Assembly: GCF_964199755.1 (NCBI RefSeq) | Contig: NC_133910.1 | Location: 3,494,501 to 3,558,500 of the forward strand | Direction: 5' to 3' | Length of the DNA: 64,000 nucleotides | Origin: Larus michahellis | Lineage: Eukaryota; Chordata; Aves; Charadriiformes; Laridae | Shown here: positions 1 through 64,000 of the stretch, piece after piece | Layout of the letters: each line of letters begins with the position of its first letter | How positions within the stretch are numbered: the first letter of the stretch is position 1 | Position numbers and translations under genes: made by a program | Notes under the pieces: model-generated | Databases searched by the model: none | The model's input: only the letters and a program-made list of their open reading frames with translations | What the model was told of the DNA's origin: nothing

Positions 1-1430
1 AGGTGCAGTTTACTTGCAAGTTTCTCGGGCCGACCGAAGCCAGGAGAGGCCGAAGGTGCCTCTGTCTAAAAACACATCATCCGTAAAAATGCCTTCAAGC
101 CTGTTTTCTCCCCAGGGTCTGTCCCACATCGCTCGGGATGCAGTGAGGAGCAGGGAGCTGTGACTGCAGCAGGGCAGGCTGAGAGCATCTTCCCGGAAAA
201 GGCTCGTTACATGGAGCCATTATCCCAACGTGGCCCTGAGCCTTTTGGGGAGATGCTGGGATGCGACATGGTCATGCCCCAAAGGCAGAGTGAGCGAGGA
301 CCAGTACAAGAGCCAGGGCATAATTCCAAGTGCTTAAACCTAATCAAGAGTGTCTGATTTCAGAATCATCCACATATGGATGTGAGGCTCCCAAAGGGCC
401 AGGGAAATATTTTACTGCTGGGGAGACACCAAGGGGCTTAAAAGCTGCATCCCAACAAGGGACAGGCTGGGTGTCTGCCAGGCAGAGCTCGGTGCTGCCG
501 TGATGGTCTCGCTCCTGGCCCTGCCGCCGCTCCTGCCAACAGGATCCTGGCACAATTTTGGGTCACCCCATGGTTGTGATAGTGCTCAATGGAAAGAGCA
601 GCTTTGGAGGATGCTGTGCCCCCAACCAGCCTCCCAGCTGTTAGTGCCACCAGCAACGAAGAGGTATCTAAAGGGCGTGATCTGGCGTGGGTGGAGGGAG
701 CAGCATCTGCCACCTGCCCGGTGGTGCTCCCTCCAGGAGAGAGACCCAACGCACGCAGCAGAGATGCTCCTTTGACCAGGCTGTGAATAAACAGCAGCAC
801 CTCGTACCCAACAGGGTGTCCTGCTTGGTGGGACAGTGGGAGAAGTTTGGGTACGGCAGCCGAGCAAGGATGACAGAGGGTGCACGGGGGCCGCTCCGCC
901 TGCAGGGCTGGCAGCGGGAGTAGGTTGGTGAGACACTTCCCAGCCACGCTGTAACAAACCCAGCTGAAACAATTGTAGTGTGGGTGATGCTGGGATCTCA
1001 CGAGTGATTTTAAATGCAGAGGCTTTTGGAGCCAAGCAGTAACAGCATCATCTGTTTCATCTTCCCCCATCAGCAGTTAGCAGTGGTGAGCGGTTAAGCT
1101 GCTCCTGTGGTCCTTTGTAGCCCTTTCATTGTCCTTTGCAGCACAATTAGAGAAAGTCAAGCTGAGCATGGCAGGCTCCAGTCGAATTCTCATGGGGTCC
1201 TATATTTGTATGTGAAAAGCAAGACTTGGCCCCTTGCACCTGACAGGTCTTCTCCTGTGGAGACTAGGATAAATCGTGGTCAACTTTTGGCCATGGATCT
1301 TCAGGATCAGGGATCATTTGAAAACCTGCCTCTGCTGCTTCAACCGCTGTTGCCTCTGATCCTGCTCAGCCTTAAGGTGGTGATTTGGGGTGGTTTCACT
1401 GCTTTTTCTTTTCCACCCCACCCCTTGCAG
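1..1430. other. Left flank, no gene seen
   Basis: No open frame here resembles a known protein, and the short frames overlap each other on both strands. An AATAAA lies at 786-791 but no coding exon leads to it. The end of the interval (about 1405-1430) is a pyrimidine-rich tract ending in CAG, a good splice acceptor for the GPCR exon that follows. A non-coding 5' exon of that gene may therefore lie here or further left, but I cannot place it. Confidence 0.5.
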
Positions 1431-1484
1431 GTCAGCACAGAGGGTTCTCCTGAGTCCTTGGAGCTGCTGGCCTCCCTCACCTCC

Positions 1485-2621
1485 ATGAACACCAGTGTGG
1501 ACTGCGTGCCCCAGGGGCTGCACCCCGCCATCCCTGCCCTGGGAACCCTTCTCCTGCTGGGCTGTGTCCTGCTGAACGGCATGAGCTTCTGGGTGTTCTG
1601 CTTCCGCATCAAACAGTGGGATTCAGGCATGATCCTGCAGGTCAGCCTGGTCCTGGGAGATGTCCTGATCATTCCTGTTGCTCCACTCAGGATTTCCTAC
1701 CTCAGCCTCGGAAATCAGTGGCCATTTGGGCAGTTTCTCTGCCAGCTGGAATTCTTCCTGGACAGCATCCACATTTACAGCAGCATCTATTTCCTGACGC
1801 TCATCTGCATTCACCGATACTTTGTCGTTGTACGATACAAGAGCAAGTCCCTCTGGAAGAAGAAGAGCTTCTTGAGAAAGCTGTGCTTGTTCGTCTGGCT
1901 TGTCCTCATTGTCCAAGGGCTGCCTTTCTTCTTTGTCCTCAAGACTTCAGCTATCGATGGCTCAGCAAAATGCCTAAATATTCATCAGTTAGAGTTGTCC
2001 TCTATTTACTACTTCTACAACATCGTTGTGGTTGTGCTCTCTTTCCTCCTGCCCTTTGCCGTTTCCTTGGCTTGCGGAGCTCTGCTGGGAGCTGCCATTG
2101 CTAAAGTGGCAAAGAAAAGCTCCAGAGGCAAAAAGATGAAGAGCAGGCCTCTGCAGATGATAACAGTGTCTCTGGTGATTTTTGCTGTCTGCTTTGGTCC
2201 CCTGCACGTCTGCAGGACCATTGGCGTCACTGTGAAGTACTACGGCATGCCTTGCAAGCTCTTGCACCAAGTAGAAGTTGCCTACTACATCAGCTGGGTG
2301 TTCACCATGGCAAACACCTGTCTGGATCCCCTGATTTATGTGTTTGCTAATGAGAAGTTTAAGAGGAGCTTTGCTGACTCCTTTCGCAAACGCTGGGGCA
2401 CCAAAGTGACTATGAAAGGTCCAGTAGCCACCACAGACTTGCCCAGAGTATCCCATGGGGCGGCTACCAAAGACCCAGATCTCGAGCTTCCTCCTCCCAG
2501 TGTTCTGTCCCAAGTACCCAGAGCTACCAGTAGCAGTGCTACAGGAGTTTCAGAGTTTTCCTGTGTTCCTCCAGTGTCATCAAGGGGTTGTTCCTGCAGG
2601 CAGGGACTCCCCAGGCTGTAA
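1485..2621 (+). CDS. Class A (rhodopsin-like) GPCR, P2Y/lipid-receptor-like
   Basis: A 378-residue seven-transmembrane receptor of the plasma membrane. The frame is open upstream to 1107, but ATG 1485 is preferred: it lies 54 nt after a strong acceptor (AG at 1429-1430), and the product begins MNTS, giving a short extracellular N terminus with an N-glycosylation sequon at Asn2. Landmarks: TM1 with Asn31; TM2 with LGD, Asp59; Cys86 at the top of TM3, the partner of an ECL2 cysteine; HRY at 110-112 in place of DRY; TM6 with CFGPLH; TM7 with DPLIY in place of NPxxY, followed by an amphipathic helix-8 segment. H-R-Y, the CFxPxH-type TM6 and DPxxY are typical of the P2Y/purinergic cluster and its lipid-receptor relatives. 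The cytoplasmic tail is Ser/Thr-rich with several cysteines near the end. Ligand unknown. The class call is secure; the subfamily is inferred. It appears intact, with the whole coding region in one exon. Confidence 0.85.
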   Translation: MNTSVDCVPQGLHPAIPALGTLLLLGCVLLNGMSFWVFCFRIKQWDSGMILQVSLVLGDVLIIPVAPLRISYLSLGNQWPFGQFLCQLEFFLDSIHIYSSIYFLTLICIHRYFVVVRYKSKSLWKKKSFLRKLCLFVWLVLIVQGLPFFFVLKTSAIDGSAKCLNIHQLELSSIYYFYNIVVVVLSFLLPFAVSLACGALLGAAIAKVAKKSSRGKKMKSRPLQMITVSLVIFAVCFGPLHVCRTIGVTVKYYGMPCKLLHQVEVAYYISWVFTMANTCLDPLIYVFANEKFKRSFADSFRKRWGTKVTMKGPVATTDLPRVSHGAATKDPDLELPPPSVLSQVPRATSSSATGVSEFSCVPPVSSRGCSCRQGLPRL

Positions 2622-5192
2622 GGAAGCTCCAACTCAGCACTGCTCCTGCAAGTACCTGCCAGTGGCTGGATCTCCCTAACGTGGGCTTCTTTACACTGCT
2701 GATGTGGCCAAACCCTGTGGAGTGCAAGGGGGAAGAAGAAGAATTTACATCTAAAGTCATAAATCATTAGAAAGTTCAGGGAAAACTGCCATGAATTTCC
2801 TGCCCAGGAATATTGGTATTTTGTATTTTTTTTTTTCCATCAGGAGCAGGGTCTGTGCGAGCGCTGAGGCGAGGAGGTCTGTGCAAGTCTGAGTCCAACA
2901 CCCCGGCACAGGGGAAAATAACCCACGTCCAGGCACCTGGTTGTCCCTTGGCCACCCAGAAGCCAGCAGCTCCCCAGTCCTGAAGGCAATCCTGACCTGA
3001 GTGCCGTTGTGATGGGACCACTCGCGCTCTTACCCATCAGTTGGCTCTTCCCAGATGAAAGTAAAAGGTGGCAAATGTTAAGCCATGGATGAGCAGTACA
3101 GGAGGGACATGCACGGATGGGGAAAGGTGCTTTATCAGCCTGGTAGGAAGCTTGAATTTAGTCTCTTGGAAAGTCCTGAGAAACAGGAGTCTAGCCTTAT
3201 CCCCAGAAACACTGGTTTGAAAGCCTGCAAGGACCTACCTCCGTCCCACCCTGGGTGGCAGCCAGGGAACAACAAGGCCCCTTACAAGAGCATGGGTGAA
3301 GGACAGAGAAACCTGGAGACTAAATGCTAAGCCTGTGCCTATTTTGCTTTGGCATGCTTCCTGGTTTGCATGAAGTTGAAGATGAGCAGGGGCAGGCCCC
3401 GGCCTGCTCCCGTTCAACCATCCCTTTACTTTGTGGCAGGGAACCAGCCTGGTGGTCTTCTCCTTCCCCCACTGCCCTATGGAGACGGGTGCCTGAGCCC
3501 TGGGACCCCGACAGCCCCAGGACAAGCAGCTTCTCCTTCCAGGCGGTGGGAAGTGGCTGCTCTCTGCTGCTCGGGGAGGGAAGAGGGGAGGGAGCGTGGT
3601 GGGAGCAGAGGGAATGGAAGAGACTGAGCTCATGGGGGACAAAACTGGTCAGCTGGATTGACTGAGATGGAGGAGTTGTGGGAGGCAGCATTTTTTGGGC
3701 TGGCTGGGGTTTCTACAGATCAGAAATACAGTATAACTTTAAAAAATATTGTAATTTTGTAGGGGGAGAGGGGCTCCTGTAACCCTGTGTTTCACACTGG
3801 AGGATGCAGGAGGGCAGTGCTGGGGGCACTGGTTGCATGAGCTTCAAACTGGAGTTTCATAATGGAAAGTGAGGTGCACAAATGACTTCATGGAGCTGTG
3901 ATGCCATTCCCTCCAGAGCCAGGTGCTCCAGCCCTTCCCCTGCCTCCATTCACCTCCCTGCAAAAGACACTCAGCCGAGCAGAGCGGTGCTGCATAAATA
4001 CGAGTCACCTTTGAGCAAGCTTTCGCGGTGTTGTAGTGTTGCCAACTGCGGGAAACGGGGCAAGTGCTGGAGCCAGGGGCCAGGGAGAGGAGATGCTCTT
4101 CTTGTTAAGGCAACGCCTTGGAAGTTCAGGGTTTATTTTTAGGCTTTGCTGTAAACTTCATGGGCATGACACAGGCTCCATGTTTCGCTTCCCCATCTCT
4201 CAACTCGTCTAAGTTGCCTTTTTTGCCTTGCCTCTTTCAACAGAAAACCTACAGTTACAGAGAGAAGCTGTAATCTGCTTTTTGTATCAGCAAAGCCAGC
4301 CGCAGAGACCTTGGTTTTATCTGGGTTTTCTGGAGAACGCTGTAATAAGCGCCGCTATTAGGACAACAAGGAGAAAGTCCTCATCTCCTAAGAGGAGCTG
4401 GGCTGTAGTTGGGATTTTCATCGAGGTTTTGGTTCCCTGTGCTCCACTTCAGTTTGGATTTGGGTTTCGATCTGCCTCCGTGGCCAGCTCAGACCACCTC
4501 TGGAGGTGCAGCTTGCAGCCTGCTCTAATGTCAGACAACAAATAATGTGTTTCTCCTGGAAACCAGTATCAAGGGCAGGGCAGAAGTGACTGACAGCTAA
4601 TTTCCTAACTTGGCTTCTCTCTACTAATTAATTCTTTGACTAATCCCCACCCGCCTCCCTCAGCAGGGGTTGCTGTGAAGCTTAATTGAGTTTGTGTCTA
4701 TAAAGCACCTTGCAAGCTCAGAGGAAAGGTGGTGTTCCCTGCCGTTAGTAACACTCTTGATGGATAAATCCTGTTGCAAAACCCAGGCCGGCTGCAGAGC
4801 CCTGCCTCACGTAGGCACGTAGGTGGCAGCACACAGCAGCTTGGGTTTGGGCTCTTGCTTAGAGGAGGAAATACTTTTGTGTTATTGATTTGGTGCATAA
4901 ATAAGGGGACATATGTATACGTCTGTGGAAAAGGTGACTGTCCCTGTCCTCAATCACAGCGTTTGCCAAAGCGCCCAGCAAAAAGATGAACCCTTGTGTT
5001 TCACGCTCCAAGTAAGCAAGCGATGGGGAGGAACTGAATCGGGATAATCCCTTTTTTTTCCACCAGGGAGCATAACTCTAAAGATTTTGATGCTAAACAC
5101 TTCTCCAGGTCAGCATTCACCCTTCTATTCCGCACTATCTGCCAGTCAGCAATTCACTTGGGACAAACAGCTTTAAAACCCGCAGTTTTCAA
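2622..5192. other. Intergenic, no gene seen
   Basis: This holds the 3' flank of the GPCR and about 2.5 kb of unique sequence. No canonical AATAAA is obvious close to the receptor stop codon, so the end of its transcript is not placed. Short open frames at 3085-3330, 3235-3691 and 4228-4545 overlap on both strands and look random. T-rich runs lie at 2821-2837 and 5051-5059. The interval ends abruptly where homology to the tandem array begins. Confidence 0.5.
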
Positions 5193-5463
5193 CCCAGCAG
5201 GAATGATGGCCACTTACCCACAGTTTTGGCTGATGACTTGCAAATGTGCTTCCTGTTTAGGAGATGATAAAACCTAAGCAGAGCCTGGCTGAACATGCCA
5301 TGCCAAAGCTCGGCTCATCCCCCTCTCATGGCATTTACTGGATGCTGCCTTGACTTGTGAAAGCTTTCTTCCTCTTCCCCAGAGCGGTTAAGGTTGGAAG
5401 GCACCTCTGGAGGTCATCAGGTCCAATTCTCCTGCTCAGGCAGGGCTACCCAGAGCTAGATGC

Positions 5464-5637
5464 CCGGGACCGTGTCCCAGGCAATGGACCATGTCCATCA
5501 CCCCAGCCCCTCTCCCACCAGACAGACCCCGTAGGCCTGAAGAGGTCCTACAGGCACCATCCGGCACCCATGGCCCAAGGCAACGGACCACGTCCATCGG
5601 CCCAGCCCCTCTCCCACCAGATGGACCCCGTAGGCCT
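5464..5637. repeat. 99-bp minisatellite, 1.8 copies (unit 1)
   Basis: Two tandem copies, the second incomplete, of a 99-bp sequence just beyond the poly(A) signal of the gene. The first copy starts inside CR1-like 3'-end sequence (CCGGGACCGTGTCC), so the minisatellite probably grew out of the CR1 fragment. Confidence 0.9.
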
Positions 5638-5811
5638 TCAGGAGCAGCAGGAAAAAGGGGAGAAAGCAGCACGGGTGGGATAAGGATGTCTTTATTTGCT
5701 GTCAGAGGTAGGTTTTGGAGTCCTGAGCAGGGCCTTCTGGAGCCCGTGGGGGTCGGCACATGGCCCCGCTGCTGGCCCAGCCCTCCTTCTGCCAGCTGCC
5801 AGGGTCTTCTT

Positions 5812-6855
5812 CTAGCATCCGCGGGGTGGTGGCTTCTTGGCAGGTGCGTCCGAGTCCTGGGAGCTGTTGGCCTTCCTCTTCAGAGGGCGCCGGGGCCCCC
5901 GAGGTGAGCAGCTCCTGCCCCGGCTGGGAGCAGAGGCACTGGCCACAGCCTCCCCCAGCTCCTGTCCCCCGTGGAAGGCAACAGAGCTGGTGTGGGCCCC
6001 GGGGTTGCACTCCCGTCCTCCTTGGATGTCCGCCCAGCCGGTCATGTTCACCACGCAGAACTCCCCTGCCTCGTAGAAGCCAGCGGAGGTGCTTCTGACC
6101 ACCAGGTTGCCCTCCAGTCTTTCTTGGAAGGCCACCCAGCTCGTGCTGGCCCCAGGACTGCACTCGCGCCGCCAGCTGAAGACAGCGGAGCCGACGGCGG
6201 CCCCAGGGCTGTCCTGCGACCTGCTGGCAGCACGGCACTCGTCCTGGCGCAGGATCTGGTGGGCTGGCCTCTCCAGGTGTTCTGCCGTGAACTTAATGAG
6301 TCCTTGCACGAACAGTATCGTGCCGACTCCCAAGTCTGCCCGCAGCACCTCGACCAGGTGCCCTTCGTGCAGGCCGTAGACGGGCAGGGCGCTCAGGACC
6401 ATCTCCTCCAGCATGAGCGCCTGAGGAGGATCTTCCTCAAACATGCGGCCCAGCTCCTGACGCAGCCAGGGCCACAGGAGCTGCAGGAGAGCCGGGTGCT
6501 TCCTGAAAAGGCTCCCCCATTCCATGGCGTGGAGGCCGCCCAGGAGCTCTGCATCCCCATCGCTTGGCCGGGGTACCTGGGATGCTCTTGGAGGTGGCAG
6601 TCCATAAGCTCCCTCTTCTTCGGCCCTGCCCAAGGATGCCGCAGGTGGTCTTGTCGCATCCTCTTCAAGTGTCTCCCCGCGCAGCAAGTGCTGGATGACC
6701 GTTGTCCTCCTCCTGCAGACGAGGCACTCGGGGTCGGTCTCTGCCTGCTGCTGGATACACTTGAAACAGAAGCGGTGGTCGCATCGCACCGGACAGGTTG
6801 CGTTGTTCCAGGTGTAAAGGCAGATGGGGCAGTGCTCCTCCGAGGCTGTGGCCAT
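5812..6855 (-). CDS. TOPORS-like RING-finger E3 ligase, copy 1
   Basis: 347 residues. A C3HC4 RING sits at the N terminus: Cys9, Cys12, Cys25, His27, Cys30, Cys33, Cys44, Cys47. Residues about 113-195 (LFRKHPALL, PWLRQEL, then a helical stretch ending FVQGLIKFTAEHL) match the conserved region after the RING in TOPORS, a nuclear ubiquitin/SUMO E3 ligase. The C terminus has two basic clusters (KRK 326-328, KK 340-341), a probable bipartite nuclear signal. The long Arg/Ser-rich tail of TOPORS is absent (TOPORS is about 1000 residues). E3 activity is inferred; substrate unknown. ATG 6855 is the first ATG in the predicted mRNA and has a strong Kozak context (AACATGG). Predicted mRNA: TATA 7295-7301, exon 1 to 7061, GTGAGC donor, 120-nt intron 7060-6941 with a pyrimidine-rich acceptor, exon 2, AATAAA at 5691-5696. 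Another GTGAGT donor lies at 7257-7262. Private residues: Arg59, Ala305, Asn330. Confidence 0.85.
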   Translation of the reverse strand: MATASEEHCPICLYTWNNATCPVRCDHRFCFKCIQQQAETDPECLVCRRRTTVIQHLLRGETLEEDATRPPAASLGRAEEEGAYGLPPPRASQVPRPSDGDAELLGGLHAMEWGSLFRKHPALLQLLWPWLRQELGRMFEEDPPQALMLEEMVLSALPVYGLHEGHLVEVLRADLGVGTILFVQGLIKFTAEHLERPAHQILRQDECRAASRSQDSPGAAVGSAVFSWRRECSPGASTSWVAFQERLEGNLVVRSTSAGFYEAGEFCVVNMTGWADIQGGRECNPGAHTSSVAFHGGQELGEAVASASAPSRGRSCSPRGPRRPLKRKANSSQDSDAPAKKPPPRGC

Positions 6856-7294
6856 GTTCAGCACACACTGCGGTGGGCTGTGGAGAGCTGGTGGGGACGG
6901 ACTCCTCCTCCTCTGGCACACTGCAGCGGCGGGTGTCCCGCTAGGAGAGGAAGAGAGGCCACGGTCAATGCCTGGCCCAGGGAGGGCTGGGGTGAAGCCC
7001 AGGTCCCTGGAGGAGGAAACCCGCCCAGCTCCCCAGGGTGAAGGTTCCCGCACAGCTCACCTCTGCTGCAGCAAGCGCGTCTCCTGTCTGCCCCGGCTGC
7101 CTGAGCCAGCCAGGGCCGGGGAAAAACCTGCAGTGGCTGCGGGGACGGCACCGGGCACTGAGAGCTGCAGTCACCAGCTCCCAGGGCACCGGCCCAGCAC
7201 CGAGCCAAAGGCTTCTGCTCCGCACTCCAAACCTCGCCCAAACGCTCAGCTGGAGCACTCACGCACGAGCCGGCTGGGAGAGGCCGGGTGCCCC

Positions 7295-7385
7295 AATATA
7301 AGCACCGAGGGCCGTGATGTCACAAGGCATGGCCGGGAGACGTCACAATGCATGGCCGGGGGATGTCCTAATGCATGGCGCAGGG
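7295..7385 (-). promoter_or_regulatory. TATA box and CRE-like repeats, copy 1
   Basis: On the - strand a TTATATT box (7295-7301) lies about 30 nt before the predicted start of exon 1. Just upstream are three tandem copies of a 23-24-bp sequence (about 7316-7385). The first two contain CRE-like sites, TGATGTCA (7315-7322) and GACGTCAC (7339-7346), each one base from TGACGTCA; the third has a decayed GATGTCCT. Each repeat also carries an (A/G)GCATGG or TGCATGG core. CREB/CREM/ATF binding is inferred. Confidence 0.65.
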
Positions 7386-8634
7386 ATGCCACCACGGCCC
7401 GTCCTCGTCTGCAGCGCTCGCCCCAGCAGCCCTGCAGCCCCAGCACACGCCTCGGGGCTTACGGCAACGTCACTGCCCGCTCCATCCCCCACATCTTCTG
7501 GCGTGTGTTCAGCATTGCTGCTTCAAATCAGCCACCCGGGCCTTGGCAGTGGCTTCACAGTGGTTCAGGCAAGCACAGATACGGCAAATAAGCAGCAACT
7601 AAAACCCACCTGCGCTCCTGCAAGTGACTATGTCTCATCCTACATTTAAAACCCAAAACCTACCCGAAATATCACCACAAATCCTATTGTCTTTCCTTGG
7701 TTTGAGCAGTTCCTGTGAATTCAATAACTCCAGTAAAGCCATCTCATTCCAGACGTGTTTGATTTCAAGAAACTTTTAGGAATATGGTCCCTATTCACTT
7801 GCTTATGAGGAAAATGATTTGAAGCTTTTAATATTTTAAGGTGATTTTCTTATGCCTTTCTGAGATGAACTCGTGTGCTTAGAAGGAGCATGACCATACC
7901 ATTACTTGCTTCAATCCAGATTGTCACTGCTCGGTAGCTGCATCTTTACTGGGTCTGGCCTCCTTGCCCTGAAGGAACAAGACAGACCACTAGCCCAGGG
8001 CACCAAAGGTCTGGTTCGCAGGAAAACACAGCTGGTTTCTAGCTTTGAGCAAAGGGGAAGACCCTGATGGCTTCGGGCGTCTGGCCTCTGCCACTTCCAG
8101 GCTTCCAGATCTTGACACCATCTTTGCCAACGTGGTTTCGAGTGACATTGGTTCCCACCAATCCCCAGGCCCTGGTTCACCCCCAAAATGCAGCTGAGGG
8201 CTGAGATCGGAAAATGGGGACCAACCAACTCTCCATAGCTGGGCAGAAGGGGAGAGGGAAGCCTGAGTTCAGCATAAGCGTTACAGGCCATGGCCGTCGA
8301 TGACCACCCATCTCCAGGTTGGCTCACACGTGCAGTCGCTGCCCGGGCCTGACAGATCCTTCACCCTCCCAAGGAGGTGGATTGCCGTCACTCGTTCTTG
8401 CGCAGACGGTGTGTGTGAGCACCACAGTGGTTGCTGACCCTTTCATAGGGCCATGATGTGATATCCCTTTGGTTAAAAATGCACAGAATCAGCTTGTGAT
8501 TTCCACTACTATTCCCTCGAGTGAGATTTTTCCTTTTTTTTCGGTCAGGGAAAGAGCCATCAGGTCCTCACTCGCGGTGCAGATGGCAGAGCTTTAATGG
8601 GACAGAGTGTAAAGGGCTCGGTTACTGGCTGAGC

Positions 8635-8850
8635 TCTCGTGAATTGCCCTATGCTGGACCCGCTCCAGTGGTTCCCTGTCCCTCTTGAAGTGGGAAGCCC
8701 AAAACTGGATGCAGTATTCCAGGCGTGGCCTCACCAGTGCAGAGTAGAGGGGGAGAATGACCTCCTTTGACCTACTGGCCACACTCTTCCTTATGCAGCC
8801 CAGGATTCCATTGGCCTTTTTGGCAAGAAGGGCACATTGTTGGCTCATGG
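8635..8850 (-). mobile_element. CR1 LINE ORF2 fragment (unit 1 spacer)
   Basis: On the - strand the translation reads [19 protein letters not shown] and then a [16 protein letters not shown]-type stretch. This is the C-terminal part of the CR1 reverse-transcriptase protein, past the catalytic domain. It is a short dead fragment carried along with the amplified unit. Confidence 0.85.
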
Positions 8851-10172
8851 ATAATTTACTGTTTTCAGAGAAAGGCTGTTGGTGGTGCTGTGATGGATGT
8901 CAACTGGGCTGGGGCTGGGAGCCCGCTGCGGCAGGGCTGCGGGAGCACGTGCGTGTTGTTTCAGTGACTTGAGTCCTTGCACTCACAAGCGAGAGACAGG
9001 CAAATAAACATAAGTCCGACTTGAGCATTGCAGCTGGTTTTCTGTAGAGCATGATGATCTTCTGGAAAAGCCCCGGTGAACCCAGGCCCAGAAAACCACC
9101 ATGGCACCAAGTCCCCCTTTAGGACCTCATCACATGGAGATCCTGGTCCCCTGTTGATCCACCAGCTTCTATTTTAGATTTTTTGTATTTAAGCTCATGG
9201 AGCAGCACAGCAAAGGTGGTGTAGGGGAAAAGAAGCTTGTTAAAAGACTAGAAAGCATGGCAATGTCTTGGAGCGCGGTCAGAAAGTGCCTACCATGGTG
9301 CAGCTGGGTTCAACCTTTGGATTAAGCCAGTGATTTCTTCCCAGATGACACCAAATCCAAACCACGGGTCAGGCTTTGCAAAGTACAGCAGCACCCTGTT
9401 GAGGTTTGCACTCTATGGTTTTGCACGGTGTGGTGCAGTGCATCGAGGTTTGCCTCGTACGGTGCCGCAGCACAGAGCACACGTGGGAGCTGGGGTGTTA
9501 TAAACAGGTCCTACCCCCGAGGCTGGAGAGCCATCCCTCAATGTTTCAGCAGAAAGCTATCACTTTGGGCGCAAACACCTCATTCCGCAGATTCCCTCGT
9601 TTTTCCACAACCTTTCCACCCCCAGGGAAACATCAGCCTATTTGCATATTAGAGAAGATGCTGGCCGGTGAGCTATGGGCAGGTTTTCTCATGAGGTCAG
9701 AGCCCTTGTGAGCATTTCCAGTGGTTGCCTGTGGGAGGAAGGAGTCCCTGGGGCTGGCTGGCTGGCTGCTGACGCAGGGTTGGGGAAAGCCCTCAGCTTC
9801 GCCCCGCTGGACAGGACTGAGGATCTATTTCACCCACTGCATGAGGATCCTGGCAGCACCAACCTGGTGTGTGTGCAGCCAGCACTGGCAGAGCCCACTT
9901 GCCCAGCAGGAATGATGGCCACTTACCCACAGTTTTGGCTGATGACTTGCAAATGTGCTTCCTGTTTAGGAGATGATAAAAGCTAACCAGAGCCTGGCTG
10001 AACATGCCATGCCAAAGCTCGGCTCATCCCCCTCTCATGGCATTTACTGGATGCTGCCTTGACTTGTGAAAGTTTTCTTCCTCTTCCCCAGAGCGGTTAA
10101 GGTTGGAAGGCACCTCTGGAGGTCATCAGGTCCAATTCTCCTGCTCAGGCAGGGCTACCCAGAGCTAGATGC

Positions 10173-10445
10173 CCGGGACCGTGTCCCAGGCAATGGACCA
10201 TGTCCATCACCCCAGCCCCTCTCCCACCAGACAGACCCCGTAGGCCTGAAGAGGTCCTACAGGCACCATCCGGCACCCATGGCCCAAGGCAACGGACCAC
10301 GTCCATCGGCCCAGCCCCTCTCCCACCAGACGGACCCCGTAGGCCTGAAGAGGTCCTACAGGCACCATCCGGCACCCATGGCCCAAGGCAACGGACCACG
10401 TCCATCGGCCCAGCCCCTCTCCCACCAGACGGACCCCGTAGGCCT
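10173..10445. repeat. 99-bp minisatellite, 2.8 copies (unit 2)
   Basis: Long form: one extra internal copy compared with unit 1. The two internal copies are identical. Confidence 0.92.
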
Positions 10446-10619
10446 TCAGGAGCAGCAGGAAAAAGGGGAGAAAGCAGCACGGGTGGGATAAGGATGTCTT
10501 TATTTGCTGTCAAAGGTAGGTTTTGGAGTCCTGAGCAGGGCCTTCTGGAGCCCGTGGGGGTCGGCACGTGGCCCCGCTGCTGGCCCAGCCCTCCTTTTGC
10601 CAGCTGCCAGGGTCTTCTT

Positions 10620-11663
10620 CTAGCATCCGCGGGGTGGTGGCTTCTTGGCGGGTGCGTCCGAGTCCTGGGAGCTGTCGGCTTTCCTCTTCAGAGGGCGCCG
10701 GGGCCCCTGAGGTGAGCAGCTCCTGCCCCGGCTGGGAGCAGAGGCACTGACCACAGCCTCCCCCAACTCCTGTCCCCCGTGGAAGGCAACAGAGCTGGTG
10801 TGGGCCCTGGGGTTGCACTCCCGTCCTCCTTGGATGTCCGCCCAGCCGGTCATGTTCACCACGCAGAACTCCCCTGCCTCGTAGAAGCCAGCGGAGGTGC
10901 TTCTGACCACCAGGTTGCCCTCCAGTCTTTCTTGGAAGGCCACCCAGCTCGTGCTGGCCCCAGGACTGCACTCGCGCCGCCAGCTGAAGACAGCGGAGCC
11001 GACGGCGGCCCCAGGGCTGTCCTGCGACCTGCTGGCAGCACGGCACTCGTCCTGGCGCAGGATCTGGTGGGCTGGCCTCTCCAGGTGTTCTGCCGTGAAC
11101 TTAATGAGTCCTTGCACGAACAGTATCGTGCCGACTCCCAAGTCTGCCCGCAGCACCTCGACCAGGTGCCCTTCGTGCAGGCCGTAGACGGGCAGGGCGC
11201 TCAGGACCATCTCCTCCAGCATGAGCGCCTGAGGAGGATCTTCCTCAAACATGCGGCCCAGCTCCTGACGCAGCCAGGGCCACAGGAGCTGCAGGAGAGC
11301 CGGGTGCTTCCTGAAAAGGCTCCCCCATTCCATGGCGTGGAGGCCGCCCAGGAGCTCTGCATCCCCATCGCTTGGCCGGGGTACCTGGGATGCTCTTGGA
11401 GGTGGCAGTCCATAAGCTCCCTCTTCTTCGGCCCTGCCCAAGGATGCCGCAGGTGGTCTTGTCGCATCCTCTTCAAGTGTCTCCCCGTGCAGCAAGTGCT
11501 GGATGACCGTTGTCCTCCTCCTGCAGACGAGGCACTCGGGGTCGGTCTCTGCCCGCTGCTGGATACACTTGAAACAGAAGCGGTGGTCGCATCGCACCGG
11601 ACAGGTTGCGTTGTTCCAGGTGTAAAGGCAGATGGGGCAGTGCTCCTCCGAGGCTGTGGCCAT
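10620..11663 (-). CDS. TOPORS-like RING-finger E3 ligase, copy 2
   Basis: Intact 347 codons. Differs from copies 3-7 only at residue 286 (Arg instead of Gly), inside an internal repeat. A-type residues: Arg37, His59, Asp99, Gln319. 5'-UTR intron 11749-11868; poly(A) signal 10499-10504. Confidence 0.85.
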   Translation of the reverse strand: MATASEEHCPICLYTWNNATCPVRCDHRFCFKCIQQRAETDPECLVCRRRTTVIQHLLHGETLEEDATRPPAASLGRAEEEGAYGLPPPRASQVPRPSDGDAELLGGLHAMEWGSLFRKHPALLQLLWPWLRQELGRMFEEDPPQALMLEEMVLSALPVYGLHEGHLVEVLRADLGVGTILFVQGLIKFTAEHLERPAHQILRQDECRAASRSQDSPGAAVGSAVFSWRRECSPGASTSWVAFQERLEGNLVVRSTSAGFYEAGEFCVVNMTGWADIQGGRECNPRAHTSSVAFHGGQELGEAVVSASAPSRGRSCSPQGPRRPLKRKADSSQDSDAPAKKPPPRGC

Positions 11664-12102
11664 GTTCAGCACACGCTGCGGTGGGCTGTGGAGAGCTGGT
11701 GGGGACGGACTCCTCCTCCTCTGGCACGCTGCAGCGGCGGGTGTCCCGCTAGGAGAGGAAGAGAGGCCACGGTCAATGCCTGGCCCAGGGAGGGCTGGGG
11801 TGAAGCCCAGGTCCCTGGAGGAGGAAACCCGCCCAGCTCCCCAGGGTGAAGGTTCCCGCACAGCTCACCTCTGCTGCAGCAAGCGCGTCTCCTGTCTGCC
11901 CCGGCTGCCTGAGCCAGCCAGGGCCGGGGAAAAACCTGCAGTGGCTGCGGGGACGGCACCGGGCACTGAGAGCTGCAGTCACCAGCTCCCAGGGCACCGG
12001 CCCAGCACCGAGCCAAAGGCTTCTGCTCCGCACTCCAAACCTCGCCCAAACGCTCAGCTGGAGCACTCACGCACGAGCCGGCTGGGAGAGGCCGGGTGCC
12101 CC

Positions 12103-12193
12103 AATATAAGCACCGAGGGCCGTGATGTCACAATGCATGGCCGGGAGACGTCACAATGCATGGCCGGGGGATGTCCTAATGCATGGCGCAGGG
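12103..12193 (-). promoter_or_regulatory. TATA box and CRE-like repeats, copy 2
   Basis: TATA at 12103-12109. All three repeats carry the ATGCATGG core; CRE-like sites as in copy 1. Confidence 0.65.
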
Positions 12194-13442
12194 ATGCCAC
12201 CACGGCCCGTCCTCGTCTGCAGCGCTCGCCCCAGCAGCCCTGCAGCCCCAGCACACGCCTCGGGGCTTACGGCAACGTCACTGCCCGCTCCATCCCCCAC
12301 ATCTTCTGGCGTGTGTTCAGCATTGCTGCTTCAAATCAGCCACCCGGGCCTTGGCAGTGGCTTCACAGTGGTTCAGGCAAGCACAGATACGGCAAATAAG
12401 CAGCAACTAAAACCCACCTGCGCTCCTGCAAGTGACTATGTCTCATCCTACATTTAAAACCCAAAACCTACCCGAAATATCACCACAAATCCTATTGTCT
12501 TTCCTTGGTTTGAGCAGTTCCTGTGAATTCAATAACTCCAGTAAAGCCATCTCATTCCAGACGTGTTTGATTTCAAGAAACTTTTAGGAATATGGTCCCT
12601 ATTCACTTGCTTATGAGGAAAATGATTTGAAGCTTTTAATATTTTAAGGTGATTTTCTTATGCCTTTCTGAGATGAACTCGTGTGCTTAGAAGGAGCATG
12701 ACCATACCATTACTTGCTTCAATCCAGATTGTCACTGCTCGGTAGCTGCATCTTTACTGGATCTGGCCTCCTTGCCCTGAAGGAACAAGACAGACCACTA
12801 GCCCAGGGCACCAAAGGTCTGGTTCGCAGGAAAACACAGCTGGTTTCTAGCTTTGAGCAAAGAGGAAGACCCTGATGGCTTCGGGCGTCTGGCCTCTGCC
12901 GCTTCCAGGCTTCCAGATCTTGACACCATCTTTGCCAACGTGGTTTCGAGTGACATTGGTTCCCACCAATCCCCAGGCCCTGGTTCACCCCCAAAATGCA
13001 GCTGAGGGCTGAGATCGGAAAATGGGGATCAACCAACTCTCCATAGCTGGGCAGAAGGGGAGAGGGAAGCCTGAGTTCAGCATAAGCGTTACAGGCCATG
13101 GCCGTCGATGACCACCCATCTCCAGGTTGGCTCACACGTGCAGTCGCTGCCCGGGCCTGACAGATCCTTCACCCACCCAAGGAGGTGGATTGCCGTCACT
13201 CGTTCTTGCGCAGATGGTGTGTGTGAGCACCACAGCGGTTGCTGACCCTTTCATAGGGCCACGATGTGATATCCCTTTGGTTAAAAATGCACAGAATCAG
13301 CTTGTGATTTCCACTACTATTCCCTCGAGTGAGATTTTTCTTTTTTTTTCGGTCAGGGAAAGAGCCATCGGGTCCTCACTCGCGGCGCAGATGGCAGAGC
13401 TTTAATGGGACAGAGTGTAAAGGGCTCGGTTACTGGCTGAGC

Positions 13443-13658
13443 TCTCGTGAATTGCCCTATGCTGGACCCGCTCCAGTGGTTCCCTGTCCCTCTTGAAGTG
13501 GGAAGCCCAAAACTGGATGCAGTATTCCAGGCGTGGCCTCACCAGTGCAGAGTAGAGGGGGAGAATGACCTCCTTTGACCTACTGGCCACACTCTTCCTT
13601 ATGCAGCCCAGGATTCCATTGGCCTTTTTGGCAAGAAGGGCACATTGTTGGCTCATGG
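13443..13658 (-). mobile_element. CR1 fragment, unit 2 spacer
   Basis: Same fragment as in unit 1, copied with the unit. Confidence 0.85.
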
Positions 13659-14980
13659 ATAATTTACTGTTTTCAGAGAAAGGCTGTTGGTGGTGCTGTG
13701 ATGGATGTCAACTGGGCTGGGGCTGGGAGCCCGCTGCGGCAGGGCTGCGGGAGCACGTGCGTGTTGTTTCAGTGACTTGAGTCCTTGCACTCACAAGCGA
13801 GAGACAGGCAAATAAACATAAGTCCGACTTGAGCATTGCAGCTGGTTTTCTGTAGAGCATGATGATCTTCTGGAAAAGCCCCGGTGAACCCAGGCCCAGA
13901 AAACCACCATGGCACCAAGTCCCCCTTTAGGACCTCATCACATGGAGATCCTGGTCCCCTGTTGATCCACCAGCTTCTATTTTAGATTTTTTGTATTTAA
14001 GCTCATGGAGCAGCACAGCAAAGGTGGTGTAGGGGAAAAGAAGCTTGTTAAAAGACTAGAAAGCATGGCAATGTCTTGGAGCGCGGTCAGAAAGTGCCTA
14101 CCATGGTGCAGCTGGGTTCAACCTTTGGATTAAGCCAGTGATTTCTTCCCAGATGACACCAAATCCAAACCACGGGTCAGGCTTTGCAAAGTACAGCAGC
14201 ACCCTGTTGAGGTTTGCACTCTATGGTTTTGCACGGTGTGGTGCAGTGCATCGAGGTTTGCCTCGTACGGTGCCGCAGCACAGAGCACACGTGGGAGCTG
14301 GGGTGTTATAAACAGGTCCTACCCCCGAGGCTGGAGAGCCATCCCTCAATGTTTCAGCAGAAAGCTATCACTTTGGGCGCAAACACCTCATTCCGCAGAT
14401 TCCCTCGTTTTTCCACAACCTTTCCACCCCCAGGGAAACATCAGCCTATTTGCATATTAGAGAAGATGCTGGCCGGTGAGCTATGGGCAGGTTTTCTCAT
14501 GAGGTCAGAGCCCTTGTGAGCATTTCCAGTGGTTGCCTGTGGGAGGAAGGAGTCCCTGGGGCTGGCTGGCTGGCTGCTGACGCAGGGTTGGGGAAAGCCC
14601 TCAGCTTCGCCCCGCTGGACAGGACTGAGGATCTATTTCACCCACTGCATGAGGATCCTGGCAGCACCAACCTGGTGTGTGTGCAGCCAGCACTGGCAGA
14701 GCCCACTTGCCCAGCAGGAATGATGGCCACTTACCCACAGTTTTGGCTGATGACTTGCAAATGTGCTTCCTGTTTAGGAGATGATAAAAGCTAACCAGAG
14801 CCTGGCTGAACATGCCATGCCAAAGCTCGGCTCATCCCCCTCTCATGGCATTTACTGGATGCTGCCTTGACTTGTGAAAGTTTTCTTCCTCTTCCCCAGA
14901 GCGGTTAAGGTTGGAAGGCACCTCTGGAGGTCATCAGGTCCAATTCTCCTGCTCAGGCAGGGCTACCCAGAGCTAGATGC

Positions 14981-15253
14981 CCGGGACCGTGTCCCAGGCA
15001 ATGGACCATGTCCATCACCCCAGCCCCTCTCCCACCAGACAGACCCCGTAGGCCTGAAGAGGTCCTACAGGCACCATCCGGCACCCATGGCCCAAGGCAA
15101 CGGACCACGTCCATCGGCCCAGCCCCTCTCCCACCAGACGGACCCCGTAGGCCTGAAGAGGTCCTACAGGCACCATCCGGCACCCATGGCCCAAGGCAAC
15201 GGACCACGTCCATCGGCCCAGCCCCTCTCCCACCAGACGGACCCCGTAGGCCT
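14981..15253. repeat. 99-bp minisatellite, 2.8 copies (unit 3)
   Basis: Long form, identical to that of unit 2. Confidence 0.92.
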
Positions 15254-15427
15254 TCAGGAGCAGCAGGAAAAAGGGGAGAAAGCAGCACGGGTGGGATAAG
15301 GATGTCTTTATTTGCTGTCAAAGGTAGGTTTTGGAGTCCTGAGCAGGGCCTTCTGGAGCCCGTGGGGGTCGGCACGTGGCCCCGCTGCTGGCCCAGCCCT
15401 CCTTTTGCCAGCTGCCAGGGTCTTCTT

Positions 15428-16471
15428 CTAGCATCCGCGGGGTGGTGGCTTCTTGGCGGGTGCGTCCGAGTCCTGGGAGCTGTCGGCCTTCCTCTTCAGA
15501 GGGCGCCGGGGCCCCTGAGGTGAGCAGCTCCTGCCCCGGCTGGGAGCAGAGGCACTGACCACAGCCTCCCCCAACTCCTGTCCCCCGTGGAAGGCAACAG
15601 AGCTGGTGTGGGCCCCGGGGTTGCACTCCCGTCCTCCTTGGATGTCCGCCCAGCCGGTCATGTTCACCACGCAGAACTCCCCTGCCTCGTAGAAGCCAGC
15701 GGAGGTGCTTCTGACCACCAGGTTGCCCTCCAGTCTTTCTTGGAAGGCCACCCAGCTCGTGCTGGCCCCAGGACTGCACTCGCGCCGCCAGCTGAAGACA
15801 GCGGAGCCGACGGCGGCCCCAGGGCTGTCCTGCGACCTGCTGGCAGCACGGCACTCGTCCTGGCGCAGGATCTGGTGGGCTGGCCTCTCCAGGTGTTCTG
15901 CCGTGAACTTAATGAGTCCTTGCACGAACAGTATCGTGCCGACTCCCAAGTCTGCCCGCAGCACCTCGACCAGGTGCCCTTCGTGCAGGCCGTAGACGGG
16001 CAGGGCGCTCAGGACCATCTCCTCCAGCATGAGCGCCTGAGGAGGATCTTCCTCAAACATGCGGCCCAGCTCCTGACGCAGCCAGGGCCACAGGAGCTGC
16101 AGGAGAGCCGGGTGCTTCCTGAAAAGGCTCCCCCATTCCATGGCGTGGAGGCCGCCCAGGAGCTCTGCATCCCCATCGCTTGGCCGGGGTACCTGGGATG
16201 CTCTTGGAGGTGGCAGTCCATAAGCTCCCTCTTCTTCGGCCCTGCCCAAGGATGCCGCAGGTGGTCTTGTCGCATCCTCTTCAAGTGTCTCCCCGTGCAG
16301 CAAGTGCTGGATGACCGTTGTCCTCCTCCTGCAGACGAGGCACTCGGGGTCGGTCTCTGCCCGCTGCTGGATACACTTGAAACAGAAGCGGTGGTCGCAT
16401 CGCACCGGACAGGTTGCATTGTTCCAGGTGTAAAGGCAGATGGGGCAGTGCTCCTCCGAGGCCGTGGCCAT
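15428..16471 (-). CDS. TOPORS-like RING-finger E3 ligase, copy 3
   Basis: Intact. Protein identical to copies 4, 5, 6 and 7, with all RING ligands present. Shares with copy 4 a synonymous change in the RING region (near 16417). Intron 16557-16676; poly(A) signal 15307-15312. Confidence 0.85.
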   Translation of the reverse strand: MATASEEHCPICLYTWNNATCPVRCDHRFCFKCIQQRAETDPECLVCRRRTTVIQHLLHGETLEEDATRPPAASLGRAEEEGAYGLPPPRASQVPRPSDGDAELLGGLHAMEWGSLFRKHPALLQLLWPWLRQELGRMFEEDPPQALMLEEMVLSALPVYGLHEGHLVEVLRADLGVGTILFVQGLIKFTAEHLERPAHQILRQDECRAASRSQDSPGAAVGSAVFSWRRECSPGASTSWVAFQERLEGNLVVRSTSAGFYEAGEFCVVNMTGWADIQGGRECNPGAHTSSVAFHGGQELGEAVVSASAPSRGRSCSPQGPRRPLKRKADSSQDSDAPAKKPPPRGC

Positions 16472-16910
16472 GTTCAGCACACGCTGCGGTGGGCTGTGGA
16501 GAGCTGGTGGGGACGGACTCCTCCTCCTCTGGCACGCTGCAGCGGCGGGTGTCCCGCTAGGAGAGGAAGAGAGGCCACGGTCAATGCCTGGCCCAGGGAG
16601 GGCTGGGGTGAAGCCCAGGTCCCTGGAGGAGGAAACCCGCCCAGCTCCCCAGGGTGAAGGTTCCCGCACAGCTCACCTCTGCTGCAGCAAGCGCGTCTCC
16701 TGTCTGCCCCGGCTGCCTGAGCCAGCCAGGGCCGGGGAAAAACCTGCAGTGGCTGCGGGGACGGCACCGGGCACTGAGAGCTGCAGTCACCAGCTCCCAG
16801 GGCACCGGCCCAGCACCGAGCCAAAGGCTTCTGCTCCGCACTCCAAACCTCGCCCAAACGCTCAGCTGGAGCACTCACGCACGAGCCGGCTGGGAGAGGC
16901 CGGGTGCCCC

Positions 16911-17001
16911 AATATAAGCACCGAGGGCCGTGATGTCACAATGCATGGCCGGGAGACGTCACAATGCATGGCCGGGGGATGTCCTAATGCATGGCGCAGG
17001 G
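16911..17001 (-). promoter_or_regulatory. TATA box and CRE-like repeats, copy 3
   Basis: TATA at 16911-16917. Repeats as in copy 2. Confidence 0.65.
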
Positions 17002-18250
17002 ATGCCACCATGGCCCGTCCTCGTCTGCAGCGCTCGCCCCAGCAGCCCTGCAGCCCCAGCACACGCCTCGGGGCTTACGGCAACGTCACTGCCCGCTCCA
17101 TCCCCCACATCTTCTGGCGTGTGTTCAGCATTGCTGCTTCAAATCAGCCACCCGGGCCTTGGCAGTGGCTTCACAGTGGTTCAGGCAAGCACAGATACGG
17201 CAAATAAGCAGCAACTAAAACCCACCTGCGCTCCTGCAAGTGACTATGTCTCATCCTACATTTAAAACCCAAAACCTACCCGAAATATCACCACAAATCC
17301 TATTGTCTTTCCTTGGTTTGAGCAGTTCCTGTGAATTCAATAACTCCAGTAAAGCCATCTCATTCCAGACGTGTTTGATTTCAAGAAACTTTTAGGAATA
17401 TGGTCCCTATTCACTTGCTTATGAGGAAAATGATTTGAAGCTTTTAATATTTTAAGGTGATTTTCTTATGCCTTTCTGAGATGAACTCGTGTGCTTAGAA
17501 GGAGCATGACCATACCATTACTTGCTTCAATCCAGATTGTCACTGCTCGGTAGCTGCATCTTTACTGGATCTGGCCTCCTTGCCCTGAAGGAACAAGACA
17601 GACCACTAGCCCAGGGCACCAAAGGTCTGGTTCGCAGGAAAACACAGCTGGTTTCTAGCTTTGAGCAAAGAGGAAGACCCTGATGGCTTCGGGCGTCTGG
17701 CCTCTGCCGCTTCCAGGCTTCCAGATCTTGACACCATCTTTGCCAACGTGGTTTCGAGTGACATTGGTTCCCACCAATCCCCAGGCCCTGGTTCACCCCC
17801 AAAATGCAGCTGAGGGCTGAGATCGGAAAATGGGGATCAACCAACTCTCCATAGCTGGGCAGAAGGGGAGAGGGAAGCCTGAGTTCAGCATAAGCGTTAC
17901 AGGCCATGGCCGTCGATGACCACCCATCTCCAGGTTGGCTCACACGTGCAGTCGCTGCCCGGGCCTGACAGATCCTTCACCCACCCAAGGAGGTGGATTG
18001 CCGTCACTCGTTCTTGCGCAGATGGTGTGTGTGAGCACCACAGCGGTTGCTGACCCTTTCATAGGGCCACGATGTGATATCCCTTTGGTTAAAAATGCAC
18101 AGAATCAGCTTGTGATTTCCACTACTATTCCCTCGAGTGAGATTTTTCTTTTTTTTTCGGTCAGGGAAAGAGCCATCGGGTCCTCACTCGCGGTGCAGAT
18201 GGCAGAGCTTTAATGGGACAGAGTGTAAAGGGCTCGGTTACTGGCTGAGC

Positions 18251-18466
18251 TCTCGTGAATTGCCCTATGCTGGACCCGCTCCAGTGGTTCCCTGTCCCTC
18301 TTGAAGTGGGAAGCCCAAAACTGGATGCAGTATTCCAGGCGTGGCCTCACCAGTGCAGAGTAGAGGGGGAGAATGACCTCCTTTGACCTACTGGCCACAC
18401 TCTTCCTTATGCAGCCCAGGATTCCATTGGCCTTTTTGGCAAGAAGGGCACATTGTTGGCTCATGG
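18251..18466 (-). mobile_element. CR1 fragment, unit 3 spacer
   Basis: Same fragment, A-type sequence. Confidence 0.85.
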
Positions 18467-19788
18467 ATAATTTACTGTTTTCAGAGAAAGGCTGTTGGTG
18501 GTGCTGTGATGGATGTCAACTGGGCTGGGGCTGGGAGCCCGCTGCGGCAGGGCTGCGGGAGCACGTGCGTGTTGTTTCAGTGACTTGAGTCCTTGCACTC
18601 ACAAGCGAGAGACAGGCAAATAAACATAAGTCCGACTTGAGCATTGCAGCTGGTTTTCTGTAGAGCATGATGATCTTCTGGAAAAGCCCCGGTGAACCCA
18701 GGCCCAGAAAACCACCATGGCACCAAGTCCCCCTTTAGGACCTCATCACATGGAGATCCTGGTCCCCTGTTGATCCACCAGCTTCTATTTTAGATTTTTT
18801 GTATTTAAGCTCATGGAGCAGCACAGCAAAGGTGGTGTAGGGGAAAAGAAGCTTGTTAAAAGACTAGAAAGCATGGCAATGTCTTGGAGCGCGGTCAGAA
18901 AGTGCCTACCATGGTGCAGCTGGGTTCAACCTTTGGATTAAGCCAGTGATTTCTTCCCAGATGACACCAAATCCAAACCACGGGTCAGGCTTTGCAAAGT
19001 ACAGCAGCACCCTGTTGAGGTTTGCACTCTATGGTTTTGCACGGTGTGGTGCAGTGCATCGAGGTTTGCCTCGTACGGTGCCGCAGCACAGAGCACACGT
19101 GGGAGCTGGGGTGTTATAAACAGGTCCTACCCCCGAGGCTGGAGAGCCATCCCTCAATGTTTCAGCAGAAAGCTATCACTTTGGGCGCAAACACCTCATT
19201 CCGCAGATTCCCTCGTTTTTCCACAACCTTTCCACCCCCAGGGAAACATCAGCCTATTTGCATATTAGAGAAGATGCTGGCCGGTGAGCTATGGGCAGGT
19301 TTTCTCATGAGGTCAGAGCCCTTGTGAGCATTTCCAGTGGTTGCCTGTGGGAGGAAGGAGTCCCTGGGGCTGGCTGGCTGGCTGCTGACGCAGGGTTGGG
19401 GAAAGCCCTCAGCTTCGCCCCGCTGGACAGGACTGAGGATCTATTTCACCCACTGCATGAGGATCCTGGCAGCACCAACCTGGTGTGTGTGCAGCCAGCA
19501 CTGGCAGAGCCCACTTGCCCAGCAGGAATGATGGCCACTTACCCACAGTTTTGGCTGATGACTTGCAAATGTGCTTCCTGTTTAGGAGATGATAAAAGCT
19601 AACCAGAGCCTGGCTGAACATGCCATGCCAAAGCTCGGCTCATCCCCCTCTCATGGCATTTACTGGATGCTGCCTTGACTTGTGAAAGTTTTCTTCCTCT
19701 TCCCCAGAGCGGTTAAGGTTGGAAGGCACCTCTGGAGGTCATCAGGTCCAATTCTCCTGCTCAGGCAGGGCTACCCAGAGCTAGATGC

Positions 19789-20061
19789 CCGGGACCGTGT
19801 CCCAGGCAATGGACCATGTCCATCACCCCAGCCCCTCTCCCACCAGACAGACCCCGTAGGCCTGAAGAGGTCCTACAGGCACCATCCGGCACCCATGGCC
19901 CAAGGCAACGGACCACGTCCATCGGCCCAGCCCCTCTCCCACCAGACGGACCCCGTAGGCCTGAAGAGGTCCTACAGGCACCATCCGGCACCCATGGCCC
20001 AAGGCAACGGACCACGTCCATCGGCCCAGCCCCTCTCCCACCAGACGGACCCCGTAGGCCT
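19789..20061. repeat. 99-bp minisatellite, 2.8 copies (unit 4)
   Basis: Long form, same sequence as units 2 and 3. Confidence 0.92.
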
Positions 20062-20235
20062 TCAGGAGCAGCAGGAAAAAGGGGAGAAAGCAGCACGGGT
20101 GGGATAAGGATGTCTTTATTTGCTGTCAAAGGTAGGTTTTGGAGTCCTGAGCAGGGCCTTCTGGAGCCCGTGGGGGTCGGCACGTGGCCCCGCTGCTGGC
20201 CCAGCCCTCCTTTTGCCAGCTGCCAGGGTCTTCTT

Positions 20236-21279
20236 CTAGCATCCGCGGGGTGGTGGCTTCTTGGCGGGTGCGTCCGAGTCCTGGGAGCTGTCGGCCTTCC
20301 TCTTCAGAGGGCGCCGGGGCCCCTGAGGTGAGCAGCTCCTGCCCCGGCTGGGAGCAGAGGCACTGACCACAGCCTCCCCCAACTCCTGTCCCCCGTGGAA
20401 GGCAACAGAGCTGGTGTGGGCCCCGGGGTTGCACTCCCGTCCTCCTTGGATGTCCGCCCAGCCGGTCATGTTCACCACGCAGAACTCCCCTGCCTCGTAG
20501 AAGCCAGCGGAGGTGCTTCTGACCACCAGGTTGCCCTCCAGTCTTTCTTGGAAGGCCACCCAGCTCGTGCTGGCCCCAGGACTGCACTCGCGCCGCCAGC
20601 TGAAGACAGCGGAGCCGACGGCGGCCCCAGGGCTGTCCTGCGACCTGCTGGCAGCACGGCACTCGTCCTGGCGCAGGATCTGGTGGGCTGGCCTCTCCAG
20701 GTGTTCTGCCGTGAACTTAATGAGTCCTTGCACGAACAGTATCGTGCCGACTCCCAAGTCTGCCCGCAGCACCTCGACCAGGTGCCCTTCGTGCAGGCCG
20801 TAGACGGGCAGGGCGCTCAGGACCATCTCCTCCAGCATGAGCGCCTGAGGAGGATCTTCCTCAAACATGCGGCCCAGCTCCTGACGCAGCCAGGGCCACA
20901 GGAGCTGCAGGAGAGCCGGGTGCTTCCTGAAAAGGCTCCCCCATTCCATGGCGTGGAGGCCGCCCAGGAGCTCTGCATCCCCATCGCTTGGCCGGGGTAC
21001 CTGGGATGCTCTTGGAGGTGGCAGTCCATAAGCTCCCTCTTCTTCGGCCCTGCCCAAGGATGCCGCAGGTGGTCTTGTCGCATCCTCTTCAAGTGTCTCC
21101 CCGTGCAGCAAGTGCTGGATGACCGTTGTCCTCCTCCTGCAGACGAGGCACTCGGGGTCGGTCTCTGCCCGCTGCTGGATACACTTGAAACAGAAGCGGT
21201 GGTCGCATCGCACCGGACAGGTTGCATTGTTCCAGGTGTAAAGGCAGATGGGGCAGTGCTCCTCCGAGGCCGTGGCCAT
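20236..21279 (-). CDS. TOPORS-like RING-finger E3 ligase, copy 4
   Basis: Intact. Protein identical to copy 3, and the nucleotide sequence is also nearly identical over the whole unit. Intron 21365-21484; poly(A) signal 20115-20120. Confidence 0.85.
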   Translation of the reverse strand: MATASEEHCPICLYTWNNATCPVRCDHRFCFKCIQQRAETDPECLVCRRRTTVIQHLLHGETLEEDATRPPAASLGRAEEEGAYGLPPPRASQVPRPSDGDAELLGGLHAMEWGSLFRKHPALLQLLWPWLRQELGRMFEEDPPQALMLEEMVLSALPVYGLHEGHLVEVLRADLGVGTILFVQGLIKFTAEHLERPAHQILRQDECRAASRSQDSPGAAVGSAVFSWRRECSPGASTSWVAFQERLEGNLVVRSTSAGFYEAGEFCVVNMTGWADIQGGRECNPGAHTSSVAFHGGQELGEAVVSASAPSRGRSCSPQGPRRPLKRKADSSQDSDAPAKKPPPRGC

Positions 21280-21718
21280 GTTCAGCACACGCTGCGGTGG
21301 GCTGTGGAGAGCTGGTGGGGACGGACTCCTCCTCCTCTGGCACGCTGCAGCGGCGGGTGTCCCGCTAGGAGAGGAAGAGAGGCCACGGTCAATGCCTGGC
21401 CCAGGGAGGGCTGGGGTGAAGCCCAGGTCCCTGGAGGAGGAAACCCGCCCAGCTCCCCAGGGTGAAGGTTCCCGCACAGCTCACCTCTGCTGCAGCAAGC
21501 GCGTCTCCTGTCTGCCCCGGCTGCCTGAGCCAGCCAGGGCCGGGGAAAAACCTGCAGTGGCTGCGGGGACGGCACCGGGCACTGAGAGCTGCAGTCACCA
21601 GCTCCCAGGGCACCGGCCCAGCACCGAGCCAAAGGCTTCTGCTCCGCACTCCAAACCTCGCCCAAACGCTCAGCTGGAGCACTCACGCACGAGCCGGCTG
21701 GGAGAGGCCGGGTGCCCC

Positions 21719-21809
21719 AATATAAGCACCGAGGGCCGTGATGTCACAATGCATGGCCGGGAGACGTCACAATGCATGGCCGGGGGATGTCCTAATGCAT
21801 GGCGCAGGG
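21719..21809 (-). promoter_or_regulatory. TATA box and CRE-like repeats, copy 4
   Basis: TATA at 21719-21725. Identical to copy 3. Confidence 0.65.
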
Positions 21810-23058
21810 ATGCCACCATGGCCCGTCCTCGTCTGCAGCGCTCGCCCCAGCAGCCCTGCAGCCCCAGCACACGCCTCGGGGCTTACGGCAACGTCACTGC
21901 CCGCTCCATCCCCCACATCTTCTGGCGTGTGTTCAGCATTGCTGCTTCAAATCAGCCACCCGGGCCTTGGCAGTGGCTTCACAGTGGTTCAGGCAAGCAC
22001 AGATACGGCAAATAAGCAGCAACTAAAACCCACCTGCGCTCCTGCAAGTGACTATGTCTCATCCTACATTTAAAACCCAAAACCTACCCGAAATATCACC
22101 ACAAATCCTATTGTCTTTCCTTGGTTTGAGCAGTTCCTGTGAATTCAATAACTCCAGTAAAGCCATCTCATTCCAGACGTGTTTGATTTCAAGAAACTTT
22201 TAGGAATATGGTCCCTATTCACTTGCTTATGAGGAAAATGATTTGAAGCTTTTAATATTTTAAGGTGATTTTCTTATGCCTTTCTGAGATGAACTCGTGT
22301 GCTTAGAAGGAGCATGACCATACCATTACTTGCTTCAATCCAGATTGTCACTGCTCGGTAGCTGCATCTTTACTGGATCTGGCCTCCTTGCCCTGAAGGA
22401 ACAAGACAGACCACTAGCCCAGGGCACCAAAGGTCTGGTTCGCAGGAAAACACAGCTGGTTTCTAGCTTTGAGCAAAGAGGAAGACCCTGATGGCTTCGG
22501 GCGTCTGGCCTCTGCCGCTTCCAGGCTTCCAGATCTTGACACCATCTTTGCCAACGTGGTTTCGAGTGACATTGGTTCCCACCAATCCCCAGGCCCTGGT
22601 TCACCCCCAAAATGCAGCTGAGGGCTGAGATCGGAAAATGGGGATCAACCAACTCTCCATAGCTGGGCAGAAGGGGAGAGGGAAGCCTGAGTTCAGCATA
22701 AGCGTTACAGGCCATGGCCGTCGATGACCACCCATCTCCAGGTTGGCTCACACGTGCAGTCGCTGCCCGGGCCTGACAGATCCTTCACCCACCCAAGGAG
22801 GTGGATTGCCGTCACTCGTTCTTGCGCAGATGGTGTGTGTGAGCACCACAGCGGTTGCTGACCCTTTCATAGGGCCACGATGTGATATCCCTTTGGTTAA
22901 AAATGCACAGAATCAGCTTGTGATTTCCACTACTATTCCCTCGAGTGAGATTTTTCTTTTTTTTTCGGTCAGGGAAAGAGCCATCGGGTCCTCACTCGCG
23001 GTGCAGATGGCAGAGCTTTAATGGGACAGAGTGTAAAGGGCTCGGTTACTGGCTGAGC

Positions 23059-23274
23059 TCTCGTGAATTGCCCTATGCTGGACCCGCTCCAGTGGTTCCC
23101 TGTCCCTCTTGAAGTGGGAAGCCCAAAACTGGATGCAGTATTCCAGGCGTGGCCTCACCAGTGCAGAGTAGAGGGGGAGAATGACCTCCTTTGACCTACT
23201 GGCCACACTCTTCCTTATGCAGCCCAGGATTCCATTGGCCTTTTTGGCAAGAAGGGCACATTGTTGGCTCATGG
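23059..23274 (-). mobile_element. CR1 fragment, unit 4 spacer
   Basis: Same fragment, A-type sequence. Confidence 0.85.
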
Positions 23275-24596
23275 ATAATTTACTGTTTTCAGAGAAAGGC
23301 TGTTGGTGGTGCTGTGATGGATGTCAACTGGGCTGGGGCTGGGAGCCCGCTGCGGCAGGGCTGCGGGAGCACGTGCGTGTTGTTTCAGTGACTTGAGTCC
23401 TTGCACTCACAAGCGAGAGACAGGCAAATAAACATAAGTCCGACTTGAGCATTGCAGCTGGTTTTCTGTAGAGCATGATGATCTTCTGGAAAAGCCCCGG
23501 TGAACCCAGGCCCAGAAAACCACCATGGCACCAAGTCCCCCTTTAGGACCTCATCACATGGAGATCCTGGTCCCCTGTTGATCCACCAGCTTCTATTTTA
23601 GATTTTTTGTATTTAAGCTCATGGAGCAGCACAGCAAAGGTGGTGTAGGGGAAAAGAAGCTTGTTAAAAGACTAGAAAGCATGGCAATGTCTTGGAGCGC
23701 GGTCAGAAAGTGCCTACCATGGTGCAGCTGGGTTCAACCTTTGGATTAAGCCAGTGATTTCTTCCCAGATGACACCAAATCCAAACCACGGGTCAGGCTT
23801 TGCAAAGTACAGCAGCACCCTGTTGAGGTTTGCACTCTATGGTTTTGCACGGTGTGGTGCAGTGCATCGAGGTTTGCCTCGTACGGTGCCGCAGCACAGA
23901 GCACACGTGGGAGCTGGGGTGTTATAAACAGGTCCTACCCCCGAGGCTGGAGAGCCATCCCTCAATGTTTCAGCAGAAAGCTATCACTTTGGGCGCAAAC
24001 ACCTCATTCCGCAGATTCCCTCGTTTTTCCACAACCTTTCCACCCCCAGGGAAACATCAGCCTATTTGCATATTAGAGAAGATGCTGGCCGGTGAGCTAT
24101 GGGCAGGTTTTCTCATGAGGTCAGAGCCCTTGTGAGCATTTCCAGTGGTTGCCTGTGGGAGGAAGGAGTCCCTGGGGCTGGCTGGCTGGCTGCTGACGCA
24201 GGGTTGGGGAAAGCCCTCAGCTTCGCCCCGCTGGACAGGACTGAGGATCTATTTCACCCACTGCATGAGGATCCTGGCAGCACCAACCTGGTGTGTGTGC
24301 AGCCAGCACTGGCAGAGCCCACTTGCCCAGCAGGAATGATGGCCACTTACCCACAGTTTTGGCTGATGACTTGCAAATGTGCTTCCTGTTTAGGAGATGA
24401 TAAAAGCTAACCAGAGCCTGGCTGAACATGCCATGCCAAAGCTCGGCTCATCCCCCTCTCATGGCATTTACTGGATGCTGCCTTGACTTGTGAAAGTTTT
24501 CTTCCTCTTCCCCAGAGCGGTTAAGGTTGGAAGGCACCTCTGGAGGTCATCAGGTCCAATTCTCCTGCTCAGGCAGGGCTACCCAGAGCTAGATGC

Positions 24597-24869
24597 CCGG
24601 GACCGTGTCCCAGGCAATGGACCATGTCCATCACCCCAGCCCCTCTCCCACCAGACAGACCCCGTAGGCCTGAAGAGGTCCTACAGGCACCATCCGGCAC
24701 CCATGGCCCAAGGCAACGGACCACGTCCATCGGCCCAGCCCCTCTCCCACCAGACGGACCCCGTAGGCCTGAAGAGGTCCTACAGGCACCATCCGGCACC
24801 CATGGCCCAAGGCAACGGACCACGTCCATCGGCCCAGCCCCTCTCCCACCAGACGGACCCCGTAGGCCT
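24597..24869. repeat. 99-bp minisatellite, 2.8 copies (unit 5)
   Basis: Long form; marks the left half of unit 5 as type A. Confidence 0.92.
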
Positions 24870-25043
24870 TCAGGAGCAGCAGGAAAAAGGGGAGAAAGCA
24901 GCACGGGTGGGATAAGGATGTCTTTATTTGCTGTCAAAGGTAGGTTTTGGAGTCCTGAGCAGGGCCTTCTGGAGCCCGTGGGGGTCGGCACGTGGCCCCG
25001 CTGCTGGCCCAGCCCTCCTTTTGCCAGCTGCCAGGGTCTTCTT

Positions 25044-26087
25044 CTAGCATCCGCGGGGTGGTGGCTTCTTGGCGGGTGCGTCCGAGTCCTGGGAGCTGTC
25101 GGCCTTCCTCTTCAGAGGGCGCCGGGGCCCCTGAGGTGAGCAGCTCCTGCCCCGGCTGGGAGCAGAGGCACTGACCACAGCCTCCCCCAACTCCTGTCCC
25201 CCGTGGAAGGCAACAGAGCTGGTGTGGGCCCCGGGGTTGCACTCCCGTCCTCCTTGGATGTCCGCCCAGCCGGTCATGTTCACCACGCAGAACTCCCCTG
25301 CCTCGTAGAAGCCAGCGGAGGTGCTTCTGACCACCAGGTTGCCCTCCAGTCTTTCTTGGAAGGCCACCCAGCTCGTGCTGGCCCCAGGACTGCACTCGCG
25401 CCGCCAGCTGAAGACAGCGGAGCCGACGGCGGCCCCAGGGCTGTCCTGCGACCTGCTGGCAGCACGGCACTCGTCCTGGCGCAGGATCTGGTGGGCTGGC
25501 CTCTCCAGGTGTTCTGCCGTGAACTTAATGAGTCCTTGCACGAACAGTATCGTGCCGACTCCCAAGTCTGCCCGCAGCACCTCGACCAGGTGCCCTTCGT
25601 GCAGGCCGTAGACGGGCAGGGCGCTCAGGACCATCTCCTCCAGCATGAGCGCCTGAGGAGGATCTTCCTCAAACATGCGGCCCAGCTCCTGACGCAGCCA
25701 GGGCCACAGGAGCTGCAGGAGAGCCGGGTGCTTCCTGAAAAGGCTCCCCCATTCCATGGCGTGGAGGCCGCCCAGGAGCTCTGCATCCCCATCGCTTGGC
25801 CGGGGTACCTGGGATGCTCTTGGAGGTGGCAGTCCATAAGCTCCCTCTTCTTCGGCCCTGCCCAAGGATGCCGCAGGTGGTCTTGTCGCATCCTCTTCAA
25901 GTGTCTCCCCGTGCAGCAAGTGCTGGATGACCGTTGTCCTCCTCCTGCAGACGAGGCACTCGGGGTCGGTCTCTGCCCGCTGCTGGATACACTTGAAACA
26001 GAAGCGGTGGTCGCATCGCACCGGACAGGTTGCGTTGTTCCAGGTGTAAAGGCAGATGGGGCAGTGCTCCTCCGAGGCCGTGGCCAT
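25044..26087 (-). CDS. TOPORS-like RING-finger E3 ligase, copy 5
   Basis: Intact. Same protein as copies 3, 4, 6 and 7. The A-type CDS is joined to a B-type 5' UTR and promoter region, so this gene is transcribed from a B-type promoter if active. Intron 26173-26292; poly(A) signal 24923-24928. Confidence 0.85.
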   Translation of the reverse strand: MATASEEHCPICLYTWNNATCPVRCDHRFCFKCIQQRAETDPECLVCRRRTTVIQHLLHGETLEEDATRPPAASLGRAEEEGAYGLPPPRASQVPRPSDGDAELLGGLHAMEWGSLFRKHPALLQLLWPWLRQELGRMFEEDPPQALMLEEMVLSALPVYGLHEGHLVEVLRADLGVGTILFVQGLIKFTAEHLERPAHQILRQDECRAASRSQDSPGAAVGSAVFSWRRECSPGASTSWVAFQERLEGNLVVRSTSAGFYEAGEFCVVNMTGWADIQGGRECNPGAHTSSVAFHGGQELGEAVVSASAPSRGRSCSPQGPRRPLKRKADSSQDSDAPAKKPPPRGC

Positions 26088-26520
26088 GTTCAGCACACGC
26101 TGCGGTGGGCTGTGGAGAGCTGGTGGGGACGGACTCCTCCTCCTCTGGCACGCTGCAGCGGCGGGTGTCCCGCTAGGAGAGGAAGAGAGGCCACGGTCAA
26201 TGCCTGGCCCAGGGAGGGCTGGGGTGAAGCCCAGGTCCCTGGAGGAGGAAACCCGCCCAGCTCCCCAGGGTGAAGGTTCCCGCACAGCTCACCTCTGCTG
26301 CAGCAAGCGCGTCTCCTGTCTGCCCCGGCTGCCTGAGCCAGCCAGGGCCGGGGAAAAACCTGCAGTGGCTGCGGGGACGGGCACTGAGAGCTGCAGTCAC
26401 CAGCTCCCAGGGCACCGGCCCAGCACCGAGCCAAAGGCTTCTGCTCCGCACTCCAAACCTCGCCCAAACGCTCAGCTGGAGCACTCACGCACGAGCCAGC
26501 TGGGAGAGGCCGGGTGCCCC

Positions 26521-26611
26521 AATATAAGCACCGAGGGCCGTGATGTCACAATGCATGGCCGGGAGACGTCACAATGCATGGCCGGGGGATGTCCTAATGC
26601 ATGGCGCAGGG
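26521..26611 (-). promoter_or_regulatory. TATA box and CRE-like repeats, copy 5
   Basis: TATA at 26521-26527, 6 bp closer to the CDS than in copies 1-4 because of the B-type deletion in predicted exon 1. Confidence 0.65.
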
Positions 26612-27859
26612 ATGCCACCACGGCCCGTCCTCGTCTGCAGCGCTCGCCCCAGCAGCCCTGCAGCCCCAGCACACGCCTCGGGGCTTACGGCAACGTCACT
26701 GCCCGCTCCATCCCCCACATCTTCTGGCGTGTGTTCAGCATTGCTGCTTCAAATCAGCCACCCGGGCCTTGGCAGTGGCTTCACAGTGGTTCAGGCAAGC
26801 ACAGATACGGCAAATAAGCAGCAACTAAAACCCACCTGCGCTCCTGCAAGTGACTATGTCTCATCCTACATTTAAAACCCAAAACCTACCCGAAATATCA
26901 CCACAAATCCTATTGTCTTTCCTTGGTTTGAGCAGTTCCTGTGAATTCAATAACTCCAGTAAAGCCATCTCATTCCAGACGTGTTTGATTTCAAGAAACT
27001 TTTAGGAATATGGTCCCTATTCACTTGCTTATGAGGAAAATGATTTGAAGCTTTTAATATTTTAAGGTGATTTTCTTATGCCTTTCTGAGATGAACTCGT
27101 GTGCTTAGAAGGAGCATGACCATACCATTACTTGCTTCAATCCAGATTGTCACTGCTCGGTAGCTGCATCTTTACTGGATCTGGCCTCCTTGCCCTGAAG
27201 GAACAAGACAGACCACTAGCCCAGGGCACCAAAGGTCTGGTTCGCAGGAAAACACAGCTGGTTTCTAGCTTTGAGCAAAGAGGAAGACCCTGATGGCTTC
27301 GGGCGTCTGGCCTCTGCCGCTTCCAGGCTTCCAGATCTTGACACCATCTTTGCCAACGTGGTTTCGAGTGACATTGGTTCCCACCAATCCCCAGGCCCTG
27401 GTTCACCCCCAAAATGCAGCTGAGGGCTGAGATCGGAAAATGGGGATCAACCAACTCTCCATAGCTGGGCAGAAGGGGAGAGGGAAGCCTGAGTTCAGCA
27501 TAAGCGTTACAGGCCATGGCCGTCGATGACCACCCATCTCCAGGTTGGCTCACACGTGCAGTCGCTGCCCGGGCCTGACAGATCCTTCACCCTCCCAAGG
27601 AGGTGGATTGCCGTCACTCGTTCTTGCGCAGACGGTGTGTGTGAGCACCACAGTGGTTGCTGACCCTTTCATAGGGCCATGATGTGATATCCCTTTGGTT
27701 AAAAATGCACAGAATCAGCTTGTGATTTCCACTACTATTCCCTCGAGTGAGATTTTTCTTTTTTTTCGGTCAGGGAAAGAGCCATCAGGTCCTCACTCGC
27801 GGTGCAGATGGCAGAGCTTTAATGGGACAGAGTGTAAAGGGCTCGGTTACTGGCTGAGC

Positions 27860-28075
27860 TCTCGTGAATTGCCCTATGCTGGACCCGCTCCAGTGGTTCC
27901 CTGTCCCTCTTGAAGTGGGAAGCCCAAAACTGGATGTGGTATTCCAGGCGTGGCCTCACCAGTGCAGAGTAGAGGGGGAGAATGACCTCCTTTGACCTAC
28001 TGGCCACACTCTTCCTTATGCAGCCCAGGATTCCATTGGCCTTTTTGGCAAGAAGGGCACATTGTTGGCTCATGG
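27860..28075 (-). mobile_element. CR1 fragment, unit 5 spacer
   Basis: Same fragment with the B-type change Cys to His in the RLEYxIQFW stretch. Confidence 0.85.
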
Positions 28076-29397
28076 ATAATTTACTGTTTTTAGAGAAAGG
28101 CTGTTGGTGGTGCTGTGATGGATGTCAACTGGGCTGGGGCTGGGAGCCCGCTGCGGCAGGGCTGCGGGAGCACGTGCGTGTTGTTTCAGTGACTTGAGTC
28201 CTTGCACTCACAAGCGAGAGACAGGCAAATAAACATAAGTCCGACTTGAGCATTGCAGCTGGTTTTCTGTAGAGCATGATGATCTTCTGGAAAAGCCCCG
28301 GTGAACCCAGGCCCAGAAAACCACCATGGCACCAAGTCCCCCTTTAGGACCTCATCACATGGAGATCCTGGTCCCCTGTTGATCCACCAGCTTCTATTTT
28401 AGATTTTTTGTATTTAAGCTCATGGAGCAGCACAGCAAAGGTGGTGTAGGGGAAAAGAAGCTTGTTAAAAGACTAGAAAGCATGGCAATGTCTTGGAGCG
28501 CGGTCAGAAAGTGCCTACCATGGTGCAGCTGGGTTCAGCCTTTGGATTAAGCCAGTGATTTCTTCCCAGATGACACCAAATCCAAACCACGGGTCAGGCT
28601 TTGCAAAGTACAGCAGCACCCTGTTGAGGTTTGCACTCTATGGTTTTGCACGGTGTGGTGCAGTGCATCGAGGTTTGCCTCGTACGGTGCCGCAGCACAG
28701 AGCACACGTGGGAGCTGGGGTGTTATAAACAGGTCCTACCCCCGAGGCTGGAGAGCCATCCCTCAATGTTTCAGCAGAAAGCTATCACTTTGGGCGCAAA
28801 CACCTCATTCCGCAGATTCCCTCGTTTTCCCACAACCTTTCCACCCCCAGGGAAACATCAGCCTATTTGCATATTAGAGAAGATGCTGGCCGGTGAGCTA
28901 TGGGCAGGTTTTCTCATGAGGTCAGAGCCCTTGTGAGCATTTCCAGTGGTTGCCTGTGGGAGGAAGGAGTCCCTGGGGCTGGCTGGCTGGCTGCTGACGC
29001 AGGGTTGGGGAAAGCCCTCAGCTTCGCCCCGCTGGACAGGACTGAGGATCTATTTCACCCACTGCATGAGGATCCTGGCAGCACCAACCTGGTGTGTGTG
29101 CAGCCAGCACTGGCAGAGCCCACTTGCCCAGCAGGAATGATGGCCACTTACCCACAGTTTTGGCTGATGACTTGCAAATGTGCTTCCTGTTTAGGAGATG
29201 ATAAAAGCTAACCAGAGCCTGGCTGAACATGCCATGCCAAAGCTCGGCTCATCCCCCTCTCATGGCATTTACTGGATGCTGCCTTGACTTGTGAAAGCTT
29301 TCTTCCTCTTCCCCAGAGCGGTTAAGGTTGGAAGGCACCTCTGGAGGTCATCAGGTCCAATTCTCCTGCTCAGGCAGGGCTACCCAGAGCTAGATGC

Positions 29398-29571
29398 CCA
29401 GGACCGTGTCCCAGGCAATGGACCATGTCCATCACCCCAGCCCCTCTCCCACCAGACGGACCCCGTAGGCCTGAAGAGGTCCTACAGGCACCATCCGGCA
29501 CCCATGGCCCAAGGCAACGGACCATGTCCATTGGCCCAGCCCCTCTCCCACCAGACGGACCCCGTAGGCCT
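29398..29571. repeat. 99-bp minisatellite, 1.8 copies (unit 6)
   Basis: Short form with B-type bases (CCCAGGACC at the start, ACCATGTCC in the second copy). Confidence 0.92.
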
Positions 29572-29745
29572 TCAGGAGCAGCAGGAAAAAGGGGAGAAAG
29601 CAGCACGGGTGGGATAAGGATGTCTTTATTTGCTGTCAGAGGTAGGTTTTGGAGTCCTGAGCAGGGCCTTCTGGAGCCTGTGGGGGTCGGCACATGGCCC
29701 CGCTGCTGGCCCAGCCCTCCTTTTGCCAGCTGCCAGGGTCTTCTT

Positions 29746-30789
29746 CTAGCATCCGCGGGGTGGTGGCTTCTTGGCGGGTGCGTCCGAGTCCTGGGAGCTG
29801 TCGGCCTTCCTCTTCAGAGGGCGCCGGGGCCCCTGAGGTGAGCAGCTCCTGCCCCGGCTGGGAGCAGAGGCACTGACCACAGCCTCCCCCAACTCCTGTC
29901 CCCCGTGGAAGGCAACAGAGCTGGTGTGGGCCCCGGGGTTGCACTCCCGTCCTCCTTGGATGTCCGCCCAGCCGGTCATGTTCACCACGCAGAACTCCCC
30001 TGCCTCGTAGAAGCCAGCGGAGGTGCTTCTGACCACCAGGTTGCCCTCCAGTCTTTCTTGGAAGGCCACCCAGCTCGTGCTGGCCCCAGGACTGCACTCG
30101 CGCCGCCAGCTGAAGACAGCGGAGCCGACGGCGGCCCCAGGGCTGTCCTGCGACCTGCTGGCAGCACGGCACTCGTCCTGGCGCAGGATCTGGTGGGCTG
30201 GCCTCTCCAGGTGTTCTGCCGTGAACTTAATGAGTCCTTGCACGAACAGTATCGTGCCGACTCCCAAGTCTGCCCGCAGCACCTCGACCAGGTGCCCTTC
30301 GTGCAGGCCGTAGACGGGCAGGGCGCTCAGGACCATCTCCTCCAGCATGAGCGCCTGAGGAGGATCTTCCTCAAACATGCGGCCCAGCTCCTGACGCAGC
30401 CAGGGCCACAGGAGCTGCAGGAGAGCCGGGTGCTTCCTGAAAAGGCTCCCCCATTCCATGGCGTGGAGGCCGCCCAGGAGCTCTGCATCCCCATCGCTTG
30501 GCCGGGGTACCTGGGATGCTCTTGGAGGTGGCAGTCCATAAGCTCCCTCTTCTTCGGCCCTGCCCAAGGATGCCGCAGGTGGTCTTGTCGCATCCTCTTC
30601 AAGTGTCTCCCCGTGCAGCAAGTGCTGGATGACCGTTGTCCTCCTCCTGCAGACGAGGCACTCGGGGTCGGTCTCTGCCCGCTGCTGGATACACTTGAAA
30701 CAGAAGCGGTGGTCGCATCGCACCGGACAGGTTGCGTTGTTCCAGGTGTAAAGGCAGATGGGGCAGTGCTCCTCCGAGGCCGTGGCCAT
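29746..30789 (-). CDS. TOPORS-like RING-finger E3 ligase, copy 6
   Basis: Intact. Same protein as copies 3-5 and 7, but the 3' UTR (29625-29745) carries B-type bases. Intron 30875-30994; poly(A) signal 29625-29630. Confidence 0.85.
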   Translation of the reverse strand: MATASEEHCPICLYTWNNATCPVRCDHRFCFKCIQQRAETDPECLVCRRRTTVIQHLLHGETLEEDATRPPAASLGRAEEEGAYGLPPPRASQVPRPSDGDAELLGGLHAMEWGSLFRKHPALLQLLWPWLRQELGRMFEEDPPQALMLEEMVLSALPVYGLHEGHLVEVLRADLGVGTILFVQGLIKFTAEHLERPAHQILRQDECRAASRSQDSPGAAVGSAVFSWRRECSPGASTSWVAFQERLEGNLVVRSTSAGFYEAGEFCVVNMTGWADIQGGRECNPGAHTSSVAFHGGQELGEAVVSASAPSRGRSCSPQGPRRPLKRKADSSQDSDAPAKKPPPRGC

Positions 30790-31228
30790 GTTCAGCACAC
30801 GCTGCGGTGGGCTGTGGAGAGCTGGTGGGGACGGACTCCTCCTCCTCTGGCACGCTGCAGCGGCGGGTGTCCCGCTAGGAGAGGAAGAGAGGCCACGGTC
30901 AATGCCTGGCCCAGGGAGGGCTGGGGTGAAGCCCAGGTCCCTGGAGGAGGAAACCCGCCCAGCTCCCCAGGGTGAAGGTTCCCGCACAGCTCACCTCTGC
31001 TGCAGCAAGCGCGTCTCCTGTCTGCCCCGGCTGCCTGAGCCAGCCAGGGCCGGGGAAAAACCTGCAGTGGCTGCGGGGACGGCACCGGGCACTGAGAGCT
31101 GCAGTCACCAGCTCCCAGGGCACCGGCCCAGCACCGAGCCAAAGGCTTCTGCTCCGCACTCCAAACCTCGCCCAAACGCTCAGCTGGAGCACTCACGCAC
31201 GAGCCGGCTGGGAGAGGCCGGGTGCCCC

Positions 31229-31319
31229 AATATAAGCACCGAGGGCCGTGATGTCACAATGCATGGCCGGGAGACGTCACAATGCATGGCCGGGGGATGT
31301 CCTAATGCATGGCGCAGGG
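31229..31319 (-). promoter_or_regulatory. TATA box and CRE-like repeats, copy 6
   Basis: TATA at 31229-31235, A-type spacing to the CDS. Confidence 0.65.
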
Positions 31320-32568
31320 ATGCCACCATGGCCCGTCCTCGTCTGCAGCGCTCGCCCCAGCAGCCCTGCAGCCCCAGCACACGCCTCGGGGCTTACGGCA
31401 ACGTCACTGCCCGCTCCATCCCCCACATCTTCTGGCGTGTGTTCAGCATTGCTGCTTCAAATCAGCCACCCGGGCCTTGGCAGTGGCTTCACAGTGGTTC
31501 AGGCAAGCACAGATACGGCAAATAAGCAGCAACTAAAACCCACCTGCGCTCCTGCAAGTGACTATGTCTCATCCTACATTTAAAACCCAAAACCTACCCG
31601 AAATATCACCACAAATCCTATTGTCTTTCCTTGGTTTGAGCAGTTCCTGTGAATTCAATAACTCCAGTAAAGCCATCTCATTCCAGACGTGTTTGATTTC
31701 AAGAAACTTTTAGGAATATGGTCCCTATTCACTTGCTTATGAGGAAAATGATTTGAAGCTTTTAATATTTTAAGGTGATTTTCTTATGCCTTTCTGAGAT
31801 GAACTCGTGTGCTTAGAAGGAGCATGACCATACCATTACTTGCTTCAATCCAGATTGTCACTGCTCGGTAGCTGCATCTTTACTGGATCTGGCCTCCTTG
31901 CCCTGAAGGAACAAGACAGACCACTAGCCCAGGGCACCAAAGGTCTGGTTCGCAGGAAAACACAGCTGGTTTCTAGCTTTGAGCAAAGAGGAAGACCCTG
32001 ATGGCTTCGGGCGTCTGGCCTCTGCCGCTTCCAGGCTTCCAGATCTTGACACCATCTTTGCCAACGTGGTTTCGAGTGACATTGGTTCCCACCAATCCCC
32101 AGGCCCTGGTTCACCCCCAAAATGCAGCTGAGGGCTGAGATCGGAAAATGGGGATCAACCAACTCTCCATAGCTGGGCAGAAGGGGAGAGGGAAGCCTGA
32201 GTTCAGCATAAGCGTTATAGGCCATGGCCGTCGATGACCACCCATCTCCAGGTTGGCTCACACGTGCAGTCGCTGCCCGGGCCTGACAGATCCTTCACCC
32301 ACCCAAGGAGGTGGATTGCCGTCACTCGTTCTTGCGCAGATGGTGTGTGTGAGCACCACAGCGGTTGCTGACCCTTTCATAGGGCCACGATGTGATATCC
32401 CTTTGGTTAAAAATGCACAGAATCAGCTTGTGATTTCCACTACTATTCCCTCGAGTGAGATTTTTCTTTTTTTTTCGGTCAGGGAAAGAGCCATCGGGTC
32501 CTCACTCGCGGTGCAGATGGCAGAGCTTTAATGGGACAGAGTGTAAAGGGCTCGGTTACTGGCTGAGC

Positions 32569-32784
32569 TCTCGTGAATTGCCCTATGCTGGACCCGCTCC
32601 AGTGGTTCCCTGTCCCTCTTGAAGTGGGAAGCCCAAAACTGGATGCAGTATTCCAGGCGTGGCCTCACCAGTGCAGAGTAGAGGGGGAGAATGACCTCCT
32701 TTGACCTACTGGCCACACTCTTCCTTATGCAGCCCAGGATTCCATTGGCCTTTTTGGCAAGAAGGGCACATTGTTGGCTCATGG
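32569..32784 (-). mobile_element. CR1 fragment, unit 6 spacer
   Basis: Same fragment, A-type sequence. Confidence 0.85.
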
Positions 32785-34106
32785 ATAATTTACTGTTTTC
32801 AGAGAAAGGCTGTTGGTGGTGCTGTGATGGATGTCAACTGGGCTGGGGCTGGGAGCCCGCTGCGGCAGGGCTGCGGGAGCACGTGCGTGTTGTTTCAGTG
32901 ACTTGAGTCCTTGCACTCACAAGCGAGAGACAGGCAAATAAACATAAGTCCGACTTGAGTATTGCAGCTGGTTTTCTGTAGAGCATGATGATCTTCTGGA
33001 AAAGCCCCGGTGAACCCAGGCCCAGAAAACCACCATGGCACCAAGTCCCCCTTTAGGACCTCATCACATGGAGATCCTGGTCCCCTGTTGATCCACCAGC
33101 TTCTATTTTAGATTTTTTGTATTTAAGCTCATGGAGCAGCACAGCAAAGGTGGTGTAGGGGAAAAGAAGCTTGTTAAAAGACTAGAAAGCATGGCAATGT
33201 CTTGGAGCGCGGTCAGAAAGTGCCTACCATGGTGCAGCTGGGTTCAACCTTTGGATTAAGCCAGTGATTTCTTCCCAGATGACACCAAATCCAAACCACG
33301 GGTCAGGCTTTGCAAAGTACAGCAGCACCCTGTTGAGGTTTGCACTCTATGGTTTTGCACGGTGTGGTGCAGTGCATCGAGGTTTGCCTCGTACGGTGCC
33401 GCAGCACAGAGCACACGTGGGAGCTGGGGTGTTATAAACAGGTCCTACCCCCGAGGCTGGAGAGCCATCCCTCAATGTTTCAGCAGAAAGCTATCACTTT
33501 GGGCGCAAACACCTCATTCCGCAGATTCCCTCGTTTTCCCACAACCTTTCCACCCCCAGGGAAACATCAGCCTATTTGCATATTAGAGAAGATGCTGGCC
33601 GGTGAGCTATGGGCAGGTTTTCTCATGAGGTCAGAGCCCTTGTGAGCATTTCCAGTGGTTGCCTGTGGGAGGAAGGAGTCCCTGGGGCTGGCTGGCTGGC
33701 TGCTGACGCAGGGTTGGGGAAAGCCCTCAGCTTCGCCCCGCTGGACAGGACTGAGGATCTATTTCACCCACTGCATGAGGATCCTGGCAGCACCAACCTG
33801 GTGTGTGTGCAGCCAGCACTGGCAGAGCCCACTTGCCCAGCAGGAATGATGGCCACTTACCCACAGTTTTGGCTGATGACTTGCAAATGTGCTTCCTGTT
33901 TAGGAGATGATAAAAGCTAACCAGAGCCTGGCTGAACATGCCATGCCAAAGCTCGGCTCATCCCCCTCTCATGGCATTTACTGGATGCTGCCTTGACTTG
34001 TGAAAGTTTTCTTCCTCTTCCCCAGAGCGGTTAAGGTTGGAAGGCACCTCTGGAGGTCATCAGGTCCAATTCTCCTGCTCAGGCAGGGCTACCCAGAGCT
34101 AGATGC

Positions 34107-34379
34107 CCGGGACCGTGTCCCAGGCAATGGACCATGTCCATCACCCCAGCCCCTCTCCCACCAGACAGACCCCGTAGGCCTGAAGAGGTCCTACAGGCAC
34201 CATCCGGCACCCATGGCCCAAGGCAACGGACCACGTCCATCGGCCCAGCCCCTCTCCCACCAGACGGACCCCGTAGGCCTGAAGAGGTCCTACAGGCACC
34301 ATCCGGCACCCATGGCCCAAGGCAACGGACCACGTCCATCGGCCCAGCCCCTCTCCCACCAGACGGACCCCGTAGGCCT
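34107..34379. repeat. 99-bp minisatellite, 2.8 copies (unit 7)
   Basis: Long form, A-type bases. Confidence 0.92.
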
Positions 34380-34553
34380 TCAGGAGCAGCAGGAAAAAGG
34401 GGAGAAAGCAGCACGGGTGGGATAAGGATGTCTTTATTTGCTGTCAAAGGTAGGTTTTGGAGTCCTGAGCAGGGCCTTCTGGAGCCCGTGGGGGTCGGCA
34501 CGTGGCCCCGCTGCTGGCCCAGCCCTCCTTTTGCCAGCTGCCAGGGTCTTCTT

Positions 34554-35597
34554 CTAGCATCCGCGGGGTGGTGGCTTCTTGGCGGGTGCGTCCGAGTCCT
34601 GGGAGCTGTCGGCCTTCCTCTTCAGAGGGCGCCGGGGCCCCTGAGGTGAGCAGCTCCTGCCCCGGCTGGGAGCAGAGGCACTGACCACAGCCTCCCCCAA
34701 CTCCTGTCCCCCGTGGAAGGCAACAGAGCTGGTGTGGGCCCCGGGGTTGCACTCCCGTCCTCCTTGGATGTCCGCCCAGCCGGTCATGTTCACCACGCAG
34801 AACTCCCCTGCCTCGTAGAAGCCAGCGGAGGTGCTTCTGACCACCAGGTTGCCCTCCAGTCTTTCTTGGAAGGCCACCCAGCTCGTGCTGGCCCCAGGAC
34901 TGCACTCGCGCCGCCAGCTGAAGACAGCGGAGCCGACGGCGGCCCCAGGGCTGTCCTGCGACCTGCTGGCAGCACGGCACTCGTCCTGGCGCAGGATCTG
35001 GTGGGCTGGCCTCTCCAGGTGTTCTGCCGTGAACTTAATGAGTCCTTGCACGAACAGTATCGTGCCGACTCCCAAGTCTGCCCGCAGCACCTCGACCAGG
35101 TGCCCTTCGTGCAGGCCGTAGACGGGCAGGGCGCTCAGGACCATCTCCTCCAGCATGAGCGCCTGAGGAGGATCTTCCTCAAACATGCGGCCCAGCTCCT
35201 GACGCAGCCAGGGCCACAGGAGCTGCAGGAGAGCCGGGTGCTTCCTGAAAAGGCTCCCCCATTCCATGGCGTGGAGGCCGCCCAGGAGCTCTGCATCCCC
35301 ATCGCTTGGCCGGGGTACCTGGGATGCTCTTGGAGGTGGCAGTCCATAAGCTCCCTCTTCTTCGGCCCTGCCCAAGGATGCCGCAGGTGGTCTTGTCGCA
35401 TCCTCTTCAAGTGTCTCCCCGTGCAGCAAGTGCTGGATGACCGTTGTCCTCCTCCTGCAGACGAGGCACTCGGGGTCGGTCTCTGCCCGCTGCTGGATAC
35501 ACTTGAAACAGAAGCGGTGGTCGCATCGCACCGGACAGGTTGCGTTGTTCCAGGTGTAAAGGCAGATGGGGCAGTGCTCCTCCGAGGCCGTGGCCAT
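34554..35597 (-). CDS. TOPORS-like RING-finger E3 ligase, copy 7
   Basis: Intact. A-type protein identical to copies 3-6, with a B-type 5' UTR carrying the 6-bp deletion in predicted exon 1. Intron 35683-35802; poly(A) signal 34433-34438. Confidence 0.85.
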   Translation of the reverse strand: MATASEEHCPICLYTWNNATCPVRCDHRFCFKCIQQRAETDPECLVCRRRTTVIQHLLHGETLEEDATRPPAASLGRAEEEGAYGLPPPRASQVPRPSDGDAELLGGLHAMEWGSLFRKHPALLQLLWPWLRQELGRMFEEDPPQALMLEEMVLSALPVYGLHEGHLVEVLRADLGVGTILFVQGLIKFTAEHLERPAHQILRQDECRAASRSQDSPGAAVGSAVFSWRRECSPGASTSWVAFQERLEGNLVVRSTSAGFYEAGEFCVVNMTGWADIQGGRECNPGAHTSSVAFHGGQELGEAVVSASAPSRGRSCSPQGPRRPLKRKADSSQDSDAPAKKPPPRGC

Positions 35598-36030
35598 GTT
35601 CAGCACACGCTGCGGTGGGCTGTGGAGAGCTGGTGGGGACGGACTCCTCCTCCTCTGGCACGCTGCAGCGGCGGGTGTCCCGCTAGGAGAGGAAGAGAGG
35701 CCACGGTCAATGCCTGGCCCAGGGAGGGCTGGGGTGAAGCCCAGGTCCCTGGAGGAGGAAACCCGCCCAGCTCCCCAGGGTGAAGGTTCCCGCACAGCTC
35801 ACCTCTGCTGCAGCAAGCGCGTCTCCTGTCTGCCCCGGCTGCCTGAGCCAGCCAGGGCCGGGGAAAAACCTGCAGTGGCTGCGGGGACGGGCACTGAGAG
35901 CTGCAGTCACCAGCTCCCAGGGCACCGGCCCAGCACCGAGCCAAAGGCTTCTGCTCCGCACTCCAAACCTCGCCCAAACGCTCAGCTGGAGCACTCACGC
36001 ACGAGCCAGCTGGGAGAGGCCGGGTGCCCC

Positions 36031-36121
36031 AATATAAGCACCGAGGGCCGTGATGTCACAAGGCATGGCCGGGAGACGTCACAATGCATGGCCGGGGGAT
36101 GTCCTAATGCATGGCGCAGGG
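36031..36121 (-). promoter_or_regulatory. TATA box and CRE-like repeats, copy 7
   Basis: TATA at 36031-36037, B-type spacing. The first repeat has AAGGCATGG instead of AATGCATGG. Confidence 0.65.
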
Positions 36122-37369
36122 ATGCCACCACGGCCCGTCCTCGTCTGCAGCGCTCGCCCCAGCAGCCCTGCAGCCCCAGCACACGCCTCGGGGCTTACGG
36201 CAACGTCACTGCCCGCTCCATCCCCCACATCTTCTGGCGTGTGTTCAGCATTGCTGCTTCAAATCAGCCACCCGGGCCTTGGCAGTGGCTTCACAGTGGT
36301 TCAGGCAAGCACAGATACGGCAAATAAGCAGCAACTAAAACCCACCTGCGCTCCTGCAAGTGACTATGTCTCATCCTACATTTAAAACCCAAAACCTACC
36401 CGAAATATCACCACAAATCCTATTGTCTTTCCTTGGTTTGAGCAGTTCCTGTGAATTCAATAACTCCAGTAAAGCCATCTCATTCCAGACGTGTTTGATT
36501 TCAAGAAACTTTTAGGAATATGGTCCCTATTCACTTGCTTATGAGGAAAATGATTTGAAGCTTTTAATATTTTAAGGTGATTTTCTTATGCCTTTCTGAG
36601 ATGAACTCGTGTGCTTAGAAGGAGCATGACCATACCATTACTTGCTTCAATCCAGATTGTCACTGCTCGGTAGCTGCATCTTTACTGGATCTGGCCTCCT
36701 TGCCCTGAAGGAACAAGACAGACCACTAGCCCAGGGCACCAAAGGTCTGGTTCGCAGGAAAACACAGCTGGTTTCTAGCTTTGAGCAAAGAGGAAGACCC
36801 TGATGGCTTCGGGCGTCTGGCCTCTGCCGCTTCCAGGCTTCCAGATCTTGACACCATCTTTGCCAACGTGGTTTCGAGTGACATTGGTTCCCACCAATCC
36901 CCAGGCCCTGGTTCACCCCCAAAATGCAGCTGAGGGCTGAGATCGGAAAATGGGGATCAACCAACTCTCCATAGCTGGGCAGAAGGGGAGAGGGAAGCCT
37001 GAGTTCAGCATAAGCGTTACAGGCCATGGCCGTCGATGACCACCCATCTCCAGGTTGGCTCACACGTGCAGTCGCTGCCCGGGCCTGACAGATCCTTCAC
37101 CCTCCCAAGGAGGTGGATTGCCGTCACTCGTTCTTGCGCAGACGGTGTGTGTGAGCACCACAGTGGTTGCTGACCCTTTCATAGGGCCATGATGTGATAT
37201 CCCTTTGGTTAAAAATGCACAGAATCAGCTTGTGATTTCCACTACTATTCCCTCGAGTGAGATTTTTCTTTTTTTTCGGTCAGGGAAAGAGCCATCAGGT
37301 CCTCACTCGCGGTGCAGATGGCAGAGCTTTAATGGGACAGAGTGTAAAGGGCTCGGTTACTGGCTGAGC

Positions 37370-37585
37370 TCTCGTGAATTGCCCTATGCTGGACCCGCTC
37401 CAGTGGTTCCCTGTCCCTCTTGAAGTGGGAAGCCCAAAACTGGATGTGGTATTCCAGGCGTGGCCTCACCAGTGCAGAGTAGAGGGGGAGAATGACCTCC
37501 TTTGACCTACTGGCCACACTCTTCCTTATGCAGCCCAGGATTCCATTGGCCTTTTTGGCAAGAAGGGCACATTGTTGGCTCATGG
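37370..37585 (-). mobile_element. CR1 fragment, unit 7 spacer
   Basis: Same fragment, B-type sequence. Confidence 0.85.
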
Positions 37586-38907
37586 ATAATTTACTGTTTT
37601 TAGAGAAAGGCTGTTGGTGGTGCTGTGATGGATGTCAACTGGGCTGGGGCTGGGAGCCCGCTGCGGCAGGGCTGCGGGAGCACGTGCGTGTTGTTTCAGT
37701 GACTTGAGTCCTTGCACTCACAAGCGAGAGACAGGCAAATAAACATAAGTCCGACTTGAGCATTGCAGCTGGTTTTCTGTAGAGCATGATGATCTTCTGG
37801 AAAAGCCCCGGTGAACCCAGGCCCAGAAAACCACCATGGCACCAAGTCCCCCTTTAGGACCTCATCACATGGAGATCCTGGTCCCCTGTTGATCCACCAG
37901 CTTCTATTTTAGATTTTTTGTATTTAAGCTCATGGAGCAGCACAGCAAAGGTGGTGTAGGGGAAAAGAAGCTTGTTAAAAGACTAGAAAGCATGGCAATG
38001 TCTTGGAGCGCGGTCAGAAAGTGCCTACCATGGTGCAGCTGGGTTCAGCCTTTGGATTAAGCCAGTGATTTCTTCCCAGATGACACCAAATCCAAACCAC
38101 GGGTCAGGCTTTGCAAAGTACAGCAGCACCCTGTTGAGGTTTGCACTCTATGGTTTTGCACGGTGTGGTGCAGTGCATCGAGGTTTGCCTCGTACGGTGC
38201 CGCAGCACAGAGCACACGTGGGAGCTGGGGTGTTATAAACAGGTCCTACCCCCGAGGCTGGAGAGCCATCCCTCAATGTTTCAGCAGAAAGCTATCACTT
38301 TGGGCGCAAACACCTCATTCCGCAGATTCCCTCGTTTTCCCACAACCTTTCCACCCCCAGGGAAACATCAGCCTATTTGCATATTAGAGAAGATGCTGGC
38401 CGGTGAGCTATGGGCAGGTTTTCTCATGAGGTCAGAGCCCTTGTGAGCATTTCCAGTGGTTGCCTGTGGGAGGAAGGAGTCCCTGGGGCTGGCTGGCTGG
38501 CTGCTGACGCAGGGTTGGGGAAAGCCCTCAGCTTCGCCCTGCTGGACAGGACTGAGGATCTATTTCACCCACTGCATGAGGATCCTGGCAGCACCAACCT
38601 GGTGTGTGTGCAGCCAGCACTGGCAGAGCCCACTTGCCCAGCAGGAATGATGGCCACTTACCCACAGTTTTGGCTGATGACTTGCAAATGTGCTTCCTGT
38701 TTAGGAGATGATAAAACCTAACCAGAGCCTGGCTGAACATGCCATGCCAAAGCTCGGCTCATCCCCCTCTCATGGCATTTACTGGATGCTGCCTTGACTT
38801 GTGAAAGCTTTCTTCCTCTTCCCCAGAGCGGTTAAGGTTGGAAGGCACCTCTGGAGGTCATCAGGTCCAATTCTCCTGCTCAGGCAGGGCTACCCAGAGC
38901 TAGATGC

Positions 38908-39081
38908 CCAGGACCGTGTCCCAGGCAATGGACCATGTCCATCACCCCAGCCCCTCTCCCACCAGACGGACCCCGTAGGCCTGAAGAGGTCCTACAGGCA
39001 CCATCCGGCACCCATGGCCCAAGGCAACGGACCATGTCCATCGGCCCAGCCCCTCTCCCACCAGACGGACCCCGTAGGCCT
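38908..39081. repeat. 99-bp minisatellite, 1.8 copies (unit 8)
   Basis: Short form, B-type bases. Confidence 0.92.
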
Positions 39082-39255
39082 TCAGGAGCAGCAGGAAAAA
39101 GGGGAGAAAGCAGCACGGGTGGGATAAGGATGTCTTTATTTGCTGTCAGAGGTAGGTTTTGGAGTCCTGAGCAGGGCCTTCTGGAGCCTGTGGGGGTCGG
39201 CACATGGCCCCGCTGCTGGCCCAGCCCTCCTTTTGCCAGCTGCCAGGGTCTTCTT

Positions 39256-40299
39256 CTAGCATCCGCGGGGTGGTGGCTTCTTGGCGGGTGCGTCCGAGTC
39301 CTGGGAGCTGTCGGCCTTCCTCTTCAGAGGGCGCCGGGGCCCCCGAGGTGAGCAGCTCCTGCTCCGGCTGGGAGCAGAGGCACTGACCACAGCCTCCCCC
39401 AGCTCCTGTCCCCCATGGAAGGCAGCAGAGCTGGTGTGGGCCCCGGGGTTGCACTCCCGTCCTCCTTGGATGTCCGCCCAGCCGGTCATGTTCACCACAC
39501 AGAACTCCCCTGCCTCGTAGAAGCCAGCGGAGGTGCTTCTGACCACCAGGTTGCCCTCCAGTCTTTCTTGGAAGGCCACCCAGCTCGTGCTGGCCCCAGG
39601 ACTGCACTCGCGCCGCCAGCTGAAGACAGCGGAGCCGACGGCGGCCCCAGGGCTGTCCTGCGACCTGCTGGCAGCACGGCACTCGTCCTGGCGCAGGATC
39701 TGGTGGGCTGGCCTCTCCAGGTGTTCTGCCGTGAACTTAATGAGTCCTTGCACGAACAGTATCGTGCCGACTCCCAAGTCTGCCCGCAGCACCTCGACCA
39801 GGTGCCCTTCGTGCAGGCCGTAGACGGGCAGGGCGCTCAGGACCATCTCCTCCAGCATGAGCGCCTGAGGAGGATCTTCCTCAAACATGCGGCCCAGCTC
39901 CTGACGCAGCCAGGGCCACAGGAGCTGCAGGAGAGCCGGGTGCTTCCTGAAAAGGCTCCCCCATTCCATGGCGTGGAGGCCGCCCAGGAGCTCTGCATCC
40001 CCATTGCTTGGCCGGGGTACCTGGGATGCTCTTGGAGGTGGCAGTCCATAAGCTCCCTCTTCTTCGGCCCTGCCCAAGGATGCCGCAGGTGGTCTTGTCG
40101 CATCCTCTTCAAGTGTCTCCCCGCACAGCAAGTGCTGGATGACCGTTGTCCTCCTCCTGCAGACGAGGCACTCGGGGTCGGTCTCTGCCTGCTGCTGGAT
40201 ACACTTGAAACAGAAGCGGTGGTCGCATCGCACCGGACAGGTTGCGTTGTTCCAGGTGTAAAGGCAGATGGGGCAGTGCTCCTCCGAGGCCGTGGCCAT
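39256..40299 (-). CDS. TOPORS-like RING-finger E3 ligase, copy 8
   Basis: Intact B-type protein, identical to copy 9. Differs from copies 3-7 at residues 37 (Gln), 59 (Cys), 99 (Asn), 292 (Ala), 313 (Ser) and 319 (Arg). None of these is a zinc ligand. Intron 40385-40504; poly(A) signal 39135-39140. Confidence 0.85.
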   Translation of the reverse strand: MATASEEHCPICLYTWNNATCPVRCDHRFCFKCIQQQAETDPECLVCRRRTTVIQHLLCGETLEEDATRPPAASLGRAEEEGAYGLPPPRASQVPRPSNGDAELLGGLHAMEWGSLFRKHPALLQLLWPWLRQELGRMFEEDPPQALMLEEMVLSALPVYGLHEGHLVEVLRADLGVGTILFVQGLIKFTAEHLERPAHQILRQDECRAASRSQDSPGAAVGSAVFSWRRECSPGASTSWVAFQERLEGNLVVRSTSAGFYEAGEFCVVNMTGWADIQGGRECNPGAHTSSAAFHGGQELGEAVVSASAPSRSRSCSPRGPRRPLKRKADSSQDSDAPAKKPPPRGC

Positions 40300-40732
40300 G
40301 TTCAGCACACGCTGCGGTGGGCTGTGGAGAGCTGGTGGGGACGGACTCCTCCTCCTCTGGCACGCTGCAGCGGCGGGTGTCCCGCTAGGAGAGGAAGAGA
40401 GGCCACGGTCAATGCCTGGCCCAGGGAGGGCTGGGGTGAAGCCCAGGTCCCTGGAGGAGGAAACCCGCCCAGCTCCCCAGGGTGAAGGTTCCCGCACAGC
40501 TCACCTCTGCTGCAGCAAGCGCGTCTCCTGTCTGCCCCGGCTGCCTGAGCCAGCCAGGGCCGGGGAAAAACCTGCAGTGGCTGCGGGGACGGGCACTGAG
40601 AGCTGCAGTCACCAGCTCCCAGGGCACCGGCCCAGCACCGAGCCAAAGGCTTCTGCTCCGCACTCCAAACCTCGCCCAAACGCTCAGCTGGAGCACTCAC
40701 GCACGAGCCAGCTGGGAGAGGCCGGGTGCCCC

Positions 40733-40823
40733 AATATAAGCACCGAGGGCCGTGATGTCACAATGCATGGCCGGGAGACGTCACAATGCATGGCCGGGGG
40801 ATGTCCTAATGCATGGCGCAGGG
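40733..40823 (-). promoter_or_regulatory. TATA box and CRE-like repeats, copy 8
   Basis: TATA at 40733-40739, B-type spacing, ATGCATGG in all three repeats. Confidence 0.65.
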
Positions 40824-42071
40824 ATGCCACCACGGCCCGTCCTCGTCTGCAGCGCTCGCCCCAGCAGCCCTGCAGCCCCAGCACACGCCTCGGGGCTTAC
40901 GGCAACGTCACTGCCCGCTCCATCCCCCACATCTTCTGGCGTGTGTTCAGCATTGCTGCTTCAAATCAGCCACCCGGGCCTTGGCAGTGGCTTCACAGTG
41001 GTTCAGGCAAGCACAGATACGGCAAATAAGCAGCAACTAAAACCCACCTGCGCTCCTGCAAGTGACTATGTCTCATCCTACATTTAAAACCCAAAACCTA
41101 CCCGAAATATCACCACAAATCCTATTGTCTTTCCTTGGTTTGAGCAGTTCCTGTGAATTCAATAACTCCAGTAAAGCCATCTCATTCCAGACGTGTTTGA
41201 TTTCAAGAAACTTTTAGGAATATGGTCCCTATTCACTTGCTTATGAGGAAAATGATTTGAAGCTTTTAATATTTTAAGGTGATTTTCTTATGCCTTTCTG
41301 AGATGAACTCGTGTGCTTAGAAGGAGCATGACCATACCATTACTTGCTTCAATCCAGATTGTCACTGCTCGGTAGCTGCATCTTTACTGGATCTGGCCTC
41401 CTTGCCCTGAAGGAACAAGACAGACCACTAGCCCAGGGCACCAAAGGTCTGGTTCGCAGGAAAACACAGCTGGTTTCTAGCTTTGAGCAAAGAGGAAGAC
41501 CCTGATGGCTTCGGGCGTCTGGCCTCTGCCGCTTCCAGGCTTCCAGATCTTGACACCATCTTTGCCAACGTGGTTTCGAGTGACATTGGTTCCCACCAAT
41601 CCCCAGGCCCTGGTTCACCCCCAAAATGCAGCTGAGGGCTGAGATCGGAAAATGGGGATCAACCAACTCTCCATAGCTGGGCAGAAGGGGAGAGGGAAGC
41701 CTGAGTTCAGCATAAGCGTTACAGGCCATGGCCGTCGATGACCACCCATCTCCAGGTTGGCTCACACGTGCAGTCGCTGCCCGGGCCTGACAGATCCTTC
41801 ACCCTCCCAAGGAGGTGGATTGCCGTCACTCGTTCTTGCGCAGACGGTGTGTGTGAGCACCACAGTGGTTGCTGACCCTTTCATAGGGCCATGATGTGAT
41901 ATCCCTTTGGTTAAAAATGCACAGAATCAGCTTGTGATTTCCACTACTATTCCCTCGAGTGAGATTTTTCTTTTTTTTCGGTCAGGGAAAGAGCCATCAG
42001 GTCCTCACTCGCGGTGCAGATGGCAGAGCTTTAATGGGACAGAGTGTAAAGGGCTCGGTTACTGGCTGAGC

Positions 42072-42287
42072 TCTCGTGAATTGCCCTATGCTGGACCCGC
42101 TCCAGTGGTTCCCTGTCCCTCTTGAAGTGGGAAGCCCAAAACTGGATGTGGTATTCCAGGCGTGGCCTCACCAGTGCAGAGTAGAGGGGGAGAATGACCT
42201 CCTTTGACCTACTGGCCACACTCTTCCTTATGCAGCCCAGGATTCCATTGGCCTTTTTGGCAAGAAGGGCACATTGTTGGCTCATGG
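42072..42287 (-). mobile_element. CR1 fragment, unit 8 spacer
   Basis: Same fragment, B-type sequence. Confidence 0.85.
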
Positions 42288-43609
42288 ATAATTTACTGTT
42301 TTTAGAGAAAGGCTGTTGGTGGTGCTGTGATGGATGTCAACTGGGCTGGGGCTGGGAGCCCGCTGCGGCAGGGCTGCGGGAGCACGTGCGTGTTGTTTCA
42401 GTGACTTGAGTCCTTGCACTCACAAGCGAGAGACAGGCAAATAAACATAAGTCCGACTTGAGCATTGCAGCTGGTTTTCTGTAGAGCATGATGATCTTCT
42501 GGAAAAGCCCCGGTGAACCCAGGCCCAGAAAACCACCATGGCACCAAGTCCCCCTTTAGGACCTCATCACATGGAGATCCTGGTCCCCTGTTGATCCACC
42601 AGCTTCTATTTTAGATTTTTTGTATTTAAGCTCATGGAGCAGCACAGCAAAGGTGGTGTAGGGGAAAAGAAGCTTGTTAAAAGACTAGAAAGCATGGCAA
42701 TGTCTTGGAGCGCGGTCAGAAAGTGCCTACCATGGTGCAGCTGGGTTCAGCCTTTGGATTAAGCCAGTGATTTCTTCCCAGATGACACCAAATCCAAACC
42801 ACGGGTCAGGCTTTGCAAAGTACAGCAGCACCCTGTTGAGGTTTGCACTCTATGGTTTTGCACGGTGTGGTGCAGTGCATCGAGGTTTGCCTCGTACGGT
42901 GCCGCAGCACAGAGCACACGTGGGAGCTGGGGTGTTATAAACAGGTCCTACCCCCGAGGCTGGAGAGCCATCCCTCAATGTTTCAGCAGAAAGCTATCAC
43001 TTTGGGCGCAAACACCTCATTCCGCAGATTCCCTCGTTTTCCCACAACCTTTCCACCCCCAGGGAAACATCAGCCTATTTGCATATTAGAGAAGATGCTG
43101 GCCGGTGAGCTATGGGCAGGTTTTCTCATGAGGTCAGAGCCCTTGTGAGCATTTCCAGTGGTTGCCTGTGGGAGGAAGGAGTCCCTGGGGCTGGCTGGCT
43201 GGCTGCTGACGCAGGGTTGGGGAAAGCCCTCAGCTTCGCCCCGCTGGACAGGACTGAGGATCTATTTCACCCACTGCATGAGGATCCTGGCAGCACCAAC
43301 CTGGTGTGTGTGCAGCCAGCACTGGCAGAGCCCACTTGCCCAGCAGGAATGATGGCCACTTACCCACAGTTTTGGCTGATGACTTGCAAATGTGCTTCCT
43401 GTTTAGGAGATGATAAAACCTAACCAGAGCCTGGCTGAACATGCCATGCCAAAGCTCGGCTCATCCCCCTCTCATGGCATTTACTGGATGCTGCCTTGAC
43501 TTGTGAAAGCTTTCTTCCTCTTCCCCAGAGCGGTTAAGGTTGGAAGGCACCTCTGGAGGTCATCAGGTCCAATTCTCCTGCTCAGGCAGGGCTACCCAGA
43601 GCTAGATGC

Positions 43610-43783
43610 CCAGGACCGTGTCCCAGGCAATGGACCATGTCCATCACCCCAGCCCCTCTCCCACCAGACGGACCCCGTAGGCCTGAAGAGGTCCTACAGG
43701 CACCATCCGGCACCCATGGCCCAAGGCAACGGACCATGTCCATCGGCCCAGCCCCTCTCCCACCAGACGGACCCCGTAGGCCT
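43610..43783. repeat. 99-bp minisatellite, 1.8 copies (unit 9)
   Basis: Short form, same as unit 8. Confidence 0.92.
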
Positions 43784-43957
43784 TCAGGAGCAGCAGGAAA
43801 AAGGGGAGAAAGCAGCACGGGTGGGATAAGGATGTCTTTATTTGCTGTCAGAGGTAGGTTTTGGAGTCCTGAGCAGGGCCTTCTGGAGCCTGTGGGGGTC
43901 GGCACATGGCCCCGCTGCTGGCCCAGCCCTCCTTTTGCCAGCTGCCAGGGTCTTCTT

Positions 43958-45001
43958 CTAGCATCCGCGGGGTGGTGGCTTCTTGGCGGGTGCGTCCGAG
44001 TCCTGGGAGCTGTCGGCCTTCCTCTTCAGAGGGCGCCGGGGCCCCCGAGGTGAGCAGCTCCTGCTCCGGCTGGGAGCAGAGGCACTGACCACAGCCTCCC
44101 CCAGCTCCTGTCCCCCATGGAAGGCAGCAGAGCTGGTGTGGGCCCCGGGGTTGCACTCCCGTCCTCCTTGGATGTCCGCCCAGCCGGTCATGTTCACCAC
44201 ACAGAACTCCCCTGCCTCGTAGAAGCCAGCGGAGGTGCTTCTGACCACCAGGTTGCCCTCCAGTCTTTCTTGGAAGGCCACCCAGCTCGTGCTGGCCCCA
44301 GGACTGCACTCGCGCCGCCAGCTGAAGACAGCGGAGCCGACGGCGGCCCCAGGGCTGTCCTGCGACCTGCTGGCAGCACGGCACTCGTCCTGGCGCAGGA
44401 TCTGGTGGGCTGGCCTCTCCAGGTGTTCTGCCGTGAACTTAATGAGTCCTTGCACGAACAGTATCGTGCCGACTCCCAAGTCTGCCCGCAGCACCTCGAC
44501 CAGGTGCCCTTCGTGCAGGCCGTAGACGGGCAGGGCGCTCAGGACCATCTCCTCCAGCATGAGCGCCTGAGGAGGATCTTCCTCAAACATGCGGCCCAGC
44601 TCCTGACGCAGCCAGGGCCACAGGAGCTGCAGGAGAGCCGGGTGCTTCCTGAAAAGGCTCCCCCATTCCATGGCGTGGAGGCCGCCCAGGAGCTCTGCAT
44701 CCCCATTGCTTGGCCGGGGTACCTGGGATGCTCTTGGAGGTGGCAGTCCATAAGCTCCCTCTTCTTCGGCCCTGCCCAAGGATGCCGCAGGTGGTCTTGT
44801 CGCATCCTCTTCAAGTGTCTCCCCGCACAGCAAGTGCTGGATGACCGTTGTCCTCCTCCTGCAGACGAGGCACTCGGGGTCGGTCTCTGCCTGCTGCTGG
44901 ATACACTTGAAACAGAAGCGGTGGTCGCATCGCACCGGACAGGTTGCGTTGTTCCAGGTGTAAAGGCAGATGGGGCAGTGCTCCTCCGAGGCCGTGGCCA
45001 T
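43958..45001 (-). CDS. TOPORS-like RING-finger E3 ligase, copy 9
   Basis: Intact B-type protein, identical to copy 8. The array is cut only about 170 bp upstream of the promoter repeats, so this copy keeps its TATA and CRE-like elements but lacks the distal spacer present in the other units. Intron 45087-45206; poly(A) signal 43837-43842. Confidence 0.85.
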   Translation of the reverse strand: MATASEEHCPICLYTWNNATCPVRCDHRFCFKCIQQQAETDPECLVCRRRTTVIQHLLCGETLEEDATRPPAASLGRAEEEGAYGLPPPRASQVPRPSNGDAELLGGLHAMEWGSLFRKHPALLQLLWPWLRQELGRMFEEDPPQALMLEEMVLSALPVYGLHEGHLVEVLRADLGVGTILFVQGLIKFTAEHLERPAHQILRQDECRAASRSQDSPGAAVGSAVFSWRRECSPGASTSWVAFQERLEGNLVVRSTSAGFYEAGEFCVVNMTGWADIQGGRECNPGAHTSSAAFHGGQELGEAVVSASAPSRSRSCSPRGPRRPLKRKADSSQDSDAPAKKPPPRGC

Positions 45002-45434
45002 GTTCAGCACACGCTGCGGTGGGCTGTGGAGAGCTGGTGGGGACGGACTCCTCCTCCTCTGGCACGCTGCAGCGGCGGGTGTCCCGCTAGGAGAGGAAGA
45101 GAGGCCACGGTCAATGCCTGGCCCAGGGAGGGCTGGGGTGAAGCCCAGGTCCCTGGAGGAGGAAACCCGCCCAGCTCCCCAGGGTGAAGGTTCCCGCACA
45201 GCTCACCTCTGCTGCAGCAAGCGCGTCTCCTGTCTGCCCCGGCTGCCTGAGCCAGCCAGGGCCGGGGAAAAACCTGCAGTGGCTGCGGGGACGGGCACTG
45301 AGAGCTGCAGTCACCAGCTCCCAGGGCACCGGCCCAGCACCGAGCCAAAGGCTTCTGCTCCGCACTCCAAACCTCGCCCAAACGCTCAGCTGGAGCACTC
45401 ACGCACGAGCCGGCTGGGAGAGGCCGGGTGCCCC

Positions 45435-45525
45435 AATATAAGCACCGAGGGCCGTGATGTCACAAGGCATGGCCGGGAGATGTCACAAGGCATGGCCGGG
45501 GGATGTCCTAATGCATGGCGCAGGG
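45435..45525 (-). promoter_or_regulatory. TATA box and CRE-like repeats, copy 9
   Basis: TATA at 45435-45441. The second CRE-like site is weakened here (GATGTCAC instead of GACGTCAC), and two repeats carry AAGGCATGG. Confidence 0.62.
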
Positions 45526-45799
45526 ATGCCACCATGGCCCGTCCTCGTCTGCAGCGCTCGCCCCAGCAGCCCTGCAGCCCCAGCACACGCCTCGGGGCTT
45601 ACGGCAACGTCACTGCCCGCTCCATCCCCCACATCTTCTGGCGTGTGTTCAGCATTGCTGCTTCAAATCAGCCACCCGGGCCTTGGCAGTGGCTTCCCAG
45701 AGCCCTGTCAGTTCGCTTTGGCCTGAAGTGGCCCCCGTCTCCAGGGATACACAGCAGGAGGGTTGCTGGGGAGCCCAGCTCAAGAAGAGCGAGCCCAGA

Positions 45800-46390
45800 G
45801 GACCACTACCCTCTCCTACTGGCAATACATTGTATAATGCAGCCCAGGGTGGCATTAGCCCTCTTTGCAGCAAGGGCACGTTCCTGGCTCAGGTGCAACT
45901 TGGGGTCCCCCAGGTCCTTTTCTGCCAAGCTGATTTCCAGCTGGGTGGCTCCCAGCGTGTTTTGGTGCTTGGGATTGTTCCTCCCCAGGGGCAGGACTTT
46001 GCACTTCTCCTCCTCCTCCTCGTTGAGCTTCAGGAGGTTCCTGCCAGCCCATTTCTCCAGCCTCTCCAGGTCCCTCTGGATGGCAGCACAACCCTCTGGC
46101 ATCTCAGCCTCACCTCCCTGTCTGGTATCATCAGCAAAAATTGCTGGGAGTCCACTCTGCCCCATCACACAGATCCTTGACGAAGATGTTAAAGAGGCCT
46201 TGACACAGGATTCCCAGGACTGACCCCTGGCGTACACAACTAGTCAGTGGCCTCCAACTAGACTTCGTGCCACCCATCACCACCCTCCTGGCCCTTCAGC
46301 CAGTTTTCAATCCACCTCACTCTCTGCTCAGCCAGCCCCAACAGCTCATCCAACATCTCAAAAACCCAACAGCGGAAGGCTCCAAATCAC
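45800..46390 (-). mobile_element. CR1 LINE reverse-transcriptase fragment
   Basis: On the - strand, frame-shifted translation shows a QGSVLG...LFNIFV-type motif (about 46180-46240), then the catalytic FADD motif (about 46127-46140), then EGCAAIQRDLERLEKWA and KCKVLPLGRNNP. These are successive parts of the CR1 reverse transcriptase. The reading frame is broken, there is a Glu-rich codon expansion, and both element ends are missing. It lies about 100 bp beyond the truncated end of the array. Confidence 0.88.
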
Positions 46391-49300
46391 AAAATCAGCT
46401 TTAGCATTCTGGAGGGGATGAGCTGCATTTTCCAGTTTGGCTCTGCACCCAAAACACCCAGAAAGTGGACTTAGGAAAATCTGCAGCTCTGTCGTCGAGG
46501 GTTACTTGCAGGGAGCCAGAGGCTGGAGACTGAAATGCCGTGTCCCTTGAGACCTGCCAACCAGGAACTTTGTGGTGGCTTTTTCGGCTTCCAACACAAA
46601 CCAAAGCGGCTTTAAAAGCTCCTGTCTTGGTGAGAGGACTCTGGATCAGGCCAGCGCACCTCTGCGGGTGCTTGCTGATGGAGACTCAGGCAGAATAAAT
46701 GTTTGCAAGAGGGATTTGTGTGAAAAGATGCCTTTGAATGTTCCTGGCACCATTTTTGGTTAAAATAAACCCCATTCACTGAAACCTGCCCCCCCGGCCT
46801 CTGTTCAGCCACACGCCGGGCTGGCTCATGGCACCCGCTGGGGTCACTCCCACCAAAAGTGGCACAAACGCGACCCAAACCCACTTCTGCTGGGAAAGGA
46901 GCCATCGCTGGCTGCCTTGCCCCTCCGTTTCTGTCTAGAAGAAGACAAGGTTTCTTGGCTCGCCATTATCAGCTGCAGCTGCACCCTGTGAACCTGCTGG
47001 GGTCTAGGTTGGGGCTGGTGTGTGCTGCTGGTCAGTGCGGTCCTGCGGGGAGCAGCATCGCCCCGATATGCCCTGAGCAGGTGATGGCTGGTCCACACCC
47101 ACGGCCTCCCTGGCGTCTCACCGCCCCAGGCCAGGTACCAGCCTTTCCAAGCCCAGCCCAGCTAAAAAAAGGATTAGCTAAAGCAATCTGTGCCAGTCAC
47201 CACCATGGGACTGGCAGGCAGGTCGCCGGGGGCAGCACGGGGAAGCCCTGGGCCATCGTCATGGGGCGGAGATGTGCTGCTTTTTGCCTGCACCCAGCAG
47301 CAGCTGAGGGCATCCCTTGCCCCAGCCCAGTGCTGCAAGGTCACCCCTGCTCGGGCACCCACACGGCTGGAGAAAACACAGGTCACGCCTGCGGAAAGGG
47401 AAAACAGGGGCCAAGAGCCATGTTTGGGCCTGGAGGTAGTTGGTGTTTTGCCTCAGGAGACAATACCCAAGAAATGGTCGTTTGCAACCCCACCGAGGAG
47501 CTGGAAGGGAACGAAGGCCAAGCGGGCATCGTGCAGCTCCTGGGACTCTGTTTCATGCTGGGTGCCCCGGAGAGCTCGCCTTGCCAGGGGAGTCCATCTC
47601 GGAGAGGAGGAGACGCAGGGAACACCACCGTGGCCCCAGCACCTCCTCCAGCTGGCTGCAAGGCCTCATCGTGCCTTGTCTCAGTTTCCCTCCCTGCCCT
47701 CGGCTGCTGAAGTTTGTCACCAGTCCTGAGTGTGGGGAGCTGGGGGAGGGATTTCTTCCTCTGCTTGGGAAATCTTCAGGGCTGGGGGTCCTGATCTCAT
47801 GCCAGACCGTTCCCCACTCCCAAGGGCTGCATCAAACTGCCCCCGCAACACTGCTGGGAGGTGTGGGTGTGGGATGAAGGATGATCATCCCCCGCAGCTG
47901 GAGGTGCTGCCCAAGGGCACAAAGCCCCAGGGGAGGGACTAGCCCTGGCCAGCCCAAGGATGCTGGGCAGGGCTGCAGACCTTTACTGTGAGCACCAGGA
48001 CCTGGCTGGCTGTGGGCCTTGCTCCGGACTGCGGGGGTCTCATCATGTTTTGGGATCTGGGGAGGTTGGGTGGACCCCGAAGGAGTAAGGATGACACTGG
48101 CTTTGTGGGATGGGGGATATTGCCCTTCCTCAAGCTTCTCTGGCTCCTGCATCCATTGCTCTGGGCCACTCTCTTCTTCCTCCTGCCTGGCTTCTGGGAG
48201 GCTGAAGCAGGCCTGGATCTGCACATGGGGCTGTTCTCAGTCCTCCTGGGGGACGCTCTGCAACCCCAAGGGCTGCCCTTGTTGCCATCACCCAGCCTGG
48301 TCCCCCCTCAGCCAGGGCAAGCTGAGCACGTATTTTCTTTGACCCCATGAAACGAGGAGCTGTGTCCTTCCCACCCTGCCGCAGGTAAGACCGGAGGTAG
48401 GGGATGCTGGAGACACCATAGCTCTGGCTGTGTCCCTGTCCCCAAGCCAAGTGGGACAGGGCTCTGCTGCTTGGGGTTGCTTCGGGGCAGGGCTGATCCC
48501 TACAGAGCCGCTGGCTGGGGAGGAAAGGGCCAGCTGGGTCATCCCCTTTACCCCCATGTTATAATTACACCCACTCCGCACAGTGCTCTGTTGTGTGCCG
48601 GGATAGGGCTGTGGCTTTCCGCTCCGTGCAGTCAGTCTTGGGGCGAGGGAGAGGAGTTCAGCCCCGAGAGCTCGCTTAAGGTAACGTGGGGGGAGAGGGG
48701 AAAGGCTGGGCCCCGGGGTGCCGTCCCCGTTCCTCCCCCCCGCAAGCCCTCTCTGGGACGGATCCTGCATCGGCGCTATCCTGCTCACCGGATGCTGGTG
48801 GTCCCTCACCAGCTGGGGCTGTGTAAAAGTAGTGAGAGATAACAAACCACTATGGTTCTTGGGGCAGTTTGGGCTGGGGACAGCTGGTTGCTGCTGATCG
48901 CGCTGGCAGCAGTGTCTGGCAGCTCGGGTTGGTCCGTGCCGTGCCTCAGTTTCCCCCCTCCATGACAAAGCCGCCTCATGCAAGGGGTGTTCAGCGGCTG
49001 GAGCACCGCGGGGCCCCTCTTGTTGGTCCTGTTTGGTGTGTGTTACCCAGTGGACGCAGAAGTAGCTGAGGTTCATCTTTGCAAGTGAGGCTTTGAAATG
49101 AGGGGAAAAAATGTCAAAAAACTTTCCTTGTTTATTTTTGCTTCCTGGGTGCCTCACGCTTAGCAAAGCCCCTTGGTGGGCTGCTGGTGCTGCACTGAGT
49201 CATTCCCGCAGGGTGCTGGCAATGCCAGGGTTTGTGTGCCAGCTCCAAAGCTCTTCTCCTGCAAAGCCCTGCCGGGGTGGATCCCTAGGCATCACCAAAG

Positions 49301-50599
49301 AGTCCTGAGCTACCTGCGAATAAAATGGGGCTGGGGGGGAATCCTGTGCAACTGAGATGCTGGTTTTTGGCCAACAAACTTGCTCTCTGGTTCCCAGACC
49401 CACCCAATAATGGCAGGACCTGAGCCCAGCGCAGGGATGAGCTCTTGCTGTCTTACCCCAGCCGAGCACAGAGAAAACCTCGTTGACCCAGAAGCGATGC
49501 TTTGCTTGGCCTTGCTGTTTCTCTCCTTTCCCTCTGGCCACTGCTGTCCGTTGCCCCCAGTCTCCTGCAGCTCCTTGGCCAGTGTTTGGCCATGGGCAGG
49601 ACTTTCTGTTGCCCATCCAAGTGCTGGAAAGAAAACTGGTGCAGAGGGAAGCCTCTTGCTTGAACCGGGGAGTTGCCTGTCCCTGCATCCCTCTGCTGTG
49701 TCCCTGCTGTCACAGCAGCGGGTTTGGTCCATGGGTCATAAAACCCCTTGTGTTAGGGGCTGCTTTAAAATCTCCATTAATTCTCCTCATCTTTGCAGTG
49801 TAGAAAACCAGGAATCGTTCCCCTGCAGGTGCAATGGGATGGATGGATCCCCAGGCAGAAAGAAGCCGAAGAAATCCCGGAGGACAAGCCAGGATGCCCC
49901 CAGGTTTGGGGAAGGGGCGCTGCCCTGGGCTGGGTGCTGTGGGGAGGAGAAGGGCCCCTTCCACGCTCATACAGAGCCGCTCCTGGCGTAGCATTGCCAT
50001 CACCCTCCCCGGGGGCTATTGTCCCCTGAAGTCCCCGGTGTGCCATTAGCCAAAGCAGGCGATGGAGCAGCTGGAGAGGGCTCAGTGGAGGGACCGAGTG
50101 TGCGGGAATGGGGGTCAGGTCAGGCTCAAAGGGGCAGAGAAACACTCGAAAGGTTTATCCAGCACTGAGGCAGACTCTCAGTCCTGCAAGACGCTAAATT
50201 CAACTTTCCTCCATGACTTTTTCTGCTCTGATTTGTCCCGTGGCCACCTGAGCTTTTAGCCAAGAGGGCAGCAGAGCCCCTGGCTTCATCCGCAGCTTGG
50301 ACACAAGAGAAATTACACTTGTAATTAAACTGTCCCTGCCAACTGTGCTGGGAGGTGAGCAGCCCATTAGGAAGCACCACCGGTCCCAGACCATTTTGCA
50401 TTAATGAGCAAGGAGTAATTAGTGACTTTGCAGCCTTATGAAGCCAGAGGGTGGAAGAGAGGGTTGATTTAAGGCCTTGCTCCGGCCATGCAGGAAGCAG
50501 CACACTGGCCATCGGCTTTGGAGATGCCAATTGAAAGGGGTAGCAGAGACAAATAAGTTCCTTGCAAGGGGATTTTGCTGCCAAATTTTGGCGTAGCTG
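46391..50599. other. Intergenic, no gene seen
   Basis: About 4.2 kb. The longest open frame (46859-47710, +) starts at GTG, has no recognisable domain and overlaps other frames. Tandem CAGCTG E-boxes lie near 46970-46982. The stretch 50140-50450 is AT-richer, with several TAATTA/TTAAT homeodomain-type cores, and could be a regulatory element. Confidence 0.45.
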
Positions 50600-50742
50600 G
50601 AGAGAAAGGTGCTGGAGGGATGCTGGATGGGGCTTTGAGCAACCTGGTCTAGTGGGAGGTGTCCCTGCCCATGGTGGGGTGCTGGAACTGGATGATCTTT
50701 AAGGTCCCTTCCAACCCAAACCATTCCATGACTCCATGATGT
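50600..50742 (+). mobile_element. CR1 LINE 3' end
   Basis: Matches the end of the CR1 3' UTR on the + strand: GCTTTGAGCAACCTGGTCTA, a GGAGGTGTCCCTGCCCATGG-type core, GATCTTTAAGGTCCCTTCCA, ending in the short CCATGA/CCATGAT repeats that replace a poly(A) tail in CR1. Strongly 5'-truncated. Confidence 0.9.
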
Positions 50743-51159
50743 TTTGCCCCATCTCAGGGAGTAAAACGGGGAAAAGGGATGAGGCTGCAGAGAGGGGCAG
50801 GGGTGGCCCAGGGTGATGGATTGGGGTGGGGTTAAGGCTGCTGTGCCACCCTACACCAGCCGGCACAGGGAGCTTCCCAGGGACCAGCTCTGGATGTGTC
50901 GGGGTGTCTCTGGCCATGTTGGAGTGTTGGAGCCCCCCTGGCCAGGCTGGAGGACCAGACCTGGGACCCCCCCTGCCTGCACACACGTGGGGGCTGCTGT
51001 GCGTGACTGTGCCCACCCTGGCCTTGGGGCTCTTCTGCCTCATGCCATCGGTTTGGCTTTTTGGTTTCGGCTGCTAATTGGCTAAGGCAGGGTAAACCCA
51101 TGGGCACAATAATGTCCCCAGTTGTGCCAGGCAGAAAAAGCCCCAAGGGGCAGGTGATG
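50743..51159. other. Gap between two CR1 pieces
   Basis: Unique GC-rich sequence of about 417 bp; no gene seen. Confidence 0.5.
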
Positions 51160-51850
51160 ATCATGGAATCCCAGAATGGTGGGGGTTGGCAGGGACCTCT
51201 GGAGATCACCCAGTCCCACCCCCGGCCAGAGCAGGGTCACCCAGAGCAGGTGGCACAGGAACGCCTCCAGGCGGGGTTGGAATGTCTCCAGAGACGGAGA
51301 CTCCCCCACCTCTCTGGGCAGCCTGTGCCAGGGCTCTGCCACCCTCACAGCAAAGAAGTTCCTCCTCATGTTGAGATGGAACTTCCCATGCTCAAGTTTG
51401 TGCCCGTTACCCCTTGTCCTGTCCCTGGGCACCACTGAAAAGAGCCTGGCCCCATCCTCCTGACACCCCCCCTTTCAGTATTTATCAGCGTTGATAAGAT
51501 CCCCCCTCAGTCGCCTTTCTTCCAGACTGAAAACATCCAAGTCCCTCAGCCTTTCTTCATCAGAGAGGTGTTCCATCCCCTCAGCATCTTGGTGGCCCTT
51601 TGCTGTCCCCTCTCCAGCAGTTCCCTGTCCTTGAACCAGGGAGCCCAGCACTGGACCCAGTGCTCCAGCTGTGGCCTCCCCAGGGCAGAGCAGAGGGGGA
51701 GGATGACCTCCCTCCACCTGCTGGCCACACTCCTCTTGATGCCCCCCAGGATGCCATTGGCCTTCTTGGCCACAAGGGCCCATTGCTGGCTCACGGTCAT
51801 CCCGTTGTCCACCAGGACTCCCAGGTCTCTCTCTGCAGAGCCGCTACGAT
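51160..51850 (-). mobile_element. CR1 LINE 3' portion
   Basis: On the - strand it runs from the end of ORF2 ([54 protein letters not shown]) to the 3' UTR and the terminal ATTCCATGAT-type end at 51160-51175. The reading frame is interrupted, so it is inactive. It is the longest CR1 copy in the window. Confidence 0.9.
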
Positions 51851-54800
51851 GCGGGTTGTGTTGCCAGCTCACCCAGGGCAGCGCTGGGAGAGGTTCCCGA
51901 GGTTTGGGCAACAAAAGAAGCTGCGTTTTGGTCTCAGTAGCTTTTGGAGGGGGTTCATGTTGGGGGCACAGGACAAGCACCGAAAGGGGCAGATAACTCC
52001 GGGATGGTTGTTGCTGTTGCAGGAAAGCAAATGTGCATCAGCTTAAATCTCTGCTGGGAGGGGCTGAAGGCCAACGTGGATGGGGATGCTCTGCTAGGGA
52101 CCAAAAGTAATTCCTTTTGAATTAATCTACTTGCAAAATGAGTTAAACGAGACCAAAATGAAGTCCTTCGTGGGCCTTTTTCCCCAGAACAAGGGAGTCT
52201 CTAGGGCCGGCAGGTTTGTTTTAAACTGTCATGAAAGCCCTTCTGAGGGGGGCGCTTCTGGTTTTAGTTTTGCAGGATACGAAACGAGTTGGAAACTCTG
52301 CGAGTTCAAACCACACTACCCAGAGCGCTCCAGTGCACCCGGCTCCTTCACTCTGAGCTAGCTCAAAGGCAATTTTTGCCAGAATTTGCCTTTTGTTTGT
52401 GTAAAAGGCTGCAATTAGCTGGCAATGAGGTGTTTTTCTTCAAAAAACAAAGCTTTTGCCCCTCAAATGTCTGCCCAGCTGCACTAATGGCTCAGACACT
52501 ACACGGCACCTCTTCAAGACAGCCTTATTTTGTGTATCTAGGGCCAAATCCTGCCAGCTGTAAGAATTGCCTTAAAAGTGTTTAATTAAATTTTTTTCCC
52601 CTTTACATTTCCAGCTCCCTGAAAGCACGTGGTTGCATGAGATGACATTCCTTCTGCAGAAAAAACACTGTTTTTGGGTAAGCACAGACATAACAAAAGC
52701 CACCAACAAAGATCCTCCTCGTATTTTCTTTGGGGGGGAAAAAAAAAAAACCAACCCCTCATGACTCCGGCAAAGAGTCACCCTGGTTTGAACGCCCGGG
52801 CTGGCATCAGCGAGGGCTTGATGTGAGCAGCGAGGGAAGTGAAATAGCTTTGCATTTGTGTAAGACTGCAAAATCGGGTTGCCAAACAGGATATAGGCTG
52901 GGAAACCAGCTGGGCGAGGAGGCTGCGGCGAGCCGGCCGTCTTGCTCGGGTGCGTCGCTTGCTGGTGCTTATAATCCTATTTACGATAAGTGGTAGTTAA
53001 TCTTTTTGGTGTTTCGCGGCTTATTTAGAGACTCTGCTCAGAGTGCTTTGCTGCTGTGGGAGTTTTGAGGTGCCTTGAGCTTTAGTTTTGGTAAAATAAA
53101 TTGGTTAAAAAAAAAAAAATCAATTGGTCGAATTGGTCAAAAAATCCCCTGGATTTGCATCCCGGGAAGCTGGCTGGAGCCTGGCGAGGGATTTCACTGG
53201 GCAGCAATGGGACCCTTAGTCCTGTCGCCGAAGCCAAGACCTGCAGAAAAAGCTGGGAGCTGTGGGAGACCCCCATGGGACAGGTCTCCCAGCTGCGACG
53301 GGGGGAGCTCCAGCTCGTGATTTTTCTCTAAAGAGATGAGAAGGGACTTCTCCCCATGAGTCACAGCTCGACAGGCCCATCTCAGCAGAGAGTACAGGGA
53401 AGTTGGTCCTTTTTGATGACCAAGAAACCCTTGGGTGCCCTGGCCCCACTACCCATTCCTCAGCGAGCTGGGGCAGCCCTGGTGTGCGGCTCCTGCAGGC
53501 AGCCTTTCCTCCCCGGCTCCGGGCTGTGGGTGACCCAGAGGAAGGCTCGGGTGAAATTTATCCCAGCTGTTCACCTCTCTAACGGGTTTTGTGTTCCTAC
53601 ACGTGCCGAGCCGCCCTGTGCTGCTTTTCCTGCACCGGCAATCTGCAAATTGTACCTGCTTGGCCGGAGATCGGCCCCATCCGCTTTGGCTTCCCAAGGT
53701 TGTGCATGTGCTGCATGGACTTTTTCCACCCCCCACCCCCCCACCCCCAATTTCTTTTGCTATGGCCTAAAGTGACTGCCAGGGGATTAGAAAGTAAATT
53801 CAAACAAAACCCTTGCAGGGGGAAACTGCTTGGGGATTATACCCGGGTTTTATTCTGCCTGTGGGCTGGAGGAGCGGGGATGCTCGGAGGCTGCATGGGG
53901 ATGCTCAGGGTAGCCCGTGCCCTGTCCCCTCCTCTCTGAGCCCTTTCTGCTGCCTATTTGAGAGCGACCTTACCCTAACAAATCCCCCCCCACATCCCTG
54001 AAGGTGAAAATAACCTCCAAAATAATTTTTAGGAGCTTCCTGCAAAGAGACCCTACTGCACCGTCTGTGCTGTGAGGGAGCTTGGGCTTTTATTTGGCAG
54101 CTCACACCAGACCCGCGGGGCTGGAGGGGAATCACTGGCTTCGCAACGGGGTTCCTCTGCGACCTTGAGTAAGTTCCTCGCTCCTGAAAGCTGGTAGGTG
54201 TTGCAAGGTGTTATCTCCCCGTTGCCGCGAGGAGACCTCACTTCCCACAGCGGCTGCCTGGGAGAGGTGTGAGCGTGGGAGGGCGTCCTCCCAAACCAGC
54301 TCAGCAAGGAGCTGCCAAAACCAGCCCGGGTGGCCTGCGGAGGAAGGGGCAAAACTTCGCCGCATTGGCATTGAGCTCCTCCAGGATGAGTGCTTTAGCT
54401 CTGGCTACGAAGGTGGAGAGGCCAGATACCCCCTCGCGTGTGCGTGAAGGCTGAAGGACAGCAGGGACCTGCTTGAAATCCCTCCTCGCTTGGTTCAGAG
54501 CAGAGTTTGAAACTCCACCGTGCCCAGGGAGAGCCCCTGCCGTGGGCTTCCCCTGCCTGGACTGGGGTGGCTCTGGTGGATCTCGAGGCGCCAGTGGGTT
54601 GAAGCCCTCCCAGGGGGACAGAGGAGGAAAATCATGGTTTGGGGGCTTCCTCTGGGGAAGGAACAAGTGGTGCGTTGGCTGGGCTCTCCTGCCGCTGGCT
54701 TTGCCCGTGTCCAGGGGGAAGATGGGTGGGATGAGTCTGAGCGGGAGGACCCAGCTCCACAGGAGGGACACGGGCTGGTGCTGGGCACTTTGGTGGCCGT

Positions 54801-57800
54801 CAAAATACTGTTTGAGTTGTGACTGTGGGCTCCCCAGGCACGTTCTGTTAAGACAGGCATGAAGAAGTCTGTCTATGTGTTTATGTATCTATATGTGTGT
54901 GAGTATGTACAGAAGAAGGTACAGCAGCGTGACTTGAATGAAGAGAAAGTGGTTTGGATGCAAACATCTAGACATAAGGAGATTTGCTGTCGCTTAAATG
55001 TGTTTTAACTGCAAAGGGAAACTGTCGGTTCAGCTGTTTTGTAGGAAAAGTGTAACCGTGAGCGTGTATCGGGGACGGGGAAATGCCAGCGCAGCCCCCC
55101 CCCGAGCGCGGTGCTGGGTGATCTCTGCTAAACCCTTCGGCGCTGATCGGACCCACCTTGGCCATCTCCTGCCGCATCCCAGCACCCGGCAGCACCCCAG
55201 GCGGTGATTGCAGACCTGCTGGGCCACACACACCCTCCCGCCGGCCTTGCTTCATGGCGTCCCCCTCACATTTCCTCGGCTGGAGAAAACCGCCTCTTCC
55301 CCAGCCCAGGAAAATCCCCAGCCGCTCTCCCCCGCAGCCCCGCTAATCCCTTTATGGTGTTTGTGCCGGGCTCCCCCACACCGACCCTGCTCTTTGCCTC
55401 CCCTCTAATCTCCCCATCAAACAGTTCGGGCAGGAGACAAAGTTTTTTGGACCGAAGCCGGGGAGAGGAAAGCTCTTGCCTGGGGCTCGTCAGTCCACGC
55501 TCCAGGAGATGCTTTTGGGGCTCAACCCACCGCACGCAGGGAGAGGGACAAGCAGGGTGAAACCCCCCAGGTTCTGAGCAGCATCCTGACTCCTAGAGGA
55601 TCATTTAGAGTAAAAACCAAACTCTCCATCCCAATACTTCTGCTTTCCCCCCTGCTTGGCGGTGATCCCTCCCAGGCAGTCGTGGGGAGGGACCTGGCAA
55701 CCAAACCGTAGGGTCCCCAGCCCCAGGTCCCTGCCCTGCTGCAGCTTCTGGTATGAAGGTGTTAAAAGTCACCCCAGGAGGTAAGTTAGTCTGTGTTTAA
55801 CCCCTTCTTGGTAAAGCCTGTTGTGTTACTGAAGGTTTTCAACCTGGAAAATTTGCTAAGGCTTTTAAATAATATCTTTGGTGTATCTTGGCAAGGCTGG
55901 AAAATTCTCAGGCCGATAAAGTCTCAAAGTCAGAGAGATAAAAATGGAGAGTTTTATGTAGGCCTTGGGCAGGTCTCCCCAAGAGAGCTCTCCGGGCATC
56001 GCTGGCTGCAGCTTGATGGCTGTCACCCAAAAAAAAAGGTAAAAAAGAAAAAAGGTCTAAAAAAAAAAAAAAGGAAAGGCAACAGCCCCACTGCATCCTG
56101 CAACACCGGGTGATCCCTGTGGGTACCGGGATGGCGTTTCAACCACTGCGGCGGAGGCGATGGTTGCTCTGCACTGCGGCAATACATCAGGAATCAGCTT
56201 CTCTTCCTGCCGCCCTTTGTCTGGAGAAACCCCTCCGTGCCGTGCCACAGCTCCAAACGGTCCTCGGCAAAGTCCTCTGGGGATTTAATCTGTGACCTTT
56301 TACTGGTACAAGGACATCCCTGCTCCCCTCCTGCCTTCAGCGCCTCCGGTCCCCTGACCTTGGGCCAGTCGCTGATTCCGAGTCGGGTGCCTCATGGTGG
56401 TTAATATTTACTGTACCTGGCGCAGAGGGGAGCAGGCAGCAGCCCGCTGATTGCAAAGAGCGTGGGGCGCCTCAGCTGGGGCTTGCTTGGGGGATAAAAT
56501 ACTCTTTAAGAGGCTCGAGGATGCAGGTGTGAATTGTGTTTGGCGTCACTAGCGTAACCTAGAGTTGGTGCTATAGAAATGGCTGGAATCAGGCTGCGGC
56601 GAGGTAAGATTTGATCCCGAGGTTGAGAGAAAAACCTGAATGAGCAGGTGCCCAACACTGGATGGCAGAAATACTTTTTCCCCACTTACTTAAATCCCTT
56701 TTGACATGAAAGAATTCGGCATCAATCATATACTTGGCGAGTGGCCTCGGTTGGGGTGTTTGGGCAGGGATGGGGCCCTGGCCGTGCGCCTGCAGGCTGG
56801 CGTCGTCCCTGCTGCCCCCAAACAGCTGTAAAACAAAACAAAACAAAACCACCAAAAGGGCGAACACGGTGTTTGCCCTCCTGGGACCGGGTGGGCTTTG
56901 ACCAGGTGAGGGATTATCCGTGTTTATTCTGTCTTCCCCGTTTGGGGATTTTGGTGCTCAGTGGTTCCAGCCATTCAAAGCAGAGCTCTGCTCCCCAGAG
57001 CCAGCTCCTAGTGAGCATCAACACAGCCTGAATTTTGTTTCGTTTCTCCATGGTTTTGAGCCCTCTCGTGCTTTGGGGTGTTTCTGCATAACTGGGCACA
57101 TCCAGGGGGAAGCCAGGGCTTTCACTGGGAATAAAGTGAGGCTTTTCCATACCTAGCTGGCTTGGGGAGGTGCAGGGTCTTAGCCAAACCCTGGCAACTC
57201 CCACGTTGCTGGTCCCGCTGTCTGCCATGAAGGATGCAATGTGTCAGGCTCTGGAGATGTGTCTCACATCTCCCCAGTTGGGTTTGCGATGCTTCCCATG
57301 GGATGCAGGTCCATCTCCGTCCTCCCTGCTTTTCGTGAAAGCTCAGAATCAGCCCTTGTTTCACCAGCCCCGAAGCCAGTCCCGAGGGATCCAGGTCCCC
57401 GAGCAGGATGGAGATGGGCGCTTGGGGCCACGGGACCCGGCAGAGCCTCTGGCATGTCCGTGGCTCACGCTGGCTCGGCCGCGTGTTGCAACGCCTCCGG
57501 GAAACGCCGCCGCTGGGTTGCACACCCAGGGGTATGTTTCCTCCTGCGCTGCTGCCCTGCTTGGGACTATTTCCAAACAGGAATGAGGAAACGCTGAGCT
57601 TTGCAGCCACATTCGTGGCTGTGTCCCTAAAACACCCCGGAGAGGGAGGTGGCTGCTTTCGAGTTGCACCCTGGTTTCAGCTACGGGAGACCCTGCATCA
57701 CCCGGGCAGCACTGAGGACACGAGTGACACAGAGGAGACCCGCACGGCTCTGCCACCACTGCTCCGGGGACCCTCGGGCACTTCCCGGGGTGCCAACCTC

Positions 57801-59274
57801 CTTCGCCCGGGTTCCGCTCAGGCCAGTGCCTGCGGGCGATGGGGCAGGTGACGTCTGGCCTTCCCACAGCCCGCTGCCACTGATGTCACCACCCGGCGAC
57901 CAAAATTGCTAATTAAGTTTTGCTTCTCTCTCTGCCAATCTCATTTCCTGGTTCTTGTGCAATCACAGATGCTTTCGGGCTTCTCCCCGAGCTGTTTATC
58001 CGCCCGCGGGACCAAAACACCTTCAGAAGACAACCAGAGCTGGGGCTTTGGGGTGGGTGCCCGGCGAGGAGGTGTGATGGGGGGACAGTTTGTGGGTCTG
58101 TGTCTGGCGAGGACGTGTTCTGGAGGGGGACGTCAAGCATGAAGGGGTTTTTTTTTTTTAGCTGCCCCAGTGCAGACGTTTTACTGTTTTGCACAAAAAC
58201 ATTCCTGGGGGTGAGTCAGGCAGCTGCAGGCATGAGTCTGCCTTAAGGACCGGGGGAATTAGCAAAACCCCAAACTGCTTTGGAGCCCCGTCATGCTTTG
58301 AAGCCTTTTCTCCTCTTGTAACGTTGAAAAACTGAGGCTGCAGAGTTGCGGCGCGCTCACCTGGCTGGGTTTGCTGGGGGTTTATTTGACATCCTACCCT
58401 CCTCCCAGAAAAAAAATATCGGCGCATTGGAGATAAGGCGCGGGAGGCGCCGGCACGGGCTGTTTGTGCCGCGTCTGCGCTCGCAGCCGGTCCCGCGCTG
58501 GCACCTTTCGGATCTGTCTGCTCGAACAAATGTGAACCCTGTCACACCGTACCCGCGGAACGCTGAAAAGGCAGCGGCCCGTTTAATTAATCTAATTTAG
58601 ATTTGGGTTCAGCTCAATGGTTGGCAGTTGCTGCTGTATTGAAATAATCTACTCAAATTCACACCTGATGGCTTTGTTTTTTTAGCTGACTAAATCAGAC
58701 CAGAGCCATTGCTACGTGTAGATAATTTTTGTTTTTAAAGGTGCTTAACTATGCTGACGGTGCTTCAAAATGCAAAATATTGCACTTTAGCTAAATAATC
58801 TATAGATTGAAGGGGGTGATTTTGGTGTTTTCCCAGCAGCGATCCCTGCAGCCTTTCGTTCCTTCAGAGCTCGGACACCCTTTCGCTGCGGAGGGGGTGG
58901 CTGTGCCTGGAGGACAGTGCAGCCTTGCCAACGCGAGGGGCAGGAGTCGTTCCTGGGGTGTCCAGCGCAGGGTGGGGGGATAGGGGTGGTGTTAGTGTCC
59001 CCAGGGTCCTGGTTGTCAGCGTCCCCAAGCATTTGGTTGCCCCTGTCCCCAGGGACAGCCAGGCACCCCAATCCGTTCCCAGGCATCTCACCTCCACAGG
59101 ACACAGTCCCAGCGAGGTTTTTGGGGTGCCCGGGGGAGAGCACACCGTGCCGATCACACCAGCTCCGCGTCCCACGCCCTGAAGCAGGGCTGCGGGGGGC
59201 ACAAAACACCCGCTGGCACGTAAGAGGGCAACCCTACAAAAACAAAGCGCCAGGAGGGAGCGCAGCGAGGTGGT
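51851..59274. other. Intergenic, no gene seen
   Basis: About 7.4 kb without a supportable exon. AT-richer patches are at 52110-52620, 52970-53110 and 58570-58800. Simple sequence: poly-A/T tracts near 52739-52750, 53106-53118 and 56058-56071; a (AAAAC)n tract at 56830-56849; a TG/TA-rich patch at about 54868-54908. All longer open frames overlap on both strands and lack domains. Confidence 0.45.
56830..56849. repeat. (AAAAC)n microsatellite
   Basis: Four tandem AAAAC units. Confidence 0.9.
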
Positions 59275-59452
59275 AAATAATATTTTCCATGAGTCATACC
59301 TGTTATTTTTTAATAAATAGCAACTTAATTAGCAAGTAACTTGTCATTTATTAATAAAACGATGTTTTAACAATGCAAGAAGTACCGCTTTTAATAAGTA
59401 ACATTTTAATAAGAAATAAAAAAATCATAATGAACGTTTTTAATCAGTAACC
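59275..59452. repeat. AT-rich array of degenerate TTTTAATnAGTAAC motifs
   Basis: At least five imperfect copies of TTTTAAT(A/C)AGTAAC or its shorter forms, at about 59307-59322, 59325-59340, 59389-59402, 59404-59416 and 59437-59451. They sit directly upstream of the CpG island of the glutamine synthetase gene, with a sharp change from AT-rich to GC-rich DNA at about 59453. Confidence 0.6.
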
Positions 59453-59454
59453 CC

Positions 59455-59700
59455 CGGGGTGGGGGCCGGACCCCGGCGCGGGGCCGCCCCCGCTCCGCCT
59501 CCCGGCGCGGGGCGGCCGCGGCCGCGTATAAAGCGCGGCGGGCGCGGCCGCGGGCAGCGCTGGGGCCGGTGAGCGGCGGGGCCGCGGGTTCGAGTCCCGC
59601 GGGGGGACGTTCCGCTCGGCGGCGGGGAGGGGGCAGCCGGACCCGGGCTGTGTGTGCAGCGCCGAGCACCCGCGGGGGCGGCCGGGCGGGAGGGGGGTGG
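59455..59700. promoter_or_regulatory. CpG island at the glutamine synthetase promoter
   Basis: Very GC-rich with many CpG dinucleotides, ending just before the poly-T/GT-rich intron sequence at 59700. It covers the TATA box and the first exon. Confidence 0.75.
59527..59568 (+). promoter_or_regulatory. TATA box and start region of the glutamine synthetase gene
   Basis: TATAAA at 59527-59532 predicts initiation near 59557. A GTGAGC donor follows at 59569, so the first exon could be very short and non-coding; later donors cannot be excluded. The first coding exon is reached through an acceptor at 59799-59800 (CTCTCGCAG). Confidence 0.65.
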
Positions 59701-59810
59701 TGGTGGTGGTTTATTTTTTTTTAAGGGAGGGGTTGCTTTTAAAATAAAGGGAGGGAAATGGGCTGGGGGGGACGGTGCACTCACCTGTGCGCTCTCGCAG
59801 GGCCGTCGCC

Positions 59811-62800
59811 ATGTCGGTGTCACACAGCTCCAGGCTGAACAAGCTGGTGCGGGAGCAGTACATGCGGCTGCCCCAGGATGGGCTGGTGCAGGTCACCTAC
59901 GTCTGGATCGATGGCAGCGGTGAGGGCGTGCGCTGCAAGAGCAGGACCCTCGACAAGGAACCCAAGAGCATCGAAGGTAACGCCGCTCTGGATGACAGTT
60001 GGCGTGGTGGAAGGCGCCGAGCATCACTGGGGAAAAGCTTTGGGGTGCTTTGGGCAGTGGGAGCTGGCACTTGCTGCCCCTGGTTGCGTGGCACTGGCTG
60101 TGGTTGCCTCATGGGGTTATATCAAATGGCAGGGTAAATATCTGGCCTGCGTCGCTGCGGTTTGCTTAATCCATAATCTCTGTCATTAGCGCTGGGTGGG
60201 AAGGGGAGGATGAGATCCTCGCCCCTTTCCACCGGGCAAACAGGCGTGGAGACGTGTTGGCATCTGGATGGGATCTGGCGGAGGGAGGTGAAATGGCTGT
60301 GCCCCGACGGTGCTGGGGGGGTGAACACAGATGCTCAGGGATCAGCCCCACTGGGCTCTGGGGATGTGCGAGAAAACCTTTGTGGCCATCGTCCCCTGGC
60401 ACTCGGTGCCCTCTGGGTGCTCCATCCCGGGTGTAAGCCACCAGCACTTGGCAAAATCTGTGTGAGAGAGGGCTTTTCCCAGTCCCACTCCCCTCTCTGT
60501 CCCCCTCCTGCCTTGCAGATGTCCCCGAGTGGAATTTCGATGGCTCCAGCACGGCGCAGGCAGAGGGCTCCAACAGCGACATGTTCCTGGTGCCCGTCTG
60601 CATGTTCAGGGACCCTTTTTGCCTGGACCCCAACAAGCTGGTGCTCTGCGAAGTGCTGAAGTACAACAGGAAACCTGCAGGTGAGCACCTCCGGCATGCA
60701 CCCCTGGCTCCCGGGGGTCACCCCTTTGTTATTTAGGGTGCCGTCCCTCCGAGGGACCGCCTGCTCTGTGCCGCTGGCACTGGGGACAAGCTCAGCACCG
60801 AGCACTTGGCCCCAGGCTCCGAAATTCAAGCGCTGGTGGTGGCGGTTGTTTGCAGGAACCTGTTTTGGCGGTGCAGGGCGAGGAGAAGAGCAGCGAGACG
60901 TGGAGCTCGCGGCACTCGCCAACTCGAGCGCGCCCAAGGCGTCACCCGGCTTTATAGCCCAAGCACACCCAGCCGCTGGGTTATGGCAGAAGAGCTGGGG
61001 CTGGAAGCAGCAGGGGGTTTTAACGTGCTGGGTTTGTGGCCGCTCTCCTTGTCGATGGGTGGCTGCAGAAAAGGAGGTAGAAGGTGCTGGGACGGTGCGG
61101 GCTCGTTTGGGGTGACCTTTTGTAAGCAGCCCCGGAGCGCGCCGCTCTTGGTCTTATCACTGCAGGCAGAAGTCTGCAGTCCCGGCGTCTGTCCCGTCCG
61201 TCTGATAAAGTCCCAGACAGAGAAGGGGGAGCTGGTTTGCAGGGACACACTGAGGGGCTCCCAGAGGGGTTATTTGCCAGCAAATAACTGGTTATTTGCC
61301 GGAAAAGCAGGGCCATGTCCCCGCTGGGTGCGTGGGGGGAGGGAGGCGGCATCTGCGGGGGGTGGTGCGCACATCTGCCAGGGAGAGGAGAGGCTGCGGG
61401 CAGCGATGGTGAAAGATGGGGCTGGTTCCTCTTCAAACAGCGTCATGCCTTTCAGCGGTGGGGGAAGCGTCTTGGCCGGGATTCTGCCCAGCAGCTCCTC
61501 TGCTGGAGCGGTTTGTAAAGAGCCCCTGGCCCTGGAGCTCCTGGGGCTGGCACGGGGCAGAGAGCTCAGCCCAGAGCCCTGCGGCACCCCGCAGAGCAGA
61601 GCGGGGCACCCCCGGGCTGTTCCCAGGGTGGGTCTCCATGGAGGTTAAGGGCTGTAGGGGGGCAACTGCCTTTCCCCAGTTCTCCCATCAGTGCAAGGGA
61701 GGTGTCACGGCTCCTCTCCAGTCCCACGCCCTGGGCTTTATGTCACAGCTGCTCTGGGGTTTCTTATTGCCATTTAAAGGCAGAATTTGCTGCCTGTCCC
61801 TGTGACAAGAGTTTTTCAGCCCTGCTGTTTCGGTCCAAACTCTCAGTCCCCTTGCCTGGCACGTTGTCCCATGTCAGGATCGTTCCGGGATGTCTGCATC
61901 TCCCTGGCAAAGCCCCGGTTGCCCTGAGCACCCCTGCCACCACGAAGGGCCACGCCAGGGTCAGCCAGCCTGGATGCTGACCAAAAATGTGGAGCAGGAG
62001 AAACATTAGGATAATTAAGCAGAGGCTCGTAGAAAGAGGATGGCGGTGAAGTTGTGATGGAAGATATATAGTCCCTTGTCCCAGATCTGCTGGATGTCTG
62101 TAGGAAGGGTGTGGGATATGGCTCCTGGTCTCTCGGTGTGTAAGAGGAGGATGTTTGTGGACCATCAGTGGTGGTTTTGGGAGAAGGTGATGGCCTGTGG
62201 CCTGATGTTGTGGCGATGGAATAGCTCTGCAAGGAGGAAACAGGTGAGCAGAGAAGCATCACAGGAAGGGGGAGATCTGCTCACCGGTTTCCTTAAGGCT
62301 TCTGTGGGAAGCGCTTGGCAGTGGTGGAGTCCCAACCTCTGGGCGGGCTGGAGCGGAGCATGGTGGGTGCTTGCCAACAGTGTGGGTCTAACCCGGACCT
62401 CTCTGCTCCCAGAGACCAACCTGAGACACACGTGCAAGAAGGTCATGGACTTGGTTAAGGACAGCCACCCCTGGTTTGGGATGGAGCAGGAGTACACGCT
62501 GCTGGGCATCAACGGCCACCCCTACGGCTGGCCTGACAACGGCTTCCCTGGCCCGCAGGGTAAGTGCTCCCTCCCTTCCCCAACCCGTGCTCCCCTCGGC
62601 TCCCACCCTGCTGCTGCCCGGCAGCAGGCATCCCGTCCCCGACCTCGGGCACAGCTTTCCCATCGCGGCGGACACCGGGCAGGAGCCGGAATGAGGTCAG
62701 GAGCATTTGCCAAGAGCGCCGGGTGCCCGCAGCTCACTTGAGCCGGCCGGCAGTGCCGCTCCCGCCGGACCCCGGTTGCACAAACAGCTCAGCTGCACAA

Positions 62801-63576
62801 CTTGTTTGGCAAGGGCTGGAGATCTGGGCTGAAAAAACCTCCTCCCTGTGGCTGTTTGGAAAAGGGCCGGCACATCGTGCCCTCCTGCAGCGGCAAACGA
62901 GCCCCAAGCGCCTCAGCTGCCTCCTGGGAGAGGGCCAGGGGGTTCCCAACCTGACTTAACCAGCCTTTTGTGGAGGCTGGCCACTTTCAACATCTCCCTT
63001 CCCCCAGGCGGGGAGAAGATCTTCATCTGACCTGCTTGAATGAGGAAGAGCCCTATAAAACCACAGCGAGTTGACTTTTCTAGCCATGAACAATGTCGGC
63101 TGTTGTCAGAACAATCTCGGACACTTGATGTGCTCGGAGGGTCAGCGAGGTGCCATGGGGCAGATCGAGCCAAGCTTTCCTTATCTCCTGGCCCCCTCCC
63201 AGTTGATGCATTACAAGTCCTGTTGAACTGCTCAGATAAAGCTGAGGTTGCGCAGATGAATCGCTCGTGCTGCTCGTCCTGGACTAGGGGTTGGTGGCTC
63301 GATGCACCGTGGAGGGCAGCACCATTTAGTTCCCATAAATCCTCTGCAGATGATGGCTGGGACCTGGTGGGAGTGGTGGGATTACTCTGCAGTGCTGCTG
63401 TGGTTCCCAAAAGCTTTACTTGGGTGGCGACTCCTCTTTCCTTTCCAGGCCCCTATTACTGCGGGGTTGGAGCAGATAAGGTGTACGGGCGTGATATCGT
63501 GGAGTCCCACTACAAGGCCTGTCTCTACGCGGGGGTGAAGATCTGTGGCACCAACGCGGAGGTGATGCCCTCCCAG
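59811..63576 (+). CDS. Glutamine synthetase (GLUL-like paralogue), 5' part
   Basis: ATP-dependent ligation of ammonia to glutamate; type II (eukaryotic) enzyme. Four coding exons: 59811-59976 (exon from 59801), 60519-60680, 62413-62559, 63449-63576, all with GT-AG introns and matching phases. The exon lengths 162, 147 and 128 are those of vertebrate glutamine synthetase genes. Together they give 201 residues ending at EVMPSQ; the family has about 373, so the rest lies beyond the window. Motifs: FDGSS at 62-66 with the following EGSNSDMFL (family signature 1); Glu134 and Glu136 in GMEQEYTLL (metal ligands); [16 protein letters not shown] (start of the ATP-binding region). The start ATG has a CGCCATGT context. 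The N terminus ([20 protein letters not shown]) and many other positions differ from canonical avian GLUL as I remember it, so this is probably a second, older glutamine synthetase gene. No stop or frame break is seen. Confidence 0.92.
61269..61300. repeat. Perfect 9-bp-arm palindrome plus a third copy, intron of the glutamine synthetase gene
   Basis: GTTATTTGC, a CA spacer, then GCAAATAAC (61269-61288), followed at 61291-61300 by a further direct copy GTTATTTGCC. It lies in the intron between coding exons 2 and 3. It could be a dimeric transcription-factor site, but no known motif fits exactly. Confidence 0.55.
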
Positions 63577-64000
63577 GTAGGTGGGGACGGCCCCGCGCAG
63601 CCCCGCTTTCCAGGGAGGGATATGAGTTAGTGTGAGGCTGGAATAACCCCAGCAACTCCCAGCTCCTCTGGGATCCCAAACCCAGTGACTCCCCACATCG
63701 GTTTTGCCTGGATAGGAGCGGTTGCACTGCCGTGATGAAAATGCGCACATTTGGTTTTCTCCTAACTCACCCTGGCGTGCAAATTCCTGCGTTTTGGGGC
63801 AGGCAAGTGAAATCTCAGCCCAGCCAAACCGCAGTGGGCTCCTCGCACGGCTCAGCCTGGGCTCTGGCAGCCCGTGTGGAGCTGGGTGCTCCCTCGAGCT
63901 TTCCTTCCCCTCCGGAGCAGGGATGTGGGGCACAGGGTGAGCCGGGATGGGCTGCAGGAGCAGCATGTGGAGCGACGGATGTCTGCGTCCTGCTCCTCTA

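Follow-up and report, generated by a model that had tools for sequence, protein, structure and literature searches.

TOPORS is usually a single gene, and in this genome the full-length copy lies at 75.42 Mb on contig C41 (L009, 1831-4830, minus strand), where one open frame encodes 999 residues. TOPORS has been presented as a SUMO-targeted ubiquitin ligase through which SUMO and ubiquitin are connected within the nucleus (PMC11402782). In chicken, a TOPORS relative annotated as 'E3 ubiquitin-protein ligase Topors-like' is listed in a liver expression table with a value of -2.85 (PMC7563548); this is one entry rather than an array, and a candidate relative of the genes considered here. A search of an open-access library found no description of a TOPORS-like family such as the one reported here. 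We describe a tandem array of short TOPORS-like genes in a window of 64,000 nucleotides from Larus michahellis (the whole stretch of DNA analysed), together with its relatives elsewhere in the genome.

The repeat unit and its gene structure

The ORF listing of the window contains nine intact minus-strand frames of 347 codons, arranged head to tail (Table 1) and repeating every 4808 or 4702 bases from start to start, the count of nine being that of the assembly. With one unit as blastn query against the window, the units proved to be 98.8-100% identical, which confirms the picture of nine 347-residue genes at 4.7-4.8 kb intervals given in an earlier note on this DNA. Units 3 and 4 show no differences over 4808 bases, and divergence between units reaches at most 32 substitutions plus indels, in a structured pattern that includes mosaic units. 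The two unit lengths are separated by one 99-base minisatellite step, a 6-base indel and a 1-base indel, most of the difference thus coming from copy number in the 99-bp minisatellites, of which TRF found five arrays in the window. Seventeen coding sites vary among the nine copies and none of the changes creates a stop; sites 110, 175 and 176 are examples that tell copies apart. The window contains no N bases, and Rfam and tRNA scans of it gave no matches. The units also contain plus-strand open frames (171-417 aa), which run antisense to the promoter, UTR and ORF and were not accepted as genes.

Table 1. Features of the array, in window positions
Feature	Position	Strand	TATA-like box	Intron	AATAAA	Remark
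Head-to-tail array of nine units, each 4702 or 4808 bases long	5193..45700	-				blastn of one unit and ORF spacing
Copy 1 ORF, 347 aa	5812..6855	-	7293-7303	6941-7060	5691-5696	5 residue differences vs copy 3
Copy 2 ORF, 347 aa	10620..11663	-	12101-12111	11749-11868	10499-10504	1 residue difference vs copy 3
Copy 3 ORF, 347 aa	15428..16471	-	16909-16919	16557-16676	15307-15312	whole unit identical to copy 4
Copy 4 ORF, 347 aa	20236..21279	-	21717-21727	21365-21484	20115-20120	whole unit identical to copy 3
Copy 5 ORF, 347 aa	25044..26087	-	26519-26529	26173-26292	24923-24928	protein identical to copy 3
Copy 6 ORF, 347 aa	29746..30789	-	31227-31237	30875-30994	29625-29630	protein identical to copy 3
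Copy 7 ORF, 347 aa	34554..35597	-	36029-36039	35683-35802	34433-34438	protein identical to copy 3
Copy 8 ORF, 347 aa	39256..40299	-	40731-40741	40385-40504	39135-39140	6 residue differences vs copy 3
Copy 9 ORF, 347 aa	43958..45001	-	45433-45443	45087-45206	43837-43842	same 11 base differences vs copy 3 as copy 8
Minisatellite with a 99-bp period (2.6 copies), lying downstream of copy 4	19804..20061					TRF
23-bp tandem repeats just upstream of copy 4 TATA-like box, ending in CRE-like TGACATCA	21739..21820	-				TRF

In all nine copies a TATA-like box (GCTTATATTGG) is followed, ahead of the ATG, by a GT-AG interval whose length is always 120 nt, and an AATAAA lies 116 nt past the stop codon, bearing out the promoter, 5'-UTR intron, ORF and poly(A) signal that had been proposed for each unit. 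This gene structure, intron included, is supported by sequence comparison: all 15 family members that were aligned have the donor GGTGAG and the acceptor AG in the same columns. Retroposition was rejected, since members in which both splice sites are kept are not retrocopies. In all 40 scored DNA matches (from 114 candidates) the upstream module lies directly 5' of a family member, and on this evidence it moves together with the gene. In every unit of the array TRF found 23-bp tandem repeats just upstream of the TATA-like box. Of 12 promoters, 8 have a CRE-like TGAYRTCA in the 300 bp that precede this box, where 0.00-0.04 would be expected in each. The array genes are presumably transcribed.

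Kinship with TOPORS and extent of the family

The array protein has a C3HC4 RING with TOPORS spacing near its N-terminus, all eight ligands being aligned. The part that follows the RING matches residues 202-285 of this genome's TOPORS in pairwise blastp (E=5e-9), and a family profile without the RING scored 58.2 bits on the TOPORS kinship test, whereas the highest score among 2000 shuffles was 5.1. Profile searching with the region after the RING (profile A3) placed the PWI domain of the splicing protein PRP3 first among 177,635 PDB sequences (E=0.0039; PDB 1x4q, an entry not known to carry a RING). The earlier derivation from TOPORS of both the RING and the following helical domain therefore holds: the outcome named in the note as refuting it, a lack of TOPORS similarity beyond the RING, was not what the searches gave. 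Pfam offered no model for the post-RING region of either the window protein or full-length TOPORS; the PWI assignment accordingly depends on the profile search. Scanning of the 14 members one by one gave a weak match in a single member for PWI (E=0.048) and likewise for Helicase_PWI (E=0.016). Weak Pfam matches to DUF4599 and CSLinker, far below the cut-off, were set aside. The equine herpesvirus 1 RING (1chc), which is the best single PDB match to the RING, was rejected as its origin because the genome's own TOPORS accounts for the RING and the PWI-like region together. Beyond the PWI-like region the window protein has no significant match to TOPORS and stops at 347 aa; the long RS-rich C-terminal part is missing, as had been noted before, and the protein is therefore a TOPORS-like paralogue and not a TOPORS.

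At least 112 TOPORS-like places are present in the genome, 86 of them without a stop in the match. C41, which is probably the bird Z chromosome, holds 84 of these places, and many decayed copies are found there. The contig of the window (C19, 14.45 Mb) carries a twin array of 11 copies, mostly at 6.2-kb spacing, 0.8 Mb from the first, and all 20 C19 copies (9 + 11) have an open frame. The tandem copies inferred earlier to be a local expansion are thus real, but the family at large is not confined to this locality.

RING changes and possible selection on the C19 branch

The C19 RING retains all eight zinc ligands (P=0.002), and these are among the 20 positions kept on C19 out of 39 that are near-invariant in seven C41 members. 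W37, P45 and P24 have been lost. In 20 of 20 C19 copies Trp37 is replaced by Arg or Gln and Pro45 by Leu, whereas both residues are retained in all seven of the probable-Z relatives compared. We take the Trp of the helix (W37), the Pro of CPxC (P45) and the Ile of CPIC to be the E2-facing residues of a RING; of this set, characteristic of an active RING E3, the array keeps the isoleucine, as it does the basic residue after the last cysteine, and has replaced the other two. The Pfam zf-C3HC4 model scores the window copies at 21.1-21.3 bits, with a cut-off of 21, whereas TOPORS reaches 36 bits and three relatives on C41 reach 33-45. Given these replacements and scores the E3 label is doubtful, and the 'nuclear E3 ligase family' of the earlier note survives as regards the TOPORS-type RING but is questionable as regards active E3 function of these copies.

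The RING of the C19 branch has a dN/dS of 1.11 (0.53-2.69) compared with 0.34 (0.21-0.52) on the probable-Z branches, and its dN is 4.6 times the value found there. We report as new an apparently fast change of the RING on the C19 lineage, in which the zinc ligands were kept and Trp37 and Pro45 were lost. The C19 stem, at 1.27 changes per column, predates the arrays. Among 2000 simulated neutral copies the frame was open in one at 0.3 substitutions per site and in none at 0.4, where about nine stops are expected. In sequence terms, open frames have been retained on C19 although dN/dS is near 1; the copies have the appearance of protein-coding genes on which selection acts in an unusual way, and the rate data would fit a possible arms race such as the earlier note suggested.

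The first alternative to consider, which we regard as unlikely, is that these are ordinary active E3s, short TOPORS-like ubiquitin (or SUMO) ligases that were amplified for dosage and whose RING changes are tolerated with E2 binding kept. Some active RINGs are without the Trp. The retained zinc ligands, CPIC isoleucine and basic residue, in a RING that Pfam still recognises, would suit this explanation, but the replacement of W37 and P45 in every copy, the low zf-C3HC4 score relative to the C41 genes and the raised RING dN argue against it. We consider it less likely still that constraint has simply been relaxed, such that a duplicate branch is heading to loss and its frames are open as the arrays are young and conversion from a single remaining copy has kept them uniform. 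The dN/dS of about 1, the identity of units 3 and 4, the mosaic units and the many decayed copies on C41 are in keeping with such a history; against it, the long stem is older than the arrays, a neutral frame would have gathered about nine stops by 0.4 substitutions per site, and the zinc ligands, upstream module and splice sites have all been kept. Inflation of one or two real copies by mis-assembly is highly improbable, for whilst unit 3 cannot be told from unit 4 and the same differences recur in ORFs 8 and 9, the units otherwise diverge in a structured manner and the separate 11-copy array, with its own spacing, lies on the same contig.

Proposed role and comparison with known systems

Our own view, held with some reservation, is that the C19 arrays are probably a diverged TOPORS-derived RING-PWI branch whose proteins serve as modified or regulatory partners of TOPORS-type ligases, most likely in the germline. 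The 9 and 11 copies form two arrays of this branch, in a family that sits mostly across the probable Z. Each unit reads, by comparison, as a complete small gene with one coding exon, preceded by a TATA-type promoter bearing repeated elements and by the 5'-UTR intron of 120 nt, and followed by a poly(A) signal. The unit would move as DNA, intron included, and its copies would be kept alike through unequal crossing-over or conversion. The protein would be nuclear by virtue of its basic C-terminal tail, and its PWI-like domain may contact TOPORS-type partners or nucleic acid. The RING is predicted to retain its zinc fold with an altered E2-facing surface and weakened use of E2, and it is this altered surface which suggests a modified or regulatory partner rather than an ordinary ligase.

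A more speculative reading, to which we give little credence, casts the C19 arrays as many-copy autosomal counter-players of Z-linked TOPORS-like amplicons, whose RING proteins, with the zinc fold retained and the E2-facing surface rebuilt, would pair with the partners of the Z-linked ligases or occupy them and so damp these ligases in the germline; if true, this would be a copy-number contest between sex chromosome and autosome that uses ubiquitin ligases. The C19 genes, with a RING that changed fast around a retained metal-binding core, offer a test case for whether RINGs without the usual E2 contacts are retained by selection as regulators, and the roughly 100 short TOPORS relatives, mostly on the probable Z, provide a test system for why sex chromosomes gather amplified ubiquitin-pathway genes.

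The array protein shares with TOPORS an equal RING spacing followed by a PWI-like helical region, and both are encoded in a single open frame. It is, however, 347 rather than 999 residues long, its RING has changed at W37 and P45, and in comparison with TOPORS as a SUMO-targeted ubiquitin ligase, a class marked by several SUMO-interacting motifs, it is without the part following the PWI-like region. The 1 kb 5' of the TOPORS start codon shows no similarity to the upstream module of the array, though the TOPORS promoter may lie elsewhere. The TOPORS-like genes of C41, for example those in the arrays at 63.69 Mb (338 aa) and 58.3 Mb (334 and 309 aa), are also tandemly amplified, and they have in common with the array the gene structure, the upstream module with its 5'-UTR intron, the RING, the PWI-like domain and the basic C-terminal tail. 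Their proteins are 32-38% identical to the window copy, and their RING is conserved (dN/dS about 0.34) with W37 and P45 kept, whereas the array has lost both.

Layout and gene structure of the array

The nine head-to-tail copies described in the earlier note were confirmed by nine complete ORFs, by the repeat units and by the gene parts: in 9/9 units the ATG is preceded by a 120-nt GT-AG interval, the stop is followed by an AATAAA, and a TATA-like box is present. With one unit as query, identity was 98.8-100%, and unit pairs are separated by 0 to 32 substitutions. One step of the 99-base minisatellite and two small indels separate the two length classes. Units 5 and 7 are mosaic, with an ORF typical of the long units inside an otherwise short-unit sequence, which is the pattern expected from unequal crossing-over or conversion. 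Elsewhere in the window lie a receptor ORF and part of a GLUL gene that probably extends past the window edge.

Coordinates of the array, related loci and neighbouring genes
Location	Strand	Feature
Window 1293-2621	+	Single-exon rhodopsin-type GPCR ORF, 442 aa; P2Y2 and P2Y4 are its closest relatives of solved structure
Window 5193-45700		Array extent; units of 4808 or 4702 bases
Window 5812-45001	-	Nine complete 347-codon ORFs
Window about 62400-63600	+	Two matches to exons of glutamine synthetase (GLUL)
C19:2.63-2.69 Mb		Second array, 11 copies; spacing mostly 6.2 kb, protein identity about 99%
C41 (L009)		TOPORS of this genome, 999 aa
C41:75.415 Mb (L051 1577-2456)		Frame-broken TOPORS-like copy, C10 type
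C41:7.50 Mb (L057 142-864)		More distant RING gene, 240-aa frame, nearest the root in the tree
C41:57681478-57707775		Short TOPORS-like copies, at least 14, with in-frame stops; spacing mostly 1854 bases
C41:58320649-58489544		Repeat of about 18.3 kb, ten times, each with two different TOPORS-like genes
C39:0.567 and 2.043 Mb (L014, L015)		Two loci in opposite orientation with equal scores, on a 2.68-Mb contig

We searched the whole genome with the 498 bases 5' of copy 4, and all 40 matches scored, from 114 candidates, lay immediately 5' of a TOPORS-like coding match, 20 on C19 (the contig of the window array) and 20 on contig C41; no match to this module was found in the 1 kb preceding the start codon of TOPORS. 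Donor GGTGAG and acceptor AG occupy identical alignment columns in 15/15 members aligned, and the TATA-like TGCTTATAT is exact in six of 12 members and altered in others. Between a window copy and 13 other members, upstream DNA is 63-75% alike and coding DNA 49-59%. At the level of sequence, comparison between family members thus supports the gene structure of the array.

Kinship to TOPORS and extent of the family

The assignment to TOPORS proved right, since it holds without the RING: the remainder of the window protein aligns with residues 202-285 of TOPORS (pairwise E=5e-9, 27% of 84), a RING-free family profile gives TOPORS 58.2 bits where the highest score among 2000 shuffled TOPORS sequences is 5.1, and the PRP3 PWI domain is the first PDB match to a profile of the post-RING region (E=0.0039). 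The long TOPORS tail is missing, as had been claimed, and the short proteins have no counterpart of the part of TOPORS beyond the PWI-like region. A segment, ECSPGASTSWVAF / ECNPGAHTSSVAF, seems to be repeated in the tail of the window copies themselves, at residues about 228-300, a stretch in which the other members aligned are shorter.

The expansion had been read as local, which was too narrow, as the family is large and mainly on C41. Genome searches returned 114 matches with the window protein as query and 137 with a C41 member, which merge into at least 129 places, 17 of them tail-only fragments. The remaining places number at least 112, with TOPORS and a run of 14 short, degenerate copies counted among them. 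They are spread over C41 (84), C19 (20), C3 (4), C39 (2), C10 (1) and C32 (1), and group by position into 23 clusters, 16 on C41; in at least 86 of the 112 the match is free of stops. The stop-containing run on C41 is an amplified pseudogene array, and the C39 pair is either an inverted duplication or an assembly duplicate.

C41 makes up 87.7 Mb of the 1405-Mb assembly. We infer that it is the Z chromosome, because it carries TOPORS, Z-linked in chicken according to a table in PMC1876622, and two DM-domain exons separated by 107 kb, an arrangement that fits DMRT1 and DMRT3, the presumptive names of these genes. CR1-like repeats add to these points in placing the genome among birds. About 4 kb separate the frame-broken copy from TOPORS; this suggests, short of proof, an origin of the family by tandem duplication beside TOPORS, with this copy as a possible relic. 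The L057 RING gene may represent a second old TOPORS-like lineage, although long branches meet at the root.

Divergence of the C19 branch

The two C19 arrays form one clade (100/100), whose stem carries 1.27 changes per column; the stems of the other subfamilies carry 0.17-0.41 and the single C10 row 0.69. Seven C41 members share 39 near-invariant RING positions; C19 keeps 20 of these, among them all eight zinc ligands (hypergeometric P=0.002). The near-invariant P24, W37, P45 and L46 are not kept; position 37 is Arg or Gln and position 45 Leu in 20/20 C19 copies. In the C10 member the RING Pro is also absent and the Trp retained. From RING structures, we take the changed positions to have roles in E2 binding. 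The three window copies scanned with the Pfam zf-C3HC4 model score 21 bits, whereas TOPORS reaches 36 and three C41 members 33-45.

Three-point estimates gave a RING dN/dS of 1.11 (0.53-2.69) on the C19 branch against 0.34 (0.21-0.52) on six branches of C41 members, and for the PWI-like region 1.03 (0.65-1.75) against 0.78 (0.58-1.07). RING dN is 4.6 times higher on the C19 branch, compared with 1.4 times for dS and 1.5 times for upstream divergence. Since the C19 intervals take in 1, constraint may have been relaxed if one judges by rates alone. The branch is not, however, one of simple decay: 20/20 ORFs are open, and its dS of 0.33-0.45 is near values at which a frame simulated neutrally, with substitutions only, stayed open in 1/2000 runs (0.3 per site) or 0/2000 (0.4).

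Predicted role and setting

The C19 protein would most likely act in the nucleus, as a RING-PWI partner of TOPORS-type ligases or as their regulator, and its E2 use is predicted to be weakened or changed. We found no description of such a TOPORS-like family in the open-access literature on Topors in birds or on Z-linked ampliconic ubiquitin ligases, nor in the available parts of PMC11439032, PMC7563548, PMC1876622 and PMC9643717. The window array is a derived and possibly ligase-altered branch of this large family, which lies mainly on the probable Z. Amplified sex-linked families are often germline genes and CRE-like sites are common in spermatid promoters; given that eight of 12 promoters have such a site no more than 300 bp upstream of their TATA-like box, the germline may tentatively be predicted as the likeliest setting for expression.
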